Virus record (IMG/VR): IMGVR_UViG_3300015262_000001 | Location: 1 to 64,000 of that record | Strand: one strand, 5' to 3' | Origin: a virus | Length of the DNA stretch: 64,000 nt | Shown here: in pieces, positions 1 through 64,000 of the stretch | Layout: each line of letters opens with the position of its first letter | How positions within the stretch are numbered: position 1 is the first letter of the stretch | Notes under the pieces: generated by a model | The model's database searches: none | Seen by the model: only the letters and a program-made list of their open reading frames with translations | Told to the model about the DNA's origin: nothing | Program-made: the position numbers and the translations under genes

Positions 1-453
1 CAGACTGTCGTGGTTCTGAGTGAAGACGATGTACGCTTCCTTGAAACCATCGTTGATGCGGACTACCACTTCCTTGGACTTACGGAAGAAGTCACCCAGG
101 AAGCTCTCACAGCCCATCAGACGTGTCATGATGTAATCTTCCGGCATCAGGGTTCGTCCGAGGGCTTCAGCGCCTTCTACAGCGTCCAAACCGCTTACAG
201 GCGGAATGTCCACATTGGAGCGTGTCAGCGAGTTGTCCATGGCATTGGCCAGCTCAGGCGTGACCTGGTGAGGTTCAGTACCCGAGAGCACCGCCTTAAC
301 CATGTTGACACGATCCTTGCTGTCATCCAGACGACCCTGAAAACGATCAAGGTCGCCAGTGTCTTTGGCCAGGCTGACAATCTCGGCAGACTTAACCGCA
401 GAGATAGCAGCCATTTCAGCAGCCAGCTGGAGTTCCTGGTTAATTTGACCCAT
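1..453 (-). CDS. Unknown virion-cluster protein, 3' end cut by window
   Basis: An open frame starts at ATG 453 (MGQINQELQLAAEMAAISA) and runs without a stop to the window edge, so at least 151 residues are present and the C-terminus lies outside. A GGGGGAGAGA ribosome site precedes the ATG. The N-terminal 40 residues are alanine-rich and helical-looking. The start overlaps the end of the next upstream gene by 14 bases, so it belongs to the same minus-strand operon as the genes at 440-2935. No family is recognised. A structural or assembly role is inferred only from its neighbours. Confidence 0.75.
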   Translation of the reverse strand, partial: MGQINQELQLAAEMAAISAVKSAEIVSLAKDTGDLDRFQGRLDDSKDRVNMVKAVLSGTEPHQVTPELANAMDNSLTRSNVDIPPVSGLDAVEGAEALGRTLMPEDYIMTRLMGCESFLGDFFRKSKEVVVRINDGFKEAYIVFTQNHDSL

Positions 454-958
454 AGTAGGTCTCTCCCCCGAGGAGTAAGAAGATGCGTCCAACGACGCCT
501 GCTCCTACACCAGCTAAAAGACGATAAAGGTCATTGTCATAGACCATGTCCCCATCCTGCAAGAAGGCCGCATGGCCGCCTGTGCGACTGGATGGCGTGT
601 ATGTACCGTAACGGGTACTGTTAGCGTCCTGGAGTTTGTTCTCCTGGATACCCACAGACGTGATCAACTGACGATGCCCACAACGACCGTTCAGGAAATG
701 AACGATGTCACGGATCAGTTCAGACAACGGCCCCTTGCCGCTATCGAAGTTGACTTCCATCCACCCTGCAAAGGAAGTACCGCACAGGGCAGTTACTTCG
801 CGCAGGGTTTCGATGGTTACGTCACCTTTCATGATCAGTTCGAAATCCTGGTACGCATCCTGACGGAGGTACTTCAGGTTCTTGAACATGGCTGCCAGTT
901 CACCATCACTCAGGTGAGCGCTGACGTACCCGTTGTTACCCCGGCGAAATTCAGGCAT
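440..958 (-). CDS. Unknown protein with hydrophobic C-terminus
   Basis: About 172 residues from ATG 958 (MPEFRRGNNGYVSAHLS). The frame is open further upstream, but that part lies inside the preceding gene, and the chosen ATG overlaps that gene's stop region by only a few bases. The middle is mixed helical. A Gly/Ala/Leu-rich stretch near the C-terminus (LYRLLAGVGAGVVGRIFLL) could be one membrane or buried hydrophobic segment. Operonic coupling to both neighbours suggests a shared, probably virion or assembly, function. No family is recognised. Confidence 0.7.
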   Translation of the reverse strand: MPEFRRGNNGYVSAHLSDGELAAMFKNLKYLRQDAYQDFELIMKGDVTIETLREVTALCGTSFAGWMEVNFDSGKGPLSELIRDIVHFLNGRCGHRQLITSVGIQENKLQDANSTRYGTYTPSSRTGGHAAFLQDGDMVYDNDLYRLLAGVGAGVVGRIFLLLGGETYYGSN

Positions 959-1835
959 AGTCGGCCTCGATCTCGGAAATGGTGTGGTCGTTGCGAATGA
1001 TTTTGTCCTGGTAGACTTCGATACGACGATCGAGCTCAGGGTCATTCGTGCCATTACGCAGGTTGATCGCTTGCGAGATCTTCATGGCGAAGTACTCGTT
1101 GTCACGGCGCATCTTCTCGATACGCATGCCTTGGATCTTGCTCCAACCCAGACCCAACCAGAAGATCGGGTTAACCAGGTGGATGCCAAAGCCCTTGTTG
1201 AGCAGGTCAACCTGGGTCTTGCCGCCGGTGCTTTCCATGACGTCCAGCGAGGTCTGAGTGATCTCGATGTCCGGCAGGTTGTTCATGTTCTTCATGATCG
1301 CAGCCGCACCGCGCAGCAGGTCGATACTGAAGTTGGTATAGAACGAAGAAGTGCCGTTGATGAACTTCAGGTCGATCGGTTGCAGGTAACGAGCAGGATC
1401 GACTTTCTGGTTGTTCATGGTCAGCAGTACATCGTAGACCATGCGGGTGTAACGTAGCCAGAAGTTCAGGAACTCGATAACGTTCAACAGGTTAGCCTGC
1501 TTAACAGTCATCAGCTTGCCGTCCCACAGACTTTCGCGATAGCTGTTAACAGCCTTGGTCAGCTCGGTGGTAAGCACGTCAATAGCGACGATGTTGTGCC
1601 TGGACACACCAACCAGATCGCTGGCGTTAAAGCCTGCACTGGTGATAGCCTTTTTCAGACTACGGGTGATTACCCAGTGTTCAATCTGATCGCTCAGGTC
1701 GATGTTGTTGCTCTGGAGGTTTTCCAGACTGGCCTTGAGGTCTTCGCCCGCTACCTTGACGTTCAGGATAGATGCCAGGATTTCGTTCTTCTTTACCGCC
1801 TTTACTTTCCCGACGTAGGAGAAAATATCCATCAC
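951..1835 (-). CDS. Putative virion structural protein
   Basis: 294 residues, mostly alpha-helical by composition. The start ATG overlaps the stop of the upstream gene (ATGA arrangement); a second Met follows immediately, so the start could be 3 bases later. A Trp/Phe/Leu-rich segment lies in the middle (about residues 115-140) and a charged, probably coiled-coil C-terminus begins near residue 245. No catalytic motif is visible. It is translationally coupled to genes on both sides. The structural role is inferred from its place beside large virion-type genes. Confidence 0.7.
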   Translation of the reverse strand: MMDIFSYVGKVKAVKKNEILASILNVKVAGEDLKASLENLQSNNIDLSDQIEHWVITRSLKKAITSAGFNASDLVGVSRHNIVAIDVLTTELTKAVNSYRESLWDGKLMTVKQANLLNVIEFLNFWLRYTRMVYDVLLTMNNQKVDPARYLQPIDLKFINGTSSFYTNFSIDLLRGAAAIMKNMNNLPDIEITQTSLDVMESTGGKTQVDLLNKGFGIHLVNPIFWLGLGWSKIQGMRIEKMRRDNEYFAMKISQAINLRNGTNDPELDRRIEVYQDKIIRNDHTISEIEADYA

Positions 1836-2935
1836 ATGCCTCCGTTGAGCAACTTGACCAGGTCCGCCAGAGTGTTGGAACCGGAATCTTTTTTGGATTT
1901 GATTGCGATTTCCTTACGGGTGTAAACTTCAGGCATATCGCTACCGTGTGTGTAGAAGGTGTAGATGCCGCGGTCTTCGTTGCAGACTACGATGGTGTTA
2001 GCCACTACAGCCTTGAAGATACTTTCACGCGAACGTGGGTCGCGGAAACGCTTACCGAGGTCCAGTTCCAGCTGGGTAGCTGTTTCCTGGGAGATGATGA
2101 ACGAGTTGGCCATGCTGTTGAAGCTGACCACGCCGGTGCGAACAGCCGTGAGTTTGTTACCGGTTTCACGACGCAGGGCTTCTTTATAGTAGCCCGACAT
2201 TTCTTCGTTGCGGATGTTGAAGCGTTCTTTGATGATATCGCGACCGCTGAGGAATTCAGGGGCGGTGATCTCATTGGTCTTCGCCATGGTCAGGCGAGCA
2301 AAGAAGCCTTCTTCGATCTTGGCGGCCGAGAAGGTACGCTTAAGATCCTTGGCCGACATAGGAATCGGGATCTGACGGAAAGTCAGCGGGAACTCGATCT
2401 TGCCACCGCGCTCGGTAACCAGGGTGGCGTTAACCACTTTACCAACGGCCAACGGGGTGTACTCATTCAGATCCGGCATGGACTTGCCGCCGACTTGAAC
2501 GTAATCGTGCTCTGGCTTCTTGTCTTCTTTGTCGCCGTTGGGGATGTTGTTGTCGTAGGCTTCGCAACCCATCAGCGCCATCATACCGGCACGGTTAGGG
2601 TTGATAGACCCGATGACATCCTTGATCTGAACACCCATTGCCACGGTGCCTTCAAGCGCCAGGTGAGTCAAAGTAGCGACCACGTCACGCAACATGATGA
2701 TCTGCATGAGATCAGCCATGAATTCTTGATGCAGAAGGGACTGCTCAACACCTACCATTGGAGCAATGATAGCGCGGTTGGCGCTCTGATGGACCGAGGT
2801 GGTCGAGACCACATTGTATGAACGTTGAACCTGGCCCGCCACCTTGGCGGCGGAGTTTATGTCTTTGCTATCGGGATAAAACTTGCTTGCAATGTCCAGC
2901 AGGTAAGACCCCAGACCTAATACGTTACCAATCAT
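1832..2935 (-). CDS. Putative virion structural protein
   Basis: 367 residues if translation begins at ATG 2935 (MIGNVLGLGSYLLDI). This ATG has an AAGG site 8 bases upstream, while the in-frame ATG at 2950 lacks one; the longer frame up to 3055 overlaps the divergent gene and is unlikely. It has a short hydrophobic N-terminus, then helical and beta segments with an acidic DKEDKKPEHD loop near the middle. No family is recognised. It heads the minus-strand operon running out of the left window edge. Only about 32 bases separate its start from the divergent gene at 2968, so any promoters must be compact or overlap coding DNA. Confidence 0.7.
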   Translation of the reverse strand: MIGNVLGLGSYLLDIASKFYPDSKDINSAAKVAGQVQRSYNVVSTTSVHQSANRAIIAPMVGVEQSLLHQEFMADLMQIIMLRDVVATLTHLALEGTVAMGVQIKDVIGSINPNRAGMMALMGCEAYDNNIPNGDKEDKKPEHDYVQVGGKSMPDLNEYTPLAVGKVVNATLVTERGGKIEFPLTFRQIPIPMSAKDLKRTFSAAKIEEGFFARLTMAKTNEITAPEFLSGRDIIKERFNIRNEEMSGYYKEALRRETGNKLTAVRTGVVSFNSMANSFIISQETATQLELDLGKRFRDPRSRESIFKAVVANTIVVCNEDRGIYTFYTHGSDMPEVYTRKEIAIKSKKDSGSNTLADLVKLLNGGM

Positions 2936-2967
2936 TTTAATTACCTTCATTAATGGGAGCCAGAGAA

Positions 2968-4044
2968 ATGGCGGATGATCCGAATCAGTATGGCGGGTGG
3001 TACGACAAGACCCCAGGGAATGAAGAACCCGCAGGTGATCTAAACTCTCAGACATATGACGAATGGCTGGAATATGCGTTTAGAGAAAACGGTGGGCCCG
3101 GTTACTCTAGTGCGCTGATCAGTATGTTGAAAGGGGTACGAATTCTAGGCCCTGGGAACCAGTTGGCTCCCATCCCCGACGACACCATAGGATTAGTCTT
3201 TATTAACCGGCCGTTGTTGAACTTATCCGACGAAAACGTGATAAAACATCCTCAAATGTTGCCGTTGTATAACCCAGATCGAAATACCCTACAGCATTAC
3301 GTTAAGGGGTTGCTAGATCCTGTCTGGGGAAGAGCCAACAGCGGTAACAGTGCAATGCTGGACCCGCTGTACCCGTGGATGGGCTGCTTAACCAACCTGG
3401 TTAAGGTCTCTTCGGGATTCCCTGACGTCAACATGCCGGTAGAGAAATCTCAGCCGGGTATTCGTAAGGAAGTCTATCAGTACCCCAACGGGATCCTGAA
3501 GGTTAACTACGACTACGAGATGCGCCTGACCTTTCATAACCCTAAGCCGGGTGTGGTTCCGTTTATCTTCGACGTGATCAACCACTACATTGAAGGGGTT
3601 ACGCTGGGTGATGAAGGAATGGAGCCTTACCCAGAGGCCTTGATCCAGAACTACCGTGATTACGACATGCGTGTCTATCACATCATCATGAACAAGAACA
3701 TGCGGAGTATCGAAGGGATCTACATGAACGGCTACTCTTGGCCGAACACCTACCCATCGGGTGCATTCAGTACTATCGACCGTACGCAGAACAGTCTGCG
3801 AGGTCAGGGCCAGGATGAGGTCGAGATCAACTTCCCTAGCGTGGTCTTTCGTTATAACAACTTACGTGTTGCGGATATGTTCAATCGCACCACGTTGTTC
3901 TTTAATCCAAACATGAACCCAAGTGTTCGGGAAAACAACTACCGCAAGTTGAAGTTCAGTGAGTACTACGCAGCTAACTATGCGCTGTGCTACCCCTGGA
4001 TCAACCTGAACTCGATGGAAATGGAATACTGGGGTGACAAGTAA
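2968..4044 (+). CDS. Putative virion structural protein (baseplate/tail region)
   Basis: 358 residues from ATG 2968, preceded by GGGAG. An in-frame ATG at 2953 would overlap this ribosome site and is less likely. The sequence is rich in Asn, Pro, Tyr and Trp, which is typical of beta-rich phage tail or baseplate proteins, and has no enzyme motif. It abuts the 978-residue gene at 4045 with no gap, so the two are co-translated and probably partners in one substructure. Assignment to the phiKZ baseplate-region proteins is a guess from size and pairing. Confidence 0.7.
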   Translation: MADDPNQYGGWYDKTPGNEEPAGDLNSQTYDEWLEYAFRENGGPGYSSALISMLKGVRILGPGNQLAPIPDDTIGLVFINRPLLNLSDENVIKHPQMLPLYNPDRNTLQHYVKGLLDPVWGRANSGNSAMLDPLYPWMGCLTNLVKVSSGFPDVNMPVEKSQPGIRKEVYQYPNGILKVNYDYEMRLTFHNPKPGVVPFIFDVINHYIEGVTLGDEGMEPYPEALIQNYRDYDMRVYHIIMNKNMRSIEGIYMNGYSWPNTYPSGAFSTIDRTQNSLRGQGQDEVEINFPSVVFRYNNLRVADMFNRTTLFFNPNMNPSVRENNYRKLKFSEYYAANYALCYPWINLNSMEMEYWGDK

Positions 4045-6981
4045 ATGGCCGACATTACACAGAACGAATTGATCGCACTGGCCAACAACCCTATCCGTGG
4101 GGTAAACCGTGTTGTCAATCAGGTTGAGAACGACTACTTTGCCAAGTCGGTAAAACTCAATAGCAAGACACACCCATTTGTCTTCGGTACTGACATCATT
4201 TTGGGTTCCGCTTACGGGATCCTGAACCGCATCGATGATGCTGTTGCCAAGATGTTTCCTGCACACGCCCGTAGTACCGCAGACCTCAGCCGTCACATGT
4301 CTGAGGAAGAACAAGTAGGTATGTTCGGCACACCGTCGATCATGGACCTGCAATACGCGATCAACACTGCTGTCTTTATGTCCCTGGCTAAGGACGTAAC
4401 GGTAACGCTGGGCAAGAGCACTTTCACGTACAAAATGCTTCTGTTGCCAAAGGACACCGAACTCACCTTCGGCGGGTATACCTTTGGCATCGAGAACGGT
4501 GTAGAGATACGCTACAGCGAGCAGACGGGTTACCAGGTGGTTTATGACGACTCCACCAACAACCCGCTTAATCCAATCGCCAACAACCTCCTGAAGCGTG
4601 TTGTAACACCTAACGGTTACCTGACGATCGTTATCCCTTGCCGTCAGTTGGTCTGCTTGCCAACAGAGAACCTGACCTCCAACCAAAGCTCTGGTTGCAG
4701 TGGCGAAGTTAGCTTCCCTGACTACCTGTTCGCAGTTCGTGCGTTCCAGACAGTGGGTGGGGTAAAGTCTGAACTTCTGGTGAGCTATGACCAGGATGTG
4801 TTCGATCCAAACACCGCTACCCTGGCTTTGAGTCTGGATGTCAGTAACCAGAAGTTTGGTTACAAGATTCCTGATGTCTACATTGCCAACGGTCTGGGTA
4901 TTGGGTCGATCGACATCTACACCTACACCACCAAAGGCGAGTTGTTGAAGGACTTTACTCAGACTGCTCTGGGTGATGTGGGGGTTAACTACCAGGACTA
5001 TCGTTTCGGCGCTGGTACTCTGGGGCCTTTCTCCAATGCACTGAAGTCCTCGGGTGGCATGGCTTGGCGTGCGATGACGTCAACCTCTGGTGGTAGCAAC
5101 GCTATTCCGTTTGCTCAGATGAAAGCTTCCTTTATCAACGGACGTCGTCAGCGTAACCTTCCGATCACTGAGAACAACCTGATTGGTACCGTGGAGAACT
5201 ACGGTTACAACTCGGTTAAGTCGATTGACTACTTGACCAAGCGCAGCTACTCGTTGACCAAGGAACTTCGGATCCAGGACAACAAGAAGCTGTTTGCGCC
5301 TATGGCGTGCTTTGTTGGTAGTTACCTGGCGTCGGTCAACAGCCTGATCGGCAGTGGCGTAGTTATCGACAACGGATCCAGGATCACCATTCCGCACAAC
5401 GTGCTATTCGATATTAGCCAGCCAACCACCGTGTTGATCAACCAGATTACCAAGAACGCCTACGAAGCCAGAAGCAACGAAGGCAAGGTTGATCTGGTAG
5501 CCAGTACCACGCTGGTGTACACACCGTTCTACTATGTGATGGACCTGACCAACTCCCAAGCGGTGTTGCGTACCTATCACCTGGATGAACCCAAGTTCAA
5601 GAGCCAGACGTTTAAGGCTGAGAACAGTCTGTTGGGTATTGACGTGGGTGTGGGTACGGTAGCGATCGAGCAGAACGATGCCGGGTATCTGATCACTGTG
5701 GTTACGGCCTCCGGTAAGAGCTACCAGGAACTGGATGATTCCACCCTGGGTGTTCAACTGTCGGTACAGCCTGAAGACACCAACAGCCTGGCAAGCATTG
5801 CAGGTACGCTGTATGGCCTGACTGAAGATGGTGAGCGGATCTGGCAGTTTGCTTTGGACAGCCGTTTCGACGTTGATGTTAACGACGTGATTTACTTCAC
5901 CAACTTTGTGCAGTTCGGTAACACCCAGCCAACCACTGGTGTGCCTCTGGAACTGGACATGACGTTTATCTTCACCTTCCAGGGCGATAAGGCTAACACA
6001 GCTACCTCATCGGATGATAAGATCGACCAGAGCCTGTTCCCGGTGCCGATGGTGGCTATTATCGAAACCCAGTACAACGTAGCACTGGGTCGTAAGCTGG
6101 GGAACCTGTACAGCCGTATACGTCCTCTGGTCGGTGAAGCGCAGTTCAAGAAGTACGGAGTGGATGTTCCATTCACCTACCCGGAAACAATCTATAAACG
6201 TACCGACGACGACCTGAAGGAAATCATCTTTGTTGATGGTGTGGCTCAGGTAGAGCACCATGCAGGCGACATGATGTACGATAACAACGTACCTCCTCGT
6301 GTCATGCTGGAATACACCAAAGACGACTACATGATGGACGGTGAGGGTAATTACATTGAAGTGGCTCCTCGTGAGAAACTCTACCACTGGGACTTCATTG
6401 GTTTCGACGGTGCTTACTACTTCAGTCATGATGTCTATGACGAACAGTTTGCCCAAGAGACCAAAGACTACTTCGTGAACGTGATCAGTCAAGACATGGC
6501 TTACTTTGCATCGTCTGCGCTTGATCAAACTAGCCTGGTCTACCAGCCGCGTAACAAGCTGGGTTATCAGAAGGTAGTGGTCAACAGCAACTACACCTCG
6601 TACCTGCGTCAAGACCTGAGCTTTGTGGTCACCTACTACCTGACTGCATCGGGTATGAAGAACCAAAGCTTGAAGGACTCCCTGGATGCCAGTACTCCGC
6701 AGACACTTAACTTGGGTCTGTTCGGAACTACCACGTTCAGTTCAAACGACTTGGCATGGCAGTTGAAAGATGGTACGTCAAGTGAAGTGGTGGCAGTTAA
6801 GCTGAGCGCCCTGGCCGGTGACAGTACGGTTGACGTGATCAGTAACGCGGATGACCTGACAGGGTTCAGCATTCGTAAGCTGCTGCAACAGAGTTCTGAT
6901 GGTTTGTTGTCGATTAAGGAAGACATTGATATCGTCTTCTTGCCGCATGACGTATCCATGGTCAACATGGGTCCGGTGTAA
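4045..6981 (+). CDS. Large virion structural protein, possible baseplate component
   Basis: 978 residues. The first 100 residues are helical and include an MSEEEQVGMFGTPSIMDL segment. The rest looks like a chain of beta-rich domains with many Gly, Asn, Thr and aromatic residues and no catalytic motif. Length, composition and co-transcription with the preceding 358-residue protein fit a baseplate or tail-fibre-like virion component. The gene starts directly at the stop of its neighbour and ends just before a strong hairpin terminator. The exact position in the virion cannot be told from sequence alone. Confidence 0.75.
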   Translation: MADITQNELIALANNPIRGVNRVVNQVENDYFAKSVKLNSKTHPFVFGTDIILGSAYGILNRIDDAVAKMFPAHARSTADLSRHMSEEEQVGMFGTPSIMDLQYAINTAVFMSLAKDVTVTLGKSTFTYKMLLLPKDTELTFGGYTFGIENGVEIRYSEQTGYQVVYDDSTNNPLNPIANNLLKRVVTPNGYLTIVIPCRQLVCLPTENLTSNQSSGCSGEVSFPDYLFAVRAFQTVGGVKSELLVSYDQDVFDPNTATLALSLDVSNQKFGYKIPDVYIANGLGIGSIDIYTYTTKGELLKDFTQTALGDVGVNYQDYRFGAGTLGPFSNALKSSGGMAWRAMTSTSGGSNAIPFAQMKASFINGRRQRNLPITENNLIGTVENYGYNSVKSIDYLTKRSYSLTKELRIQDNKKLFAPMACFVGSYLASVNSLIGSGVVIDNGSRITIPHNVLFDISQPTTVLINQITKNAYEARSNEGKVDLVASTTLVYTPFYYVMDLTNSQAVLRTYHLDEPKFKSQTFKAENSLLGIDVGVGTVAIEQNDAGYLITVVTASGKSYQELDDSTLGVQLSVQPEDTNSLASIAGTLYGLTEDGERIWQFALDSRFDVDVNDVIYFTNFVQFGNTQPTTGVPLELDMTFIFTFQGDKANTATSSDDKIDQSLFPVPMVAIIETQYNVALGRKLGNLYSRIRPLVGEAQFKKYGVDVPFTYPETIYKRTDDDLKEIIFVDGVAQVEHHAGDMMYDNNVPPRVMLEYTKDDYMMDGEGNYIEVAPREKLYHWDFIGFDGAYYFSHDVYDEQFAQETKDYFVNVISQDMAYFASSALDQTSLVYQPRNKLGYQKVVVNSNYTSYLRQDLSFVVTYYLTASGMKNQSLKDSLDASTPQTLNLGLFGTTTFSSNDLAWQLKDGTSSEVVAVKLSALAGDSTVDVISNADDLTGFSIRKLLQQSSDGLLSIKEDIDIVFLPHDVSMVNMGPV

Positions 6982-6993
6982 AGCAGCTATAAG

Positions 6994-7027
6994 CCTACCC
7001 TACCTCCTTTGCGGGAGGTAGGGTAGG
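6994..7027. terminator. Bidirectional hairpin terminator
   Basis: A perfect 14-bp stem (CCTACCCTACCTCC with its complement) closes a 6-base loop between two convergent genes (ends at 6981 and 7045). The box TAAAGCAGCTATAA, starting in the stop codon of the plus-strand gene, precedes it and recurs exactly before the terminator at 13097. Confidence 0.9.
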
Positions 7028-7044
7028 TCTATGGCCGGTACAGC

Positions 7045-7803
7045 TTATTCAGCAGGCTGGTCCAACGGAGTACCGGGGTACTTCAGGTTCAGGTATTCCG
7101 CAAACAGGAACGGCAGCTTCAACTTGTTGACCATGTCGCTGGAGCGCCAAGAGAAGTCTTTCAGACTGAAGCCAGCCAGTTTCAGATCTGGCTGGAAAGT
7201 TCCCTTCAGATAATCGACGTGAGCCTTGGCCATGGTCGTCTTGAACTCGTTGACAAACAGGTAGTCCCCGTTGATCACCACGTCCGGTACGCGGTTGAGT
7301 TGAGTCCACGAAGTAACTGAACCTTCTTTCAACTTCTGCTCAGCTTCGTAGAAGTAGTCACCCGTGTACGCGACGTATTTCAACACCTCGCAACGGAACT
7401 CATTCAAGATGGACTGGTTTTCAACCGTGAACTCAGCCTCCACCAATCCCTTCATGGTGGCATCAACCACCTCATGAATGTAGTCGTAGATCAGCTTGAA
7501 GTACTGACGTGTCTCTTCAAGTTCCCCTAGTTGCTTACGCGACTCCTCGACAGGCAAGCCAGCGTATAACACCACAGACTTGTTAGTCTCCGGGAAACAT
7601 TCAGACAGCTGCACCATCAGGGCATTGGCTCGAGAGCTATTACCCCAGATACCACGGATGATCTTTGTAGCAACAGGCAGTGGCAGACCATCGTCTTCCA
7701 TAGCGCTGATCAGGGACTCGAGTTCGTCGATGTACGTCTGGGTGGTGACTTCAGCCACGCCCTTCAGTTTGACGATCTCTTCCCACATGGCTGCTCGGCT
7801 CAT
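7045..7803 (-). CDS. Unknown helical protein, virion cluster
   Basis: 252 residues from ATG 7803, which overlaps the stop of the inner-body-type gene by a few bases. The sequence is predominantly helical with charged heptad-like stretches (for example EESRKQLGELEETRQYFKL near residue 87), and no enzyme motif is seen. It is last in a minus-strand operon with the inner-body-type protein and the metalloprotease. A role in head or injected-protein assembly is inferred from context only. Confidence 0.7.
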   Translation of the reverse strand: MSRAAMWEEIVKLKGVAEVTTQTYIDELESLISAMEDDGLPLPVATKIIRGIWGNSSRANALMVQLSECFPETNKSVVLYAGLPVEESRKQLGELEETRQYFKLIYDYIHEVVDATMKGLVEAEFTVENQSILNEFRCEVLKYVAYTGDYFYEAEQKLKEGSVTSWTQLNRVPDVVINGDYLFVNEFKTTMAKAHVDYLKGTFQPDLKLAGFSLKDFSWRSSDMVNKLKLPFLFAEYLNLKYPGTPLDQPAE

Positions 7804-9314
7804 AGTAATCTACCTGCTCCGATTTGCTTGGTGAAGTTGTTGAGGCTGGTTTTCACCCCACCAACATCGTTCTTGATAGCGAAGTTCACGTTAGCGGACA
7901 ACTTCTCAGCAAACGTTTTAGCGTCTGCATCCTTGATGAACACCCGACCTTCGATGATAGGACTGAGACCTTTAGCACGTGCCTCGGCAACAATCTTCTC
8001 AACAGTGTCCAGGTCACCAAGAACACCGCTGTAGTAGTACGCGTGTATACGCCCGTACCATTCCACCAGGCTGGTGATCTGTCTCTCAACCCGCAGGACT
8101 TCCTTACTGATGCCGTAGCAGCACTGGGTGAAGTTACGGATGTCAACAGACAGTTCCTGGTAGGCGGAGAGGATAGCTGGCGCCTGGTAGTAGGTCGCCA
8201 TGACGGACAGCTTCTCAGAGTCCGACTTATGGATAATCTCACCCAACCCTTTCCAGTCAATACGGGAAATGTCGACCTCGGTATCCACCAGATTTTGGTA
8301 GCGGGTATTAAGCGCCTGGATGCTCGCCATGGTTGTACTGACATCCATGCCACGAACAACACTGGTACTTGCCTGCACCTCGGTCTTCAGACGATTCTGT
8401 ACCTGGTCAAACTTGTTGGCCAGTTCATCGTTCGAGAAATCGAGGCTGTAGAGGTCCTTGTACAGCTTAGCCACCAGGCTAACAACTTCCTTGGTATCCA
8501 GGGCAAGCGATGTTTCCTGGATAGCAATGAGGACCTGTGTCACTTCGCTCGAACTTGCACCATCAACGTGACTACCCGCTTTATAGCGAACACGTGAACG
8601 GTTATACTCGTCCAGGATTACTTTCTTCAGACGCCTCTGAGCGACGTTGACCTTGTCGGTACCTTGTTTGATCTTGCCATTGATCTGCTGGATCAGTGGA
8701 ATAGCTGCTTCCAGCTTCTTGATCTGATCCACGTCACTGTCGAGTTTATTCTTCAGCAAATGGATCTGGGCAACACGGTCCTGACCAGCAGGCAACTTGC
8801 CGAGGAAGTTCTCGACGTTGTATTCAGCAATATTGAAGCCAAAGCTGATCAACGTATCTTCGAACTCTTTCTTCAGATCAGGGAGCGCGTCATCGATGGC
8901 TTTAGTGATCCGTTCACTCTTGCGGAAGCCAAAGATCCCTTTGACCATGTCAACAACCCAGTCGATGGCCATGCGGATGTACTTAATGATGGCTTCGATG
9001 AAGTCCTTGAAGCCGTTGTACACCGCACTGAAGAAACCCTCAGCACCCATGCGAGCGTTGCGTTCCGAAGGGAACGGGTCATAGTTTTCAACGCCTTGCA
9101 GTTTAAGGTGACGGGCAACCTGCTTGGAGAAAGTACCGAGGTTCAGCTGTTCAGAACCCATCACCATTACGGTGGCGTTGTTCTGTTCGCTGACCTGGTA
9201 GTATTCTGTCAGGTCGACACGTTGTTTGTTTTCGCCTGGCTGATAGGAATCAACAGGACTCGAGTTACCAATCTGTTGGTAATCATCGATCTGAGAGGTA
9301 GCGGAATCACTCAC
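7800..9314 (-). CDS. Inner-body-type head protein with predicted propeptide
   Basis: 504 residues from a GTG start with GGAGG 7 bases upstream. A polar N-terminus of about 92 residues ends in G90-A-E92, followed by GFFSAVYNGFKDF and a strongly amphipathic/hydrophobic helical stretch (residues 93-130), then a long helical remainder. phiKZ prohead protease cleaves after (S/A/G)-X-E, and its inner-body proteins carry such propeptides. The same GxEG-F-SA-GFK module occurs in the protein at 13175, so the two are likely paralogs at their N-termini. Inference: both are packaged with DNA and processed during head maturation. Confidence 0.65.
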   Translation of the reverse strand: MSDSATSQIDDYQQIGNSSPVDSYQPGENKQRVDLTEYYQVSEQNNATVMVMGSEQLNLGTFSKQVARHLKLQGVENYDPFPSERNARMGAEGFFSAVYNGFKDFIEAIIKYIRMAIDWVVDMVKGIFGFRKSERITKAIDDALPDLKKEFEDTLISFGFNIAEYNVENFLGKLPAGQDRVAQIHLLKNKLDSDVDQIKKLEAAIPLIQQINGKIKQGTDKVNVAQRRLKKVILDEYNRSRVRYKAGSHVDGASSSEVTQVLIAIQETSLALDTKEVVSLVAKLYKDLYSLDFSNDELANKFDQVQNRLKTEVQASTSVVRGMDVSTTMASIQALNTRYQNLVDTEVDISRIDWKGLGEIIHKSDSEKLSVMATYYQAPAILSAYQELSVDIRNFTQCCYGISKEVLRVERQITSLVEWYGRIHAYYYSGVLGDLDTVEKIVAEARAKGLSPIIEGRVFIKDADAKTFAEKLSANVNFAIKNDVGGVKTSLNNFTKQIGAGRLL

Positions 9315-9702
9315 GGTTAGCCTCCAGTTCGCGTACCAGGTAGTCAGTCAGAACGTTGCAAGCTGGCAGCTCACCTACGTCCACGTCACCGACAATAGCG
9401 GTGAACTCTTTCTTGCACGGCAGAGTGCCGGTGTTCATCATGACGCCATTCAGCATGCCGATGCGAACCTGGGCACCCTTGTGGATCAGTGCAGCCGGGA
9501 TAGGGGAAACCTTGTTCCACTTGTCCAGCATGGCCCAGGCTTTCTCGTCCATCTCGGAGGTCCAGCCGCCCAGGCGGTACGAACGACGGATCAGTGCACG
9601 AGTGAAAGGCTCTGCCAGTAGTTTGCTTTGTTCGATCGGGCAGGTGATGCCTTTCTCAGTCAGGGCTTTCTTGAATTCGAGTACATGGATCAAATGCGAC
9701 AT
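9307..9702 (-). CDS. Unknown small protein
   Basis: 131 residues from ATG 9702 with AAGGAAC upstream. It overlaps the GTG start of the inner-body-type gene by 8 bases, which implies coupled translation. N-terminal half helical, C-terminal half with beta-like Val/Gly segments and two Cys. No family is recognised. Constant neighbours in this operon are the inner-body-type protein and the M48-like protease. Confidence 0.7.
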   Translation of the reverse strand: MSHLIHVLEFKKALTEKGITCPIEQSKLLAEPFTRALIRRSYRLGGWTSEMDEKAWAMLDKWNKVSPIPAALIHKGAQVRIGMLNGVMMNTGTLPCKKEFTAIVGDVDVGELPACNVLTDYLVRELEANRE

Positions 9703-9727
9703 GGCGGAGTTCCTTTATGGGTAGGGT

Positions 9728-11134
9728 TTAAGCTTCGAAAGTTTTGTTGGTTTCTTCTGGAGAAGTGTCCGTGCCATCACGGCGTGCTTTAAGACGCGCC
9801 AGTTTAACGGAAATGGTGTTCACTTCGTGGTTGGCAATCACAGAAGTGTAGTGTTCAACTTCCTGAGCTTTGAAGTCAGCCTGGCTGAACACCCAACCCA
9901 TGAAGCGGTGGATCACAGTACTCTCGTACCAAGGACGTAACCAGTTGGCATGTGCGAGCAGTTGTTGTACTTCATCAGCCAGAGCGTTCTTTTCAGCAGC
10001 TGGCATAGTGGTGTCTTCTTTCAGCTTTTGGATCAGCTGACGAACGGCATCTTCGAAACGACGATGGTCAGCGTTATAAACACCCGAGTAGCCTTTGCTG
10101 AAGTAGTTCAGAACAAAGATGAACATGTAGAAGAGCATCGCCGAGAACAATGCACCGGCCAGGCCGATGGACAGGGTCAGCGTCAGAAAACCAGGCAACG
10201 CTACAATGGTAACCACAGCGGCAATCATCATGCTGTTGACCACGGTCTGGATGCAACCCTGGTCAGTCAGGATACCAATAGCAGCGATAATGCCCTTATC
10301 ACAACCCATGCGGATGGCGTACATGTCAGCCACAACTTCAGACGACATGGCTTCTACCCCAACCGACAAACTGCGTCGCATATTACGTTGGGCGATTAAT
10401 TTATCGAAGTAGAGGAAGAGGGTTTTGTCATCCTGGTCTTGGGCGAGCTTTTGCAATTCGCCTTGTTTGGCAGCCGGAACATCCAGCAGCGAAGCAATGT
10501 CCTTGAGCACTACAACGCGGTCTGAGACGTCTTGGGCTTCACGGTAATACCGTAGAGAGGCTTTCAGATAGACGTTGTCAGAAGCGACTGTGAGCAGCAT
10601 CATGCAACCGCTGAACACATGACCGAGTTCGTGGGCGATAGCACCTGCCAGGATACCCGGTAATGGAACACCGAACTTCTTCACCTTCTCAGCTGGAAAG
10701 GTTGCATTCAGATCGGGGTTGAGCTGGAAGGTAACAGGAACGGTCTGGAAACTACCGAGTACTTTACCGGTGGTGTAATCGATACCGCCTTTGAACACCT
10801 TGTCCTTGTTCTGGGTAAACCAGCGGTACAGGGTGGTCTGGGTGGGCTTCAGCAGTTCATCTACCAGGTTGTTGTTCAACACGTGGTTGGGCGAGAAGTA
10901 ACCGGTATCAACAGACAGGTTACCACTGTTCGCAAACTTCAGATCCACGTTCTTGAAGCCAGTGAATTCCTCGATGAGGGTTTTGATGCCAGCAATGGCT
11001 TCTTTACTCAGAACACCGTCGGGACCAATCTGACTTTCGAGGAACGTCGACATCTTGCGATAGAAGTCAGTGGACTGGAAGTTAATGAACTCCAACCCTC
11101 CGACGGGTCGTTTCAAAAAATCCATCGAGATCAT
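9728..11134 (-). CDS. M48-like membrane metalloprotease
   Basis: 468 residues. AIAHELGHVF gives a zincin HExxH motif (H168, E169, H172), and SSEVVADMYAIRMG supplies the downstream Glu (E266) and Asp (D270) in the ExxxD pattern of M48 (HtpX/Ste24-like) peptidases. A long hydrophobic hairpin follows (about residues 299-344, two membrane segments), and the C-terminal 120 residues are charged and helical. The predicted product is a zinc protease anchored in a membrane or hydrophobic virion environment. An M48 homologue is not among the best-known phiKZ functions. Possible roles are host membrane-protein turnover or processing of injected proteins. The ATG has GGAG upstream and lies divergent from the DNA polymerase gene. 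Confidence 0.7.
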   Translation of the reverse strand: MISMDFLKRPVGGLEFINFQSTDFYRKMSTFLESQIGPDGVLSKEAIAGIKTLIEEFTGFKNVDLKFANSGNLSVDTGYFSPNHVLNNNLVDELLKPTQTTLYRWFTQNKDKVFKGGIDYTTGKVLGSFQTVPVTFQLNPDLNATFPAEKVKKFGVPLPGILAGAIAHELGHVFSGCMMLLTVASDNVYLKASLRYYREAQDVSDRVVVLKDIASLLDVPAAKQGELQKLAQDQDDKTLFLYFDKLIAQRNMRRSLSVGVEAMSSEVVADMYAIRMGCDKGIIAAIGILTDQGCIQTVVNSMMIAAVVTIVALPGFLTLTLSIGLAGALFSAMLFYMFIFVLNYFSKGYSGVYNADHRRFEDAVRQLIQKLKEDTTMPAAEKNALADEVQQLLAHANWLRPWYESTVIHRFMGWVFSQADFKAQEVEHYTSVIANHEVNTISVKLARLKARRDGTDTSPEETNKTFEA

Positions 11135-11217
11135 GCACCTGTACTCCTCAAAGATATTTAATACTGGGACGCCATTGATATAGCGCTAAAAGCGGGCATA
11201 AAATGCAGGATAAAACC

Positions 11218-13089
11218 ATGACACAAACTGTCGCAGAAAACCTATCACCGATTATCGCTCGTGTCTGCAAACATGCCGTCTATACAGAGCATCGTTTTGA
11301 CAAGAGCAAAGACTTGCTGACCGCAAAGATTACTAACGTTCACGAGGATGGTAGCCGCTCCAATGTCTTCCAGTCCTACGAAAATTATAAACAGCCTTGG
11401 CATTTGGTTAAAGAACAGCACCGTAAGTTCCTCCAACCGAAGGACTACTTGGAAGAACGGTTCTGCCGTGAGTACCGTAGTACCCGTCGTGATATTCCGT
11501 TTGAAGTCCGTAAACAGCTATTTGGGGTAGCTGACCGTGGCGCAACGATCTATGACGTTAAATCTGGCAAGGGTATACAGTATGTGTTTGGTTTGGACCA
11601 AACTACTCCGGTTCACTTCAAACAACAGTTCTTTAAGAAGTATGCCGAGTATCAGGAGAAGGAACCTTATTCGGTAGCAGCGTTCGACGTTGAAGCAGAT
11701 ATGGAAGTCTTTGGTGAAGTCAAACCAATCATGATGGCTTCGGTTACCATGAAGGGTAAGGCGTACTGGGCCGGGCAGCGCAGCTGGTTCCAGAGTCGTC
11801 AAGACAAGATCGATCCCAAGATCCGTTTAACCGACTTCGCCATTTTGGCTGAGTTAAAGGCAGCAGAGAAGAAGTACCTACAGGAACACATTGATCGTCG
11901 CAAGTGTGAGATCGTGTATGAACTGTTTGATACTCCTGGTCAGATTGCCTTTGCTTGCATTCAGAAGTTCCATGAGTGGGCTCCTGACTGGGTACTGAGC
12001 TGGAACGCTGGTTATGACATGGAAGCCTGTGAACGCGCTCTCAGGACTGAAGGCTATAACCTCGCAGACGTCTACAGTGATCCATCGGTACCCAAAGAGT
12101 ATCGCAGCTATGAGTTGAACCTTGGTCGTACGCACAAGATCAAGGAGAACGGTGACAAAACTCCTCTGGAACCTCAAGAGAAGTTTCCAACGGTACGTAC
12201 TCCGGCTAAGTGGCAGTGGGCCGATGCCATGTCGGGTTATGCCATTAAACGATTCTCGTCGGGTAAGCTTGAGAGTTACTCACTGGAATCGATTGCGACT
12301 CGTGAAGGGGTCAAGGGTAAGCTCTATACCGAAGAAGGCATGAGCAAGGGTCCAGGGTCAGGACAGTGGCATCGATACATGCAGAAGGACCATCCTTATC
12401 TGTATTCGATGTACAACATTGCGGATAACTGGCCTATTGAAGAAATCAACGAGCAGACATTTGACTTCTCGCTGTCGATTCCGATGTTGTTGCGTTATTC
12501 GGAATACTTCAACTTCGTTTCGCAGCCACGTTTGATTTCGGATACGCTGTCCTTCCTTGCACGCGAACACGGTTACGTCTGGGGTAGTACACCTGCTAGA
12601 CGTGACAAGACCTTCAGCGACCGTCTGCCTACTCTGGATAACTGGATTGCTCTCCTCGATACTGAGAAGAACTCCGATATGGGTAGGGCAATGTTCATCG
12701 GGCTTGATGACGTTCTTAGCTCAGGTCGTGCTGGTGTTTCTGACCTTGACGTTGAGGGTGCATACCCACACGGTACATTGGCGGATAACGTCAGTAACAA
12801 AACGACTCAGATGGAAGTCTATGCCATTCAGGGTGCTGACCCAATGAAGTTCCGTGAGATTGCTGTCAACTATGCCAGCAGTACTCAGGCGAATGCCATG
12901 GGCTTGAGTCACGACCTGTTCCGTTTCCCACAAGCAGACAAACTGCAATCCGACTTTGAGAAAGGTCTGGAAGAACTGGGCTTCGGTGACATGTTGAAAC
13001 AGTTGCAAGAAAGCGCAGCCAAAGCAAAAGCAGAACGAGAAGCACGTCAAGCACAAGTACTACCAGAAGCATTGAAGAAAGCAGCGTAA
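11218..13089 (+). CDS. Split family B DNA polymerase, N-terminal half (exonuclease plus motif A)
   Basis: 623 residues from ATG 11218, chosen because AGGA lies about 8 bases upstream; ATG 11203 is in frame but has no such site. In numbering from 11203, Exo I is FDVEAD (D162, E164), Exo II NAGYD (N268, D272) and Exo III YNIAD (Y404, D408), a complete 3'-5' proofreading set. Palm motif A is DLDVEGAYP (D516, Y521). The protein then ends in an Ala/Lys/Glu-rich tail and lacks motif C. The missing half, with motifs B and C, is the separate gene at 44535-46619. It is a single-gene plus-strand unit ending in a strong terminator. Confidence 0.85.
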   Translation: MTQTVAENLSPIIARVCKHAVYTEHRFDKSKDLLTAKITNVHEDGSRSNVFQSYENYKQPWHLVKEQHRKFLQPKDYLEERFCREYRSTRRDIPFEVRKQLFGVADRGATIYDVKSGKGIQYVFGLDQTTPVHFKQQFFKKYAEYQEKEPYSVAAFDVEADMEVFGEVKPIMMASVTMKGKAYWAGQRSWFQSRQDKIDPKIRLTDFAILAELKAAEKKYLQEHIDRRKCEIVYELFDTPGQIAFACIQKFHEWAPDWVLSWNAGYDMEACERALRTEGYNLADVYSDPSVPKEYRSYELNLGRTHKIKENGDKTPLEPQEKFPTVRTPAKWQWADAMSGYAIKRFSSGKLESYSLESIATREGVKGKLYTEEGMSKGPGSGQWHRYMQKDHPYLYSMYNIADNWPIEEINEQTFDFSLSIPMLLRYSEYFNFVSQPRLISDTLSFLAREHGYVWGSTPARRDKTFSDRLPTLDNWIALLDTEKNSDMGRAMFIGLDDVLSSGRAGVSDLDVEGAYPHGTLADNVSNKTTQMEVYAIQGADPMKFREIAVNYASSTQANAMGLSHDLFRFPQADKLQSDFEKGLEELGFGDMLKQLQESAAKAKAEREARQAQVLPEALKKAA

Positions 13090-13096
13090 AGCAGCT

Positions 13097-13139
13097 ATAA
13101 ACCCTCCTACTCCCCGACTAAGGGAGTAGGAGGGTTTAT
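13097..13139. terminator. Bidirectional hairpin terminator
   Basis: An 18-bp stem (starting ATAAACCCTCC) with a 7-base loop lies between convergent genes ending at 13089 and 13175. A-rich sequence on the left and TTTATT on the right allow termination in both directions. The box TAAAGCAGCTATAA overlaps its left edge. Confidence 0.9.
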
Positions 13140-13174
13140 TCACGATCGATGCTCAGAACGCCTTACAGACGTTA

Positions 13175-14248
13175 TTAAGCGGCGATACCAAAGACCTTGT
13201 TCAGGGCAGTGGACGCTTCGGTTACGCGGTGGTAGTTGGCTTCGATCAGCTTGGACGCCTTAACGCCAGTACCAACGATCACACGCAGAGCGCTGATGTC
13301 TTTCTGGAGTTCAGTTTTGTCTTTCGCGTCTTTGGCCTTCTTCATCTTGGCTTCAGCGCCGGTCAGCATTTTCTCGATGGCAGTTTTCTTGCCTTTGAAT
13401 TCGTCGGAGAACGATTTCAGCGAGTCGATGTTGGCAGCACAGTCTTTGCTGAACTGGATCGCAGCATTGACGTCGGTGATGCTGGTGGCTTTTTCCAACT
13501 TGCTCAGGAACTGGGCGTCACGGGTAGTGAACTTCAGAACCATGCCGGCCATGTCGATGGAGGCATCAGCGAAGTCGGTCTTACCGATCAGGTGACCAGC
13601 GGCTTTGTTTTCCTTGTCACTACCGGCGGAAGTGGCGAGGGTCAGGAAGGCTTTCTTCGCCTTAACAGCGTTGGCAACAACAGTGGCCAAAGCAGCTTGA
13701 CCCTTCTTGTTCAACTTCGCCATTTCTTTCAGGGCGTCTTTAATCGCCTTTTTCTTTTCGGCCAGGGTGCCTTTCTTCGCCTTGGCGATTTCTTCACCGT
13801 CAACACCAGCTGCCGCCATAGCGTTCAGTTGCTTGTCGGCAGTGGCTTCGTCTTGGCTACCGGCAGCAGCAGCAGCCAGTTCTTCGGCGTTTTCTTTGCA
13901 GGCTTCTTTGGCTACTTCAGCGTCTTTAGCACTGTCGCGGCTGAAGAAGAAGTCCCAGATGGACTTGAAAGTCTTGGAGATGTAATCCCAGACTGCCTTG
14001 AAGCCGTCACCGATAGCGGAGAACACGCCTTCAGTACCAGTAACCTGGCTACCGGAAACGATACCAGCGGACAGCAGCACGCCCTGGGCGTATTGTTGAG
14101 CAGCGGTCAGTGAGATGGATTCGGTACCCGCAACGTCCATCTGCTCAGCAGTGTCGTTCAGGGAGTCGAACATGATTTCAACATGCGGTGCGTCTGGGAG
14201 ACCAAAGCCGTCGCCATCAGGTTGGTAAGAGCCTTCTACGTATTCCAT
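13175..14248 (-). CDS. Inner-body-type head protein with predicted propeptide
   Basis: 357 residues, very rich in Ala and Lys. The N-terminal 73 residues end at G71-T-E73, a predicted prohead-protease site of the (S/A/G)-X-E type, followed by GVFSAIGDGFKAVWDYISK and a Trp/Phe-rich amphipathic segment to about residue 105. The remainder is a highly charged Lys/Ala/Glu helical region suited to close packing with DNA. The module around the site matches the protein at 7800. Known phiKZ inner-body proteins have this architecture, so an inner-body or injected role is likely. It is last in the operon from 18027. Confidence 0.65.
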   Translation of the reverse strand: MEYVEGSYQPDGDGFGLPDAPHVEIMFDSLNDTAEQMDVAGTESISLTAAQQYAQGVLLSAGIVSGSQVTGTEGVFSAIGDGFKAVWDYISKTFKSIWDFFFSRDSAKDAEVAKEACKENAEELAAAAAGSQDEATADKQLNAMAAAGVDGEEIAKAKKGTLAEKKKAIKDALKEMAKLNKKGQAALATVVANAVKAKKAFLTLATSAGSDKENKAAGHLIGKTDFADASIDMAGMVLKFTTRDAQFLSKLEKATSITDVNAAIQFSKDCAANIDSLKSFSDEFKGKKTAIEKMLTGAEAKMKKAKDAKDKTELQKDISALRVIVGTGVKASKLIEANYHRVTEASTALNKVFGIAA

Positions 14249-14297
14249 TTGTTCTGTCCTTGCAAGGGAGGGGTTATGATGAATTGACGGCGGTTGG

Positions 14298-14936
14298 TTA
14301 GACGTTGGTCAGGTAGCGGAAGTACTGGGTAACGTTTTCTTTACCCTTGCGATTAAGGTCAGTGATAACACTGGCCAGATCGATCAACGAGTGCAGCTTG
14401 TACCGCGCCTCCCAGTTCTTGGCGACCATGGTCAGGAACGAGACGTACGTGTGGTACAGGCGGATGGTCTGAGCCGGATACTTCTTGTCCAGACCCACGG
14501 TGTAGCGGAAGGCCAGACCACCGGAGAATACTTCGGCGTTGGCGCGGATGATGGTCAGCAGGTCATCAGTGACAACAGCGAACTGTTCGAAGTCGAGACG
14601 GAAAGAGTTGCCGATCGTTTCGATGAAACTGATCTGTTCGTCCTGCTCTTCCTTCTTGTCCTTGAAGCGCTTACGCCCAGCCAGGAATTCAATGTGACGG
14701 TTGATGCGCGCTACCATGACGTCGGTAGTGGTATCACCTTTGGCATTGATCATCTTGGCGATGCCGATGACCATTGGTTCTGCCTGGAAGGTAGCCTCAG
14801 CCGGAGCAGCCGCTTCTTTGGCAGGTTGGGTGATGACAACAGGAGCAGGGGCTTTAGCAACAGGTGCAGCAACCTCCTTTGCGTCATCACCACTGAGATC
14901 TTCGCTCTCAGGTGGCGTGTAATCTTGTTTGCTCAT
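14298..14936 (-). CDS. Unknown virion-cluster protein with Pro/Ala-rich N-terminus
   Basis: 212 residues from ATG 14936 (MSKQDYTPPESEDLSG), which has GAAAGG upstream. The open frame extends to 15041 but without a better start. Residues 1-55 are an acidic Pro/Ala-rich linker; the rest is a compact helical domain. No motif is recognised. The 105-base gap to the preceding gene contains a short GC-rich inverted repeat near 15007-15029. Confidence 0.65.
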   Translation of the reverse strand: MSKQDYTPPESEDLSGDDAKEVAAPVAKAPAPVVITQPAKEAAAPAEATFQAEPMVIGIAKMINAKGDTTTDVMVARINRHIEFLAGRKRFKDKKEEQDEQISFIETIGNSFRLDFEQFAVVTDDLLTIIRANAEVFSGGLAFRYTVGLDKKYPAQTIRLYHTYVSFLTMVAKNWEARYKLHSLIDLASVITDLNRKGKENVTQYFRYLTNV

Positions 14937-15041
14937 GAAAGGGCCCTTTCGTAGAGAGTTATAGGCAACCAGGAATATGGTTTCAGCATAAAATACGGCT
15001 TTACCCCTAGGGCCCGGTGGGACCCTAGAGGCAAGCTGCAC

Positions 15042-15476
15042 TTAGAACATTTTCTTATTCAAACCCAGTTGACGCATTATTTCCATCAAGTCTTTGTTGG
15101 TATCTCCCACCTTCGGCGGTTTATTACCGTCGGCATCAGGTGGGTTATCAATCTTGTCTCGCTGACTGCGTCCTTCACCTACACCCTGGATCAGGTCGTC
15201 GATCAGAAACATAGGCATTTCCATGTAATCCCTTAACGGCATGATCTCATGGAGTTTGTAGAACCCGTACTTCTTAGCGACAGCCTTAATCGACCACTCA
15301 TGGGTAAACTCGTGCTCCACAGGAATGTAAGCCACTGAAGAGAAAGGATCCATATTAGCGGGGGTGTAGTAGTTCATGTTCAGATCATGCAACATGGACT
15401 CGTTAAACGACATGGCTTCTGGGGTAAGATCTTTGGTAGACTTCCCCAGTAGCTGGTTGTTAACCTGATTGAACAT
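15042..15476 (-). CDS. Unknown protein; probably also the C-terminal part of a -1 frameshift product
   Basis: 144 residues if started at ATG 15476 (MFNQVNNQLLGKSTKD). No convincing ribosome site precedes this ATG, nor the in-frame GTG at 15575 that lies inside the previous gene. The frame is open upstream through that overlap back to a run of seven T (minus strand) at 15587-15593 in the preceding gene, exactly in the -1 frame. The product may therefore be made mainly as an extension of the 571-residue protein. The C-terminus carries an acidic Pro/Lys linker (DKIDNPPDADGNKPPKVGD) and a short terminal helix. No family is recognised. Confidence 0.6.
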   Translation of the reverse strand: MFNQVNNQLLGKSTKDLTPEAMSFNESMLHDLNMNYYTPANMDPFSSVAYIPVEHEFTHEWSIKAVAKKYGFYKLHEIMPLRDYMEMPMFLIDDLIQGVGEGRSQRDKIDNPPDADGNKPPKVGDTNKDLMEIMRQLGLNKKMF

Positions 15477-15511
15477 AGGGCTGAAGACAATCCGACTGTC
15501 TACTCGGGGGA

Positions 15512-17227
15512 TTATTCCGAGAGGGCTTCGGACTTGACTTTGTTTTGGACGGCCGTCTGCTTGAGCATCGCCCACTGGGTGAGGGTAAAAAAACTCATCA
15601 CTGGGTCGATTGGCGTGTAGCCCAACTTCCGATCCAGCAGGTTTTCAGGGTCTTCCAGATCACCCATGTTCTTGCGGCACTTCGGACACACGTAGTTACG
15701 TACACCCATAAAGGTACGCGACATGTACGGTGTCTTGTTCAGGATGAACTTGACGAGGTTACGGTTGAGGTCTTCCTGGTCACGCAGAACGTCCAGAATA
15801 CCGCCGTTGAACTCGTTGGGTTCGATCTCGCTGCGCGCGAATACCGTTTCTTCCTCGTCGGTGTTTTCCGCTGGCAGATCAACTTGACGCTGTACCCAGT
15901 GGATGAACTCAGTAGAACCGAGGTTGTTGTGGACCATCGTGACCTGAGTCTGGTACTCAGCAGGGTCAACGAGTTTGGTACGCAGCTCGGCCAGCTCAGG
16001 GTTGATTTCACCGATGAAGAAGTCGAACGCATCAAACGCTTCAGCCAAAGTAGGTGGAGCACATTCGAGGTACATCGACTTCTCGTCGTTATACACACGG
16101 TTGCTTTCCAGACCATAAGTCGAAGCACGGCTCAGGGCACGAGTCTCTTCCATGGTGTACTTGGCATGGCCGTTGATCAGGTTGGCATAGATCGCCTCAT
16201 CGGCATCCGTGGTGATGTGATGACGCTGACGCAGCAACTTGGACGCCTGTACCAGCTTGAAGGCTTCCCAGTCACACTTACCGGAGAAGCACCGCAGGTT
16301 CAGGTTGATACCCTTGGTGTTGGTCGACTCGATCAACGCCGTGATGATGGTATCCATGTCGGTCAACAGGATAACGTTGGAGAGCTGGTTGAAGTCAGCC
16401 AGGTCCGTTACGCTCGAGTTGGTGATACGCTTCGCCATGAAGTTCCAGATCACACGCATCGAAGCGATACGCGCCAGCACGGCACTGTTGTTACCGATCT
16501 GCTGAACATAGCCGGTGATGGTACGACGGATGTCGTTCATCAGTGCACCCATCTCGGTATGGTTGGTACGCGAGAAAGCAAACGATGCAAACGAGTCACG
16601 GCACAGCACGTCGTACGACAGCTTGTCAGCACCAGAGCCTGTTTTACGGGCAGCACGACGACGCATGTTTTCACGCGCAGAGAAACCCTGGGTGGAAGCA
16701 GAAGGTTTCTTGCCGACGATGTCACCGGTGTTAACACCACCACGGTTGAAGACGTTGCTGATGTCCGGCTCGTTCAGGATCGAGGTACGAATCTTCAGTT
16801 CGTCCTGAATCTCCGACATGAACGCATACAGGTCGGCCGCGTGGGTCATTACCTGATCAGACGTCTTGCCTGGGAATTCCTTCTCGATGTACTGGAGCCA
16901 ATCGGATTCAGCTTTGCTGAAGACTGACTCCGGCAGACGTTCTTGCTCGAACATCGCCTTGGAACCGCTGAAGGTCAACCAGCGACCGATAACGCTCTGG
17001 GCCTTCAGGATGTCTTCTTTACGGTTACCCAGGAAGACAGTCATGAAACCACCGTCCATTTGCTCTTCTTTAGTGAGATCGCGAATGACCTCATCTTCAG
17101 GAGCGACGATCTGCTTCATCGTGGTGTTTTGTGCGGTGTGTACTTCACGGTGCGTAGGTGCTACCACAACCGGGGTGTCAACAGCAGGAGCTTGTTGCTC
17201 CTGTGGTTCTTGAGGTTCAGTACTCAT
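15512..17227 (-). CDS. Virion/assembly protein with Zn-knuckle and frameshift site
   Basis: 571 residues from ATG 17227 with AAGGAAG upstream. The N-terminus is a Pro/Glu/Gln-rich disordered linker (about 45 residues), followed by a long, largely helical body. Near the C-terminus a CPKC pair (YVCPKCRKNMGDLED) looks like half of a zinc site. The codons AGT TTT TTT ACC, 25 codons before the stop codon, form a T TTT TTT slippery heptamer, and a -1 shift there enters the next open frame and adds about 180 residues. Role unknown; large plus small frameshift pairs are common among tail assembly chaperones, but this protein is much larger than those. Confidence 0.75.
   Translation of the reverse strand: MSTEPQEPQEQQAPAVDTPVVVAPTHREVHTAQNTTMKQIVAPEDEVIRDLTKEEQMDGGFMTVFLGNRKEDILKAQSVIGRWLTFSGSKAMFEQERLPESVFSKAESDWLQYIEKEFPGKTSDQVMTHAADLYAFMSEIQDELKIRTSILNEPDISNVFNRGGVNTGDIVGKKPSASTQGFSARENMRRRAARKTGSGADKLSYDVLCRDSFASFAFSRTNHTEMGALMNDIRRTITGYVQQIGNNSAVLARIASMRVIWNFMAKRITNSSVTDLADFNQLSNVILLTDMDTIITALIESTNTKGINLNLRCFSGKCDWEAFKLVQASKLLRQRHHITTDADEAIYANLINGHAKYTMEETRALSRASTYGLESNRVYNDEKSMYLECAPPTLAEAFDAFDFFIGEINPELAELRTKLVDPAEYQTQVTMVHNNLGSTEFIHWVQRQVDLPAENTDEEETVFARSEIEPNEFNGGILDVLRDQEDLNRNLVKFILNKTPYMSRTFMGVRNYVCPKCRKNMGDLEDPENLLDRKLGYTPIDPVMSFFTLTQWAMLKQTAVQNKVKSEALSE
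15587..15593 (-). promoter_or_regulatory. Candidate -1 programmed frameshift site (T TTT TTT)
   Basis: Seven consecutive T on the minus strand lie in register with the X XXY YYZ rule in the 571-residue gene (Ser-Phe-Phe-Thr). After a -1 slip the frame reads TAC CCT CAC CCA GTG and stays open for roughly 180 codons to 15042. The downstream frame lacks a good start of its own, which supports frameshifting. No downstream pseudoknot was verified. Confidence 0.5.
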
Positions 17228-17250
17228 GTACTACTTCCTTGCGTAAGGGA

Positions 17251-18027
17251 TCAGTTGACTTGTTTGGCGCCGATGTCTTCGTATGCATCAGCCAGTTCGC
17301 CTACGAGGGGCTTGTTGGTTGGCATCGGTTCAGCAGCAGCCGGTACAGTGCGGTACAGCACTTGCACACGGGTAATACGCTCGCCGTGCAGACGCATACC
17401 GAACTCGTAGTTGTTCTCGCCTTCATGCTTGTGCTCACGCACGTATTCGTTGATCAGTTCTTCACGAGGGCGCAGAACGATGGCCATCAGATCAGGGATG
17501 TTGAACTGCATGATCTCGGCCAGAGTATCGGTGTAGTGAACGAAGAGCGAGATGTACTCATCCACTTCTTGTTCTTTATTGATGAACTCGAACATTGCAT
17601 GAACGTCTTCAGCCACCGAAACGATCTGCTTGTCGAAGATATCAATCTGTGCCTGTTCTTCTTCGGTCAGGACGGTCTTCTTCATGTCGACCAGTTTGCT
17701 GGTAACTTCGACCACGCCGTGGATATTGCCCAGGATCGGGATCATATCGTTGATGCCTTTCAGCACCTCGATGTTGTTCAGTTTAGACTTCGCCCCATCG
17801 ATGTCTTTCTTCAGATCCAGAGCCGTTTGGATAACGCCCTTGGTGGCGATGTCGTAACGCAGTCTGGCTTCCGAAGCCTCGATACCTTCCGGCGATACGG
17901 CGATACGTGCCATCTCACGACGACCCAGATGGAACTGATCCTGGTTACGCTGGACGTTAGCCGCCTTACGTTTCTGTTTGGAGGCCACAGCCCGCTTGGC
18001 TTTCTTCTGAGCTTGTTTAGTAGACAT
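17251..18027 (-). CDS. Unknown coiled-coil protein with basic N-terminus
   Basis: 258 residues. The first 30 residues are strongly basic (MSTKQAQKKAKRAVASKQK), suggesting nucleic-acid or assembly contacts. The central region is helical with heptad-like Leu/Ile spacing, and the C-terminus is acidic. It is first in the minus-strand operon 18027-13175 and lies 41 bases from the divergent start at 18069. No family is recognised. Confidence 0.7.
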   Translation of the reverse strand: MSTKQAQKKAKRAVASKQKRKAANVQRNQDQFHLGRREMARIAVSPEGIEASEARLRYDIATKGVIQTALDLKKDIDGAKSKLNNIEVLKGINDMIPILGNIHGVVEVTSKLVDMKKTVLTEEEQAQIDIFDKQIVSVAEDVHAMFEFINKEQEVDEYISLFVHYTDTLAEIMQFNIPDLMAIVLRPREELINEYVREHKHEGENNYEFGMRLHGERITRVQVLYRTVPAAAEPMPTNKPLVGELADAYEDIGAKQVN

Positions 18028-18068
18028 ATGCTATGATTCCCTGTTTAACTAATGTTAGGATAGTCCCA

Positions 18069-18974
18069 ATGCTTACTGAGACTGACGAAGTAGTGATGAT
18101 GGAAGCGGAAGAAGACTTCGCCGCTACTCTCATCGGTGGTATCTGGGTTGACTTCAAGGCCTCTATACCCGACCTCCAAGCTAAAATATTAACTGACGGG
18201 TTCAATTTAATTCTGTTGAACCTCCCCGAGTCACTGTTGCAAAACGTGATCACTGAAATCATCGTAGATGAAACTTTTGATACCCCCATCAAAAAGAAAC
18301 AAATCTACGAGTTGATTACCAACAATATAATCGACGTGTTGTCCCGTCTAGGCTTTATCATCAACCTGGACGAAGTCACCCACGAGCGTTTGGAGGAGCT
18401 TATTCATGTCGGCAACTTCTTCCACGAGATGGATCAGTATGAAGACGTCATTGGTTTGGGCAACATTCTGGATTCTGTTGATATCCCCCCTGTTGACCGC
18501 TTCCTCCTGATTTTCCAGAAATACATGGGTGACAGTGTGTCCCTCGTTAATTACGAGTTGCTACTACAAGATGTTAGCGAGGTGACTTTAAAGGCAGTCC
18601 GCGACAACCTCTTGACAGGGGATGTAGAAGACGGTATCCCTATCAACATCATCAAGCGTGTAAGGGCCAACAGAGCGCTTATCGAGAACACCCTGGCGTA
18701 TGAGCACGTCATTAACAACGGCCGCGTAGGCAGCCCTGTAGACACGCTCCTGGGCTTCTTCAGGGTAGACTTGGTTAAGCTCCTCGATTACCCATCGACG
18801 GACAACCAGGTCCTCTACGGTAAAGAGGTCATGGCACTCTATCTCATCAGTGAGTTGAATAACGATACCCTTCGTGAACAGCTCCTGGTCCTCATTAACG
18901 AGATCACTACTGATCACTTGGCATTGCTGGCCATTGAGAAGATGATCGGCATGTTGGATCTGACCAATGAATAA
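18069..18974 (+). CDS. Unknown helical protein beside virion RNAP subunit
   Basis: 301 residues from ATG 18069 with AGGA 8 bases upstream; an in-frame ATG at 18033 lacks a ribosome site and would overlap the divergent promoter region. Nearly all-helical, acidic N-terminus, many Leu/Ile/Val. No motif is recognised. It overlaps the following RNAP-like gene by 8 bases and is therefore co-translated with it. It may be a virion protein delivered with, or supporting, the virion RNA polymerase. Confidence 0.7.
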   Translation: MLTETDEVVMMEAEEDFAATLIGGIWVDFKASIPDLQAKILTDGFNLILLNLPESLLQNVITEIIVDETFDTPIKKKQIYELITNNIIDVLSRLGFIINLDEVTHERLEELIHVGNFFHEMDQYEDVIGLGNILDSVDIPPVDRFLLIFQKYMGDSVSLVNYELLLQDVSEVTLKAVRDNLLTGDVEDGIPINIIKRVRANRALIENTLAYEHVINNGRVGSPVDTLLGFFRVDLVKLLDYPSTDNQVLYGKEVMALYLISELNNDTLREQLLVLINEITTDHLALLAIEKMIGMLDLTNE

Positions 18975-20268
18975 ACTCGAGTTCCTAAAGCTCTGGTTCA
19001 ACAACCTGGGCTATGCCAACAAGGCAGCGGTACAATCTATCATCTCGATTCAGTTCGACGATGAGGAGTCCTCTGGTGCCTTCAAGAAGATTCCCTGGAC
19101 AGTCTTTGTAGAGAAGGGTAAGTTCCACGCTATTGTCGACGGTAACACGGTTGTACTCGACGGTAAGGTGGACGAACCGTTTGCTGTAATGGATGATGCT
19201 TATTCATTCCCGGGTGACTTCCATCCAATGCTCAAGGGTAAACCTGTCGACTCTACCTTCGGCCTGATGTTGTTCAACATCGTGCTGTGGTGGGAACCGT
19301 TCCTGGGCAAGGTGGACTACGTCAATACGTTCTTCACCAAGAAACTGATTGAGGGCCATATCAACCGACTGATGGTCGACAACCCCAAGGAAGGGGAAAC
19401 CGTACCAGAAGGCAAGGCCTCTGTAGACGACTGCCTCAAGTTTACCGAGAACTGCTACTACCTGGAAGGGTTGGGGTCGTTCTTTGTTAAGCCGGGTGGC
19501 GTAGACGCCCTGTCAGTATCAGCAGCGGTACTTAAGCGTAAAGATGAGTTGTTCTCCAAGCTTAAGGCTGAAGGAAAGATGAACGATCCTGTAGCCTTTA
19601 CAGCGGCCGTTGAAGAACTGGTTCAAATGGACCGCTTGGAAATGATGGCGGGTAAGAGCAAGAACTTCTTCATCAATGACAAGTTCATCAACACTGCTCG
19701 TAAACGTATGTTCATTGCTTTCGGTATTGAACAGGACGAAGAAGGTGGCGGCTGGATTGCACTGCCTCGCAGTCTGGATGAGGGTCTTGACCCTGAACAA
19801 GTGGTCGTGCAGACCAACGCTGCGGTAGCGGGTGCGTACTCTCGCTCCATGGCAACCGGTGAAGGTGGTAGCCAGGTAAAAGAAACCCTGCGTCTTGTGG
19901 GTCGTGGCAAGGTTGAAGGCGTCGACTGCGGTACTCCTCGCACTGAAGAGATGACTCTGGTTAAAGAGAACGGCTTCAGTTGGGTGGGCGGTTACTACAT
20001 GAAAGGCAAGGAGCCTGTTCTGATCACTTCTGAAGAAGTAGAAAAGATCATGGGTAAGTCTATCCAAATGCGGGTGCCCCAATTCTGCTTGTCTCCTGAG
20101 GGTAACTACTGCAAGATCTGTTTGGGTGAAGGTTTGGCGAAGTTTGCTTCCCGTCTCTCAGCAGAAGTTGTGCGGGTACCAACAGAGTTCATGCTGCAAC
20201 GTATGAAGGCTCACCACCAGGCTGGTCGTAAACGTACCAAGTTGAACCTGGCTACTGCGATCAAGTAG
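18967..20268 (+). CDS. Virion-type RNA polymerase beta' C-terminal subunit (phiKZ gp80-like)
   Basis: 433 residues. The C-terminal part has CLSPEGNYCKICLGEGLAKF followed by VPTEFMLQRMKAHHQAGRK, matching the order of the cellular beta' segment GxCxxCYG...PGTQLTMRTFHTGG that carries the trigger loop. An upstream region (SRSMATGEGG and on to about residue 320) resembles the beta' stretch after the bridge helix. phiKZ encodes two RNAPs, each split over several genes; a second beta'C gene here (24100) lies in the gp74-like position, so this one fits gp80 of the injected virion enzyme. The start overlaps the previous gene. A strong terminator follows. Confidence 0.65.
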   Translation: MNKLEFLKLWFNNLGYANKAAVQSIISIQFDDEESSGAFKKIPWTVFVEKGKFHAIVDGNTVVLDGKVDEPFAVMDDAYSFPGDFHPMLKGKPVDSTFGLMLFNIVLWWEPFLGKVDYVNTFFTKKLIEGHINRLMVDNPKEGETVPEGKASVDDCLKFTENCYYLEGLGSFFVKPGGVDALSVSAAVLKRKDELFSKLKAEGKMNDPVAFTAAVEELVQMDRLEMMAGKSKNFFINDKFINTARKRMFIAFGIEQDEEGGGWIALPRSLDEGLDPEQVVVQTNAAVAGAYSRSMATGEGGSQVKETLRLVGRGKVEGVDCGTPRTEEMTLVKENGFSWVGGYYMKGKEPVLITSEEVEKIMGKSIQMRVPQFCLSPEGNYCKICLGEGLAKFASRLSAEVVRVPTEFMLQRMKAHHQAGRKRTKLNLATAIK

Positions 20269-20286
20269 CAAAAAATAAAGCTGTTA

Positions 20287-20327
20287 TATAACCCTACCAA
20301 CCCCTTAGCGGGGTTGGTAGGGTTATA
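20287..20327. terminator. Bidirectional hairpin terminator
   Basis: An 18-bp perfect stem (TATAACCCTACCAACCCC) with a TTAGC loop lies between convergent genes ending at 20268 and 20333. AAAAAATAAAGC precedes it on the plus strand, giving a T-rich tail for minus-strand transcripts. Confidence 0.9.
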
Positions 20328-20332
20328 CAGTA

Positions 20333-20863
20333 TCAGCATGGGGGTAAAACAGGCATTCCTGTCAACATGGAACTCATAGTCGGCAGACCCAAATCGTCAA
20401 TACCTGGCGAGATGGTGTAAACAACACGGTCCTTTAAATGCAAGGAGTTAAACTTGAACCGTTTCTGAAAGCCTGGCTGCGACAAGATATTCTTGATAGC
20501 GGCCATTTCAGATGGGTCGTTCATAGCGTTGATCGCATCGACCGCTGCACCCAACTTGATCATGATGGCGTCCCGGTACTCCGGAGCATACTCCACCAAT
20601 TCCGCACTAGGAAGCAATACCCCATCCAATGGATTCTTTTCAGCCAATACCGCGAGTAGATATTCTACCGAGGCTTCGAACTGTGAATCCGGATCATCCG
20701 CTAGGAACTCAATGTCGTCGAGCAGCGGATAGTCATAGGGGTTAGCCATCTGGAAGATGACAAAGATTGCTTCCATCATGATTAGGTCGAGGAACTCTAG
20801 CGCAACATCCGAATAGAGTTCCTCGCGGGTTTCAGGGTCTAGCTTGAGGATAAAGGAGAGCAT
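20333..20863 (-). CDS. Unknown acidic helical protein
   Basis: 176 residues. Acidic, Leu/Ile/Met-rich N-terminal two thirds with probable helices; C-terminus with Pro/Gly/Met and a terminal PPC. The start overlaps the end of the previous gene by one base. No family is recognised. It is the last of three small genes downstream of the helicase. Confidence 0.65.
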   Translation of the reverse strand: MLSFILKLDPETREELYSDVALEFLDLIMMEAIFVIFQMANPYDYPLLDDIEFLADDPDSQFEASVEYLLAVLAEKNPLDGVLLPSAELVEYAPEYRDAIMIKLGAAVDAINAMNDPSEMAAIKNILSQPGFQKRFKFNSLHLKDRVVYTISPGIDDLGLPTMSSMLTGMPVLPPC

Positions 20864-21240
20864 TAACCCGCCAGGTCCTTATCCTCGAACTTCAGCAAGA
20901 CCTGAATGCCTACGTAGGTCGTACTGGTGATCTGGAACATGGTGTTCTCGTATGGTTTCAGTTGGATAATGGCGTCGTGGTATTCCGGCGTCTTCTCGTA
21001 CTCTTTGAACGTAGCCAGAATGGTTTTGGCCATCTCGGCGTTGTGCTTGTTCACCTGTTCAGGGGTGGTGAAGGTTGTCGGCGTTTCCAGGTAGTTAGCC
21101 ACCAGGAAGTGCGACTTATCCACGAAGCTGTCACCCTGGAGAATCGAACGAATACGCTCTTCGATCAATTTCTGGATAACGTAGTAGTGCGGGAGCTGGT
21201 CGATCCCCGGAGTAGGGATGAAGTGCGCTTTAGTCATCAT
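20863..21240 (-). CDS. Unknown small protein
   Basis: 125 residues (MMTKAHFIPTPGIDQLPHYY); two adjacent Met codons are possible starts. Mixed helix and strand, no Cys, no motif. It overlaps both neighbours by one to four bases, so translation of the three genes 21677-20333 is probably coupled. Confidence 0.65.
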   Translation of the reverse strand: MMTKAHFIPTPGIDQLPHYYVIQKLIEERIRSILQGDSFVDKSHFLVANYLETPTTFTTPEQVNKHNAEMAKTILATFKEYEKTPEYHDAIIQLKPYENTMFQITSTTYVGIQVLLKFEDKDLAG

Positions 21241-21677
21241 GTTTGTCTTCCTCTCACAAGAAGTATAAGCTTATCTTTGAGAACTATGCTACTCACCGTA
21301 ATCTCTTCCATAGACATACTGGAATAGAGCAGGTTAATAATGTCCTCGTTATCACTTGCAATGGACTCAAGGTATCCGCTAACTTGATTCCCATACAACA
21401 TGAGGTGTCCATGCGGATCTCTTTCAAACATCAACTTCTCCTGTTCAGAATACCACCAGGAGACCACTTCCCCGTCGTCACTGTAGAGACGATCTCTTAG
21501 AAGAGAGTAATACCACTCGTCGTCAATGCGGGCATCAACGTCGGTCAGGTTAAGCAGAAAATCAGAAATGGATTCACCAACAACTGTACGCACCAGATCC
21601 CCGGCTAAGCCAAGGCAATGGCACTCCAGTATCACAGCCTTGGTGACAGTTTTTGAACCGCTTGCATGTTTGTGCAT
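21237..21677 (-). CDS. Unknown small protein
   Basis: 146 residues (MHKHASGSKTVTKAVILEC). The N-terminal half is mixed and the C-terminus has a Val/Leu-rich strand-like segment ending LILLVRGRQT. The ribosome site is weak (GGACAG). It follows the helicase gene with a 34-base gap. No family is recognised. Confidence 0.65.
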   Translation of the reverse strand: MHKHASGSKTVTKAVILECHCLGLAGDLVRTVVGESISDFLLNLTDVDARIDDEWYYSLLRDRLYSDDGEVVSWWYSEQEKLMFERDPHGHLMLYGNQVSGYLESIASDNEDIINLLYSSMSMEEITVSSIVLKDKLILLVRGRQT

Positions 21678-21711
21678 ATCAACTGTCCGTTATTAGGGAT
21701 ACTCGCCCATA

Positions 21712-24039
21712 TTAATTGAGCGAGCAGTTAGATTCAATAAGTTTGAAATCCTTTTCCTTATTGGCAAAGGCAATCCGTCGTTTCTGGAAACACTCCTGAT
21801 GTTTACCGATATCATTACAGAACGGGAAGATAAACATCGGGGTGATACGACCATCGAACTTACCACGTAGCTGACGCAAGCGACCGATCATCTGTTTGTT
21901 CCGTTGGGTCGAGAAGACCGTATGGAAACAGAACGTCCTGACAAGGCCAGGGATGTCCTTACCGGTACCGCAACTACCCGGTGTGGTGATAACGATCTCA
22001 TGCTCCAGATACTTCGTTGGTGTCTTCTTGTCCTTCGTTCCAAGGAAGGTACAGAAGTCCAGGTGTGGATACTTCGCCTGAAACATCGCCAACATCGTCT
22101 CACACATTTCAATACGCGAGAAGAAGAACAGAGCCTTAGTGCCTGGCTCTCTTATTGGCGGGATGTAATTGTAATCACCCGGCTTGCCGATACCGATGTA
22201 ATACTCCACAAACATCTTGTCGGCAATCTTGAAGTAGAACTCGGTCAAGACCGCACTACGCAGAATAGACGCTTCAAGCGCCATGTCATTGTAGCTGCCG
22301 AACTGTACCGTCTTCAGGAAGTACCTGCGCTGACACAAGTGATACATGTAAGCAACGATGTCGATGTAGTTCTCAGGTTCAGGTTCCTTAAGCCTGAGAC
22401 TGATCGGGAGCATCAGGTTGTACATCTTGTTCATGAACGGATCATCAGCTGTCAAGGTAGCCGACAGTGTGAGCAGTTTCTTGATGTTGCCATGGAACAA
22501 CGACAGACAGACTTCATGGAACGACTCATGCCCCTCATCCACAATACGGTAGCCCGGGTTGATCTGTTCAAAGATCTTGCTGAGCGGTACCGCTGTGGCG
22601 TCCTTACGGTTGTTACGCAAATACCCCGAGATCCTGGAGAACGGCACGATAACAATCTTGGGATTAAGCAGTCCCTTCTCGATGTTCTCCCCCAGTAATG
22701 GCAACGAGGCGTTTTCCCACACAACCACATCACCTGGTTTCATGATCAACGTTTTCTCGATGTCATTGATCCAGGTGGTAATGTAACGCGGTTGTACCGT
22801 AATGAGTACCCGCTTGCCAAGCTTGACGGCAGTGTAGAGACCCATGTAGGTGTTGTGGGTAACAATGTAGTCCTTGACCACGAAGCAGTGGCTCGGGTGT
22901 TCTACTGCGATGCAGGTGGTCTCGGTTGGATTGCTCTCAACGATTTGCACGATCTTCAAAGCCAGATCACGGTTCTCCGAGTTCCGTAGCTTATCCTGTT
23001 TCGTCTCATCGGTGAACAGAATCTCCGGAGTCCGATGGCGGAGGATAACCGAGTTCTTGAACTTCTTGAACTTGGCTTCCGCAATACCCCCAATACTTCG
23101 AACCAGGTCACGAACCATTTTGGCTGTAATACCGTATTCGGTTTGGAAGAGGATCGAACCGTCCGACTTTGGTTCACCGCCGTTATCCAATAACCCTCGC
23201 AGCAAAGCCATCCGTTGGGAATGAGAACCTTCCAGATACTTCTCACCCAGGATCCGATCGGTCTTACCAATCAGGTAGGGTTCAATGATATCCCCACGAT
23301 CAGGGTTGCGCTCACTGGCGGTTAGCGGGATGTACCAGGTCTTCTCACTGTCCACTAACTGCTGGGTGGTCAGTACCTGCCACTCGGTTTCACCTTCAGC
23401 CCGAACTTCCCATTGGTGGTCAGGGCACGCCACGATCGATCTACGATCCTCAAACATCAGATGGTAAGTCCGTGTCATCCCTTGAGGGAAAACGCCTGTA
23501 ACGTACGTGTGGGAGCCGTCAGGGGCCATCACAAGGTCATTAACCTTGATCTGTCCAATAGGGCGCCAACCGTGGATGGTTCTGACCGGCGTATCATTGG
23601 CTAGCGCTTTACCGCCACCCGTTGGAGCATTGTTGATCTTTACCGCGCCTTCAGCTAACTGATAGTCCAGCCACTCCTCCTGAGCGGGCAATGGAGTTGA
23701 CATCTCAGGCCGGAGTTGGAATTCGCAATCAGCGCCTTCTATCTCCGGTTCTGTTTCAATAGCAATCCGGGAAGCGTTGTAACCCCGGTATTGCGCAAAC
23801 TCAATGAACTCCTTCATTAAGCTTACGGGAATCCGATACTCAGTTTTGTCGTGATTAGACTGAGCAAACACGTGAGTCACTTTCCAGACCTGTTTATTGC
23901 TTCCAGGCACTGGAACCTTACCGACCTTATACAGGTGAGCGCGGCAGAAAGGAATAATAACCTTTACACAGAAATCGCCGTAATACCCAAAGATGCGCAG
24001 GTAGGTGTGACCCATGGATACAGTGGCGGAATGCCTCAT
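21712..24039 (-). CDS. SF2 DNA helicase (UvsW-like) interrupted by an intein
   Basis: 775 residues including a 252-residue intein. Walker A is APTGGGK (K144) continued by T397 after splicing; motif II DEGHE, motif III SATLT and motif VI MIGRLRQLRGKFDG place it in helicase superfamily 2, similar in layout to T4 UvsW. The N-terminal 110 residues form a separate substrate-binding region. Residue M1 (24039) is used; M9 is an alternative start. Spliced length is about 523 residues. It follows the RNAP beta'C gene, as phiKZ gp75 follows gp74. Likely roles are replication-fork remodelling, recombination or transcription-coupled unwinding. Confidence 0.85.
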   Translation of the reverse strand: MRHSATVSMGHTYLRIFGYYGDFCVKVIIPFCRAHLYKVGKVPVPGSNKQVWKVTHVFAQSNHDKTEYRIPVSLMKEFIEFAQYRGYNASRIAIETEPEIEGADCEFQLRPEMSTPLPAQEEWLDYQLAEGAVKINNAPTGGGKALANDTPVRTIHGWRPIGQIKVNDLVMAPDGSHTYVTGVFPQGMTRTYHLMFEDRRSIVACPDHQWEVRAEGETEWQVLTTQQLVDSEKTWYIPLTASERNPDRGDIIEPYLIGKTDRILGEKYLEGSHSQRMALLRGLLDNGGEPKSDGSILFQTEYGITAKMVRDLVRSIGGIAEAKFKKFKNSVILRHRTPEILFTDETKQDKLRNSENRDLALKIVQIVESNPTETTCIAVEHPSHCFVVKDYIVTHNTYMGLYTAVKLGKRVLITVQPRYITTWINDIEKTLIMKPGDVVVWENASLPLLGENIEKGLLNPKIVIVPFSRISGYLRNNRKDATAVPLSKIFEQINPGYRIVDEGHESFHEVCLSLFHGNIKKLLTLSATLTADDPFMNKMYNLMLPISLRLKEPEPENYIDIVAYMYHLCQRRYFLKTVQFGSYNDMALEASILRSAVLTEFYFKIADKMFVEYYIGIGKPGDYNYIPPIREPGTKALFFFSRIEMCETMLAMFQAKYPHLDFCTFLGTKDKKTPTKYLEHEIVITTPGSCGTGKDIPGLVRTFCFHTVFSTQRNKQMIGRLRQLRGKFDGRITPMFIFPFCNDIGKHQECFQKRRIAFANKEKDFKLIESNCSLN
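22852..23607 (-). other. Class 3-type intein in helicase Walker A
   Basis: Residues 145-396 of the helicase. The first residue is Ala, not Cys/Ser, so the classical first nucleophile is absent. Block B has CPDHQW (Trp210 at B:12), block F has TTCIAV (Cys376 at F:4) and block G is VTHN/T (Thr394 at G:5). That is the Trp-Cys-Thr triplet defining class 3 inteins, which use the block F Cys. A remnant LAGLIDADG-type region (QRMALLRGLLDNGG) lacks the usual acidic residue, so the homing nuclease is probably inactive. It splits GGGK from T. Confidence 0.85.
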
Positions 24040-24062
24040 ACCAAAAGCCTCAAAAACATTAA

Positions 24063-24097
24063 GGGGAGGACCGAAGTCCCCCCTAAGGAGGACTTCG
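24063..24097 (-). promoter_or_regulatory. Two mutually exclusive hairpins before the helicase gene
   Basis: On the minus strand, CGAAGTCCTCC can pair with GGGGGACTTCG (11 bp, TTAG loop, one G-U pair), or the second arm can instead fold as GGGGGGAC-TTCG-GTCC-T-CCCC with a UUCG tetraloop. Both lie between the RNAP beta'C stop (24100) and the helicase start (24039). The layout resembles an attenuator or a processing site that sets helicase expression. Confidence 0.5.
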
Positions 24098-24099
24098 AG

Positions 24100-26094
24100 T
24101 TATGACACCGCGTGTTGCAGGAAACATTCCAGCACACTTGATTGACGGTCTTTAACCGCAAAGGTTTTCGGAAGGTTCAGGATGTTCTGCTGCCGTTCAA
24201 AGATCGACATCGTACCCGAACCGCGGTTATCCACACACGTTACAAAGCTGGTGAAGTATTTATCACCAGGACCGGTTGCCAGCTTGTACGAATGCTCTGC
24301 TGGGTTCTTGGTCAATGCGCAAGCCAGGATCACCTCGACGTAGATCATGTTGATGCCTTTAGTTTCTGCATCGATCAACGTCCAGAATTCCGAGAGTACT
24401 TCGCCGAAGACTTTCGGAGTAACGACCTGTTTCTTCCACGCCGCGTTACGTTTGTTAAACGTAAGGAAGTTTTCCACCCGTGCCCGGTGTGCGTCCAAGT
24501 CCTCGCGAACATATGGCAACACGAACATTGGGTCAGCATGGTTCCATTGGGACAAGTCCACCGAAATGAACTTCTTGTCTTGCATGGTCCAGCCATGGTC
24601 CAGTATATACTGGAGGAATCCCATAGAAAAGCGGGCGCGGCGAGATGATACCGATGTCTGCGCAGGATGTTGTTGCGTGGTGGTACCGCCCACCATGATG
24701 TCTTCCACCTCATACTGGAAGGTGACTTCACCAAAGTAAGGCAACTTACTGAGTGCGATCTCGTCCATGATGTCCAAGGAACGCAAGTCAGACAAATCTT
24801 TCACAATGGTCGACTTAAGAATCAGTCGAGTACCTTCTTTACACAGGTCTTTCTCGAGGAAGATCTGATCACCGTTGGAGGTAATGATTTCTTTATCTCG
24901 ATAGTGGGGTACAAACTTCTTGCTGGTAGCGTTACGGATGAAGTGTTTGGTAGACAGCATTTTCTGACCCAATGGGTTACAGATCGTGGTACCTGCAAAC
25001 ATGCCGATGTTGGCATCTTTCTTCATCATCCGGTTGTACGGGATAGCCGACTTCATCATCCCATAACACACGCCACAGGGTGTACCGGTTATGCTGTTAC
25101 AGAAACCAACACTGCGCAGGTTGACAATGTCGCCCGCTTTGATCGTCTTCACGTTCTTAACGCTGATCAGATCAACTGTGTTGTCTTCCAAGACACGATA
25201 AGAACCCAGCAAGCTCTTGGCCATCTCAGTCGACGCAATGCGCAACGGCACAGTGTCAAGCGACCCACAGTCCTGCATATGGCCGATGGAATGGATGATC
25301 GCCGTGAACAAGTGAATCTTCCGGTGGAACCATTCCGAGTCTTTCAGTGCCCGGCCGTTACTGTTAAGCGCTTTACCAGCACCACGGTTATCGCCAATGG
25401 CGTCCGCCAGGTTGACAATACCATCAGCATACCGCGCCATGACAGCGTTTGGCATAATGGTGTTATCGAGGTCGAATACTGCACCACGAATGATCGCCGT
25501 TTGATACGCTTGGTTGATACTCACACCACCCGTACGTGCCAGCAAAGCTACCGTGTTGTAATCCAACGTTTCGGATGTCTTCAGGTAAACAGAGAACAGT
25601 TCCTCCCCTTCGTCGATCGTTACTTCTTTGTCGAGTACCTTGCGATGGATCTCGCGGATACCCGGATCTTCGATCAGGTCGTCTACCGATTCAGCCATGG
25701 CCGAGATAACCGACGTTTCACTCATGACCACGATCAAGTTATTAAGCTTGGTCTGCCACATGTGAATGGTCATCTTGATCACGTCCCATTCCACTGGATC
25801 ATGAATGTTGGGTCCAATCTCACCCATGATCCAGTTCATTGGAATAGCGAGCGTCTTGTTGTTATACACGACACTCTTGCCAGTTGGGATAACCTCCTTC
25901 ACCGAATACGGCACGGTGTTGTAGGCCCGGTGAATCATCATGCCCTGCCAAGTTAACAGCATGGCATAACTGTCGCTCAGTACCTTCTCTCCATGGTCAT
26001 CCGTGACCTCAACGGCCATACGGAAACCACGCCAACGCAATACCTGGTGTTCAGGCAGGTTAGCAAAATCCCGTAGGTTAATTTGCAAGGCCAT
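24100..26094 (-). CDS. Non-virion RNA polymerase beta' C-terminal subunit (phiKZ gp74-like)
   Basis: 664 residues. LARTGGVSINQAYQTAIIRG (from about residue 185) corresponds to the beta' SGARG...QLxGxRG region; the next 60 residues follow the beta' HGARKGLADTALRTADSGY region; C332, C340 and C343 with GVCYG mark the CxxCYG site; and NIGMFAGTTICNPLGQKML with STKHF (362-385) corresponds to the trigger-loop segment GEAVG...IGEPGTQLTMRTFH. Together with the gene at 26094 it matches the gp71-73/gp74 pair of phiKZ, part of the RNAP that transcribes later genes inside the phage nucleus. The start ATG overlaps the upstream stop by one base, with AAGGAGA upstream. Confidence 0.8.
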   Translation of the reverse strand: MALQINLRDFANLPEHQVLRWRGFRMAVEVTDDHGEKVLSDSYAMLLTWQGMMIHRAYNTVPYSVKEVIPTGKSVVYNNKTLAIPMNWIMGEIGPNIHDPVEWDVIKMTIHMWQTKLNNLIVVMSETSVISAMAESVDDLIEDPGIREIHRKVLDKEVTIDEGEELFSVYLKTSETLDYNTVALLARTGGVSINQAYQTAIIRGAVFDLDNTIMPNAVMARYADGIVNLADAIGDNRGAGKALNSNGRALKDSEWFHRKIHLFTAIIHSIGHMQDCGSLDTVPLRIASTEMAKSLLGSYRVLEDNTVDLISVKNVKTIKAGDIVNLRSVGFCNSITGTPCGVCYGMMKSAIPYNRMMKKDANIGMFAGTTICNPLGQKMLSTKHFIRNATSKKFVPHYRDKEIITSNGDQIFLEKDLCKEGTRLILKSTIVKDLSDLRSLDIMDEIALSKLPYFGEVTFQYEVEDIMVGGTTTQQHPAQTSVSSRRARFSMGFLQYILDHGWTMQDKKFISVDLSQWNHADPMFVLPYVREDLDAHRARVENFLTFNKRNAAWKKQVVTPKVFGEVLSEFWTLIDAETKGINMIYVEVILACALTKNPAEHSYKLATGPGDKYFTSFVTCVDNRGSGTMSIFERQQNILNLPKTFAVKDRQSSVLECFLQHAVS

Positions 26095-28265
26095 TACAAG
26101 GTCTCCTTAGCAGGTGCTTCATAATCCGAACGGTCAGTTGGCAGTTCACGACGCAGGGTATAGCCAGAGTCACTGAGCATGCTCTGCGACATTTGTACCG
26201 CCCGGTTCAACCCATACTCGTCTGGCTTGATGATCTGGTTGATGTTAAAGCCATCTTCCGCCCGTACCACACGCTGTGCCATCCGCGTACGGAGTTCAGG
26301 TGCATAGCCCATGGCCAGTTGCTTGACCGTTTCTTTTGCGCCCGCTTGACTGAGTGTAAGCCGTGCTTCAGTTTCACCCTTGTTACGGTTCCAGACCATC
26401 CGCAACCAACTGGAATACTTGTTGGCTTCGTTAAGTTTGGCTGGCATGCCGAATGGGTTAGACATTGGCAACGACTGAGCCGACATGTCCGTACCGAACT
26501 TGTCCAACAGCATGAAGTGCTGGTTGGTGATCAGTACCGGGTTAACAGACCGCACCATCTCACCGAGGGAATCCCGGAAGGTGATTTGTTCAGGCTTGTA
26601 GCTGTACACCTTACGCAGCGCTTTGATAATCTCAACGCCGTAGAGTTTGGTGTCGCTACGCACATGCACACTGATCTGCGTGGCTGCGATATCGTTGACG
26701 TACTCGACGATGTCCTCGCGGGTTACCATGGTCATCTGTACCAGCTCTGCGAACTCTGGGAATCCAGTCTCGTAGAACAGCATCAGTTTTTCCATTGCAC
26801 CGACGTAGTCACCTTCTTTTTGGCATTGCACCACTTCTTTGTGGATATTAATGTTAATAAAGTTGATCGACTGTTCCATCAGCATCGAGAAGATCTGCCG
26901 GCGGAATGCTGGTGTGTTGTTAACCACAACGTCACACACAGTACCGTCATCATAACGCGGAGCATCTTCGTCTGGAATAATCCGAACGATTACACCCTTG
27001 TCGCCGTTCATACCCGACATCTTGAACTTGGCACGACCAGAGACGATCTCACGCAACCGGATAGTAATACTCCAGTCTTTAACACGTACACGCTTAACAG
27101 CACGGAACAGCGGGTTAGGCTTACCGGTGTTAGCATTAATGGTGTAGTTGCCCTTGGCGAAGCGGATGAACCGATTCAAAGGACGAGTCATAGCGATTGG
27201 ATTACCACGGTTAGCCGTAACTCGGCCACTGTGCCAACGAATCACTTCGTTCCACATGTCATTCTGGCGACGCTCATAGCGTTCCAGCATATTCGTGTGG
27301 GCCTGTTTGATGTATTCAGTCGAACGGTTATTCGACTTGTTCTTCATGCGCTCGCTGATCACTTCAACCGACATGACCTCGGAATCCACCGGCGCCCGGA
27401 ACAGGATGTCGTGAGTCTCGTCTGGAATGGTCAAAGCTTTCTTGGTCAGAGACACCAAAGCGTTTGCAGAGACACGACGACGGAAACCCATCACGATGCC
27501 GTCTTCGCGAATGCGCTCGCCGCTTTGTGGGAATGGGCTATCTCTGTACAGAGTCAGCGGCACCCACTCGTCTTCGTTCCAACCGTGAGCACGGATGTGT
27601 TCGAACATGCAGCGCAGTTTGTCGCGCGCACAGCTCTCGGTAATACCGATACCATCCTCTTCGGTATAGTGGAAGGAAGCCGGTGCAACCTTAAGGTCCA
27701 TACCAAACATCCACTCGCCATCTTTACTGATGCGTGGGGATTTGGCAAAGATCGTACCTTTAGGGAACACGGCGCCTTTCTTTAACTTACGCATGACATT
27801 CATGTCATAAACGTATTCAAAGCCTACGTAGGAGTTTTGTACGTTATACCGTGGAAACTCCATGATATCGTACTTACCCTTCTCATCGTTCTTGAACACG
27901 ACGTAGACCGGAGCCCATTTGTCAGTGTCACCTTCGCCGCCATTGATAGCCTGAGCGTAGAAGATTTCCTCAATAACCATGTTTGATGGAGCTTCAACAC
28001 AGCGAGCGCGTTTGGCATATTGATACTCGTTGCCAGATTTAAGTTTGCGCTCACTTGCACCCGAAGTCGCTACCGCCTTCGGGATCATGTTACCCACCAT
28101 GTAAATACGGGTAGGAGACGATACCTGTGGGAACACTACCAGGTTTGCACACACGCCCATTACCGCAGGGTGCAACTGGTTCTCGGCCAAATAAGCCCAC
28201 TTCTTAAATCGCCCCAGCCCGACCTGAGGGATCTCGACAGGAGAATCATCTTTTTTATCACTCAC
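26094..28265 (-). CDS. Non-virion RNA polymerase beta C-terminal subunit (phiKZ gp71-73-like)
   Basis: 723 residues from a GTG start with AGGAG upstream. KFKMSGMNGDKGVIVRIIP with EDAPRYDDGT (from about residue 413) matches the beta segment GRHGNKGVVSKILPVEDMP that lines the active centre, and EDGIGITESCARD (about 203-215) matches the beta (N)YEDA..ISE region. This is the C-terminal part of beta; the N-terminal part (gp123-like) is not in this window. It is expressed ahead of beta'C in one operon. A copy of the early-promoter-like element lies 48-72 bases upstream of the start. Confidence 0.8.
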   Translation of the reverse strand: MSDKKDDSPVEIPQVGLGRFKKWAYLAENQLHPAVMGVCANLVVFPQVSSPTRIYMVGNMIPKAVATSGASERKLKSGNEYQYAKRARCVEAPSNMVIEEIFYAQAINGGEGDTDKWAPVYVVFKNDEKGKYDIMEFPRYNVQNSYVGFEYVYDMNVMRKLKKGAVFPKGTIFAKSPRISKDGEWMFGMDLKVAPASFHYTEEDGIGITESCARDKLRCMFEHIRAHGWNEDEWVPLTLYRDSPFPQSGERIREDGIVMGFRRRVSANALVSLTKKALTIPDETHDILFRAPVDSEVMSVEVISERMKNKSNNRSTEYIKQAHTNMLERYERRQNDMWNEVIRWHSGRVTANRGNPIAMTRPLNRFIRFAKGNYTINANTGKPNPLFRAVKRVRVKDWSITIRLREIVSGRAKFKMSGMNGDKGVIVRIIPDEDAPRYDDGTVCDVVVNNTPAFRRQIFSMLMEQSINFININIHKEVVQCQKEGDYVGAMEKLMLFYETGFPEFAELVQMTMVTREDIVEYVNDIAATQISVHVRSDTKLYGVEIIKALRKVYSYKPEQITFRDSLGEMVRSVNPVLITNQHFMLLDKFGTDMSAQSLPMSNPFGMPAKLNEANKYSSWLRMVWNRNKGETEARLTLSQAGAKETVKQLAMGYAPELRTRMAQRVVRAEDGFNINQIIKPDEYGLNRAVQMSQSMLSDSGYTLRRELPTDRSDYEAPAKETL

Positions 28266-28312
28266 AATCTTTCTCCTATTATCTTAAACTTGATACAACC
28301 TATTCCAAAAGG

Positions 28313-28337
28313 ATGATATAGGTTTAAGTTTTATTAG
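28313..28337 (-). promoter_or_regulatory. Early-promoter-like element upstream of RNAP beta C gene
   Basis: Most divergent of five copies of the shared element. On the minus strand it reads ACTTAAACCTATATCAT, against the consensus ATTTCAAGCCTACATTAC. It ends 48 bases before the GTG at 28265 and is positioned like the others. Confidence 0.4.
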
Positions 28338-28403
28338 GGTTGCCATATCGCTTATAGCAATAAAGGATGGGGCCGCCAGTTAACAATTAGCTTGGAGAGG
28401 ACA

Positions 28404-28733
28404 ATGCCAATTCCAAACAGTGAATCAGACAACGGTAAAGACTTCTATTACACCGATGCCTTCAAGATCTTGGTGCGTTCTGAAAAAGAAATACTGTTGC
28501 GCGGTTCTCAGATGATACCCATCGTAGACCGAGCAATGCTCTACGCGTTCCGTACCGACTTCTATCGGGTGATGCGAGTTATGAACATCCCCGCTCACCT
28601 GCGTTGGGCAACTGCCTTTATCAATGACGTGAATGACCCCAATCAGGATGTCTCTGACTTCCAGTCGTTTCAGATGATCAACGAGAGCGATTTGAACAAA
28701 GCCATATCCCGCAGCAATACAGTTAAAGGCTAA
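28404..28733 (+). CDS. Unknown small protein
   Basis: 109 residues from ATG 28404 with GGAGAGG directly upstream; a TTG at 28392 in the same frame overlaps that site and is not used. Mixed composition with several Met and Phe, no motif. It is a lone plus-strand gene between two minus-strand RNAP-cluster blocks and is closed by a perfect palindromic terminator. Its upstream 100 bases overlap the divergent promoter-like element of the RNAP beta C gene. Confidence 0.65.
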   Translation: MPIPNSESDNGKDFYYTDAFKILVRSEKEILLRGSQMIPIVDRAMLYAFRTDFYRVMRVMNIPAHLRWATAFINDVNDPNQDVSDFQSFQMINESDLNKAISRSNTVKG

Positions 28734-28745
28734 AAAAGAAAGGTA

Positions 28746-28775
28746 TAGCAGGCTGGGGAATTCCCCAGCCTGCTA
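28746..28775. terminator. Perfect palindromic terminator
   Basis: 30-base perfect inverted repeat (left arm TAGCAGGCTGGGGAA) with no unpaired loop in the DNA, lying between convergent genes ending at 28733 and 28789. AAAAAAG precedes it, giving a T-rich tail in the minus direction. Confidence 0.85.
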
Positions 28776-28788
28776 GCCTTATGGCTGC

Positions 28789-30258
28789 TTAGTAAGTAGC
28801 CATCGAGTAATCAGCTACGCCGCCTGGTGCGCCTTGGCTCGTGCTAGGACGCATCATTTGTTGCAGCTGTTGTGGCATTACAGTCATGCCGTTTGGCAGC
28901 AGGATCATGCCGTTGGCCAATTGCTGACCGCCCATCATGTTCATACCGCCGCCCATGCCGCCCATGCCACCCATCATGTTCATACCACCCATGTTGTTAA
29001 GCATGCTGCTTTCGACACGACGCAGAAGGTTGCCGTGACGAGTGCACTGGTAGATGACCTGGTTGCCATTGTTGTTCATGGCGTAGTGGTTGACGTGGCC
29101 GGCCATGTAATCAATCTCGGTCTTGATGTAGTTATCGCCGTATTCCATTGCTGGAACAGTGGTGTCGAAACTACCGTCATTACCGCCAACAACGTTAGGC
29201 TGGTTATTACCGCCTTTATTGTTGTTATTACTGTTATTGTTGTTACCCTGGTTGTTGCCCTGGTTACGGTTACCACTACCGCTTACCGAGAACAGGTTGG
29301 TGTTGTTGCGCTGGTTACTGGTCTGCTGGACTTCTTCGTCCTGGGTGTTATGACTATTATAGTCAAGGGTTGGCACCTGACGATAGATTTCCGGCAGCTC
29401 GTCCAGATGCTCGTACCAGTTGGTGTCGATTGGGTAGACACCGGCCTTGTCGAAATCAGCACGGAAGGTGTTCTGGATACGGTTCAGCTGTTCAGCCAGC
29501 TCGTAGTAGCAACCCAGGTAAGCACACAGACGCGCTGCGACTTGACTGGTCGACTCGATCTCGAGGTCGTCAGGGGTTTCCACAATTGGCAGGATCTGCT
29601 GGAACAGGTGAGCTGCCAACTTCAATGCACCGATCGATACACTGAAACCATTCAGTTCAACGGTCTGGTTGTCAGACTGACCTTCCGAACGAGCCAGGCG
29701 CTTGATGATCTCGTTGTAGAACGGGAACACTGGCTTGGCTTTGTAGTAGACCTTCTCACCGGTCTTGCCACGGCCACCGCCTTTGGTGACCTTGATGTGA
29801 ATGAAACGGTTGTCGACGCCGTTGTCGTTGACTTCAACCTGCATTTGCTGAAAGAGTTTCTTCAGCTCGTCACGGTAGGTGCGCTTGGCAGCCTTCAGTG
29901 GCTCGAGCATGTCGAGGATGTTCTGGCGCCAGGCTTGCTTGGCGGTCTTGCCCGCCACACCAAAGATGATCGGCACGTATTCAGTGAACGTGGTCAGGAG
30001 CTTGAGTGTAGACAGGCGACGAATCACCTTGAACACTTCGGTTTCCTTCGAGGTCACGTTTTCACATGCCGGGTGGAAGAACACCTTGTCGATGCAGTTG
30101 CCGTCGAGGACTTCAGACAAAGGCAGATACATGTCCATGTCATCGATGCGGACCGGGATTTCATCACCATTGATAGACACCACAATGCGGGAGTCATCTT
30201 TGATTACGGAACCCCATGACATCAACATGGCTTTGTACAACTTGTTCAATTCATTCAT
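28789..30258 (-). CDS. Unknown RNAP-cluster protein with Asn-rich and Gly/Met-rich tail (phiKZ gp70 position)
   Basis: 489 residues. The N-terminal 290 residues look folded. A low-complexity stretch follows (about 315-350), dominated by Asn with Gly/Gln, then a short folded part, then a tail of GGMGGMGGGMNMMGG type. Such tails often mediate weak multivalent contacts or RNA binding. The gene sits between gp69-like and RNAP beta C genes, the position of phiKZ gp70. No enzyme motif is visible. It may be a nucleus- or RNAP-associated protein, inferred from position only. Start ATG has AAGGAC upstream. Confidence 0.7.
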   Translation of the reverse strand: MNELNKLYKAMLMSWGSVIKDDSRIVVSINGDEIPVRIDDMDMYLPLSEVLDGNCIDKVFFHPACENVTSKETEVFKVIRRLSTLKLLTTFTEYVPIIFGVAGKTAKQAWRQNILDMLEPLKAAKRTYRDELKKLFQQMQVEVNDNGVDNRFIHIKVTKGGGRGKTGEKVYYKAKPVFPFYNEIIKRLARSEGQSDNQTVELNGFSVSIGALKLAAHLFQQILPIVETPDDLEIESTSQVAARLCAYLGCYYELAEQLNRIQNTFRADFDKAGVYPIDTNWYEHLDELPEIYRQVPTLDYNSHNTQDEEVQQTSNQRNNTNLFSVSGSGNRNQGNNQGNNNNSNNNNKGGNNQPNVVGGNDGSFDTTVPAMEYGDNYIKTEIDYMAGHVNHYAMNNNGNQVIYQCTRHGNLLRRVESSMLNNMGGMNMMGGMGGMGGGMNMMGGQQLANGMILLPNGMTVMPQQLQQMMRPSTSQGAPGGVADYSMATY

Positions 30259-30267
30259 GGCTGGTCC

Positions 30268-31704
30268 TTAGTTCTTTGTGAAGTATTCGGTGATGTTCGT
30301 CATGAAGTTTTGTGCTTCATGCAGGCCATCTGCGCTGTTAGTGATGTTGGTACTGGTCCGGTTTACCGCGTACGTAGCATTGGTGTACTTACGCTGTTTG
30401 TTCTCTTCGCCGTTGAAGAACACGGTAACGTCGGTTTCACCAAACAGGTGACAGCTGACCTGTACACTGATGATCGTCGAGGTGTGAGCGAACTGCGTCG
30501 AGTACTTGCTGAAGAACAACCCCCGCAGCATTTCCTTGAAGCGTTCAACCCGATTGATCGCGTATTCATCGTGGTCAAGTACCGAACCGAAAGTACCGGT
30601 CACAATCTCTACACCGGAATCCGAACCTTCCATACCGCTGAAGTGGTGTGGGTTGTTGGTGGCACTGAACACCAAGTGGGTCATGCCGCAACGGATCAGC
30701 ATGTGAACCGTCAGATACGCCAGCTCAGCTGCGATGGTCTCGTAGCTGTTAGCACCGCCATGCTCGTGAGAGATCAGCGTGTTATCCACGCCTACAGTGG
30801 CGTTAGGATCCAGCAAAGTGATGTTCATCACGTCTGGCAGGTTGGTAAAGACCGACATGATCTCCGCCATGCTCCAACCCATGAAGTTCGCCATGGAGAA
30901 GCTACCGTTGACCGACATCATGGTCTTGAAGAAGTCGTTGCTGGTCAGCGGTGCTTCACCGATACCAGGTCCGACCATTGCATCACCGATGGCGTTGGCA
31001 ATACCAGTGTACTGGCCTTCGGTGGTAGTAGCCGCTGCAATCTTGAGCAACTCACGTGCATGGTGAGTCGGGTTGAGGTTGTCGGTCTTCGACATCACTA
31101 CGTTCTGACGCAAGTCAGCCGCCAGAATGCCGTCGAACCCGTCGTTCATACCGTCAGCAGAACTGGCCATGTAACCCAGAACTTCCTGGGCCATGTCTAG
31201 CGGGCGTACCGACTTCAGTTCGTCACGACCAGTTGGGTCACCCATCAGGAACTGGTGAGAACCCGTGATGACCGTCGACGCCATAGGCAGACCCATGTTG
31301 TCAAACTTCTGCGTCGTGCGGGTATCCCAGCAGCGCACAGGTACAAACATGGTCTGAGGTTCAATACCCTCATGACTTGCCTGGCCACCAGTCATGTAAC
31401 CCAGTACCGCCAGCTCAGCTTGTTCAATCGAGTTGTTGGTAATAAGGAAGGTCAGCATGCCAAGACCGCGGCGGATGTTCCAGTCGTCTTCGATGTTGAC
31501 CGCACCGCTTGGACGAGTCGTCAGACCACCGGATTGAGCAGCAATAACGTTCAAGGTGTTAGGGGTTACACCACCTTGATGCTGCTCCATCTTGATGGTG
31601 TCGATGTTCATCGTGGACATGTCCAGGATGTTGTGGCGATGGACGTGTGTATGGTTTTGGTTGCCCATGCCGAAGATGGCTTTGGTTAGCGTAATTTCTG
31701 CCAT
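30268..31704 (-). CDS. Unknown conserved protein in phiKZ gp69 (import factor) position
   Basis: 478 residues, His- and Met-rich N-terminus (HTHVHRHNILDM), mixed alpha/beta body, no catalytic motif that I recognise. It lies between the putative fifth RNAP subunit and the gp70-like gene, the exact position of phiKZ gp69. As I recall, gp69 was identified genetically as Imp1/PicA, needed for protein import into the phage nucleus. The link here rests on gene order and size only. Operon spacing is short on both sides (9 and 32 bases), and GAGG lies upstream of the start. Confidence 0.6.
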   Translation of the reverse strand: MAEITLTKAIFGMGNQNHTHVHRHNILDMSTMNIDTIKMEQHQGGVTPNTLNVIAAQSGGLTTRPSGAVNIEDDWNIRRGLGMLTFLITNNSIEQAELAVLGYMTGGQASHEGIEPQTMFVPVRCWDTRTTQKFDNMGLPMASTVITGSHQFLMGDPTGRDELKSVRPLDMAQEVLGYMASSADGMNDGFDGILAADLRQNVVMSKTDNLNPTHHARELLKIAAATTTEGQYTGIANAIGDAMVGPGIGEAPLTSNDFFKTMMSVNGSFSMANFMGWSMAEIMSVFTNLPDVMNITLLDPNATVGVDNTLISHEHGGANSYETIAAELAYLTVHMLIRCGMTHLVFSATNNPHHFSGMEGSDSGVEIVTGTFGSVLDHDEYAINRVERFKEMLRGLFFSKYSTQFAHTSTIISVQVSCHLFGETDVTVFFNGEENKQRKYTNATYAVNRTSTNITNSADGLHEAQNFMTNITEYFTKN

Positions 31705-31736
31705 GTTGCTTTAACCTCGAAGATAGTTCAGTTTGC

Positions 31737-33296
31737 TTAGGCGTTTACTTTACGGTTCAACGCCATGAATTCGTTTTTGACTTCTACGCTGATTTCCAGA
31801 GCAAAGAGTTTACCCTGACCGACCAACGCATAAATCTCTGGTGTGTCCAATACCCCATATTCCAGATTGGACTGCCAGATACCGCGACCGAACTTTTCAA
31901 GGAACGATTGTGCGGCTTGTATCGCTTCGTTAAACGAGCGACCTTCGTTATTGCGTGTTTGGATTTCGCAGATAGACGCCAGGAACTCGCGATCCGTTTC
32001 GCTCAGCTGGAATCCATCTGGTAGCGACAGTTCACCGTTAGGATCCTTGATCGCACCAATAACCGACGGCAAGTACTTGTAACCTTGCTCATGCAGTCGT
32101 ACCTGTGCAATACAGATCGCCGCCATCAATTGATCATAGCCGGCCGCTTCGAAAGTGAACGGTGACACCTCGAAAGCAAACGTCAATTGTAGCAACTTGA
32201 GGATGTGATCTTCCAACTCGAAGTCCCAATGCGGGGACAGGTTGTCGTAGATCCTTTCCACCAACGCGACGTTCTTTACACCCAATGCCTCACAGGTGTA
32301 GCGGAAGCGATCCTTATAACGAGGATTGTCTTCTTCGTCGAACAGAGTAAAGCTAAAGAACTCAGCCGATACCGTGTCGTCAGTAGACCGTACTTCCTCG
32401 CTGATCTGGTGCTTGTCCAGCATCGAGCGCTTATCGTCATCCGATTCGCTTGGGTAATCCCGTTGTGTGAAGTTACCGCCCAGCGACTCGTGTTGCTTAA
32501 CCGAGGCATTGATAGCGGTGGCGATGTTCTTGCCTTCTTCAGTTTCAGGAATAGCCGCACAACATAGACGATTGAACACCGTGTTAAAAAGTACTTTATC
32601 GACAAAGTTCTCAACACTCGTTACGCTGTCAGGCTGGGTAGGAATGCCACGCTTGTCGAAAGCGAACTTGACATAACCAGTCAGCTTGTGCCAACCAGGC
32701 AGCTGGGTGATCCACGGATTATCCTTGATCAGGTTACCGCATGCCAGATCGCTGAAACCACCACTGCCCATGACGTTTTCGAATCGAGCTTGCAGACCAA
32801 AGATGATCGGATAGATGACACGCGCCACGAATGCCAGTTTTACCTGCTCTTCATAGTCGCGATCAGTGATAGTGGTTTCTTTCGGGTAATCACCTTTACT
32901 CGCTGCTTCACTCAGATCTTTGGGGATCTTCATGTACTTGGAGTAGTGGATAAACGAGCAGTACTTCGGCACGTTGATGAAATCGAGAATCTCGTCGGTG
33001 ATGGGTTTCAGTTGAGCCAGATCTTCATTATAATCCAGGAACTTACCGCTCTCAACAATCACGTACGCACGGTTGTACAGATCAAACAGATATTTCTGCT
33101 GATCGTGATCCATAGTGCCTTCAATGTAATCATTGAGGCAGTCGAACAGGTTGTAGGTGGCATCGCTACGATCCTTGATCGTGCGTTCCAGTTTGATAGC
33201 CGCTTCGCCATTGAACTTAATAATCTGATCGTTGAACGTGATCAGGATCCCTTCGAACTTCTTGCTGGAGGTTCGGCGTATCGCAAACTCAAGCAT
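31737..33296 (-). CDS. Putative fifth subunit of non-virion RNA polymerase (phiKZ gp68-like)
   Basis: 519 residues, close to the size I recall for phiKZ gp68, the non-canonical subunit of the non-virion RNAP needed for promoter recognition. It contains no cellular RNAP motif, as expected for that family. It is first of the run gp68-, gp69-, gp70-like, beta C, beta'C and has its own early-promoter-like element 37-63 bases upstream. GGAG lies 9 bases before ATG 33296. Assignment is by length and gene order. Confidence 0.6.
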   Translation of the reverse strand: MLEFAIRRTSSKKFEGILITFNDQIIKFNGEAAIKLERTIKDRSDATYNLFDCLNDYIEGTMDHDQQKYLFDLYNRAYVIVESGKFLDYNEDLAQLKPITDEILDFINVPKYCSFIHYSKYMKIPKDLSEAASKGDYPKETTITDRDYEEQVKLAFVARVIYPIIFGLQARFENVMGSGGFSDLACGNLIKDNPWITQLPGWHKLTGYVKFAFDKRGIPTQPDSVTSVENFVDKVLFNTVFNRLCCAAIPETEEGKNIATAINASVKQHESLGGNFTQRDYPSESDDDKRSMLDKHQISEEVRSTDDTVSAEFFSFTLFDEEDNPRYKDRFRYTCEALGVKNVALVERIYDNLSPHWDFELEDHILKLLQLTFAFEVSPFTFEAAGYDQLMAAICIAQVRLHEQGYKYLPSVIGAIKDPNGELSLPDGFQLSETDREFLASICEIQTRNNEGRSFNEAIQAAQSFLEKFGRGIWQSNLEYGVLDTPEIYALVGQGKLFALEISVEVKNEFMALNRKVNA

Positions 33297-33332
33297 GTCA
33301 CTAACTCCAAACAGTAATGTCGTCTACAAGGG

Positions 33333-33359
33333 AATAATGTAGGTTTTAAATCTTCTTAC
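33333..33359 (-). promoter_or_regulatory. Early-promoter-like element upstream of gp68-like gene
   Basis: Minus-strand GTAAGAAGATTTAAAACC followed by TACATTATT, one of five copies of a shared element. It starts directly at the end of the preceding gene (stop at 33360) and lies 37 bases before the ATG at 33296, so transcription would begin within the short intergenic gap. Confidence 0.6.
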
Positions 33360-33725
33360 CTATACCGATTTAAGCTTACCGCGTTCTTTAACCATCTCGT
33401 GCAGTTGGTACGACAGCGATCCGATTAAACCCGCTCCGGTTTCGTCGGCAAAGGGATTAGGGGTAAAGTCTGATACAATCATGCATTGTTCAATATTGTT
33501 TCTACCAAAGTCACGCAATTTAAACGTGCCCAATTTAAATGCGCGGCTATTGCCGTAAATCTCGAGTGCGCATGACCACACGCATTTAGTCTCGTTGCTT
33601 TCAACTTTAACCACGACAACCTTGCAAGAACCGGTTAGTCCCTCTCCATCTAAGACCAATTCAAACTTTCGAGGCAGTTTATCCCAGGCTGCACGATTGG
33701 TCAGATTGTTTGTCTTTCTTTTCAT
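33360..33725 (-). CDS. Unknown small protein
   Basis: 121 residues from ATG 33725 (MKRKTNNLTNRAAWDKLPRK), with GAGGTG upstream; a GTG two codons earlier overlaps that ribosome site. Basic N-terminus, then a beta-rich body with three Cys. No family is recognised. It sits downstream of the SSB-like gene and is separated from it by a hairpin terminator. Confidence 0.65.
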   Translation of the reverse strand: MKRKTNNLTNRAAWDKLPRKFELVLDGEGLTGSCKVVVVKVESNETKCVWSCALEIYGNSRAFKLGTFKLRDFGRNNIEQCMIVSDFTPNPFADETGAGLIGSLSYQLHEMVKERGKLKSV

Positions 33726-33764
33726 AGCCACCTCTAAAAACAGCTATCAGCCATAGGGTTTGGC

Positions 33765-33789
33765 AGAGCAGAGGATTACCCTCCGCTCT
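33765..33789 (-). terminator. Hairpin terminator after SSB-like gene
   Basis: AGAGC-GAGG pairs with CCTC-GCTCT around one A/C mismatch, 18 bases beyond the stop of the SSB-like gene. No long T-run follows, so termination strength is uncertain. Confidence 0.5.
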
Positions 33790-33806
33790 TATCAGCATTT
33801 GGACGA

Positions 33807-34541
33807 TTAGAAGTCGTCGTCGAAGGAGTCAGTCGAGCTGCTCGAATCGTTAGAGCTGTTGAAGTCATTGTTACGACCGCCACCGTTGTTGCCGTTGCCG
33901 CCACCAGCTGCATCACCACGTGGCTTCGGCGGTTCCCAGCCTTCGAGTTCCATACGTTCCAGCACTGGCTTCAAGAAGCTAACCCAGTGACGCACGGCCC
34001 AACGGGACATGATACCTTTGTCTTCGACCACTTCACCAGCGGCGTTGCGCATCATCACGGTCATGCTGCGAGGACCCTTGAAGCGGATCAGCGCCTTGTA
34101 GTCACCCTTGCTGTAGCCCAGGGTGATCTCACCGTTGTCTTCACGGGTGATGGTGAAATTGCACTGCACGACTGGCTTGTCGGACATGCGACCAGAACCG
34201 CCCTGGAAGACGAACTGGTGACGAGCCGGTACAACTTTGGCTGCTTTGAAGTTCGGATTGCCCGCTACGTCTGCTGCGTCTTTCAGCGCTTCGAAGAGCT
34301 GGCCGCGGTCGTACGCATCGAGCTCAACTTCTTTGTGAGTTGACTTGCCTTCGGAGAACACGCCATCGTTGATCTTCAACACGATCTGGCCGGTGATCTT
34401 CTGTTCGAACATCAGTTGAGCTGGGTACTTACCACCGTTGATCGGAGCGTCCGTTGCAGGATGTGCCTGACGATAGTCGTTCAGAAACGTCTTCTTCCGC
34501 TTCTGACCGCTGGGTGCACCATTTTGGCGTTGTGGTTGCAT
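33807..34541 (-). CDS. Candidate single-stranded DNA-binding protein
   Basis: 244 residues. A basic N-terminal tail (RQNGAPSGQKRKKTFLND) precedes a beta-rich core of about 180 residues. A Gly/Asn-rich flexible linker (DAAGGGNGNNGGGRNN) and a Ser/Asp tail ending DSFDDDF follow. A disordered linker with an acidic, hydrophobic-tipped C-terminus is the hallmark of bacterial and phage SSB proteins (for example DDDIPF). The core cannot be confirmed as an OB fold by eye. It is encoded near an SbcD-like nuclease, consistent with a replication/recombination role. Confidence 0.5.
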   Translation of the reverse strand: MQPQRQNGAPSGQKRKKTFLNDYRQAHPATDAPINGGKYPAQLMFEQKITGQIVLKINDGVFSEGKSTHKEVELDAYDRGQLFEALKDAADVAGNPNFKAAKVVPARHQFVFQGGSGRMSDKPVVQCNFTITREDNGEITLGYSKGDYKALIRFKGPRSMTVMMRNAAGEVVEDKGIMSRWAVRHWVSFLKPVLERMELEGWEPPKPRGDAAGGGNGNNGGGRNNDFNSSNDSSSSTDSFDDDF

Positions 34542-34613
34542 AGTAGTTCTGCCTTCTTGTTCAAGCTTGGGAAATAGGTGATTTGAGTCTATATGAATGG
34601 TGACTCTGTGATA

Positions 34614-35408
34614 TTAAAGCATCATTAACAGACCTGCTCGGTCAACGGGATTATCCATTCCTGCGATACTGTTCCTTACACGACTCATAGACGTGGCCGA
34701 AGTCCAGTTACTATCCAGGGCAAGCTTCTTCACCAGATCTTTAATCGCCTTGGAAGACGACTTAAAGTTAGTAGAGCGATCGCCAAAGATTTGAATGGTG
34801 AGGTGGTTAAACGGCATGTAATGCAGTTCGTCACCGCCAGTCAATTTGGTGTACCAGGTCGTGAAGGGTTTTAATACCCCGGTGTAAGATTCCAAGAGGA
34901 AGAGACGACCTATACCTCTCGCATCTGCCAGGTCGACCACGTGGTGAGTCATGACAATGCCATTCCCCTTAAAATCAGGCATGCCAACATCAGTGGCCAC
35001 CAGGATCTTGGAATGCTTCTCCATTAATCCATCTGCTACGTCCTTAGTAAGCTTGGCAAACTTCTTCTGCTTCTCTGTACCGGTGTTGATAAAGTCGGTA
35101 AGATCCGCATACTTATATTTGCTTTTCAAACTCCTGTACGACGGGTAGTAGACCACCATCGAGATAGGTTTGCCTTTGCGCAACCCTTCCAGATACTGGC
35201 CTAACTTGACGAGGTCTTCTTCAACGTCTTTGATCAGGGTCTTAACATCGTCAGCCCCTGCGTCATCTTTCTCGTAAGCTGCATGAGCGTTACGAATCAA
35301 AGTCCTGAGATTGAACAGCAGGGTATCCGCAGAACGGATTGCATCCCCACCGAGTTCTAATGCCAGTGAAGTCCCCACCGACATGCCTAACGCACCCAGT
35401 GCTCTCAT
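34614..35408 (-). CDS. Unknown protein coupled to SbcD-like nuclease
   Basis: 264 residues; the ATG overlaps the nuclease stop codon (AAATGA) with GGAGGAG upstream, implying tight co-translation. The first 20 residues (MRALGALGMSVGTSLALELG) resemble a weak signal or hydrophobic helix, followed by helical segments and then a mixed alpha/beta C-terminal half with an AIKDLVKKLALD helix. No motif is recognised. A partner or regulator of the nuclease is possible. Confidence 0.65.
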   Translation of the reverse strand: MRALGALGMSVGTSLALELGGDAIRSADTLLFNLRTLIRNAHAAYEKDDAGADDVKTLIKDVEEDLVKLGQYLEGLRKGKPISMVVYYPSYRSLKSKYKYADLTDFINTGTEKQKKFAKLTKDVADGLMEKHSKILVATDVGMPDFKGNGIVMTHHVVDLADARGIGRLFLLESYTGVLKPFTTWYTKLTGGDELHYMPFNHLTIQIFGDRSTNFKSSSKAIKDLVKKLALDSNWTSATSMSRVRNSIAGMDNPVDRAGLLMML

Positions 35409-36526
35409 TTGAACTCCTCCAACACCTCGAACGCCTCTTCCAGATCTATCCCCAACTCTAAGAAACGAGCAGAGACTTCTGGCATGAGAGAATCGTTCAA
35501 GTTATCTTTAGTTAATGAAACCCCTTCATAGACCTTAGCATCAAACAAAGTCTCGTCAACACTGACGCCTTTCTCGACTTCGTTCTCAGCCTTAAAGCCA
35601 ATCATGGGGTAGTCTTTTTTCATGACTTCAACGATCGGGTTAACGATCTCAGCCTGACCACCTTTTACACGGATCTGTGAGAAGGGTGGTAACTTGCGAG
35701 CTGCGATAAACGTGTGAACATCTTTAATCAGTTGCTCAGCGGTTATATCGGATGCCACATGCATGGTGAGGAAAGGCAAAGCATTCTTGTTTTCCCAGAA
35801 CACCGGAGCGAAGATGTTCTTCTTTTTATCCAGGTCCACCACATAACCGCCCTTGGGATGTTCTTCGCCATGAGCTGTACGGTCAAACGAACCAGAGGTA
35901 TACAGTTTGCCTTTCTGTACTGGCTTGTGTATATGCCCCGCAAAGATACCGTACCTGACAATAGTTTCCCATCGTTCCAGCAGGTGTGCATTCTTCTGGG
36001 CTTGAGCATGTAACTGAAAGGTAAAGCCGCCATGGAAGAAGATCAGATCGACCTTATCCACGTCGTTAGCCTTCAAGACCTGGAGCGCCCGCTCCCAGAT
36101 CTCATCCGGCGTCATCTTGCCCATGTTGTCTGGAACAAACATCACGGACAGATCGTCTAGCTTGTGGAACACCTCAATCGACAACGTGTCAATGTACCGA
36201 ACATCCATGCCTCGTGGTGCGAGGTTTACAAAGTGTTTGGGTTGCTTGTTGTCGTGAGAGGACGTGCCTTCCAGCCAGATAGCGATCAAGTCTGGATTGG
36301 CATCGTGAGCTGAGTGCAGGAAGTTACGCCCCCAGGTCTTGACCTTGAACATATCTTCGTTAGGGGACTCAACCATGCGTTCCATGAAGTCACCCCCGAA
36401 CATAACCATGCCTACCTTAGACAGATCGTTTTCCTTTAACAGGAAGCGATCAAGGTTCGGTAAGATATGTGCAGTCGGGGTTACGGGGTGTAGAGTGTGT
36501 TGATCAGAAGTCCATAGAAAACGCAC
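35405..36526 (-). CDS. SbcD/Mre11-like nuclease (calcineurin-like phosphoesterase)
   Basis: 373 residues from a GTG start with AGGGGA upstream. Metallophosphoesterase motifs occur in order: SDQHTLHP (DxH, residues 7-9), GGDFME (GD), GTSSHDNK (in place of GNHD), FFHGGF and GHIHKP (GHxH). T4 gp47 and bacterial SbcD use this fold with an SMC-like partner (gp46/SbcC) to process DNA ends in recombination-dependent replication; that partner is not in this window. The substitution of Asn in the GNHD motif is a deviation worth noting. The C-terminal 100 residues are acidic. Confidence 0.7.
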   Translation of the reverse strand: MRFLWTSDQHTLHPVTPTAHILPNLDRFLLKENDLSKVGMVMFGGDFMERMVESPNEDMFKVKTWGRNFLHSAHDANPDLIAIWLEGTSSHDNKQPKHFVNLAPRGMDVRYIDTLSIEVFHKLDDLSVMFVPDNMGKMTPDEIWERALQVLKANDVDKVDLIFFHGGFTFQLHAQAQKNAHLLERWETIVRYGIFAGHIHKPVQKGKLYTSGSFDRTAHGEEHPKGGYVVDLDKKKNIFAPVFWENKNALPFLTMHVASDITAEQLIKDVHTFIAARKLPPFSQIRVKGGQAEIVNPIVEVMKKDYPMIGFKAENEVEKGVSVDETLFDAKVYEGVSLTKDNLNDSLMPEVSARFLELGIDLEEAFEVLEEFK

Positions 36527-36547
36527 TTATAAATCCCCTAATGATTG

Positions 36548-37351
36548 TTAGCACTCCAGCGGATCGGTTGGTGTTTCCTTCCCCTTGGAGTTGACACCGC
36601 TGACAGTGACGCGCTCGTAGCCACCCTTGATGCCCTTGATGGACTCTTCATTGAAGGCGAACTCGGTGTTGCCAGTCATCAGACGGTTTACTTCACCAAC
36701 CTGTTGCTTGGTAACCGGCTCTTTGCGATGGTTTGCATAGAGAATAGGACGGATCGCGTTGATCTCTTTGATGTCCCGGCTGTTGTTGTTCAGATTGTCC
36801 TTGATGTAGTAGATTTGTTTCTCTACTTCAGGGATAACACCGTGCTTGAGGTAGAACTCAGGCGCGATCATCTCGGTAAGCGTAACACGCTTCTTACCGT
36901 CCAGTGCCTTGGTCAGTGCCTTGGCCAGACCGAGGTTGGCGTTTGGATCGTTCTTCTTCATGGTGTCGGCGCTGTGGCTGTGCATCATCCGACTGGCCTG
37001 CTCCATCATCTGATACTCGCGCGGAGTCAGGTTGTGGTTGATCATCGGCGCAATGATCAATACTGGTTTGTGATCGTCATCCACGATCATTACAGCGCGA
37101 GTACCGTTGGCACTGATCTGGAACCACTCATTGACCTTGAAGTAGTTCTTGCCGAGGTCGTTACCGATAGCGAAGGGCATCAGCCAGTCGCGCACGAATT
37201 CCTTCTCATAGAGCACGGTAGCCACGCTGAAGGGCACTTCACCGTCACTCATCATCAACTTGCCGTTGATGTTCTGCACTTTGACGTTATCAAGAAAGGC
37301 AAAATCTTCCTTGAGAATATCTTCGCGATCCTGCTTTGTCATCTGACTCAT
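36548..37351 (-). CDS. Unknown conserved protein
   Basis: 267 residues from ATG 37351 with GAGGTTGGG upstream, overlapping the previous stop by four bases. Mixed alpha/beta with an N-terminal beta-rich half and a helical, basic second half (LAKALTKALDGKKRVTLTEM). No motif is recognised. It lies 21 bases upstream of the SbcD-like gene in one operon. Confidence 0.7.
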   Translation of the reverse strand: MSQMTKQDREDILKEDFAFLDNVKVQNINGKLMMSDGEVPFSVATVLYEKEFVRDWLMPFAIGNDLGKNYFKVNEWFQISANGTRAVMIVDDDHKPVLIIAPMINHNLTPREYQMMEQASRMMHSHSADTMKKNDPNANLGLAKALTKALDGKKRVTLTEMIAPEFYLKHGVIPEVEKQIYYIKDNLNNNSRDIKEINAIRPILYANHRKEPVTKQQVGEVNRLMTGNTEFAFNEESIKGIKGGYERVTVSGVNSKGKETPTDPLEC

Positions 37352-37755
37352 TGACCCAACCTCGCCTTATCCAACACTTGATAGAGACTGCCTGTCACCA
37401 ATACAACTTCAGACAGATCATAAGACACACCGTCTACAATCGCTCGAGCTGAGAGTAATAGATGGTAGTTATTTAGTTCGTTTTGTACAACTTGCTTTTG
37501 CACCAGCACTTCGCACTGTGGGAACAGTTCTTTCATGTAGGCTTCGAATTCTTGTTGCGTTCGTTCCATCATGGTTTCTGGCGTCGTACCATGGGTAGCC
37601 CAGAGAAAATAAAAACTGGGGACTTGACCAACGACTTTACCTTGGTCTCGACGCGAGGTAAACCAGTACATGAAATGCAACGCCATGGCTTCCTGAGGGG
37701 ACTTAACTTCCCAACCTGAACGCGTTGACATAGTAGCTACACAAAAATCGCTCAT
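37348..37755 (-). CDS. Unknown small protein, first gene of nuclease operon
   Basis: 135 residues from ATG 37755 with AAGGAAG upstream. Aromatic-rich N-terminal half (HFMYWFTSRR, FYFLWATHG), helical middle, beta-like C-terminus. No family is recognised. An inverted repeat at 37795-37814 lies just upstream of its leader. Confidence 0.65.
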   Translation of the reverse strand: MSDFCVATMSTRSGWEVKSPQEAMALHFMYWFTSRRDQGKVVGQVPSFYFLWATHGTTPETMMERTQQEFEAYMKELFPQCEVLVQKQVVQNELNNYHLLLSARAIVDGVSYDLSEVVLVTGSLYQVLDKARLGQ

Positions 37756-37794
37756 ACCGTCTTCCTTTATAGAAATGCCCTCTATAAGAATAAA

Positions 37795-37814
37795 CTTACA
37801 GTTAACGCTGTAAG
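37795..37814. promoter_or_regulatory. Inverted repeat, possible operator
   Basis: CTTACAG-TTAACG-CTGTAAG: two perfect 7-base arms around a 6-base centre, 40 bases upstream of the gene starting at 37755. It could be a protein-binding site or a small leader hairpin; nothing here decides between them. Confidence 0.4.
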
Positions 37815-37838
37815 ATAGCGTATAGCAAAAAAATAAAG

Positions 37839-37862
37839 CAGGAAGGGTGTTACCCCCTCCTG
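37839..37862 (-). terminator. Intrinsic terminator after gene 37878-38519
   Basis: On the minus strand, CAGGAGGGGGTAACACCC then TTCCTG folds into a hairpin and is followed by CTTTATTTTTTT. The tip GGGTAACACCC is shared with terminators at 40222 and 60139. Confidence 0.8.
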
Positions 37863-37877
37863 TTTATCTAAACGGTG

Positions 37878-38519
37878 TTATTCGTCGTCTGAGGGCGTTA
37901 CAGCACCCTTCAACGCCTTGTTGGTTTCACTGGTAATATCGAACAAACCTTTAGTCCGATGATAGCCAACAGCAGTCCAAGTTTTCTGCACATCGACACG
38001 CTCACGGAATGACAGCCCACCACCAGAACTTTCCAGATAGTGCGCATGCTTCAACCGAGTAACGTCGTCTTTGGTTTCCAAATGCAGCAAACCGTTCATT
38101 GCCCGACGCCAGAAAATGTTCTCCTGACCGATACCAACGTTGAGCGGACTGAAGACGCCATCATAACCACTGATCTTCTCATCCAGGTAATCCTGGTGCA
38201 GTCCTTCGTGGGCCATAATGTAATCGCGCATGAAACCTTGAGCGCCTTGCAGACCAGCCACAGAACCCAGATAACCGACCTCAAACCGTCCGACGTAATC
38301 GCCGTCCGACTTACCCAACAGTCGCTTACCCATTTCCCATGCACGCGATGTCATGTAGCTGTTAAACCCTTCCAACGCATTTGTAGCTTGCTGTGCCAAC
38401 CAACCGCCGGCTTGTTGAAACGCCTGAGTAGAATTGTTCACATAATCGGCGTACTTCTGCATCTGATTCTCGGTATAACTACCCGAGACCGCGTAGCTAA
38501 ATGCATGAGCACTATTCAT
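37878..38519 (-). CDS. Unknown protein between RNAP beta'N and nuclease operon
   Basis: 213 residues from ATG 38519 with AGAGGTAAAC upstream. Helical and Gly/Tyr-rich; it contains an IMAHEGLHQDYLDEK segment that superficially resembles HExxH (AHEGLH), but no further metal ligand is clear. The C-terminus is acidic (TPSDDE). It follows RNAP beta'N by 22 bases, the place of phiKZ gp56. Function unknown. Confidence 0.65.
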   Translation of the reverse strand: MNSAHAFSYAVSGSYTENQMQKYADYVNNSTQAFQQAGGWLAQQATNALEGFNSYMTSRAWEMGKRLLGKSDGDYVGRFEVGYLGSVAGLQGAQGFMRDYIMAHEGLHQDYLDEKISGYDGVFSPLNVGIGQENIFWRRAMNGLLHLETKDDVTRLKHAHYLESSGGGLSFRERVDVQKTWTAVGYHRTKGLFDITSETNKALKGAVTPSDDE

Positions 38520-38541
38520 CTTGTTTACCTCTTAGCCTGGG

Positions 38542-40179
38542 TTAGGCTGCGTCGACAATCGGCGTCTGTGCCATGAGCGTGTTAAGGTTCATGAGGTTAG
38601 TCGCCGCTTGCCCTGCGTAGTCACCCACTGTAAACGGAATGTTGCGGTCCAACGTCTGATGGTGACCCCACGCGCCGTAAGCTTTCGCTTTGGACTCGTT
38701 ATCGGCCATAAGGACGATATAATGGTTATCGCCGTCAAAGTCAGTGTTCGATTCGCTAACTGCCAGAATCGGTACCCGGATACTTTCATCCCGGAGATCG
38801 CGGTTAACCCGGAGGAACGCACTGCGCAGACTGAGGAACTCAATCGACGGGTTACGTCCACTCTGTATGATAGCCTTGTTGTTATCTTCCATGTCGCGGA
38901 AGAATTCATCAATCAGTGGGTCGATCCAATAAGCAGCTCGACTGATTCGCTGAATGGCCTGATACGGAGTATGACCACGACGATACAGGAAACCCGTGAT
39001 GTGATAGTCCAGAATAGCCAGACACATCTTCCACGGAACCATCCACTCGTCCGGGTTAAGGATGCCGGTTACTGACGTCACTACGGAACGACCGGTAAAC
39101 GGAACTGCACCAGAGGCCACGTGTTTACGGTTGATCGCTGGTTTACCAAACAACGCTTTCGGGTTGTTCACCTTACGGTATTGGTCGGCCAGCTTAACCA
39201 GGTTCTTACCCACGATGTCCACGTTACGACGCTTATCAGCGGCGCTCAGTTTAACCACGGAGTTGGAACGCTTGGTATCAGCAATCGCGGTGTACAGCTG
39301 TGCTGTGATCGGTTGGTGTGGATAGGCGTAAGTATCCTTGCCCGTCTTCTCCAGGATCGTCGCATAGCGGTTTGGTACCTTCATGTACTTGGAGAACGCG
39401 ATGTGCTTGTTCTTCTGGTACACTTCCCACAGCACTACACCTTCGTGCGAAGTAGTGCAATGACGTTTGCCATTCCCTACCAGCATCCAGTGCATAATGT
39501 CGTCGCATCGCTCCTGGAAGGTATTCATGTTAACTTCACTGATCTGTAGCTCTTCGAGCATGTTGCGGATCAGGTTGACCGTTGTGTTCTTTTGCTTGTT
39601 GATCTGCGCCCGATAGATCGGGTCGATAAAGTACCGAGGCACGCAGACTTTGGGACTACCAATACCGACTTTGTTAAAGAAGGTTGAAAAGAAACCAAGG
39701 TTAACAAAACCGTTTACACCTTCTGGCAGTTTCAGCCACAGTCGAGTATCCTCACCGCGGTCCAGGAACAGCTCTGGAACTTCACCGCACTTAGGACAGG
39801 CCTTACCCTGCTTCAGGCGATAGTTCCCACGGTAGTAACCACATGCCGGATTACAGCTGGCTACAGTCTCGAACGAGTTACCATTGAACTCCATACGAGT
39901 CAAACGCTCGATGGCTTCGCGATCTTCCTGAATGTTGAAGTCGAACTCATTCAGATAGATAGGTTTAAGACGACTGGTATCGTGCAAGTAGTCGTAGTCT
40001 TCGAAGTCCCAATACAGTGGCTCCGAGTAACGCGGGTCATCCTCCAGCGACTGGCCAAAGGCTGCGGCATAGCGATTGAAGAAAGGCATCGGATCGAGCT
40101 TTTCTTCGTTGTACTGTGTGAGCTTTTTAATTGCCAGCTCATTTGACGGAGTGAGTTCCGGTAAATACATGTTGCCCAT
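38542..40179 (-). CDS. Non-virion RNA polymerase beta' N-terminal subunit (phiKZ gp55-like)
   Basis: 545 residues from ATG 40179, chosen because GGAG lies 7 bases upstream; the longer frame begins with TTG. NTDFDGDNH (D480, D482, D484) is the universal NADFDGD metal-binding loop of the RNAP active centre. A Cys cluster near the N-terminus (CNPACGYY then CPKCG) forms a zinc ribbon like that of beta'. KALFGKPAINRKHV with SGAVPFTGRSVV corresponds to the RLLGKRVDFSGRSVIV region. The gene lies just downstream of the chimallin gene, as gp55 follows gp54 in phiKZ, separated by a terminator. Confidence 0.85.
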   Translation of the reverse strand: MGNMYLPELTPSNELAIKKLTQYNEEKLDPMPFFNRYAAAFGQSLEDDPRYSEPLYWDFEDYDYLHDTSRLKPIYLNEFDFNIQEDREAIERLTRMEFNGNSFETVASCNPACGYYRGNYRLKQGKACPKCGEVPELFLDRGEDTRLWLKLPEGVNGFVNLGFFSTFFNKVGIGSPKVCVPRYFIDPIYRAQINKQKNTTVNLIRNMLEELQISEVNMNTFQERCDDIMHWMLVGNGKRHCTTSHEGVVLWEVYQKNKHIAFSKYMKVPNRYATILEKTGKDTYAYPHQPITAQLYTAIADTKRSNSVVKLSAADKRRNVDIVGKNLVKLADQYRKVNNPKALFGKPAINRKHVASGAVPFTGRSVVTSVTGILNPDEWMVPWKMCLAILDYHITGFLYRRGHTPYQAIQRISRAAYWIDPLIDEFFRDMEDNNKAIIQSGRNPSIEFLSLRSAFLRVNRDLRDESIRVPILAVSESNTDFDGDNHYIVLMADNESKAKAYGAWGHHQTLDRNIPFTVGDYAGQAATNLMNLNTLMAQTPIVDAA

Positions 40180-40221
40180 AGCCGACTCCAAAACGGAAAA
40201 ACAGAAAAAAGAGAATAGCGA

Positions 40222-40245
40222 GCAAGAGGGTGTTACCCCTCTTGC
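40222..40245 (-). terminator. Intrinsic terminator after chmA
   Basis: GCAAGAGGG and CCCTCTTGC form a 9-bp stem around GTAACA on the minus strand, 39 bases past the chmA stop, with CTTTTTT a further 17 bases on. It probably lets chmA be transcribed at a higher level than the RNAP gene behind it. Confidence 0.8.
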
Positions 40246-40283
40246 CCACCAGTCCTTTGTGCAGGCTACAACTCTTACAACAA

Positions 40284-42302
40284 TTACATGAACGGCATGT
40301 TCATGTTGTAAGCAACGCCCAGACCGTTACCGGAGGCGTTGTTCGAACCAGCACCCACGAGGGTAGCCAGACCGATGCCAGGCGTCGAAGCCAGGCTAGT
40401 GTTGCGCCAGCTGCCCAGGTTGTTGGCAACGTTCAGCTGACCGATGGTGTCCATGGCTTTCGACATGGCAGCCATGAAGTCAGGCGCCCAGATGTGAGGC
40501 TGAGCCCAGCCGTTGATGTGAACCTGACCGTCGAACAGCGACGAACTGGTTTCCACGCGCAGCTTCTGAGCACGTTGCTTGAACTCTTCGCCCTGGATGG
40601 TGCCGTACATGGTCGACAGCAGGCTTTCGGCTGCGAGCTGACCTTTCGGGCCCTTGATGTGCGAGATCATCATCTCGTCCAGTTCCTGGGTGTTGAACTT
40701 GCGACCGGCGTATTCGGCCAGGCCGTTTACAGCGATCATGCCAGTCGGGATCAGCACTGGCTTGGACGGCACCCAACCAACCTGAGCGGTAGCGTTGGCA
40801 CGGATGATTTCCGAGAACGCACCCTTGGTCATGCTGTCGATGAGCGAGATAACAACTTTGATTTCCGCCGCGTTCTGACCGACTTTGGCCAGCTGGAAGA
40901 AGAAGTTGTTGATCGACGCGTTCGGACCGGCCGGGATCAGGTTGATCTGGAAGGTCGCATGCGGGGAAACGTTCTGACGGATCCAGTTGTTGACCAGCTC
41001 GGTGTCCGACATCTTCTTCTCGTCGAGACGGATACGTTGCGGGTTCTGGAAGCCACCAGGGATCTGGCTTACCATTTGGTCAACACGAGTTTCCAGGTCA
41101 GCCAGGTTGCCGCGAGCACCAACGCTATGACGGCGCAGAGCTTCAGACCAGACGTACTGGTTGTTCGTCGCCATCAGCGCGTACAGGCCGGTGAAGAACG
41201 GGAACAGACCGCCGTTGTTGCAGAGTTGCTCGCCAGCTTGTACGGTACCAACGGTGATCACTGGACGCAGAGGTTTGAAGCCCTGTGGGTAAACACCCAT
41301 GCCCATGCTGTTGCCGAGGAACTGTTGCAGCGCGTTCATTTGCTCTTGCGAGCGGTGCGACATCATGAAACGCTGGTGATCTTCCCACGACACGCCGTTC
41401 AGGCTGACAGCCGCAGTAGCGCGGATGATCTCTTTCGAGTTGGCCTGGAAGTTGCCGGTGTTCTGGTTGCTGTTGTTGATCGTCGAAACGATCACTTCCA
41501 TGTTGTCCGGAGTCAACGTGCCGGCTTTGCTGGTGCGGAAGCTGATTGCGTTAACGCGAGCTTCTGCACAACCGTCTTTGCCGTAAGGTTCGTCGGTCTT
41601 GGCGAACGGAACCGGAACCTGGTAACCCTTGGCAACGATTTCGCGCACGGTCTTGACCATGATCGCTTCTTCCCACTCGGAGGCGATGTAGTTCGCCTGA
41701 CGGTGAGCGTAGTCTTTCGGATCGCCGGCTTCTGGGTGGTGCAGCATTTCCAGGTCGACAACGATCATGTTGATCACGCTGACGTTCTTCACGCCCTGAG
41801 CTTCGGCCACTTTGGTGTAGTGGGAAGTCAGCTTTTCCAGGAACACGTTGTTCGGGTACTGAGCCGGAGTCAGTGGTGCCGACATTTGTTGCATGATGTT
41901 GTTGGCGTTGACAGTGATGCGCTCAACACCGATGGACAGGGTGCGGTTGTAGAACAGCGCGGCCATGACGTACATGGTGCCGTCGAAGACAACGTACAGA
42001 CCGACGCCAGGCAGTTGTGCCGAGATGGACGGGGTCAGCATTTCAACGGTCGGAACGATTTTGCGTTGCAGTTCGTTGGTGGTGGACTTCTTGGCGTTCT
42101 CGTAGATCGCTTCGAGTTTCTCGATGGTTTCGGCAACCTCTTTGAGGTTACGGTTGTCGGACGTCATGGACGGCAGACGAAGCAGGCCAGCAAGACCATC
42201 CAGAGGAGCCATGGTGCCCGGAGCGCCTGGAGCCTGGTTAGTGGTGTTGGCTTGTTCTTTTTCGTTCCAGGAAGTGCTTTCGGAACCGGTATTCAGACTC
42301 AT
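40284..42302 (-). CDS. chmA: Chimallin, phage nucleus shell protein (phiKZ gp54-like)
   Basis: 672 residues with no enzyme motif. A disordered Asn/Thr/Gly/Pro-rich N-terminus (about 35 residues) and a flexible Gly/Asn C-terminal tail ending AYNMNMPFM flank a large mixed alpha/beta body, the layout expected for chimallin, whose terminal segments link neighbouring subunits in the shell. It lies directly upstream of the RNAP beta'N gene as gp54 does in phiKZ. It is monocistronic, with a strong early-promoter-like element 86-111 bases upstream and its own terminator, which fits the most abundant early protein. Codon choice looks more uniform than in its neighbours. Identification rests on context, size and layout, not on a remembered sequence match. 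Confidence 0.7.
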   Translation of the reverse strand: MSLNTGSESTSWNEKEQANTTNQAPGAPGTMAPLDGLAGLLRLPSMTSDNRNLKEVAETIEKLEAIYENAKKSTTNELQRKIVPTVEMLTPSISAQLPGVGLYVVFDGTMYVMAALFYNRTLSIGVERITVNANNIMQQMSAPLTPAQYPNNVFLEKLTSHYTKVAEAQGVKNVSVINMIVVDLEMLHHPEAGDPKDYAHRQANYIASEWEEAIMVKTVREIVAKGYQVPVPFAKTDEPYGKDGCAEARVNAISFRTSKAGTLTPDNMEVIVSTINNSNQNTGNFQANSKEIIRATAAVSLNGVSWEDHQRFMMSHRSQEQMNALQQFLGNSMGMGVYPQGFKPLRPVITVGTVQAGEQLCNNGGLFPFFTGLYALMATNNQYVWSEALRRHSVGARGNLADLETRVDQMVSQIPGGFQNPQRIRLDEKKMSDTELVNNWIRQNVSPHATFQINLIPAGPNASINNFFFQLAKVGQNAAEIKVVISLIDSMTKGAFSEIIRANATAQVGWVPSKPVLIPTGMIAVNGLAEYAGRKFNTQELDEMMISHIKGPKGQLAAESLLSTMYGTIQGEEFKQRAQKLRVETSSSLFDGQVHINGWAQPHIWAPDFMAAMSKAMDTIGQLNVANNLGSWRNTSLASTPGIGLATLVGAGSNNASGNGLGVAYNMNMPFM

Positions 42303-42606
42303 GAGTGTTTTCCTTTTATACGAAGATAGTTTGCTATAGCGAGATTATCTTTACGGATGTGGAACATCTGTATTACTAATCCCATAAGTAATGTAGGCCT
42401 GAAATATTCTTACCCCAACAGAAATCACCCTACTTTTCAGCAGGGATGATATAGAGTAATCGCTTTCAGTATACATCACAAATTCCCAAGTTGCGCAATG
42501 GTCCCCAGTGGGAGAACTTCTCCCGATGTGACTTGTTCACATATAATAGAGAATTGCAGTAACACTTTATTTCCAAATCCCCATCATTTGTTTCGGACAT
42601 CCCCCT
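42303..42606. other. Intergenic region between chmA and divergent gene
   Basis: 304 bases without a supported gene. It holds the chmA early-promoter-like element (42388-42413), a leader of about 85 bases for chmA, and on the plus side an ATATAATAG box near 42540 that could serve the gene at 42607. A small inverted repeat (CAGTGGGAGAACTTCTCCC, 42506-42524) is also present. Confidence 0.6.
42388..42413 (-). promoter_or_regulatory. Early-promoter-like element upstream of chmA
   Basis: Minus-strand GTAAGAATATTTCAGGCC followed by TACATTAC. It is one of the three best of five copies of a shared element whose end resembles the phiKZ early promoter core TATATTAC. It ends 86 bases before the chmA start. 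Confidence 0.65.
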
Positions 42607-43710
42607 ATGACTATCTTTACCTATCCCGCTGAGGACGTCAGCCGGAAGTATCCCCGTAGCAACTTCAATGACCTGGGGAATCTGCATCGTGTAACCGAAT
42701 TCAACCGTAAGGACTATCGGGCCTACGTGGACCGTTCTTCCTTTCATCTCGAAGACCAGAACAAGCTGGTGGGTATTCTCCACCACTTGACGATCGATCC
42801 TGAGTGGAGCTTGCAGGAGGTTGTAGATAATACACGCTTCCGTGCAAATTCACTGTGCACGGTTTATCACATCACTTCGATTAACCGTATTGGCTTTGCA
42901 GAGCCCGAAGGCTTCTATCGTCGCAATGTCAGAGAGCACTGGGTTCTCCTGGATGCATTCATCGACTACGACGAAAAGACCCTCAAGCTGGAAGATCTAA
43001 AAGCAGTGATCCCGCTATACTCAACAGTATTGGAGCGCGGGTATAAACATACTGTTGAAAAGAGTCAGGCTACCAGTAATGAGATCACAGACGTGGCCAT
43101 CATTGGTTTGGACATGGTGGCACTGGCAGTAGGCTGGTGGTTGTTCATGCGCGAGAAGCGTGAAGTCAACACAGGCATTGCGTCGTACGTCTGCATGTAC
43201 CCGCTGTATCACGCCACACTCTATCAGAACCAGTTGTCGGTCATCAACATCCTCTACGAGTTCTTCGTTAAGGAACAAGACCTGAATGACCTGATCAAGA
43301 CTGAGTCGGTTAAGTTCACCACGTTAAATGAGGAGAAGCTGTTCAGAAATTACATGCTCTTCCTTATAGACGTGCTTACGGGTCGTAGACTGGTTGACGT
43401 GTGGATGATGTTGAAGCAGATTGACAGTCTGTACCGTGTTCCCTACACCAACTACATCGACCCGCATGACCAGGCGTTGTACGCTCAGACGGGTTGGGCC
43501 TTTGAACCGGCGTTCCTGAAGGTGTGTGCTATCTACCTGTCGATTGGTAACCGCATGAAGTACAAGTGTGCAGATATCAACACAGAGATCGATCGGCTCT
43601 ATCGTCAGATTGCTTATCGTCAGAAGAATATCCCTGAAGTGTTTTTCAGGAAGCATCTGGGTGATTTGCTCGAAGAAGTAAAAACACTGAATGACATCAA
43701 CTTTCGTTGA
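42607..43710 (+). CDS. Unknown protein divergent from chmA (phiKZ gp53 position)
   Basis: 367 residues from ATG 42607. Mostly helical, rich in Tyr, Leu and Arg, no motif recognised. It contains a short hydrophobic run near residues 165-183 (IIGLDMVALAVGWWLFM) that could be a single membrane helix. No clear ribosome site is visible before the ATG. phiKZ gp53, next to gp54, is a virion protein as I recall, so a virion role is possible but not shown. It ends before a bidirectional hairpin. Confidence 0.65.
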   Translation: MTIFTYPAEDVSRKYPRSNFNDLGNLHRVTEFNRKDYRAYVDRSSFHLEDQNKLVGILHHLTIDPEWSLQEVVDNTRFRANSLCTVYHITSINRIGFAEPEGFYRRNVREHWVLLDAFIDYDEKTLKLEDLKAVIPLYSTVLERGYKHTVEKSQATSNEITDVAIIGLDMVALAVGWWLFMREKREVNTGIASYVCMYPLYHATLYQNQLSVINILYEFFVKEQDLNDLIKTESVKFTTLNEEKLFRNYMLFLIDVLTGRRLVDVWMMLKQIDSLYRVPYTNYIDPHDQALYAQTGWAFEPAFLKVCAIYLSIGNRMKYKCADINTEIDRLYRQIAYRQKNIPEVFFRKHLGDLLEEVKTLNDINFR

Positions 43711-43802
43711 TTTTTCATTGTACGGGAGGAGACTTAACGGTCCAACCGACGAAGTGCTCCCATATTTGATCCTAAAATCTTAAATAAATTGAAATTCCTT
43801 AT

Positions 43803-43834
43803 ACTCCTACCTCCCTTAACGGGGAGGTAGGAGT
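43803..43834. terminator. Bidirectional hairpin terminator
   Basis: 13-bp perfect stem (ACTCCTACCTCCC) with a 6-base loop between convergent genes ending at 43710 and 43845. The 90 bases before it are AT-rich and carry no supported gene. Confidence 0.9.
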
Positions 43835-43844
43835 TATAGGCGTT

Positions 43845-44180
43845 TTAGATTAAAAACGGTTTATCCTGACTAAACTGAATCGCGTACAGTTCTTCCTTGG
43901 CTGACGTTACCAGCTTCAAACATTTGACGTATTTGAGACTGGTTAGTTCTACTTGCCTTTTTAGATCTCGTATCTTCTCCGCACAAACAATATGCTTGAG
44001 CCATCCATAGCTGCTACAGAACTTATTCAATTCACACTGGGCGTCAAACATCTCTTTCGAAGCATCCATAAAGCGCTGGAGGTAAAAGCCAAGCACCTGG
44101 GATTTACTCTGAATGAGATCGACCCTCGATTGATAATGGTCTACTGTCTTGGCGTTACCCATGTAGTGCACAGTACCCAT
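43845..44180 (-). CDS. Unknown small helical protein
   Basis: 111 residues, helical with Lys/Leu/Cys-rich segments (four Cys). The start overlaps the stop of the preceding gene by one base, with AAGG upstream. It is last of the operon carrying the DNA polymerase C-half. No family is recognised. Confidence 0.65.
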   Translation of the reverse strand: MGTVHYMGNAKTVDHYQSRVDLIQSKSQVLGFYLQRFMDASKEMFDAQCELNKFCSSYGWLKHIVCAEKIRDLKRQVELTSLKYVKCLKLVTSAKEELYAIQFSQDKPFLI

Positions 44181-44527
44181 TACTTACCAACCTTTTCAAT
44201 CGGCACACCTTCAAGGAAGAACCACACGCCGTTCTCCGGATCGATATCAACTTCATTGATCCGAGTAAGGGTCCCGTCGTCTTCCGCGTAGATGACCTGA
44301 AGGAAGTTCCAATCGCCACCTTTGAACACCAGGCGACGTCCGCTGATGTCGGTTACCGTGAGAGTAGCAAACTCCGATGGCAGCGGACAATCCACACCTT
44401 CCTGATTGAACTTCATCTGAAGGGGGAAGTCGGAAGGAATGCGCTGTACCGGTAATGGGTTACCGAGCACATCACACGCGGGTCCTTCCACGTAGTAGCC
44501 GAACGAAGGACCTCTTATGATTTTCAT
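44180..44527 (-). CDS. Unknown small beta-rich protein
   Basis: 115 residues from ATG 44527 (MKIIRGPSFGYYVEG); GAGGTG lies just upstream and overlaps the polymerase stop codon region, which argues against the GTG two codons earlier. Beta-rich composition with FATLTVTDISGRRLVF and an acidic loop; no catalytic motif. It is co-transcribed with the polymerase half. Confidence 0.65.
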   Translation of the reverse strand: MKIIRGPSFGYYVEGPACDVLGNPLPVQRIPSDFPLQMKFNQEGVDCPLPSEFATLTVTDISGRRLVFKGGDWNFLQVIYAEDDGTLTRINEVDIDPENGVWFFLEGVPIEKVGK

Positions 44528-44534
44528 ATTCACC

Positions 44535-46619
44535 TCAATGCTCGTCAGATACCAACCGAGTCACTTTGCTGTTCATGATGTACAAGCCCAACGATTCAAG
44601 AATCGCGTAGATGGACTTATAGTTCTGTGCAATCAACGAGCGTGTATCTACAATCGGCAGGATCTCTTTCGGGATACCACCAATGCTTTCAATCATATCA
44701 ATTGGAACATAAATCGCTGTCAAAGAACCACGGGCTTCGATGTACTCCATCATCTTTTTCACAACATCACTTTCGCCGTAGGTCTCGGTAAACTGCTTGA
44801 CCTTGGTTTTGTTATCCAGTGTGACGTTGACCTTGTACGCGCGATACGGCAGCTCTGGTGCGTCGCCATAAGTCTCGGCAAACACCTGCTTCCACATCTC
44901 GTGGTAGAAGTAGATAGACGAGTCAGCGTTGCTGTAGGCGCTCTCTTCTTTGATACCGTTCTTGGTCAGCCAGCTCCAACCACCACTCTCCAGCTCTTCG
45001 AACAACAAGCGTTCCAGATCCGCTACGCCTTTCAGCATTGCAGGTGCATCCATCTGCTTGTTGTTGTAGAGCGCATCCAGAGCGTCTCGCATCAGTTTGT
45101 TCGTAAACTCCCTGACCTTGAGTGCAATCTTGATACCTCTGAGGTGCACACCCTTGAGTTCCAGTTTAGGGTCGTCGTAAAGAATACCTTCCAGCATTAA
45201 CTGCAACGCGTAGTAGTGCTTGGACATCGACGTAGTGAAGTACGCACTGAACAAGTACTCGTTCTTCATGTTCAGACGATGGCGGAACTTTCTGGCCACG
45301 TTCATGTTGACGCTGAGACGCGCATGCTGGTCGACGGCAATGCAACGAATGAAGTATGTCAATACACCGTTAAACGCCAGCTCGTCTTTCTTATCGGTAA
45401 TGTAGTCATCAATGATAGCGTCTACCGAATAGATCATCGAGTCAGTGTCGGAGGTTACGACGTTCTCGCGTACCAATTCCTTAACACTGAAAACACCAGA
45501 TGGCGGGATATCGGCTTTCAAGAAAGCTTCAATGAAGTCTCGCCATTTAACTTCCAGGCTGACGTGGTAAGAGTTGAGGTACGCCGATTGCTCAGCTGTT
45601 GCCTTCTTACCCAGCTTGGTGGTACAGAGTGTCTTGTAGTCATCGTTAGCGGGTTTAAGTGAGGTAACGTTCTCAAACGACGCAGGCATCTCAGGAACCA
45701 AACACCACTCATCGAAGAACCGTTTGACCAGTTCTTTGTTCGTGGTATACAGACCGCGAAGGTCCATGGTGCAGAGGATGATCGTCAGCTCCAGAGGTGA
45801 CAGCGCTTCCATGAACTCACGGATCGCACCGATCTGGGTCTTGTTGTTCCAGTAGTAAGCCGAGCAACGTTTCACCATGTCCATTACCTGGTCCACGGTG
45901 GCGTAACTCATCTGGTACTTATCAATAACCGCCTGTATCTTGTCTCGCTTCGCAAATGCCAGGGTACTAATAAACAGTTCCATGGACTTGTTGTAACTGA
46001 GTAGCAACCGGTTACCCGTAATCAGCCGCTCGTTCATCAGGTTGGCGACAGAGGTCAGGGAACGGCAGATCGAAGTCAGTGTAGTGTGGCCAGACTTGTT
46101 GTTCAGTGGAGTACCCGAAGAAGACATCGCACCAGACTGGGCGTTGTTAAAGATCTTCAGAGCCTTCTGGATTTCGTCAAACGCTTGTGCCGCTTCTTTA
46201 TCGCCAGCCGAGATGGCCCCTTTCATCTTGCCTTTATAAAGGCGACGGAACTCGATAAAGGTTTCAGTACCAATCGAGTTGATCGACTGTTCCTGGTTAG
46301 TGTGCGTGTACGCTACAAACGACGGTGACAAGTGCCAGTTGTTATCCTGCACCGTCTGGAAGAACTCACGAGCCGGCATGACATCAGGAACACGATCGCC
46401 GTACTTGTTCTTCTTGAATACTCTGAACTTGGCTTCCTTATAGCCGTTCTGATTGGGTACAAATACTTTCTCAACCAGTTCCAGTACTGTTTTGTAATCC
46501 CACTTGTAGATGGACGTCAGATAAGCCGCGGCCATGTAGTGGTAGTTCTGGAGCAAGTTGCGGTTGGGTACATATTCCTCTTCTAAGAAGGGAGATAGAT
46601 GTTGAGCCGCAGCAGTCAT
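44535..46619 (-). CDS. Split family B DNA polymerase, C-terminal half (motifs B and C)
   Basis: 694 residues from ATG 46619 (MTAAAQHLSPFLEEEY). The frame is open 97 codons further, but that part overlaps another gene and a terminator and has no matching start. KIFNNAQSGAMSSSGTP (from K155) corresponds to palm/fingers motif B (KxxxNSxYG), and TSDTDSMIYSVD (D391, D393) is motif C (YGDTDS) with the catalytic aspartates. The following region should contain the thumb. Motif A and the exonuclease are in the gene at 11218-13089, so the active enzyme must form from two polypeptides. Confidence 0.85.
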   Translation of the reverse strand: MTAAAQHLSPFLEEEYVPNRNLLQNYHYMAAAYLTSIYKWDYKTVLELVEKVFVPNQNGYKEAKFRVFKKNKYGDRVPDVMPAREFFQTVQDNNWHLSPSFVAYTHTNQEQSINSIGTETFIEFRRLYKGKMKGAISAGDKEAAQAFDEIQKALKIFNNAQSGAMSSSGTPLNNKSGHTTLTSICRSLTSVANLMNERLITGNRLLLSYNKSMELFISTLAFAKRDKIQAVIDKYQMSYATVDQVMDMVKRCSAYYWNNKTQIGAIREFMEALSPLELTIILCTMDLRGLYTTNKELVKRFFDEWCLVPEMPASFENVTSLKPANDDYKTLCTTKLGKKATAEQSAYLNSYHVSLEVKWRDFIEAFLKADIPPSGVFSVKELVRENVVTSDTDSMIYSVDAIIDDYITDKKDELAFNGVLTYFIRCIAVDQHARLSVNMNVARKFRHRLNMKNEYLFSAYFTTSMSKHYYALQLMLEGILYDDPKLELKGVHLRGIKIALKVREFTNKLMRDALDALYNNKQMDAPAMLKGVADLERLLFEELESGGWSWLTKNGIKEESAYSNADSSIYFYHEMWKQVFAETYGDAPELPYRAYKVNVTLDNKTKVKQFTETYGESDVVKKMMEYIEARGSLTAIYVPIDMIESIGGIPKEILPIVDTRSLIAQNYKSIYAILESLGLYIMNSKVTRLVSDEH

Positions 46620-46688
46620 CGGTACAATTCTCGCTGAATAAGCAAAATAGGTAATAAAAGAAAAATCAGATTGCAAAAAAGAAAATGG

Positions 46689-46725
46689 GTCACTACACTC
46701 CCCTATTGATGAGGAATGTAGTGAC
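46689..46725 (-). terminator. Intrinsic terminator upstream of polymerase C-half
   Basis: GTCACTACA and TGTAGTGAC form a 9-bp stem, with a partly paired inner loop, ten bases past the stop of gene 46735-47148. CATTTTCTTTTTT follows in the minus direction. Confidence 0.8.
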
Positions 46726-46734
46726 AGATCATTC

Positions 46735-47148
46735 TTACTTCTCAAACACCGTGAGGGTGTAAGCGGCGCCGATGCTCTGCATGAATGTAGCCAGCGGAGC
46801 ACGGAAGTCTTCACGCCAGTTGGTAACAACCATGTTGGCGTTACGGCCGTCGATAAGCTGAAAGGTCGAATCGTTGATCCATGGGACCCCGATAACCTCC
46901 ATCTTGTCATTACGACCGATTAGCACCAGGTAACCGTAGGCGTTTGGATCGTCGACGTTACCTACCTTGTCCTTGAAGTACGCGAACAGGTTTTTGTGCT
47001 TGATGGCCAACTGTGGATCAATCAATCGAGCGGTTGCGTACTGGACGATACCGTCAACCTTGACATCAACACGGTCTCCCCCATTGATGCCGTTCTTTAC
47101 CAGCTGAAATGAAACAATGTCACCACGTGAAGGATTCGGGGTTGCCAT
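46735..47148 (-). CDS. Unknown small beta-rich protein
   Basis: 137 residues from ATG 47148 with AAGGAGA upstream. The N-terminus (SRGDIVSFQLVKNGINGGDRVDV) looks like an SH3-like beta barrel, and the rest is mixed. No catalytic motif. It overlaps the upstream gene by 29 bases and is last of the small-gene operon 49339-46735. Confidence 0.7.
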   Translation of the reverse strand: MATPNPSRGDIVSFQLVKNGINGGDRVDVKVDGIVQYATARLIDPQLAIKHKNLFAYFKDKVGNVDDPNAYGYLVLIGRNDKMEVIGVPWINDSTFQLIDGRNANMVVTNWREDFRAPLATFMQSIGAAYTLTVFEK

Positions 47149-47479
47149 ACGGGAGGTCTCCTTGCAATTCGAGTTCGATAATAACCAACGGAAGCTTCAA
47201 AGGATGTCCGTCTCGAATTACAACCGTACCAGGCAGGCTTGTAACGTGGATGTTTTTAACCGAACCGTGAATGTGGTTTTTAAACAACAACTCAGTGAGA
47301 TAGTCGTCATCGCAACACTCGCTATCTTCCATTATAGCTTCCACATGATCGATCAGGATGTTCTTGGCCATTTGGAAATCAAACGGTTCCGCAGGCCAAT
47401 CCTTGCAATCCATTGCATAACCGGCCAACAAGTGATCGGCTAATTCTTCGTAGTCAATAGGCAGGATGCGTTTCCACAT
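47120..47479 (-). CDS. Unknown small acidic protein
   Basis: 119 residues from ATG 47479 with AAAGAGAAC upstream. Helical first half with an acidic Cys pair (SECCDDD), beta-like second half ending in LELQGDLPYG. No family is recognised. Overlaps both the operon logic and the sequence of the next gene. Confidence 0.6.
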   Translation of the reverse strand: MWKRILPIDYEELADHLLAGYAMDCKDWPAEPFDFQMAKNILIDHVEAIMEDSECCDDDYLTELLFKNHIHGSVKNIHVTSLPGTVVIRDGHPLKLPLVIIELELQGDLPYGNPESFTW

Positions 47480-47489
47480 GATGTTCTCT

Positions 47490-47801
47490 TTATGCAGAGG
47501 TCAAGTCCTGGTAGGTAAACACAAAGGTGACTGTGCTGTTACCCACCGTAGCGTTGGTACACTGAACTGACCCATAGAGGTTTTTCAGATCTTGCAGCTG
47601 ACGGAAGAATTCAAAGAAACCTACCTTTAGCTGCTCCTGACATTCTGGAATAGGATGAGTAAACCCGTCCACGTTCTCAAAGAAATCCAGCGCGTGCGGA
47701 ATTTGCATTGATTCCATAAGGTTGCGATGCACACCAATGAACTGGGTTACGTCGGTGTTAGGTGGTAGCATTACCGTATGCGTAATGGTTTTGGTAGTCA
47801 T
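47490..47801 (-). CDS. Unknown small protein
   Basis: 103 residues from ATG 47801 (MTTKTITHTVMLPPNTDV), which has GGAAG upstream. The frame extends to 47840 but inside the preceding gene. Alternating polar/hydrophobic strands suggest an alpha/beta sandwich with a terminal TVTFVFTYQDL strand. No family is recognised. Confidence 0.6.
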   Translation of the reverse strand: MTTKTITHTVMLPPNTDVTQFIGVHRNLMESMQIPHALDFFENVDGFTHPIPECQEQLKVGFFEFFRQLQDLKNLYGSVQCTNATVGNSTVTFVFTYQDLTSA

Positions 47802-48120
47802 CGTCAACTTCCAGTAAAATGATGTGTGGATGTACAACATAGCGTTGCAGACAGCCTGTGGCGGCTACCCTTCTGAATTGCATACCTACATCCACCAGGG
47901 CGGGCAAGGCGTCCAGGATAAGGATCTGGGCGTGTAACGGATCCAAATCCATTTCGGTACGGATGAACTCCGAAATTACCCCGGGGATGTATTGTTCTTC
48001 GTTATACCTGCACACACCCATTAACAGTGTGATCAGGTTGGTGGTCTCATTAGAATGAAACCCACGACTACCAAAGGCTATCGGAATGCAACCCAGGGCC
48101 AAGCCAAACGTCTTGCTCAT
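47758..48120 (-). CDS. Unknown small protein
   Basis: 120 residues from ATG 48120 (MSKTFGLALGCIPIAFG) with GAGGAA upstream. Hydrophobic N-terminal 20 residues, helical middle. It overlaps the previous gene by 53 bases and the next by 44, both in different frames. No family is recognised. Confidence 0.55.
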   Translation of the reverse strand: MSKTFGLALGCIPIAFGSRGFHSNETTNLITLLMGVCRYNEEQYIPGVISEFIRTEMDLDPLHAQILILDALPALVDVGMQFRRVAATGCLQRYVVHPHIILLEVDDDYQNHYAYGNATT

Positions 48121-48562
48121 CGCCGCATTCCTCTTCAATAGTATCGACCGCCAGGGGCTCATAATCCCTGACGTCCAGGTAAATCAACAAATCGCCGTTC
48201 GCAAGGATCTGGTATACAAAAGGATGATCCGGTGACGTTTTATTGGTAGCGTTACCCATCTGTGAAGTGAGGTGGGACAAGATCTTGTCTAGCTCAAGTT
48301 CCAGGTGATCCGCATACAGGTAACAACGTGCAGCCTTCTGATTATAGCGACAGTCGTAAAGATTCTTACCCTTGAGGGTCATGAGCTGTTCGATACCCAT
48401 CTCGAGCACACCCCAAGCCATCTCCTTATAAAGATGGGGCACGTAATCATTGCTGAGCGAAGAGATCTCGTTCAAAAGGTTCTCTAACAGCTGTCGGTTG
48501 TCGATCTGAAAGCCGCGGAGTTCGCCGAATACTCCGACGCTCAACAGTTTCAAGGAATTCAT
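48068..48562 (-). CDS. Unknown protein
   Basis: 164 residues from ATG 48562 with an excellent GGAGGCGATCA ribosome site. Helical N-terminal two thirds, acidic C-terminus (IEEECGDEQD). It overlaps the 3' end of the upstream gene by 116 bases. The strong ribosome site supports this start despite the overlap. No family is recognised. Confidence 0.65.
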   Translation of the reverse strand: MNSLKLLSVGVFGELRGFQIDNRQLLENLLNEISSLSNDYVPHLYKEMAWGVLEMGIEQLMTLKGKNLYDCRYNQKAARCYLYADHLELELDKILSHLTSQMGNATNKTSPDHPFVYQILANGDLLIYLDVRDYEPLAVDTIEEECGDEQDVWLGPGLHSDSLW

Positions 48563-48998
48563 TGATCGCCTCCGGACTTGGATTATCGCTGATGGTGTGG
48601 CCAGTGACCTTCGCCTTTACAGTGCGTGTGACCTTAGGTTTGGCATTAGCTTGCAACGTAGCATCCAAATCCATTTCGATGTGGGCTTGGTGAAACCCAT
48701 GGGAGATCTTCTTAAAGCCGATCTTGACTTTAAGACGCGGATCCCATGATCGACGCTTCATTTCTTTTTCGATTGACTCTTTAAGCTGAAGCATAACGAG
48801 ATCTGGTGTCAGCATGTCGTAGTGCTCTTCGTACACGTTCCCCAATTGGTCTAAAAGTCTATCCTGCCGTGTTGGATGATTCATCATCTCTACTACGGCT
48901 TCCAGCATTCGTACAGCAATTGATTCCCTGACAGCGGGAACATCGTCCTTTTCCATTACTAAGCTATTGCCTAAGTTTAGGACATCGAATCTGATCAC
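48447..48998 (-). CDS. Unknown protein with long overlap
   Basis: 183 residues. Acidic helical N-terminal half, basic C-terminal half (TVKAKVTGHT, RRSIRRTPRLSDR). The last 38 codons overlap the following gene in another frame, so that stretch would be doubly coding. The basic, Arg-rich tail may therefore be the result of frame overlap and have little constraint. No family is recognised. Confidence 0.55.
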   Translation of the reverse strand: MIRFDVLNLGNSLVMEKDDVPAVRESIAVRMLEAVVEMMNHPTRQDRLLDQLGNVYEEHYDMLTPDLVMLQLKESIEKEMKRRSWDPRLKVKIGFKKISHGFHQAHIEMDLDATLQANAKPKVTRTVKAKVTGHTISDNPSPEAINEFLETVERRSIRRTPRLSDRQPTAVREPFERDLFAQQ

Positions 48999-49009
48999 TG
49001 CTGGCCCCT

Positions 49010-49339
49010 TTAGTATTTCAGTGTAACCAGAACTTGTTGCCGGAGTTTACCGAAAGTCTGTATTTTAACCACAGCGTCCCTAGGTACCCCCAACAGCTTA
49101 CTAGCTACCTGATCCCTTAACGCGTTAATGTCATTTCCCCAGATCCGGTGATAGGCTCTGGAGACCTCGAATGAATTAAACCCCTCATCGACGAGTATGG
49201 AATGGAGATCCATCGTGGATACAACACGATTTAAGCAACTTTCGCTTCCACCCACTGGTACGTCCAGGGTATAGGATTTTAAATCCAGAGAGAAGCTTCT
49301 AGACACCTTCTTGACCCCTTTATAAAAACCACGCCTCAT
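49010..49339 (-). CDS. Unknown small basic protein
   Basis: 109 residues from ATG 49339 (MRRGFYKGVKKVSRSFS); the frame continues to a TTG at 49372. No clear ribosome site precedes either start. Basic N-terminus, helical middle, strand-like C-terminus ending QVLVTLKY. It is the first gene of the small-gene operon downstream of phuZ. No family is recognised. Confidence 0.55.
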   Translation of the reverse strand: MRRGFYKGVKKVSRSFSLDLKSYTLDVPVGGSESCLNRVVSTMDLHSILVDEGFNSFEVSRAYHRIWGNDINALRDQVASKLLGVPRDAVVKIQTFGKLRQQVLVTLKY

Positions 49340-49393
49340 AGTAATGCAGTCGGCTGTGGAAAAAGATATCAAAAAACAATATAGCAGCTATAA

Positions 49394-49419
49394 GGTACCG
49401 AGGATCACTCCCCGGTACC
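49394..49419 (-). terminator. Hairpin terminator after phuZ
   Basis: GGTACCG pairs with CGGTACC around a 12-base loop, 20 bases past the phuZ stop. The box TAGCAGCTATAA lies next to it, as at two other terminators in the window. Confidence 0.65.
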
Positions 49420-49438
49420 CTACGCTAGCTAAGCCGGC

Positions 49439-50437
49439 TTACATGAAGAAGCCTTTGTCATCCGCACCGGCAGAGAGATCCTTCTGCTGGGTGAAGGTCC
49501 CTTGAGTTTCGACCTTGCGGGTTTCCATTGCTTCGATGTGTTTCTCCAGCTCTTTCAGAGCTTCGCCGTGGTCCAGGACCATGTGCAGTTCTTCGGCATT
49601 GCTTGGGCGTTTGACGCCGTCGGCAAACACGCCGGTGGAACGGATCACGGTGCCGTTGAAACGGGGGATGACCGCATCGCTGCTGCCGAACAGAGACGAC
49701 ACTGCAACCGGAACTTTGCCCTTGAAGTCGGCAACGCCTTTCTCGTCGTAGAAGCGAATACGCGACATGGACGGTGGGACGCCGTAGTGCTTGCTGAAGT
49801 TCAGCAGGTTCTTCAGGTCGGTGTGGTCTTGTTCCTTGTTGTCGTTGGTCAGGAACAGGCTGGCGACATCGAGCTTGTCGATGATCATCTGGTTGACTTC
49901 ACCGCGAGTGTTGGTCATGGTGTTATCGAATTCCATGTACGGCACAACGCGGTTCAGCGAACCTGGAGTGGTCAGCGACGCGTACGAGCGGTAGCTGTTC
50001 ACGACGTTGATTTCTTCGACCTGGGAGGTCTTGTCGTTGACGAAGCACAGTACGACCAGTTGATCGCGTTCGAACAGCATGCGTGCCAGAACGAAAGCCA
50101 GCATCGAACCAGTACCGCCGCCGGTGGAGCAGACGATGATGTTGTAATCGCGCGGTTTGTGTTTGGTCAGGAACTGAGTGATGAACTGTTCAGCCTGCGG
50201 GTAGTTGGTTGCTTTGACTTTACCCGAACCCTTGGCCTTCTGGTCAGGATCGTTGGCAACAGCCATTTGCACAACTTCGAAGAGGTCGCTGGAACTGTTG
50301 CGGTCTGAGGAGTCCAGACCGACGAAGTAGGCGTTCTTGTTGCTGTCGGTGTGAGTACCCTTTTTCAGAGCCACGCCGATGTTAATACCGGTACCACCGC
50401 AGAGGAAATACGCCAAATCCGAGTTATTTGCATTCAT
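49439..50437 (-). CDS. phuZ: PhuZ phage tubulin
   Basis: 332 residues. CSTGGGTGSMLAF (GGGTGSM at 106-112) is the tubulin/FtsZ signature loop for GTP binding, and LCGGTGINIG (12-21) is the first nucleotide loop. Length matches PhuZ of phiKZ-like phages (about 315-325). PhuZ forms dynamic filaments that centre the phage nucleus and carry capsids to it. The C-terminal tail (QKDLSAGADDKGFFM) is the segment that in PhuZ contacts neighbouring subunits. It is monocistronic, with an early-promoter-like element 66-91 bases upstream, in keeping with early expression. Confidence 0.93.
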   Translation of the reverse strand: MNANNSDLAYFLCGGTGINIGVALKKGTHTDSNKNAYFVGLDSSDRNSSSDLFEVVQMAVANDPDQKAKGSGKVKATNYPQAEQFITQFLTKHKPRDYNIIVCSTGGGTGSMLAFVLARMLFERDQLVVLCFVNDKTSQVEEINVVNSYRSYASLTTPGSLNRVVPYMEFDNTMTNTRGEVNQMIIDKLDVASLFLTNDNKEQDHTDLKNLLNFSKHYGVPPSMSRIRFYDEKGVADFKGKVPVAVSSLFGSSDAVIPRFNGTVIRSTGVFADGVKRPSNAEELHMVLDHGEALKELEKHIEAMETRKVETQGTFTQQKDLSAGADDKGFFM

Positions 50438-50789
50438 GTGAAAGATTCTCTTTGAGTTACCAGTTGGAAGAATTCGTTAGACCGTTTATGGTCAACACAC
50501 AGGTAATGTAGGCTTGAAATCTTTTTACATGATCTCAACCCATTGCCAACATTGCCTAAGAAGCATACCCCAAGTGAAAAAGAACCCCTGCTGCAAATGT
50601 GGCGACAGGGGGTGTCCTCAGAAAAAGACTTAACACTTGTGAGTGAGAATACCTGCAAACCGAAGGACAGTAGGACCCACCTCCAATAAACACCTTCCGG
50701 ATAACCCAGCTATGAGAAAAACCGGTTGACGTGTGCAAGTATAAAATATATCTAGCGGGTAACAAAAAACAAAACGCGAAATAATCCCA
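50438..50789. other. Intergenic region upstream of phuZ
   Basis: About 350 bases with no convincing gene. It contains the phuZ promoter-like element (50503-50528), a leader of about 65 bases, and an AT-rich patch (TATAAAATATATC near 50741-50753). Two short open frames on the minus strand here have poor starts, Cys/His/Ser-rich unnatural sequences and overlap the promoter element. Confidence 0.6.
50503..50528 (-). promoter_or_regulatory. Early-promoter-like element upstream of phuZ
   Basis: Minus-strand GTAAAAAGATTTCAAGCC followed by TACATTAC; one of the best matches among the five copies, 66 bases before the phuZ start. Confidence 0.65.
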
Positions 50790-50825
50790 CCGTACTCAAT
50801 CCCCCGTTAGAGAGATTGAGTACGG
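50790..50825. terminator. Hairpin between Ntn-hydrolase pair and phuZ
   Basis: CCGTACTCAATC and GATTGAGTACGG form a perfect 12-bp stem with a 12-base loop. It lies about 170 bases beyond the end of the Ntn-hydrolase genes and just before the candidate small plus-strand gene. Confidence 0.75.
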
Positions 50826-50834
50826 GAGAGTACT

Positions 50835-50990
50835 TTGGCAGGTGGAGCTTTTCCCAACGATGTATTGTCGGGACAGCCAGTCGTTAATGGGGGACAACTG
50901 ACTGTTGCGGGTAGTGGACTCCAAACTATTCCCACGGGTACGCCAGGGCTAACTATCTTCAAGCAGGAGCAAACTCACGAGTTCACATAG
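50835..50990 (+). CDS. Candidate small protein, 51 residues
   Basis: Open frame from TTG 50835, with GGGAG 6 bases upstream, to TAG 50988-50990. The translation (MAGGAFPNDVLSGQPVVNGG onward, then LTVAGSGLQTIPTG) has natural-looking composition: Gly/Thr/Val-rich, low Cys/His, beta-like, similar in flavour to small phage surface or tail proteins. It lies between a hairpin and the convergent Ntn-hydrolase gene. The non-ATG start and lack of a clear promoter keep confidence low. Confidence 0.4.
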   Translation: MAGGAFPNDVLSGQPVVNGGQLTVAGSGLQTIPTGTPGLTIFKQEQTHEFT

Positions 50991-50998
50991 TATTAAAA

Positions 50999-51607
50999 CT
51001 ATGCGACCTTGGCGTCGGCTTCAGCGATAGCTTCTTCGGTAACCGCCTTTGCAAGCTTGTCCATGGTTTCCTCGGTGGTTTCGAAGGTAGGACGCTTCGA
51101 AGGAGTTTCTGGCGCCGGTGGTACCTCGAAGATCTGGAGATTACCCCCGCACTCGATACACAGGTTGATCGCCGCCTTCACACCTGCACGGGCTGACTTA
51201 CCGATGGACATCACCGACAACGCGAATTGCGCACCGTCCCCAACGGCGAGGAATCCAGTTGCTGGGATGATGTTCAGTACGGTGTGCTTGTCGCTCTTGG
51301 TGGACTCAGACGGTATGACCTGGTAAGCCACGCCGTTTTCACCGATCACGATTGCGTCGAAGGTGTTATCGAACGACGACGCATCTGAGGTGTTATCGAT
51401 CCCGCTCTGCAACAACTTGCGGAACTGCGGATAAACCACAGGAGTGCCGATCACAGCAAATGCAATTGCCTTCACCCCGCAGATCTCCCAGTACTCCCCT
51501 TCGTCTGGTGTGTAGATCTTGCGGAACTCACTTGGACTGATCTGGCCGTCAGTGTGGATGGCCGAGTCGGTGACCATAAGTTTACCGTCGAATGCTGCTA
51601 CGGACAT
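50999..51607 (-). CDS. HslV/proteasome-like Ntn-hydrolase paralog, Ser version
   Basis: 202 residues. After Met the sequence SVAAFDGKLMVTDSAI with FRKIY aligns with its neighbour and with HslV: residue 1 of the mature form would be Ser, with the equivalents of D17 (TDS) and K33 (RKI) present. The G-S-G loop of the family is GDG here. Paired conserved blocks are EGEYW and MSIGKSA. A C-terminal extension of about 35 acidic/Ala residues is absent in the paralog. It may be a protease with a Ser nucleophile, a regulatory subunit, or inactive. Co-transcribed, 15 bases after the Thr paralog. Confidence 0.65.
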   Translation of the reverse strand: MSVAAFDGKLMVTDSAIHTDGQISPSEFRKIYTPDEGEYWEICGVKAIAFAVIGTPVVYPQFRKLLQSGIDNTSDASSFDNTFDAIVIGENGVAYQVIPSESTKSDKHTVLNIIPATGFLAVGDGAQFALSVMSIGKSARAGVKAAINLCIECGGNLQIFEVPPAPETPSKRPTFETTEETMDKLAKAVTEEAIAEADAKVA

Positions 51608-51622
51608 GATTTGTTTTCCTGA

Positions 51623-52168
51623 TCAGGCGGGTGTCGCTTCGGCGACGACCACTGGCCGCGTGGATTTGATGGCTGGTTTTGGTGGCAGATCCCAGATTTG
51701 CAGATCACCGCCCGAGTACTTGTCCAGTCGGATGGCTGCTCGTACTGCTGCCTCAGCAGATTTGCCGATAGACAGAACCCCCAAGACAAACGGCTGACCC
51801 GAACCTGCTGCTGCTGGTGGGAACAGGGGGAGCAAGTCCGTGTGAAGCGGCCGACCCTGACGCTTGTTGACCTGCCAGCGATAGCATTGCCCGTCCTCGG
51901 TGATCAGCAATGCGGCGAAACCAATTTCGTCGATGTCTTCGACTTTCGTTTTGTGAGTAACCCCGATACGGAGTTTCTCTTTGACCACTTCGATCGATTT
52001 ACCATCTCCCGAGATACCGGCGGCCAATACACGGTGGCCCTGTACATCCCAGTATTCCCCTTCCTCGGGTTCGTGTATCTTCCTGAGACCACCCGGTTGA
52101 ATAATCATACCGGCAGTGGCTTGTGAATCGCTGACCAGTTTCTTTCCGTCCCACGCTACGCTCGTCAT
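51623..52168 (-). CDS. HslV/proteasome-like Ntn-hydrolase, Thr version
   Basis: 181 residues. The start MTSVAWDGKKLVSDSQAT resembles the HslV/proteasome beta N-terminus: Thr next to Met as the N-terminal nucleophile, Asp (SDS) and Lys (LRKI) in place of D17 and K33, and a GSG loop (AAGSGQPFVLG). HslV normally forms a ring peptidase driven by HslU; phages carry stand-alone relatives of unknown substrate. It is first of a two-gene operon with GAGGAGG before the ATG and an early-promoter-like element 65-90 bases upstream. It could degrade host or phage proteins early in infection. Confidence 0.7.
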   Translation of the reverse strand: MTSVAWDGKKLVSDSQATAGMIIQPGGLRKIHEPEEGEYWDVQGHRVLAAGISGDGKSIEVVKEKLRIGVTHKTKVEDIDEIGFAALLITEDGQCYRWQVNKRQGRPLHTDLLPLFPPAAAGSGQPFVLGVLSIGKSAEAAVRAAIRLDKYSGGDLQIWDLPPKPAIKSTRPVVVAEATPA

Positions 52169-52232
52169 GTTTGCCTCCTCATGTTTCTTTCAAATCGGTT
52201 TTCTAGAATATGGTTTCCTAGGTGACAAAGTA

Positions 52233-52258
52233 GTAATTTAGGTTTGAAATACTCCATC
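52233..52258 (-). promoter_or_regulatory. Early-promoter-like element upstream of Ntn-hydrolase pair
   Basis: Minus-strand GGAGTATTTCAAACC followed by TAAATTAC, a good match to the shared element except for A instead of C in the TACATTAC core. It ends 65 bases before the ATG at 52168. Confidence 0.55.
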
Positions 52259-52791
52259 CCTCTGTATACCTCGTGCGTGTGTACGCGGGCGTTTCTTTGC
52301 TTTTAAAAGCTTTAAAAGAGCAATAAAGAATAAATATATATAAATATATATTAGGTTCTTTAGCGCACGGAGCGCGTGTGCGCGAGGTAAACAGAAGGGA
52401 AAGAATTTCCTTTGAATTTAGCCAATTGACAAAACAAAAAACCTACCAGAAATTTCCGAAGGAAACTAAAAACAAGAAAATACTCCTTTACCCCCGGCCG
52501 CGGCGCTGGATCTCAAATAGAATATATAGGCGAGATGATATTTAAATGCCGGTCTCTGAGTGAGGGTTTATATCCACCTCCATCGTCCCTCTCAAGATCG
52601 ATCAGAAGCCACCTAGGAAACGTTCCTAGAGGTTTTCAGCATACGAGGTACCCTACGGTACTAGTTTTGGAGATGAGGTTCTCCAAAGCGATTTTAGAAG
52701 GTCTTCACTTTTAGACTGGTCGCCCCAAAAGGGATGCTATGACCCCTTCTTAACCCAATTTATTTACACCGATTCCTAGGAGTGCTAGATT
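52259..52791. other. Structured AT-rich intergenic region
   Basis: About 530 bases without a supported gene. An AT-rich core (TTTTAAAAGCTTTAAAAG, then tandem AAATATATAT units, 52299-52352) is flanked by inverted GC-rich arms that share TACCTCG (near 52267 and 52382 reversed). Towards the plus-strand gene at 52792 come several small hairpins: CTAGGAA/TTCCTAG near 52611-52631, GGTACC/GGTACT near 52648-52662 and TTTGGAGA/TCTCCAAA near 52666-52689. It may combine a promoter, a long structured leader for the structural operon and possibly a replication start site. Confidence 0.5.
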
Positions 52792-53637
52792 ATGAACGCG
52801 GTGGATTACGCCATCAATCGGGTCACCAATTGTGACATCGACGACTACCTGCTTAAACTTGCTTTCGAAGCCCCCAACGGTAACTTCGCTGGTAACTGGT
52901 ACAACATGGTTAACCACACGACCGTGGAACAGGGTATCCGTGAGAAAGTGATTCACCGTACTGTACTGCCAGCGTGTAATGCCAACGGTGGTAAGACCGA
53001 GCTTATCGACTTGAGCGGTGCTCGTATCCGTGACCTGGGTAACGCTTGTATCGAAGTGAACGTACCGGACATCGTGACCGGTGGTCGCAAGATCATTTCG
53101 GTAACGGAGATCTATCTGGGTTCGATGACTTCGTCGACTGGTATGTTGGGGATGAGTACCAATACCAACGACATGTGTGGTCAGGGCAGTGTCGGGGACA
53201 TGACTGAAGCGCTGATCGACAGCCTCAGTTCCAACCGTCAGATGCCGGTGACTTACAACAACATCCACATGACTGGTAACAACTGCTTCGTGATCTTTGG
53301 TTTGAACTCGGGTACTTACTCGATGTCGGCCAAGATGATCCTGGAGTTCGATGAAGGTCTGAGCAGTATTTCCACACGCCAGCATGAACACTTTGCTCAC
53401 CTGGTGGAACTGGCTGTTAAGGCGTACATCTACCGGACCTGCCGTCGTCCTACTCAGGAAGCGATTATCCGCAGCGGTATTTCTTTGAGCGACATCAAGG
53501 ATGACATCATGGAATACCGTGATGCCTGGAAAGACTACCACGAATACCTCACCACGGAATGGACCAAGCGGATGGCCTACAGTGACCGTCAGCGTGTGAC
53601 TGATGCCGTGCGCCGTTCTGTCCCAAGGAGATACTGA
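52792..53637 (+). CDS. Putative virion structural protein
   Basis: 281 residues from ATG 52792 with AGGAG 9 bases upstream. Mixed alpha/beta, Gly/Ser/Thr/Asn-rich centre (MLGMSTNTNDMCGQGSVG), Arg-rich C-terminus. No enzyme motif. Its stop overlaps the start of the 460-residue gene. phiKZ has a similar pair of structural genes (gp26/gp27) near its terminase gp25; position here, close to the terminase, fits that loosely. Confidence 0.7.
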   Translation: MNAVDYAINRVTNCDIDDYLLKLAFEAPNGNFAGNWYNMVNHTTVEQGIREKVIHRTVLPACNANGGKTELIDLSGARIRDLGNACIEVNVPDIVTGGRKIISVTEIYLGSMTSSTGMLGMSTNTNDMCGQGSVGDMTEALIDSLSSNRQMPVTYNNIHMTGNNCFVIFGLNSGTYSMSAKMILEFDEGLSSISTRQHEHFAHLVELAVKAYIYRTCRRPTQEAIIRSGISLSDIKDDIMEYRDAWKDYHEYLTTEWTKRMAYSDRQRVTDAVRRSVPRRY

Positions 53638-55019
53638 TGACCTCGTTTATTGAACCCTCGATCTTCAGTTTGTTTGAAGGTACGGAAGAACACTCGATCC
53701 TGGCTAAGGGTGGGTTGTACCTGGAGCCGCTACACCCAAGTGAGATCCAGTCGGTAACAGGTGCTGAAGCTTTGCTGTCAGGTATCAACTTCGACAGTAA
53801 CCATGCCATCCTGGAAATCTGCAACAAGTTCGGTGACTTCCTGGTTATCGACGAGAAGTGGGCCAAGATACTGCGTCGTTACGTCTACTCGTTCGTAACC
53901 CGAAGTGTGGGCGTGGTGAGTCATATGGAGTTCTTCGGTTCTCCGTATCTCGGTTTGCACAAGATCACTTTCACCACGGCTGACCGTAACCAGTGGTTCT
54001 CTGAGATCTTCGACGTTGATGAAGAGGAACTCAAAGAAAACCTGCACGCAGCCAAAGCAGTGAACAAGGACTGGAGTGTTGTGGGTGATACCTTCAACCT
54101 GACCATTCCCTACCTGTTGTATCGGGTAAACCGCTCTAGCCTGAGCAAGGATACCAAGCACCAGGCGATGATCGATATCCTGTCGATGTATCACTACAAG
54201 TGTTTGACGTCGATCATTCACAACGACTATCCGTTTATGGCACGGAAAGAAGTGGTGCTGGAAACCTATAACCGTTTGAGTCTGAAATATGATATCAAGC
54301 GTTACGGTAGCTGGCGGGCTTTGATCGAGGCTCGGGCTGAGTTCATCATCAACCCGAAGACTGGTATCCACTACGATGCTTTCAGCAAAATGGATGACGA
54401 CAAGAAAATCGTCTACATGGTCGGGGATATCCAGAACCGGTTGCGTCGAGCGATCAACGACATCAACAAGGTGTTCCACGACGTCAAGAACAAAACCGAC
54501 ATCGTTCGGATTGACGGGGCAAAGGTAAACCTGGGCGATGAGTTGGCACTGAAGACGCAGACCAAGGAGATCACCCAGTTTGTTCTCTACCTTGATCGTA
54601 TCCTCACCGAGGAGACTTCGTTCTACAAGGACGAGTTGGTCAAGTATGCAGCTGATGCATTGGAAGGCTGTCCCCGCGACAAGCTGGCGTACGTCATCCA
54701 GCAGTTCCCGACGATGTACAACAACCCGAAGAAGCCGGAATACAAACAGTTTGCTGATGCGGTACTCCAGCACATGTTTGAATACCTGCACACCAATGGT
54801 ATTAAGAAAACCAACGTGTATGACGTCTTGATCAAGATGCGCGGTGCCTACGGGGCTCCTCGTAGCAAGAACGATACCGTCAAGGTGATCCGAGCCCTGG
54901 GTGATCAAATCATCAAAGAGCGAACAGGGGTCATAACCCAGCAAACCGTGCAACTGGTACGTACCGCACTGTGTCTGTACATCGTGTTGCGTATCCTGAG
55001 CAAGGACTATTTTGAGTAA
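53637..55019 (+). CDS. Putative virion structural protein
   Basis: 460 residues from an ATG that overlaps the previous stop (CTGATGA), with AAGGAGA upstream. N-terminal third mixed with aromatic residues, the remainder strongly helical and basic. No motif recognised. Coupled translation with the 281-residue protein suggests the two form one virion or assembly component. Confidence 0.7.
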   Translation: MTSFIEPSIFSLFEGTEEHSILAKGGLYLEPLHPSEIQSVTGAEALLSGINFDSNHAILEICNKFGDFLVIDEKWAKILRRYVYSFVTRSVGVVSHMEFFGSPYLGLHKITFTTADRNQWFSEIFDVDEEELKENLHAAKAVNKDWSVVGDTFNLTIPYLLYRVNRSSLSKDTKHQAMIDILSMYHYKCLTSIIHNDYPFMARKEVVLETYNRLSLKYDIKRYGSWRALIEARAEFIINPKTGIHYDAFSKMDDDKKIVYMVGDIQNRLRRAINDINKVFHDVKNKTDIVRIDGAKVNLGDELALKTQTKEITQFVLYLDRILTEETSFYKDELVKYAADALEGCPRDKLAYVIQQFPTMYNNPKKPEYKQFADAVLQHMFEYLHTNGIKKTNVYDVLIKMRGAYGAPRSKNDTVKVIRALGDQIIKERTGVITQQTVQLVRTALCLYIVLRILSKDYFE

Positions 55020-55028
55020 GGAGGTTGA

Positions 55029-55595
55029 ATGCATTACTTTAACGTGGATGGTCAAACAGAGCTGACGGTACTCTCCGCAATCGAACAGATCAAAGACCGA
55101 CTCACCCTGCAAGGCAAGAAGGTTGCCATCTGTACGGACGTTGGTGTTGGGTCTAACGCGCTTAGCTGTGACCGTGAACTATGGGTGACGCTTACTCACC
55201 CCGACAAGAGCAACGAGGAAAAGATCGTGGCTCTTCTAGAGGCCCGTTCAAAGTTCTACAAGGCAACCTTACTACCCTGCCTGGATGAGTGCGAAATCGT
55301 ACTGGTCAAAGGCGGTATGATTCATGACATGCGCTGGATGGACTACAAGGTAGATTCCTTTCAGACTGTCTTGAAGGAAAACCTGGAGATGTTACAATCT
55401 CTGGGCGGGATTGCTTACCCAGCAGGTGTCATCCTTGTGGAAGGGAAGGATGAGACAGATCCCATTGAAGGCTACAAAGAGATGTTTGAAACACGTGCCC
55501 AGCGGATGGGCGACGCCATGTCTCGTTTCAAATATGTTAACTACGAGTTTGGTAACGGCGGCCGCTCTGACATTGGGATGTTACTTAACCCTTAA
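55029..55595 (+). CDS. Thymidylate-kinase-like protein lacking the P-loop
   Basis: 188 residues with AAGGAGG before the ATG. The layout follows thymidylate kinase: LQGKKVAICTDVGVGSNA in place of the G..V..TREPGGT strand and loop, LLEARSKFYKATLLPCLDE in place of LLFAADRxxHxxxxIxPAL, then EIVLVKGG where the kinase has the DRY/DRF motif, and a strand ILVEGKDETDP in place of LD.DPE. The usual N-terminal GxxGxGKS is absent and DR is replaced by KG, so catalysis is doubtful. It may be a binding protein or a structural reuse of the fold. The match is by pattern only. Confidence 0.45.
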   Translation: MHYFNVDGQTELTVLSAIEQIKDRLTLQGKKVAICTDVGVGSNALSCDRELWVTLTHPDKSNEEKIVALLEARSKFYKATLLPCLDECEIVLVKGGMIHDMRWMDYKVDSFQTVLKENLEMLQSLGGIAYPAGVILVEGKDETDPIEGYKEMFETRAQRMGDAMSRFKYVNYEFGNGGRSDIGMLLNP

Positions 55596-55612
55596 CACAC
55601 CGGAGACCAGTC

Positions 55613-56044
55613 ATGGATCTTCAACACTTCGTAGGAACGAAAATCGTTAAATCGAAACCGATGACAAAATCGGTATATAACGGTTACAGAGGCTGGGACA
55701 TGCCGGCTGATGAAGATGGCGCTGAAGAAGGCTATCTGGTCGAGTATTTGGACGGCGGTAAACCAAATCACCCTGACCACGCCGGTTACATTTCCTGGGC
55801 GCCCAAGGAACAGCATGAGAATGCTTACCTGAACATGGGCAACATGGGTAGCTATACACCCGAGCAACAAAAGCTTTTCGCGGAGAAAGTGCAGACACAG
55901 CACCGTATTGCAAGACTGCGCGAAGAGATCAATAGCGTTGACCCGCACTTGGTAACCGAGTGGGAAATTCAGCTCATGGTAACTCAGTTATCCTGTCTGG
56001 AAACTCTACTCAATGTGGTAACCGAACGGACGGAGTGGTTTTAA
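55613..56044 (+). CDS. Small conserved phage protein (GW-P-GYLVEY-SW-P type)
   Basis: 143 residues with GGAGACC before the ATG. Residues 12-80 (SKPMTKSVYNGYRGWDMPAD, then GYLVEYLDGG, then GYISWAPKE) match a short domain of unknown function I have seen in many unrelated tailed phages and prophages. The C-terminal 55 residues are a helical extension found in other phage small proteins. Function is not established. It is last in the plus-strand operon before a strong terminator. Confidence 0.65.
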   Translation: MDLQHFVGTKIVKSKPMTKSVYNGYRGWDMPADEDGAEEGYLVEYLDGGKPNHPDHAGYISWAPKEQHENAYLNMGNMGSYTPEQQKLFAEKVQTQHRIARLREEINSVDPHLVTEWEIQLMVTQLSCLETLLNVVTERTEWF

Positions 56045-56063
56045 TTTTATGTAACTCCTCCCC

Positions 56064-56103
56064 TAACTACTCCCCTAGCCCGTCAAGGCTAGGGGAGTAG
56101 TTA
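56064..56103. terminator. Bidirectional hairpin terminator
   Basis: 17-bp perfect stem (TAACTACTCCCCTAGCC) with a CGTCAA loop between convergent genes ending at 56044 and 56116. Confidence 0.9.
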
Positions 56104-56115
56104 TGTTTGGTTGAC

Positions 56116-56796
56116 TTATACGACGCCGTGGGTTACAGACAGTTCAGAGATCACCGACACCGATCCGTCATCTACCGGAGTATCGTCGGTGTAGTCGACC
56201 TGGTTGTACACACCACCATGGAATTGAAGAACCTGACCTTGCCAGGAGGTATCCAGTTTCCATGCCATCTTGATCGACGGTACGCCATTGCACAGAACGT
56301 TGATCGACACCGACCCATTGGAAGTTACACCAATGCTGAGCTTAAACGTAGCGCCCAGAGGCACGTCGTTATGGATAACGGTATTGACGACGTCTGGTTT
56401 ATCGAAACTGCTACGGAACCCGACGGTGATTTGGCCTTTGTTCCAGAACACCTTCAGTGGCGGAGTAGTGGCATTTTTGACATGGATCTGCCCTACCACT
56501 ACTTTACCGGCCCAGTTGACTTTGCCAAGAGTAATCTCTTGACGACTCCAATGCCGAGCAGCGCTAGACAAGGACCAGTATTCCGGCTCTTTCCATTCGC
56601 AACGAGTACGTTTGGTGCTTTTGCTGGACGCCCCTTTTGTTGGAGCAGTGAACATTACAGAACCGCTGTCCCATTGGGTGATTACCGACGGGCATTGCAC
56701 CAAGGCAAGATCACCCATGAGTTCCAACGCCAAAGGGTTGGTATCCGAAACAGGCAGCGGCGTAGCAATGAGGAACTTAGTGATATCAACTGACAT
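56116..56796 (-). CDS. PL7-like polysaccharide (alginate) lyase
   Basis: 226 residues from ATG 56796 with CTGGAGA upstream, no signal peptide. Three signature segments of the PL7/alginate lyase 2 fold appear in order: RCEWK (65-69, for R-T/S-E-L-R), GQIHVKNATTPPLKVF (Q103, H105) and HGGVYNQ (Y197, Q199). In PL7 the Arg, Gln, His and Tyr at these places form the active site cutting alginate by beta-elimination; all four are present here, though RTELR is modified. The likely role is degrading exopolysaccharide around the host, as a virion depolymerase or released at lysis. It lies directly behind the terminase gene. Confidence 0.7.
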   Translation of the reverse strand: MSVDITKFLIATPLPVSDTNPLALELMGDLALVQCPSVITQWDSGSVMFTAPTKGASSKSTKRTRCEWKEPEYWSLSSAARHWSRQEITLGKVNWAGKVVVGQIHVKNATTPPLKVFWNKGQITVGFRSSFDKPDVVNTVIHNDVPLGATFKLSIGVTSNGSVSINVLCNGVPSIKMAWKLDTSWQGQVLQFHGGVYNQVDYTDDTPVDDGSVSVISELSVTHGVV

Positions 56797-56816
56797 GATG
56801 TCTCCAGGAAGTTGGT

Positions 56817-59800
56817 TTATGCGGCACGCTTACGTTCCCGCAGCATGCGTTTAGCCCGTTCGAGTTTAGCTTCTTCGATCAGACTGTCTACGGTGAGGAG
56901 TTTAGCCGTTTCAACTGGGAGCAATCTGCTGAGCTTGTTGATCTCAGCTTCCAGCCTCATGGCGAGGATATTGTCGTTGGTGTTCAACAACTCTTCCGTC
57001 AACCCATTCACGCGTTTCTTGATGTTGTCCAAGAACGATACAACACTTGGATCCACTTCAGGAGCGTTCTTGTGTTTACCGGCATCCAGTAGGTTACGAG
57101 TTTCCGTTAACGCAATCCCGGTAGGAATCCCGTACATCGGCTTGTTCATACCCAGCTTGATAAACCAGTACGTTAACAACCAGGCAATAACCAAGTCATC
57201 GTGCTGTTTGCTATCGTGGTCGATTCGATCGCCCCGAGTCTTGAGGTTGATCAGCTCATCTGCAAGCCTATCGTAGTGCAGACCATACCCGGTGTTACCC
57301 ACAGCCTCCTGAATCAAGCCGTACAGAACCTGACGAGACGTTTGTGTCGTCACGAACCCGAAGTACTGCTTGTATTTCAGGTAGAAGCTTTTACTGCGAT
57401 GGGCAAACTTGGTATGCTGTACCGCCTCGTACTCCTTCGCATGGTTAACAGGATCCTGGAAGACCGTGTTGTAGATGCGAGTGAATGGATCCATCCCTTT
57501 AGCTGGTAGCATGACCAACAGGTTATCGATCATGTGGTGTGCGTAGTTACGTTCAATCACCAACAGACTGTTCTCGAAGGTAGACAACATGTCTACGATA
57601 ATGCCCGTCACGTCGTCCAGGAACGCCAACTGATAACGACCCACCCCAATCACCTTACCGGTTCGCATGCTGCGGATAATCAGCGTACAGGCATCCTTGT
57701 TGATAGCCGACGAGGTATCCACCCCAATGAGGAAGAAGTCATTGTAACTCTTCTTCGCCATCTCCAGCAGTTCTTGCTGCGTGACAAAGAAGTCTATAAA
57801 CAGACCACTGTCACGATACTCCTTACTCCAAACCTTATCCCGCTTAACGTTGTTGATCGCTTCACGAGTGATGTCATCGAACACACGGTTCTCACCGTCT
57901 TCAACCCACATCAGAAGCAAGTCGATTTTGGCTTTAGCCAAACTGAGGTTCAAGCTGTCGATGGTTTCCTGTACCCAGGACTTGTCTTTACCCAGCTGCA
58001 AGAAGTTATACACCAGAGCCACAGATGGAGAAGTGGTCTTCTTCGGAGATGCTTTCAACAAGCGCATCTTCAGGTGACTTTCACTGTACGAGTCAAAGAA
58101 CTTCTCACGCCACTCAGTCGACGTCATCAGTTTCTCAAACATGAACGCGCCACTTGGGTGCAGGGTCGTGTTTGGTGTCGTGATGTAACTGATCCCGTAA
58201 GGAATACCACTATCGCGACAAATCTCCATCTCTGTCAAAGCAGAAGGAGAGCATCCGTTGATGATCGCCTCGATCCAGTTGATGTAACCAGGCTCGTCGT
58301 AGTTCGTGGTACCTACCGTGAGACCCCGTCCAAGGTCACCTGCGGCGTCTTCACCCATCTGGGGTACCGAGATGGTCAGGGTGTTAACGTGCTCCTCCCC
58401 AAACGCTTTATACGTCAGGTAGTTACCCGCATCCTTGTCCTTCCAGGTGGGGTTAACCAGGTACTTCGGCAGACAGGTTCTGATTTTCTTGATGGCATCG
58501 ATGAACTGAGCCCGGTTATCTGACTTCAACGTTACCAGGTGAGACTTGTAGCCTCGCCCCATGATGTACGTCAGCCAGAAAGCAATAACCTGTACCGATA
58601 CTGTGTTGTGAGTTACCAGGAAGTCATCGGTAACGTAGAGGTGTTCCTCGTTATCGACCTCGATACAGGTACAAGGGGCTTCACCGTGATACTCAATGCG
58701 TTCCACAAACAAACGGTTATCGAAAACGAACTCGTCCTCAACATGCTTGTATTTAAACAACGCCATCGAATGCGGCAAGGTTACAGTGATCTTGCTACCA
58801 GCCTTGGAAGCCGTACCGCCCAAACTCCGCGCCAGGTATTGAACATGACCGCCTACGAGTCTGCTAGTGGTGCTGTAGACCACACCCTCCTCACCGACTA
58901 TCCCTTGGTCCAGAAACGCTTGCAGTACAGCCAGCCGATCTTCCAGAGCCCCTTCCAGGTAGTTAGACGGCAGACCCAGGTCTGGATCGAAGGTAATCTT
59001 GACATTCTCGTCAGTCGAGTGGATCTCACGACGATTACCCTTCTTCACCAGCTCTAAACTTTCAGGCAGGTTATTCTCAATCCAGGCGTCAGCCGCTTCG
59101 GAGACCTTCTTGATCAGGATGAAGCCACCAATACGCTGACCGCCAATTAGTGTCCCCATCACATAAGGGTCAATCGCCAAGTTCTTGGCAACGCCCTTCT
59201 CCGCTTCAATCAGCGGGAACTCAAGCTTTACACCATCCTTGAGTTTGGTGATCATCTCGGCGGTGGTGTAGTCGTCCCAGATTGGATCATCGTTAACTAC
59301 ACGACTGTGGTCTGCTAAAGTCCAGAGGTGTTCAGGTCCAGCAGTCACATGACGACCATCACTGGCGTAAACACGGTACAAGCGTTTGATACCCTGAGCG
59401 TGGATACCGATGACTGTCGATGGGTTACCATAACGGTCAATGACTTGATCACCAGCTTGCAGGTCGCCAATTCGTACCCAGGTCCCATCTGCTTTACGCA
59501 CCTTGTCATTATCGTCCTGGTACTTGCCCTGCTGACGAGGCATGATCATGTACTGGGTGATGTGGTTCAGGTAGTTCCAGATGAAACTGACGTTACCGCG
59601 ATTCGCCAAGAACTGGCGGTCAGCACGCAGTTTACAAACCTCACGAAGGAAGTACCAGAAGTTGGTCTCCGATTCGTGCATGATCATGACCTTCTGTTCG
59701 TTGGTCAGATTCTCGTCGTAAGGGTCTACACCTACCAAGGCCGGATTGTTCAGTTGCAGTAGGAAGTAGTAGTTCTTGATACCCTGCTGCCGGAAGATCT

Positions 59801-60083
59801 CAGCAGTTCGCAGAAAGCTGGTATTACGGGTGGTCAGATCCGGGGCTGCCTTGTAACGAGCAAAGTCCTTGAGGAATCTAACCGTTTTGATCTTGCTCAG
59901 GCTGTCTTCATTGAAGTGAGCCATGACCAGTTCGTCTTCAGTACGCTTAGCCCAGTCCACGCGGTTCTTGCGATCGTCGATCAATTCAGGTGGTAGGTTT
60001 TGTGCACCCAGATAAGTGATCAGTTCTTTTGCAAACTTCAGTTGGCCTTCGTCTACAGTACTTTCTGATTCAATCGTGTCCAT
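56817..60083 (-). CDS. terL: Terminase large subunit interrupted by an intein
   Basis: 1088 residues from ATG 60083 (GGGAA upstream; the frame continues to a GTG at 60101), of which 306 are intein. Numbered from 60101, Walker A is MPRQQGK (K193) plus T500 after splicing, and TTNYDEPGYI is the Walker B/DE segment of the packaging ATPase. The RuvC-like nuclease domain has FFLIGVDTSS, LLVIERNY and HDDLVIAWLL, supplying the acidic metal ligands. Spliced length is about 782 residues. TerL docks at the portal, cuts concatemers and pumps DNA into the head. A terminator separates it from the gene upstream. Confidence 0.9.
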   Translation of the reverse strand: MDTIESESTVDEGQLKFAKELITYLGAQNLPPELIDDRKNRVDWAKRTEDELVMAHFNEDSLSKIKTVRFLKDFARYKAAPDLTTRNTSFLRTAEIFRQQGIKNYYFLLQLNNPALVGVDPYDENLTNEQKVMIMHESETNFWYFLREVCKLRADRQFLANRGNVSFIWNYLNHITQYMIMPRQQGKYQDDNDKVRKADGTWVRIGDLQAGDQVIDRYGNPSTVIGIHAQGIKRLYRVYASDGRHVTAGPEHLWTLADHSRVVNDDPIWDDYTTAEMITKLKDGVKLEFPLIEAEKGVAKNLAIDPYVMGTLIGGQRIGGFILIKKVSEAADAWIENNLPESLELVKKGNRREIHSTDENVKITFDPDLGLPSNYLEGALEDRLAVLQAFLDQGIVGEEGVVYSTTSRLVGGHVQYLARSLGGTASKAGSKITVTLPHSMALFKYKHVEDEFVFDNRLFVERIEYHGEAPCTCIEVDNEEHLYVTDDFLVTHNTVSVQVIAFWLTYIMGRGYKSHLVTLKSDNRAQFIDAIKKIRTCLPKYLVNPTWKDKDAGNYLTYKAFGEEHVNTLTISVPQMGEDAAGDLGRGLTVGTTNYDEPGYINWIEAIINGCSPSALTEMEICRDSGIPYGISYITTPNTTLHPSGAFMFEKLMTSTEWREKFFDSYSESHLKMRLLKASPKKTTSPSVALVYNFLQLGKDKSWVQETIDSLNLSLAKAKIDLLLMWVEDGENRVFDDITREAINNVKRDKVWSKEYRDSGLFIDFFVTQQELLEMAKKSYNDFFLIGVDTSSAINKDACTLIIRSMRTGKVIGVGRYQLAFLDDVTGIIVDMLSTFENSLLVIERNYAHHMIDNLLVMLPAKGMDPFTRIYNTVFQDPVNHAKEYEAVQHTKFAHRSKSFYLKYKQYFGFVTTQTSRQVLYGLIQEAVGNTGYGLHYDRLADELINLKTRGDRIDHDSKQHDDLVIAWLLTYWFIKLGMNKPMYGIPTGIALTETRNLLDAGKHKNAPEVDPSVVSFLDNIKKRVNGLTEELLNTNDNILAMRLEAEINKLSRLLPVETAKLLTVDSLIEEAKLERAKRMLRERKRAA
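58605..59522 (-). other. Class 3-type intein in terminase Walker A
   Basis: Residues 194-499 (numbering from 60101). It begins with Tyr instead of Cys/Ser (GK/YQDDNDKVRKADGTW) and ends VTHN/T. Block B GPEHLW gives Trp260 at B:12, block F CTCIEV gives Cys479 at F:4, block G gives Thr497 at G:5: the Trp-Cys-Thr triplet of class 3 inteins. A degraded LAGLIDADG endonuclease is visible (DPYVMGTLIGGQ and LAVLQAFLDQG), with the catalytic acidic residues replaced. Splicing would restore GKT. Confidence 0.88.
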
Positions 60084-60138
60084 GATAGGTTCCCATTGCA
60101 CATATCAAAAAAATAAAGATAACTCGTTGAAAATAAAG

Positions 60139-60166
60139 CAGGCCCAGGGTGTTACCCCCAGGCCTG
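60139..60166 (-). terminator. Intrinsic terminator between small gene and terminase
   Basis: CAGGCC/GGCCTG stem with inner GGG/CCC around GTAACA on the minus strand, followed by CTTTATTTTC. Same tip as at 37839 and 40222. Confidence 0.8.
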
Positions 60167-60181
60167 TTGTAACGACGTTGC

Positions 60182-60373
60182 TTACTCGGCTACCACTTCC
60201 TTGAGACGTTCGTAGCTCGCCACAGCACGGTCGTCGTAGATCAGCACTTGACGGCTTTCACCGTTTTGCAGCGTGAACTCTTCGATCGCTTTGTCGGTTG
60301 CTACGTTGAATACCTTGACAACGACTTCCTTGTTGTCAGCACAGTGAGCGTCCACTTTAACTTGCGAGGTCAT
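60182..60373 (-). CDS. Small acidic conserved phage protein
   Basis: 63 residues from ATG 60373 with CGGAGAA upstream. Beta-rich N-terminal half (MTSQVKVDAHCADNKEVVVK), then LQNGESRQVLIYDDRAVASY and a short helix. Small proteins of this type occur in many large phages, but no function is known to me. Own terminator follows. It sits between the virion genes and the terminase. Confidence 0.65.
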   Translation of the reverse strand: MTSQVKVDAHCADNKEVVVKVFNVATDKAIEEFTLQNGESRQVLIYDDRAVASYERLKEVVAE

Positions 60374-60405
60374 ACATTTCTCCGGTTACGGATTGAGGTA
60401 TAACA

Positions 60406-62127
60406 TTAAGGCGCCAGCTCCACTGTTACACCGGTCATGCCGAGTTGCAGCTCAACACCAGACACCGACTTATTGATCCAGTTGATGTACCAGGTCTTGC
60501 CCTTCTGCATGGCAATGGTGATCGCGTTGTTTTGATTCCAGGCGGTAACCGGGAAACGCCACTTACGGCCATCTTCATGCATCAGATCGAAGTGTGTCGG
60601 GGTTGGTGCCTTGTCTTCGTTGAAGACATCGTAGCTCGGGTAAACCGACCAGTACATAACGTCCAGCCACTCATCCTGCGCATCCTGACCGTTAACGAGA
60701 CTGAACGTGGTGTTAACCCCGTTGTTGTTCGCCACGACATTCAGTGCAGTGTAAGACGGCTTACCGTAGGAGTAGTTGACACTCCAGCGATTGCCCGGGC
60801 CGTTGACATCCTTCAGCAGCACAATCTCGGTATGCTGAATGAACGGCACACTTTCGTACGTCGGGGCGACGTCCTTGAGATTGATGTTGAAGATGAGTGC
60901 CTGTGCCAGGCCGTACGCGGACGGCTTGTAGACCGGGCTCTTGTCGTTGTAAGTAACAACGGCAGTGACGTCGGTAAACGTCTTGCGATCCAAGTCGTAC
61001 AGGTAGTGCTGCAACCGGTAGCCGTTCTGCGTCGCGTCCCATTGAGGATAGGTGAAGATCCGTGGGCTGTAAGCACCCTTGGCTGCACCGGCCTCGAAGG
61101 TATACGTGTGACGGGCAAAGTCCGGGTTACCAGGCTGGGCGACATCGTGCTGTTCGTTAGCCGCCAATTTCTTGACCAGCACCACATCAGCAGTTTGACC
61201 TGGGAACTTCGGACGATACTCAGTTACCCCGTACAGGCTGTATTCACCGCCATTGACCGCAGCAGGTTCAGAAGTCGAACCGTCAGAGTAATGCGTAACC
61301 GCACGCAGCTCGACTGCCGACAACTGGACGTTAACCGGGATGATCAAACGATCACGATCGGTAACGTGTGTGAACCATGGCGACAACAGCTCAACACTGG
61401 TAACGTACTTGACACCGATGTTGTGGTCTTTCATGTACGACGAATGCTGAACCATCAACGGCTGAGCAGGCGGGATGAAGTTGTTACCCTCATCGAAGAA
61501 CACCAGCCAGGCGCGAGTGCCATCTGGCAGGGCCAGGTCGTTCTTGGTAACACTGAACGGACCAGTGGTCATGATCGACTTGTTCGTGTACTCGTTGATC
61601 AAGGCCAGTTTGACTGGAACCTTCTTGCTGATCATGTTCAACGATTGATCGTACTGAGCCGAGATGATATTCGACTCCACAGCAGAGCTACCCAGGTACA
61701 CAAACGCGTACGCTGCACCTGGGCGCATGATGGTGGCATCCACACGCGCCACGTTTGGACGGACCGAGTAATCGATCGACAGCAGCGCTTCACCAGCCAT
61801 TGGACCGCCACGGAGCCCGTAGATGTAGTCCTGATCACTGGTAGTCCCTTCATCAGCGTTCTGCAAGCGCCAAGGCACCAGCGTCGACTTCAGGGTAGCC
61901 TGCCAATCCACTTTAGCCACAAAGTAGATCATGCCGTTAGGGGTGTCGAACACCAACTCCCCTTCTTGCGGAACCACATACTTCGTCAGGTCACTAGGCG
62001 GATGGATGTCCGGGTCGTAGACGTTTTCGATGTAGTGGAAGTTCTTGCGCTCACCGGTGTTGAGGGGACTGATGTTCGTCCCCGCAACCGCAGCAATCGC
62101 GTTAGACAACGGCGACTGGTCAAACAT
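60406..62127 (-). CDS. Large virion structural protein, beta-rich
   Basis: 573 residues from ATG 62127 with GAGGTGAAC upstream, overlapping the previous gene by 8 bases. Composition is beta-rich (many Val, Thr, Tyr, Asn, Pro) with repeated Trp/Tyr strands, typical of tail, baseplate or fibre proteins. No enzyme motif seen. Coupled translation with the 62120 gene implies joint assembly. Confidence 0.7.
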   Translation of the reverse strand: MFDQSPLSNAIAAVAGTNISPLNTGERKNFHYIENVYDPDIHPPSDLTKYVVPQEGELVFDTPNGMIYFVAKVDWQATLKSTLVPWRLQNADEGTTSDQDYIYGLRGGPMAGEALLSIDYSVRPNVARVDATIMRPGAAYAFVYLGSSAVESNIISAQYDQSLNMISKKVPVKLALINEYTNKSIMTTGPFSVTKNDLALPDGTRAWLVFFDEGNNFIPPAQPLMVQHSSYMKDHNIGVKYVTSVELLSPWFTHVTDRDRLIIPVNVQLSAVELRAVTHYSDGSTSEPAAVNGGEYSLYGVTEYRPKFPGQTADVVLVKKLAANEQHDVAQPGNPDFARHTYTFEAGAAKGAYSPRIFTYPQWDATQNGYRLQHYLYDLDRKTFTDVTAVVTYNDKSPVYKPSAYGLAQALIFNINLKDVAPTYESVPFIQHTEIVLLKDVNGPGNRWSVNYSYGKPSYTALNVVANNNGVNTTFSLVNGQDAQDEWLDVMYWSVYPSYDVFNEDKAPTPTHFDLMHEDGRKWRFPVTAWNQNNAITIAMQKGKTWYINWINKSVSGVELQLGMTGVTVELAP

Positions 62128-64000
62128 TGTTGTTCACCTCAAAATAGCCTTCAATCACGCAGACCGACTCCAGGTAGAGATCGTTGACCTGTTTGAAGAA
62201 GATGAGTTCCTTATCCGACACGGTAAGTTTACCGTAGTTAGCAAACGGGGTAATGGCAAAGTAACGACGGTCATACTTGAGGTTAACGGGGTCGTACTTC
62301 AACCACCAGGTGTAGGCTTTAACCGCATCCTTGACATCCTGGTCGCTGTAGTAGGTATCTCCGCTAGACTGGTTGGGCAACTGGATCAGACCGTTAAGCA
62401 CACCGTTTACCACCACGTTCAAGAACGGGCTGTACAAACGGTACTTGTCTTGCAGGTTCGAGATCACCTCAATACCACTGCCGTCTGGACGATGAGGATC
62501 CCCATTCTCCCAGTCAATCTCTTCAGCATTGGTTTGCGGCTTAGGTAGCCACAAGGTGAGATAATCACTTACACGTTGGTCCGTCTCACGACTGCGCTCG
62601 CGATAAGGCAGCTCATCGTGGTCTTCAACAAACCGGATCGGACACCAGTGGTGCTTAACCATGTACGGCTTACCGTTCAACGGGTTACCGATGTCATCCG
62701 GAACTTCTCGCTCTGCCCGTGGAACTTCATCGGTCAGGTAAAGGGCTCCATTAATAACCGTACGAGTAACTCGATCGCCCCGCAGATTATAACGATCAAC
62801 GCGGCCGATAACGCCACCATCCACAAATCCGAGTTCGGTGTCAGAGTTCGGCAAAACCACAGTTTTATCCAGACCCATCGCCCGGACCGTGATGGTTTGA
62901 GGACCGTCAACGAGGAACTCTTTGTTGTTGATGTAGCAGTATTGGTCTTCATAAATCCAATCTACCTTGTCAACCAACGGATGCCCGTTAAGCCAGATGT
63001 CGATCTGTGCCCAGGTCAACCCAGTGAGGTGTCCGCCATCTTCGTAAATATCCGTGATGGCAAACGCCAAGCTGTGGTCCAAATGCTCCAACTGGAACTG
63101 GTAGCCCAGGATCTTCTTGTTGCTGATCAGAATGCCACGTTTGTTTACCCGGTCCAGTCCTTTCCACACCAGCACACCGTCTTCAACACGGTACATGGCA
63201 GGATCACCTGTCACGTTGGTCCACGCACCGATGATCTGACCGATGTTGACGTTCCACGAAGCGGTGTAGACCTGGTAATCCCAGTCCTTGGAAATCTCAA
63301 CGTCCTGGTTGGTCACAAGCATGTCAATGTCACGACCGGTAGAACCCATGGTGAACTCTACCATGGCACAGGCTGGATTGTTCGGCGAGTAATACATGAT
63401 CCCACTCATGTTCCGCCATTCCAGGAGCTGACCGTTCTCATCATGTTCCCAGGCTGTACAAGCCTCCTGGTAGGTCACAGGGATGTCGACACCCCGACTA
63501 CCCAGCAGATAGGTCGCTCGTACCGGCGTCTCGCTCAGAACGCGTGTGGCAGCGTTGTAGCCTACCGACAGGATCGCATCCTCGCGCTTAACGTTCTTCC
63601 ACTGCTTACGCAGCAACTGCAAGACCGGACCTTGTTCCAATTGCTTGGCCGTCCATTCCGGCATGTTGGCTCGAGCGTCGACCATGGCTCGCATGATATC
63701 GATGTCAGGCATCCGGTACAGGTAACGAATGCGCTGATGCTCATGAGGCCACTGGAAGGTCCAGGCAGTCTTGCGAATCAACACCAGGATCCGGCAGTCC
63801 AATGGATCGGACAAATCAGGATGGTATTCGGTCATCGCTTGAATCACGTCATCCGCAATCGCCACATCCACATGAGTCAGCTGACGAATAGTCTTCTCAT
63901 CATTGCGATGGAGATAAAGACCACGACGTTGACCACCCATGAGGAAGTAATCGTTGTCGTCGAAGTAACGGATGGTGAAGTCACCCTTGATCTTTGGTGG
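62120..64000 (-). CDS. Large virion structural protein, 5' end cut by window
   Basis: At least 626 residues. The first Met in the window is at 63940, but the frame stays open for 20 more codons to the window edge (PPKIKGDFTIRYFDDNDYFL), so the true start is probably outside. Mixed alpha/beta with many Trp, Tyr and Asp; contains a TYLLGSRGVDIPVTYQEACT segment and several beta-sandwich-like parts. No catalytic motif recognised. Part of the virion operon running into the 573-residue gene. Confidence 0.7.
   Translation of the reverse strand, partial: PPKIKGDFTIRYFDDNDYFLMGGQRRGLYLHRNDEKTIRQLTHVDVAIADDVIQAMTEYHPDLSDPLDCRILVLIRKTAWTFQWPHEHQRIRYLYRMPDIDIMRAMVDARANMPEWTAKQLEQGPVLQLLRKQWKNVKREDAILSVGYNAATRVLSETPVRATYLLGSRGVDIPVTYQEACTAWEHDENGQLLEWRNMSGIMYYSPNNPACAMVEFTMGSTGRDIDMLVTNQDVEISKDWDYQVYTASWNVNIGQIIGAWTNVTGDPAMYRVEDGVLVWKGLDRVNKRGILISNKKILGYQFQLEHLDHSLAFAITDIYEDGGHLTGLTWAQIDIWLNGHPLVDKVDWIYEDQYCYINNKEFLVDGPQTITVRAMGLDKTVVLPNSDTELGFVDGGVIGRVDRYNLRGDRVTRTVINGALYLTDEVPRAEREVPDDIGNPLNGKPYMVKHHWCPIRFVEDHDELPYRERSRETDQRVSDYLTLWLPKPQTNAEEIDWENGDPHRPDGSGIEVISNLQDKYRLYSPFLNVVVNGVLNGLIQLPNQSSGDTYYSDQDVKDAVKAYTWWLKYDPVNLKYDRRYFAITPFANYGKLTVSDKELIFFKQVNDLYLESVCVIEGYFEVNNNV

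Follow-up and report, generated by a model that had tools for sequence, protein, structure and literature searches.

Two reading frames, ORF1 and ORF2, overlap on the minus strand of the window, a stretch of 64,000 nucleotides that forms part of a virus record of 228,597 bases (Table 1). Toward its 3′ end ORF1 reads ...GTG ATG AGT TTT TTT ACC CTC..., a run that holds a candidate site for -1 ribosomal frameshifting. The initial annotation had described a heptamer here in the correct register, with the -1 frame open to 15042, and these points hold: 24 sense codons separate the heptamer from the ORF1 stop, and the -1 frame has no stop from 15644 until its own at 15044..15042. A shift at the heptamer would join 547 residues of ORF1 to 181 residues read in the -1 frame, with FFYPHPV at the junction, giving a predicted fusion of 728 aa where about 730 had been proposed. 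The downstream gene had also been said to lack a believable ribosome site, and indeed no ORF2 start codon with a ribosome site is present in the window.

Taken alone, an open -1 overlap is weaker evidence and not rare, being found at 8 of 199 long ORFs in the genome. When every ORF of 100 aa or more in the genome is screened for a shifty heptamer of any type together with a long -1 extension, five besides ORF1 qualify, none of them longer than 162 aa (range 109-162 aa).

The window encodes a nuclear shell protein (phrog_4795, E 1.4e-115; 40284-42302, minus strand) as well as multi-subunit RNA polymerase genes, and on this gene content its source is a nucleus-forming, phiKZ-like jumbo phage. 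ORF1 matches phrog_4585 with an E value of 5.5e-96, and both sequence homology and gene order place it in the gp77 family; the depositors of 201phi2-1 themselves remark on the kinship of gp136 with the gp77/gp47 family. In the annotated relatives except SaP7, whose gene order deviates, the genes follow in the order RNA polymerase beta', virion structural protein, gene A, ORF1, ORF2. Around ORF1 lie genes for the virion RNA polymerase and the head, together with ORF3 and a DNA polymerase. No tape-measure gene was identified beside ORF1 among the neighbours inspected in the window and in the annotated relatives.

Two separate genes in the window have DNA polymerase family matches, at 11203-13089 (plus strand, phrog_3011) and 44535-46910 (minus strand, phrog_2927). 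In addition, a mixture of PHROGs (19299, 36964, 15, 510 and 50) is matched by a block present both in a helicase (21712-24039) and in the large terminase subunit (56817-60101), each on the minus strand. The block has the look of an intein or homing module that was inserted; the one in the terminase has only a weak NCBIfam intein-type match.

Table 1. Positions of the reading frames and sites discussed, numbered along the window
Feature	Position	Strand	Remarks
Gene A, 258 aa, phrog_28183	17251..18027	minus	Upstream neighbour; precedes ORF1 in relatives (phiKZ gp78 position)
ORF1, short form, 571 aa	15512..17227	minus	Homologue of phiKZ gp77 (PHIKZ077), EL gp47 and 201phi2-1 gp136; phrog_4585
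Cysteine pair 1, codons C313 and C318 (CFSGKC)	16274..16291	minus	Invariant in alignments A1 and A3; equivalent pair invariant in phiKZ-type members
Cysteine pair 2, codons C514-P-K-C517	15677..15688	minus	28 codons before the slip site; invariant in 20 diverse members
Slippery heptamer T TTT TTT	15587..15593	minus	ORF1 frame (AGT TTT TTT), X XXY YYZ register
Dual-coding overlap	15512..15586	minus	Last 24 ORF1 codons and stop, predicted to be read in the -1 frame as well
ORF1 stop codon TAA	15512..15514	minus	Would be bypassed by the shift
ORF2, predicted 181-aa C-terminal extension in the -1 frame	15042..15587	minus	No start of its own; phrog_19747/phrog_24181
ORF3, 212 aa, phrog_14374	14298..14936	minus	Next gene downstream, a neighbour with its own start

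Conservation of the slip site and coding constraint

Sixty related loci were assembled from 14 phage records, 32 IMG/VR loci and 14 further phage records, with ORF1 identities ranging from 100% down to about 20%. Named members include phiKZ (gp77), EL (gp47), 201phi2-1, OBP, the SPN3US species and Ea35-70. The IMG/VR loci were retrieved by a peptide pattern containing FF, which fixes the residues and leaves the codons free, and the phage records were retrieved by tblastn with no FF condition. At all 60 loci ORF2 lies in the -1 frame and is continuous with ORF1. Because several loci represent the same phage taken from two collections, the counts that follow are based on 41 non-redundant sequences.

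The heptamer T TTT TTT, T TTT TTC or T TTT TTA was present in 40 of the 41 sequences, the last variant once only, so that an X XXY YYZ heptamer stands in the zero frame of every relative with the one exception of Noxifer, where a one-base change gives G TTT TTC. The residue preceding Phe-Phe is of eight types (S, N, A, T, Y, V, G and L), and in every sequence but that of Noxifer the third base of its codon is T, as in the GTT TTT TTC of SaP7; the naive log10 P of this pattern is about -42, a figure that ignores shared ancestry and is indicative only. In Kc263 the second Phe codon has become Leu (TTA), giving Phe-Leu in the protein, and the heptamer is still canonical. The distance from the slip site to the ORF1 stop is 37 codons in Klebsiella phage FBKp24, compared with 8-27 in the others. 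In Noxifer, the -1 frame is open across 178 bases upstream of the ORF1 stop.

Conservation of the T run itself bears on whether the -1 product might arise by transcriptional rather than ribosomal slippage. Runs of seven T can slip during transcription, and this phage transcribes with its own multi-subunit RNA polymerases. However, it is the ribosomal slip pattern that is kept in all relatives and not the length of the run, which is seven, six or five: after six T comes a C in many relatives and an A in one, and the Noxifer run is five T long. Since the run shrinks to six or five, transcriptional slippage was set aside as very unlikely.

The overlap was then compared with the rest of the gene for constraint on synonymous sites. 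In four clusters of relatives, the ratio of observed to expected synonymous differences in the overlap was 0.22, 0.46, 0.29 and 0.50, and in each cluster none of about 500 other windows of equal length was as low; the suppression is limited to the overlap. Beyond the ORF1 stop, comparison of ORF2 with close relatives gives dN/dS values of 0.13-0.26, much like those of ORF1, which is the pattern of a sequence under constraint at the protein level. The -1 frame is thus open and, by these measures, coding past the zero-frame stop, with dual-coding constraint before it. Chance is excluded as the origin of this arrangement because it is conserved in every relative and because synonymous suppression is confined to the overlap.

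An independent ORF2, with its own or a coupled start and an incidental open overlap, would be the reading closest to the public records, all of which annotate two genes where examined, and in the window an ATG does stand 35 bases past the ORF1 stop. This ATG has no ribosome site and is not kept in relatives. More generally, the -1 frame has no conserved start codon, and most of those present come without a ribosome site. The first possible start comes at codon 86 of 165 in phiKZ, codon 69 in Ea35-70 and codon 67 in a further relative (L026), that is, 67-86 codons into a conserved frame, so that no route other than extension of ORF1 could supply the conserved N-terminal part of ORF2. In line with this, tblastn matches of ORF2 start inside the ORF1 overlap, where the dual-coding constraint also argues against an incidental origin. 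An independent start was rejected on these grounds and is, if anything, still less probable than transcriptional slippage. A gene pair with no slip site and a good start of its own, which the initial annotation had named as evidence against frameshifting, was looked for among the relatives; all of them retain a slip site, and a conserved start is found in none.

Downstream stimulatory RNA structures are common at -1 frameshift sites but are not required. No conserved downstream stem was found here (mean folding z-score of -0.12 over 41 sequences, for pseudoknot-free structures). Collectively, the relatives and the constraint on the overlap give strong support to the programmed -1 frameshift that had been suggested from the single sequence. 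We consider it very likely that the frameshift is real, ancient and unannotated. No related sequences were found in a search of cellular genomes.

Predicted proteins and structural matches

The initial annotation had described a Zn-knuckle in ORF1. The conserved pair C514/C517 accounts for this, but it is only half of what is present, as C313 and C318 form a second pair (Table 1). The two invariant pairs suggest one or two zinc sites in ORF1.

ORF1 and ORF2 were folded as separate models. The AlphaFold2 model of ORF1 has a pLDDT of 84.8 and a pTM of 0.85. The ORF2 model is poor (pLDDT 62), and a structure search with it returned no match. Sequence and fold searches of the PDB gave no match for either ORF, and Pfam and NCBIfam gave nothing convincing for either. 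When the ORF1 model was compared with predicted viral structures using Foldseek, its own gp77 family and a few unnamed proteins ranked first. Next came a T4-like baseplate hub assembly protein (prob 1.00, E 0.007, TM 0.46 on target) and the hub assembly chaperone of phage ACP17 (prob 0.98, E 0.03, TM 0.50 on target), and then the hub subunit of Bacillus phage SP-15 (prob 0.54). A chaperone resembling T4 gp26/gp51 had been expected from the order of motifs before the Foldseek result was seen. The structural matches to these modelled folds are modest, and their E-values are not sufficient alone.

T4 gp26 and gp51 both belong to PF12322 (T4_baseplate). This profile found no match at E <= 10 in the present genome or in 17 other phiKZ-like records, while T4 and three relatives were positive. 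Profile-profile comparison (hhalign) with gp26/gp51 was weak, reaching at most 52% probability, mostly through the CPxC motif, and hhalign of the ORF1 halves against each other and against the gp26/gp51 halves gave no significant sign of a two-unit architecture. Because the E-values are modest and PF12322 has no match, what we propose is a likeness of working and not membership of the gp26/gp51 family.

Short and long forms as candidate assembly chaperones

The gene encoding a tail assembly chaperone (TAC) of the gpG/gpGT type lies directly upstream of the tape-measure gene. In lambda, short and long tail assembly chaperones, gpG and gpGT, are made from one gene by a -1 shift (PMC5009743), and an invariant poly-T motif, GTTTTT, has been reported for the TAC of the Vandenendeviridae (PMC12846349). 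The present locus resembles both in having two ORFs joined by a conserved -1 shift toward the 3′ end of the first, with a short and a long product whose common N-terminal part is predicted from the open frames and their conservation. As in the TACs made by -1 frameshifting, the downstream ORF would not be a separate gene, and the Noxifer site, G TTT TTC, is like the Vandenendeviridae motif. Unlike gpG/gpGT-type TACs, the phiKZ-like gene is not beside an identified tape-measure gene, and its ORF1 carries invariant cysteine pairs and has no sequence similarity to them that could be found. ORF1 is also about 500-630 aa, far above the usual size, as had been remarked of this pair at the outset. 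The recoding and the logic of short and long forms are already known; novelty lies in how large the protein is, in its cysteine pairs, in where the gene lies and in which phage group has it.

T4 gp26 and gp51 are listed as chaperones of baseplate hub assembly, and the completed particle does not contain gp51 (PMC3004832). Here the likeness lies in the predicted fold, in two cysteine sites, and in a short form that ends soon past CPxC next to a long form with a C-terminal tail: gp26 ends shortly past its CPxC motif, and gp51 has an extra tail of about 45 residues. In contrast to the phiKZ-like pair, T4 uses two paralogous genes and no frameshift, its proteins are much smaller (208/249 aa versus 571/728 here), and the phiKZ-like proteins have no PF12322 match. 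The suggestion of a tail chaperone in the initial annotation can thus be kept in part; the fold resembles T4-like hub assembly chaperones, but the PF12322 match and an adjoining identified tape-measure gene are both missing.

We propose that a programmed -1 ribosomal frameshift at T TTT TTT yields two proteins from this gene pair. Normal termination would give the short form of 571 aa, and the shift would give a presumably rarer long form of 728 aa, whose C-terminal extension could not be made whole by another route. Together they would be a giant and probably zinc-binding counterpart of T4 gp26/gp51, working like lambda gpG/gpGT as a chaperone that helps to assemble the baseplate hub and tail but stays out of the virion. 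The common ORF1 part may bind and protect the hub or tape-measure protein, the extension may recruit the next component, and the shift would set the ratio of short to long form. From the structural models and the analogy with known systems, a hub or tail-assembly role for the pair is somewhat favoured, and the explanation as a whole, frameshift and chaperone role together, is one that we regard as fairly likely.

Alternatively, the frameshift may be real and the two proteins may serve another step, for instance packaging of the head or of RNA polymerase, or a step in the phage nucleus; the similarity to hub chaperones would then be a general likeness of fold. Genes for virion RNA polymerase beta' and for head structural proteins adjoin ORF1 in nearly all relatives, which would fit such a role, as would the lack of a PF12322 match and the weak profile comparison. 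It is at odds with the rank of T4-like hub-assembly proteins directly after the family's own members in Foldseek, and with a short/long pair made by a conserved shift near the end of ORF1, which is the usual pattern of tail assembly chaperones. Moreover, the annotation notes of the two records, the only source here, label the neighbouring gp79/gp80 of phiKZ and gp138/gp139 of 201phi2-1 as structural or as seen by mass spectrometry, and give gp77 and gp136 no label as virion proteins. We hold a role in another step to be rather unlikely.

If the chaperone reading is true, the pair is a candidate assembly chaperone for these phages, not reported in the literature searched, with a ratio-setting element, and it suggests a link between frameshifted chaperones and the T4 gp26/gp51 pair. 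A broader and tentative proposal, which we place somewhat below an even chance, is that phiKZ-like nucleus-forming phages carry a giant zinc-binding hub chaperone in short and long forms made by a frameshift as old as the group, and that T4 genes 26 and 51 are a second solution, by duplication, within one deep superfamily.

The gene pair in public records

phiKZ gp77, EL gp47 and 201phi2-1 gp136 are direct homologues with the same heptamer and ORF2 in the -1 frame. They are annotated mostly as hypothetical, and in some cases as 'ZipA-like' or 'baseplate'; public annotation of the pair gives neither the frameshift nor the true extent of ORF2. The annotations and literature searched held no report of the frameshift in phiKZ-like phages; subscription journals lay mostly outside this search, and a prior report is possible. 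The frameshift, if true, corrects the gene model across the phiKZ-like phages, phiKZ included. The phiKZ record lists only the last 80 aa of ORF2, as PHIKZ076.4, which leaves half of ORF2 unannotated and would make the fusion, of a predicted 687 residues in phiKZ, invisible to proteomics searches. In the record of Pseudomonas phage vB_PQ1, ORF1 itself is annotated as several short ORFs, as if by sequencing frame errors.

Follow-up and report, generated by a model that had tools for sequence, protein, structure and literature searches.

Sequence evidence for class 3 inteins at the Walker A motif of a helicase and a terminase in a giant phage

Two interrupted ATPase genes at the locus

We analyzed 64,000 nucleotides (here referred to as "the window") of the virus record IMGVR_UViG_3300015262_000001, which is 228,597 bases (228.6 kb) long. 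Two genes in the window, encoding a DNA helicase and the large terminase subunit (TerL), each carry an insert between the Lys and the Thr of Walker A (Table 1). The terminase with its insert is 64% identical to TerL of Pseudomonas phage EL over 98% of its length, and the record also holds split phage RNA polymerase genes; judged by these sequences, it is a giant phage related to EL. The preliminary description of this DNA had presented the inserts as a pair of inteins. Both are real, and the genome carries a third class 3 intein outside the window, in an SNF2-type helicase (record positions 111071-111874; locus L012, 4072-4875), with junctions GSGK/AMPLN...VTHN/T (slashes mark splice junctions throughout) and a dead endonuclease. 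Four close relatives likewise carry three such inteins each.

Table 1. Features of the window that bear on the inteins
Feature	Positions	Strand	Basis
Helicase gene; SF2 (UvsW-like) DNA helicase, 775 aa, host of the first intein	21712-24039	-	ORF; PHROG 16 DNA helicase, E 4e-35
Helicase intein; class 3, 252 aa, at K/T of Walker A (PTGGGK/T)	22852-23607	-	Junctions, triplet, structure model
LAGLIDADG endonuclease remnant of the helicase intein; motif 1 deleted, motif 2 LLDNGG	22966-23292	-	Sequence
RNA polymerase beta' subunit gene; intein-free here, EL orthologue has a class 3 intein	24100-26094	-	PHROG 3015, E 2e-191; aligned to EL gp39
Empty GK/A site in RNA polymerase beta', matching the EL GK/S insertion site	25369-25374	-	Sequence and alignments
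Large terminase (TerL) gene, 1094 aa, host of the second intein	56817-60101	-	ORF; PHROG 2 terminase, E 4e-40
Terminase intein; class 3, 306 aa, at K/T of Walker A (RQQGK/T)	58605-59522	-	Junctions, triplet, structure model
LAGLIDADG endonuclease remnant of the terminase intein; motifs LIGGQ, LDQ-GIV	58716-59177	-	Sequence

Assignment to class 3

Both inserts are in frame, and their removal restores an intein-free homologue. The predicted spliced terminase aligns without gaps through GK/T with the terminases of phages OBP (49.3% identity) and VP4B (52.7%), as does the predicted spliced helicase with RisingSun gp45 (45.8%); all three are intein-free, and failure to align in this way through GKT is what the preliminary description had named as a refutation. 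The junctions read NAPTGGGK/ALAND...IVTHN/TYMG in the helicase and MPRQQGK/YQDDN...LVTHN/TVSV in the terminase. Neither intein has a Cys, Ser, or Thr nucleophile at position 1 (Ala1 and Tyr1, respectively). The class 3 triplet of Trp (B:12), Cys (F:4), and Thr (G:5) is present in both, as W66, C232, and T250 in the helicase intein and W67, C286, and T304 in the terminase intein, together with the block B His (H64 and H65), a VTHN/T end (H251-N252 and H305-N306), and a +1 Thr.

Structure models agree with this assignment. AlphaFold models of the helicase and terminase inteins had mean pLDDT values of 95.5 and 93.8; Foldseek matched the former to PI-SceI and the latter to PI-SceI/TliVMA, and both to the class 3 DnaB inteins 6BS8 and 6RIX. 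Both sequences also matched class 3 DnaB inteins by phmmer (helicase intein, E 1.5e-7; terminase intein, E 1.7e-6), so that the nearest solved relatives and the fold of both are class 3/Hint. The Pfam Intein_splicing profile (PF14890) matched nowhere in the 228,597-base record, and Pfam gave weak Hom_end_hint scores and nothing stronger; because of these weak or empty results, our intein searches relied on profiles built for this analysis. Taken together, sequence and modeled fold confirm both inserts as class 3 inteins at the exact K/T junction, as had been proposed from the letters alone. The proposal that their LAGLIDADG regions are worn out also holds: the catalytic Asp is gone from the motifs of both window inteins and of the SNF2 intein, with both catalytic Asp residues lost in the terminase intein and that of motif 2 lost in the helicase intein.

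Class 3 chemistry begins with attack by Cys F:4 and proceeds through two branched intermediates to Asn cyclization (PMC3196547, PMC7664689). By analogy, we infer that the block F cysteine (C232 or C286) would attack the peptide bond that follows the lysine of Walker A, that the chain would transfer to the +1 threonine, and that the Asn would then cyclize as the exteins join and GKT is restored. The precursors are expected to be without ATPase activity, since their Walker A motif is split.

The GK/T position across the family

To place the two inteins, we drew on scans of viral contigs and phages, from which 97 distinct inteins were aligned; the W-C-T triplet is present in 97 of 97. Walker A inteins were the starting point of this survey, which may over-represent the Walker A site; an unselected count found GK near the junction in 95 of 101 complete distinct inteins, and the chance expectation from 30-residue stretches of these proteins is 16%. 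The +1 residue is Thr in 93 of the 101, Ser in 7, and Cys in 1 (Thr or Ser in 100/101). The host proteins are highly diverse, and many are P-loop proteins. Within the family as sampled from Walker A seeds, GK/T is by sequence the rule for the insertion position. We rejected Tyr1 of the terminase intein, which the preliminary description had singled out as unusual, as a special feature: ten residues (Y, A, L, M, P, E, Q, G, F, or N) occur at position 1 of terminase-site inteins, and a non-nucleophile there, Tyr included, is normal for the class. The second open reading frame of locus L065 holds a related intein with +1 Cys (ITHN/CGKTM), placed just upstream of GKT rather than inside it. Used as a single-protein query, the EL RNA polymerase intein matched two loci and no more. 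The record of phage vB_PQ1 seems to be full of broken genes and was little used.

Descent of the window inteins

In a maximum likelihood tree of 57 rows, each intein of the window genome falls in a clade of inteins from the same gene (support 100/100 for terminase, 100/97 for helicase, and 100/100 for SNF2). Recent copying of one window intein to the other gene, by cutting of the GK-T coding sequence that the genes share, would account for the common insertion point and has precedent in same-genome transfer in two cousins, Shewanella phage FishSpeaker and Raoultella phage VB_ZK_P1 (below). However, the two inteins are only 28.5% identical, they sit in separate same-gene clades, and forcing them together is rejected by the approximately unbiased (AU) test (p-AU 5.8e-9), results by which we ruled out this candidate; moreover, their empty sites share 8 of 24 central bases, versus 15 to 17 in the sister-intein pairs of the cousins. 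A recent copy is thus very improbable, and for the window genes themselves the suggestion that the pair arose by transfer through a shared GK-T target is not supported as a recent event. The AU test also rejects one clade of all three inteins of the genome (p 8e-37). An ancient common source is not rejected for the helicase and terminase clades (p-AU 0.155) or for the helicase and SNF2 clades (0.39). The EL helicase intein lies outside the helicase clade of the window intein, although the AU test does not reject common descent (p-AU 0.13).

Several lines of evidence point to inheritance with the host gene. Extein-only scans found the site occupied in 19/19 terminases, 12/12 SNF2 helicases, 14/19 helicases, and 1/17 copies of the RNA polymerase subunit. 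Intein and extein distances are correlated (Mantel, 0.94 for terminase, 0.91 for SNF2, and 0.67 for helicase). The catalytic Asp of the endonuclease is lost in all EL-type terminase, helicase, and SNF2 inteins. All splicing residues are kept in every EL-like relative, and with dS near saturation in several comparisons, dN/dS is 0.03 to 0.12 in the splicing domains of the window inteins, much like the 0.05 to 0.11 of the exteins, and 0.02 to 0.35 in the endonuclease remnants. This combination of full or high occupancy, distance correlation, low dN/dS, and dead endonucleases argues for vertical inheritance of immobile inteins that still splice, and on this sequence evidence we consider it very probable that the window inteins are of this kind. 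With their endonucleases dead, they would no longer home but descend with the terminase and helicase of the EL-like lineage; their ability to splice would be maintained, since a Walker A left unspliced, or damaged by an imprecise deletion, would ruin an essential ATPase. The loss of endonuclease motifs would also agree with inserts so degenerate that they no longer splice and are retained in proteins that work or fail with them, but the retention of splicing residues, the low dN/dS of the splicing domains, and the splitting of the terminase Walker A by the insertion leave that reading extremely improbable.

The preliminary description had further suggested that splicing could time replication and packaging, which is possible. 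An intein acting as a posttranslational switch on the helicase and the packaging motor, perhaps through redox-sensitive splicing, would fit the full occupancy of the terminase and SNF2 sites and the low dN/dS despite dead endonucleases. A class 3 Walker A intein of mycobacterial DnaB is redox sensitive, and oxidation pauses it (PMC6195587). In the window clades, a further Cys close to the active site is conserved, as block B Cys61 in 7/7 helicase-clade inteins and, in 13/18 terminase-clade inteins, within a CxC that includes the catalytic Cys; from its position, this Cys could form a redox pair. Nevertheless, the need to splice at all would equally lead to purifying selection and vertical retention, 5/18 terminase-clade inteins lack CxC, and the Elvirus strain GXNNE2 has an intact helicase gene without the intein, which is dispensable there. 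We therefore regard a switch as unlikely, and vertical inheritance under the need to splice as the preferred reading.

Spread between genes in relatives with intact endonucleases

Where endonucleases are intact, the tree looks different. In FishSpeaker, the helicase intein is sister to that of SNF2 (100/99; 65.5% identical), and in VB_ZK_P1 the same holds for the inteins of the helicase and a BCS1-like AAA protein (98/97; 62.3% identical; L099, 3933-5024, and L210, in the open reading frame 2310-4637); all four retain LAGLIDADG motifs. The two helicase inteins of these phages share only 52.1% identity; the AU test rejects a tree that groups them (p-AU 0.0055), and a single clade of all helicase inteins is rejected as well. 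Among helicase-site inteins with live endonucleases, the distance is 0.54 between inteins versus 0.71 between exteins.

The same clade (98/96) includes an intein of EL in gp039, the RNA polymerase beta' subunit (locus L002, 5013-6110), with intact LAGLIDADG motifs. It is inserted at AAGK/S, confirmed against the intein-free RisingSun sequence GAGK/SLITNGKALK, although this subunit is not a P-loop ATPase. The orthologues in the window phage, FishSpeaker, and VB_ZK_P1 have Ala at +1 and are all empty; judging from the sequence, an intein at the GK/A site of the window would be without a +1 nucleophile. Just upstream of the EL RNA polymerase genes lies gp037 (L002, 612-1754), annotated as a transposase and TnpB/OrfB-like in appearance.

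Across the RNA polymerase and helicase genes, strain GXNNE2 is ~98% identical to EL (L221 versus L002), and it has precise empty sites where EL carries its RNA polymerase intein (1,098 bp) and its helicase intein (744 bp). Identity in the 150-base bins that contain the EL insertions (95.3% and 94.7%) ranks among the lowest. The difference could stem from gain in EL or from loss in GXNNE2. Collectively, these comparisons support spread from gene to gene through GK-T/S in relatives with intact endonucleases, and to this extent the transfer proposed in the preliminary description stands, in FishSpeaker, VB_ZK_P1, and the EL RNA polymerase. The shared GK/T of the window pair would then be a habit of the family, in which active members move from gene to gene and from phage to phage at GK-T/S codons, and not the mark of a recent event in this pair.

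DNA target or protein constraint

Across the central 24 bases, the empty sites of helicase and SNF2 in FishSpeaker share 17 and those of helicase and BCS1 in VB_ZK_P1 share 15, whereas helicase and terminase pairs, the window pair included, share 6 to 12, hardly more than the GK-T codons contribute. These counts fit a family that moves more easily between sites like those of helicase and SNF2, with the terminase lineage isolated, although the numbers are small. In the overall comparison, sites were no more alike within genomes than between them (11.2 versus 11.1 of 24 bases).

Clustering at GK/T could instead reflect a constraint at the protein level, namely where splicing works, combined with retention, rather than a DNA target shared by genes. 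Terminase and helicase sites are both occupied while having little DNA in common, and the sole occupied RNA polymerase site has +1 Ser whereas the orthologues with +1 Ala are empty. On the other hand, EL has an intein at GK/S of a protein that is not an ATPase, sister inteins occupy sites with more DNA in common, and strains ~98% identical differ in intein presence, which implies active gain or loss. We consider this alternative a serious one, if somewhat short of probable. More tentatively still, and with a probability well below even, phiKZ-type class 3 inteins may form an intragenomic mobile family in which live endonucleases recognize a degenerate P-loop-like DNA site and copy inteins between unrelated genes, even into the non-ATPase RNA polymerase beta', which resembles a P-loop only at GK-S. 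Live members might also mobilize dead siblings in trans, and dead ones would then reach fixation in the packaging motor and the helicases, where they may serve as switches operated by splicing.

Relation to known inteins

Published work already covers inteins in P-loop proteins and terminases, the mechanism of class 3 splicing, and exchange between DnaB and TerL (PMC5050341, PMC3196547), and the window pair itself is ordinary for class 3 inteins and of a known kind. The closest system is phage EL (NC_007623), with four inteins, in TerL (gp011), helicase (gp040), SNF2 helicase (gp166), and RNA polymerase beta' (gp039). The first three have dead endonucleases and occupy GK/T positions identical to those in the window phage; the fourth, with intact LAGLIDADG at GK/S, is absent there. 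The mycobacterial DnaB inteins DnaBi1 (6BS8; PMC6195587) and MchDnaB1 (6RIX; PMC7664689) share the P-loop position, Ala1, the W-C-T triplet, and the Hint fold with the window inteins, but they are mini-inteins without an endonuclease remnant and have +1 Ser. Mycobacteriophage TerL inteins (PMC5050341) lie in the terminase ATPase domain, as in the window, and TerL1-a is between the Walker A Lys and Thr; unlike those of the window, they come from a different group of phages and another family of terminases, and for several of them the endonuclease is active and splicing has been demonstrated. Transfer of class 3 inteins between DnaB and TerL has been proposed in these mycobacteriophages (PMC5050341).

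A literature search found no paper discussing the EL inteins, and the EL-type multi-intein state, same-genome sister inteins, and the GK/S insertion in RNA polymerase beta' seem less documented in searchable papers. These relatives constitute a natural experiment, with ~98% identical phages that do or do not carry two inteins, sister inteins within one genome, and a GK-S insertion outside ATPases, which could separate DNA target from protein constraint as the cause of intein clustering in P-loops.

Intein sequence also misleads annotation, with cases at 21712-24039 in the window and at loci L097 (3441-6119), L103 (2246-5644), and L221 (4501-6039). It causes helicases to be named "terminase large subunit", and the intein stretch of the window helicase draws terminase PHROG matches. 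Terminases, in turn, are misnamed "DarB-like antirestriction" or "helicase" through their inteins, and GXNNE2 genes are labeled "intein-containing" although their sites are empty.
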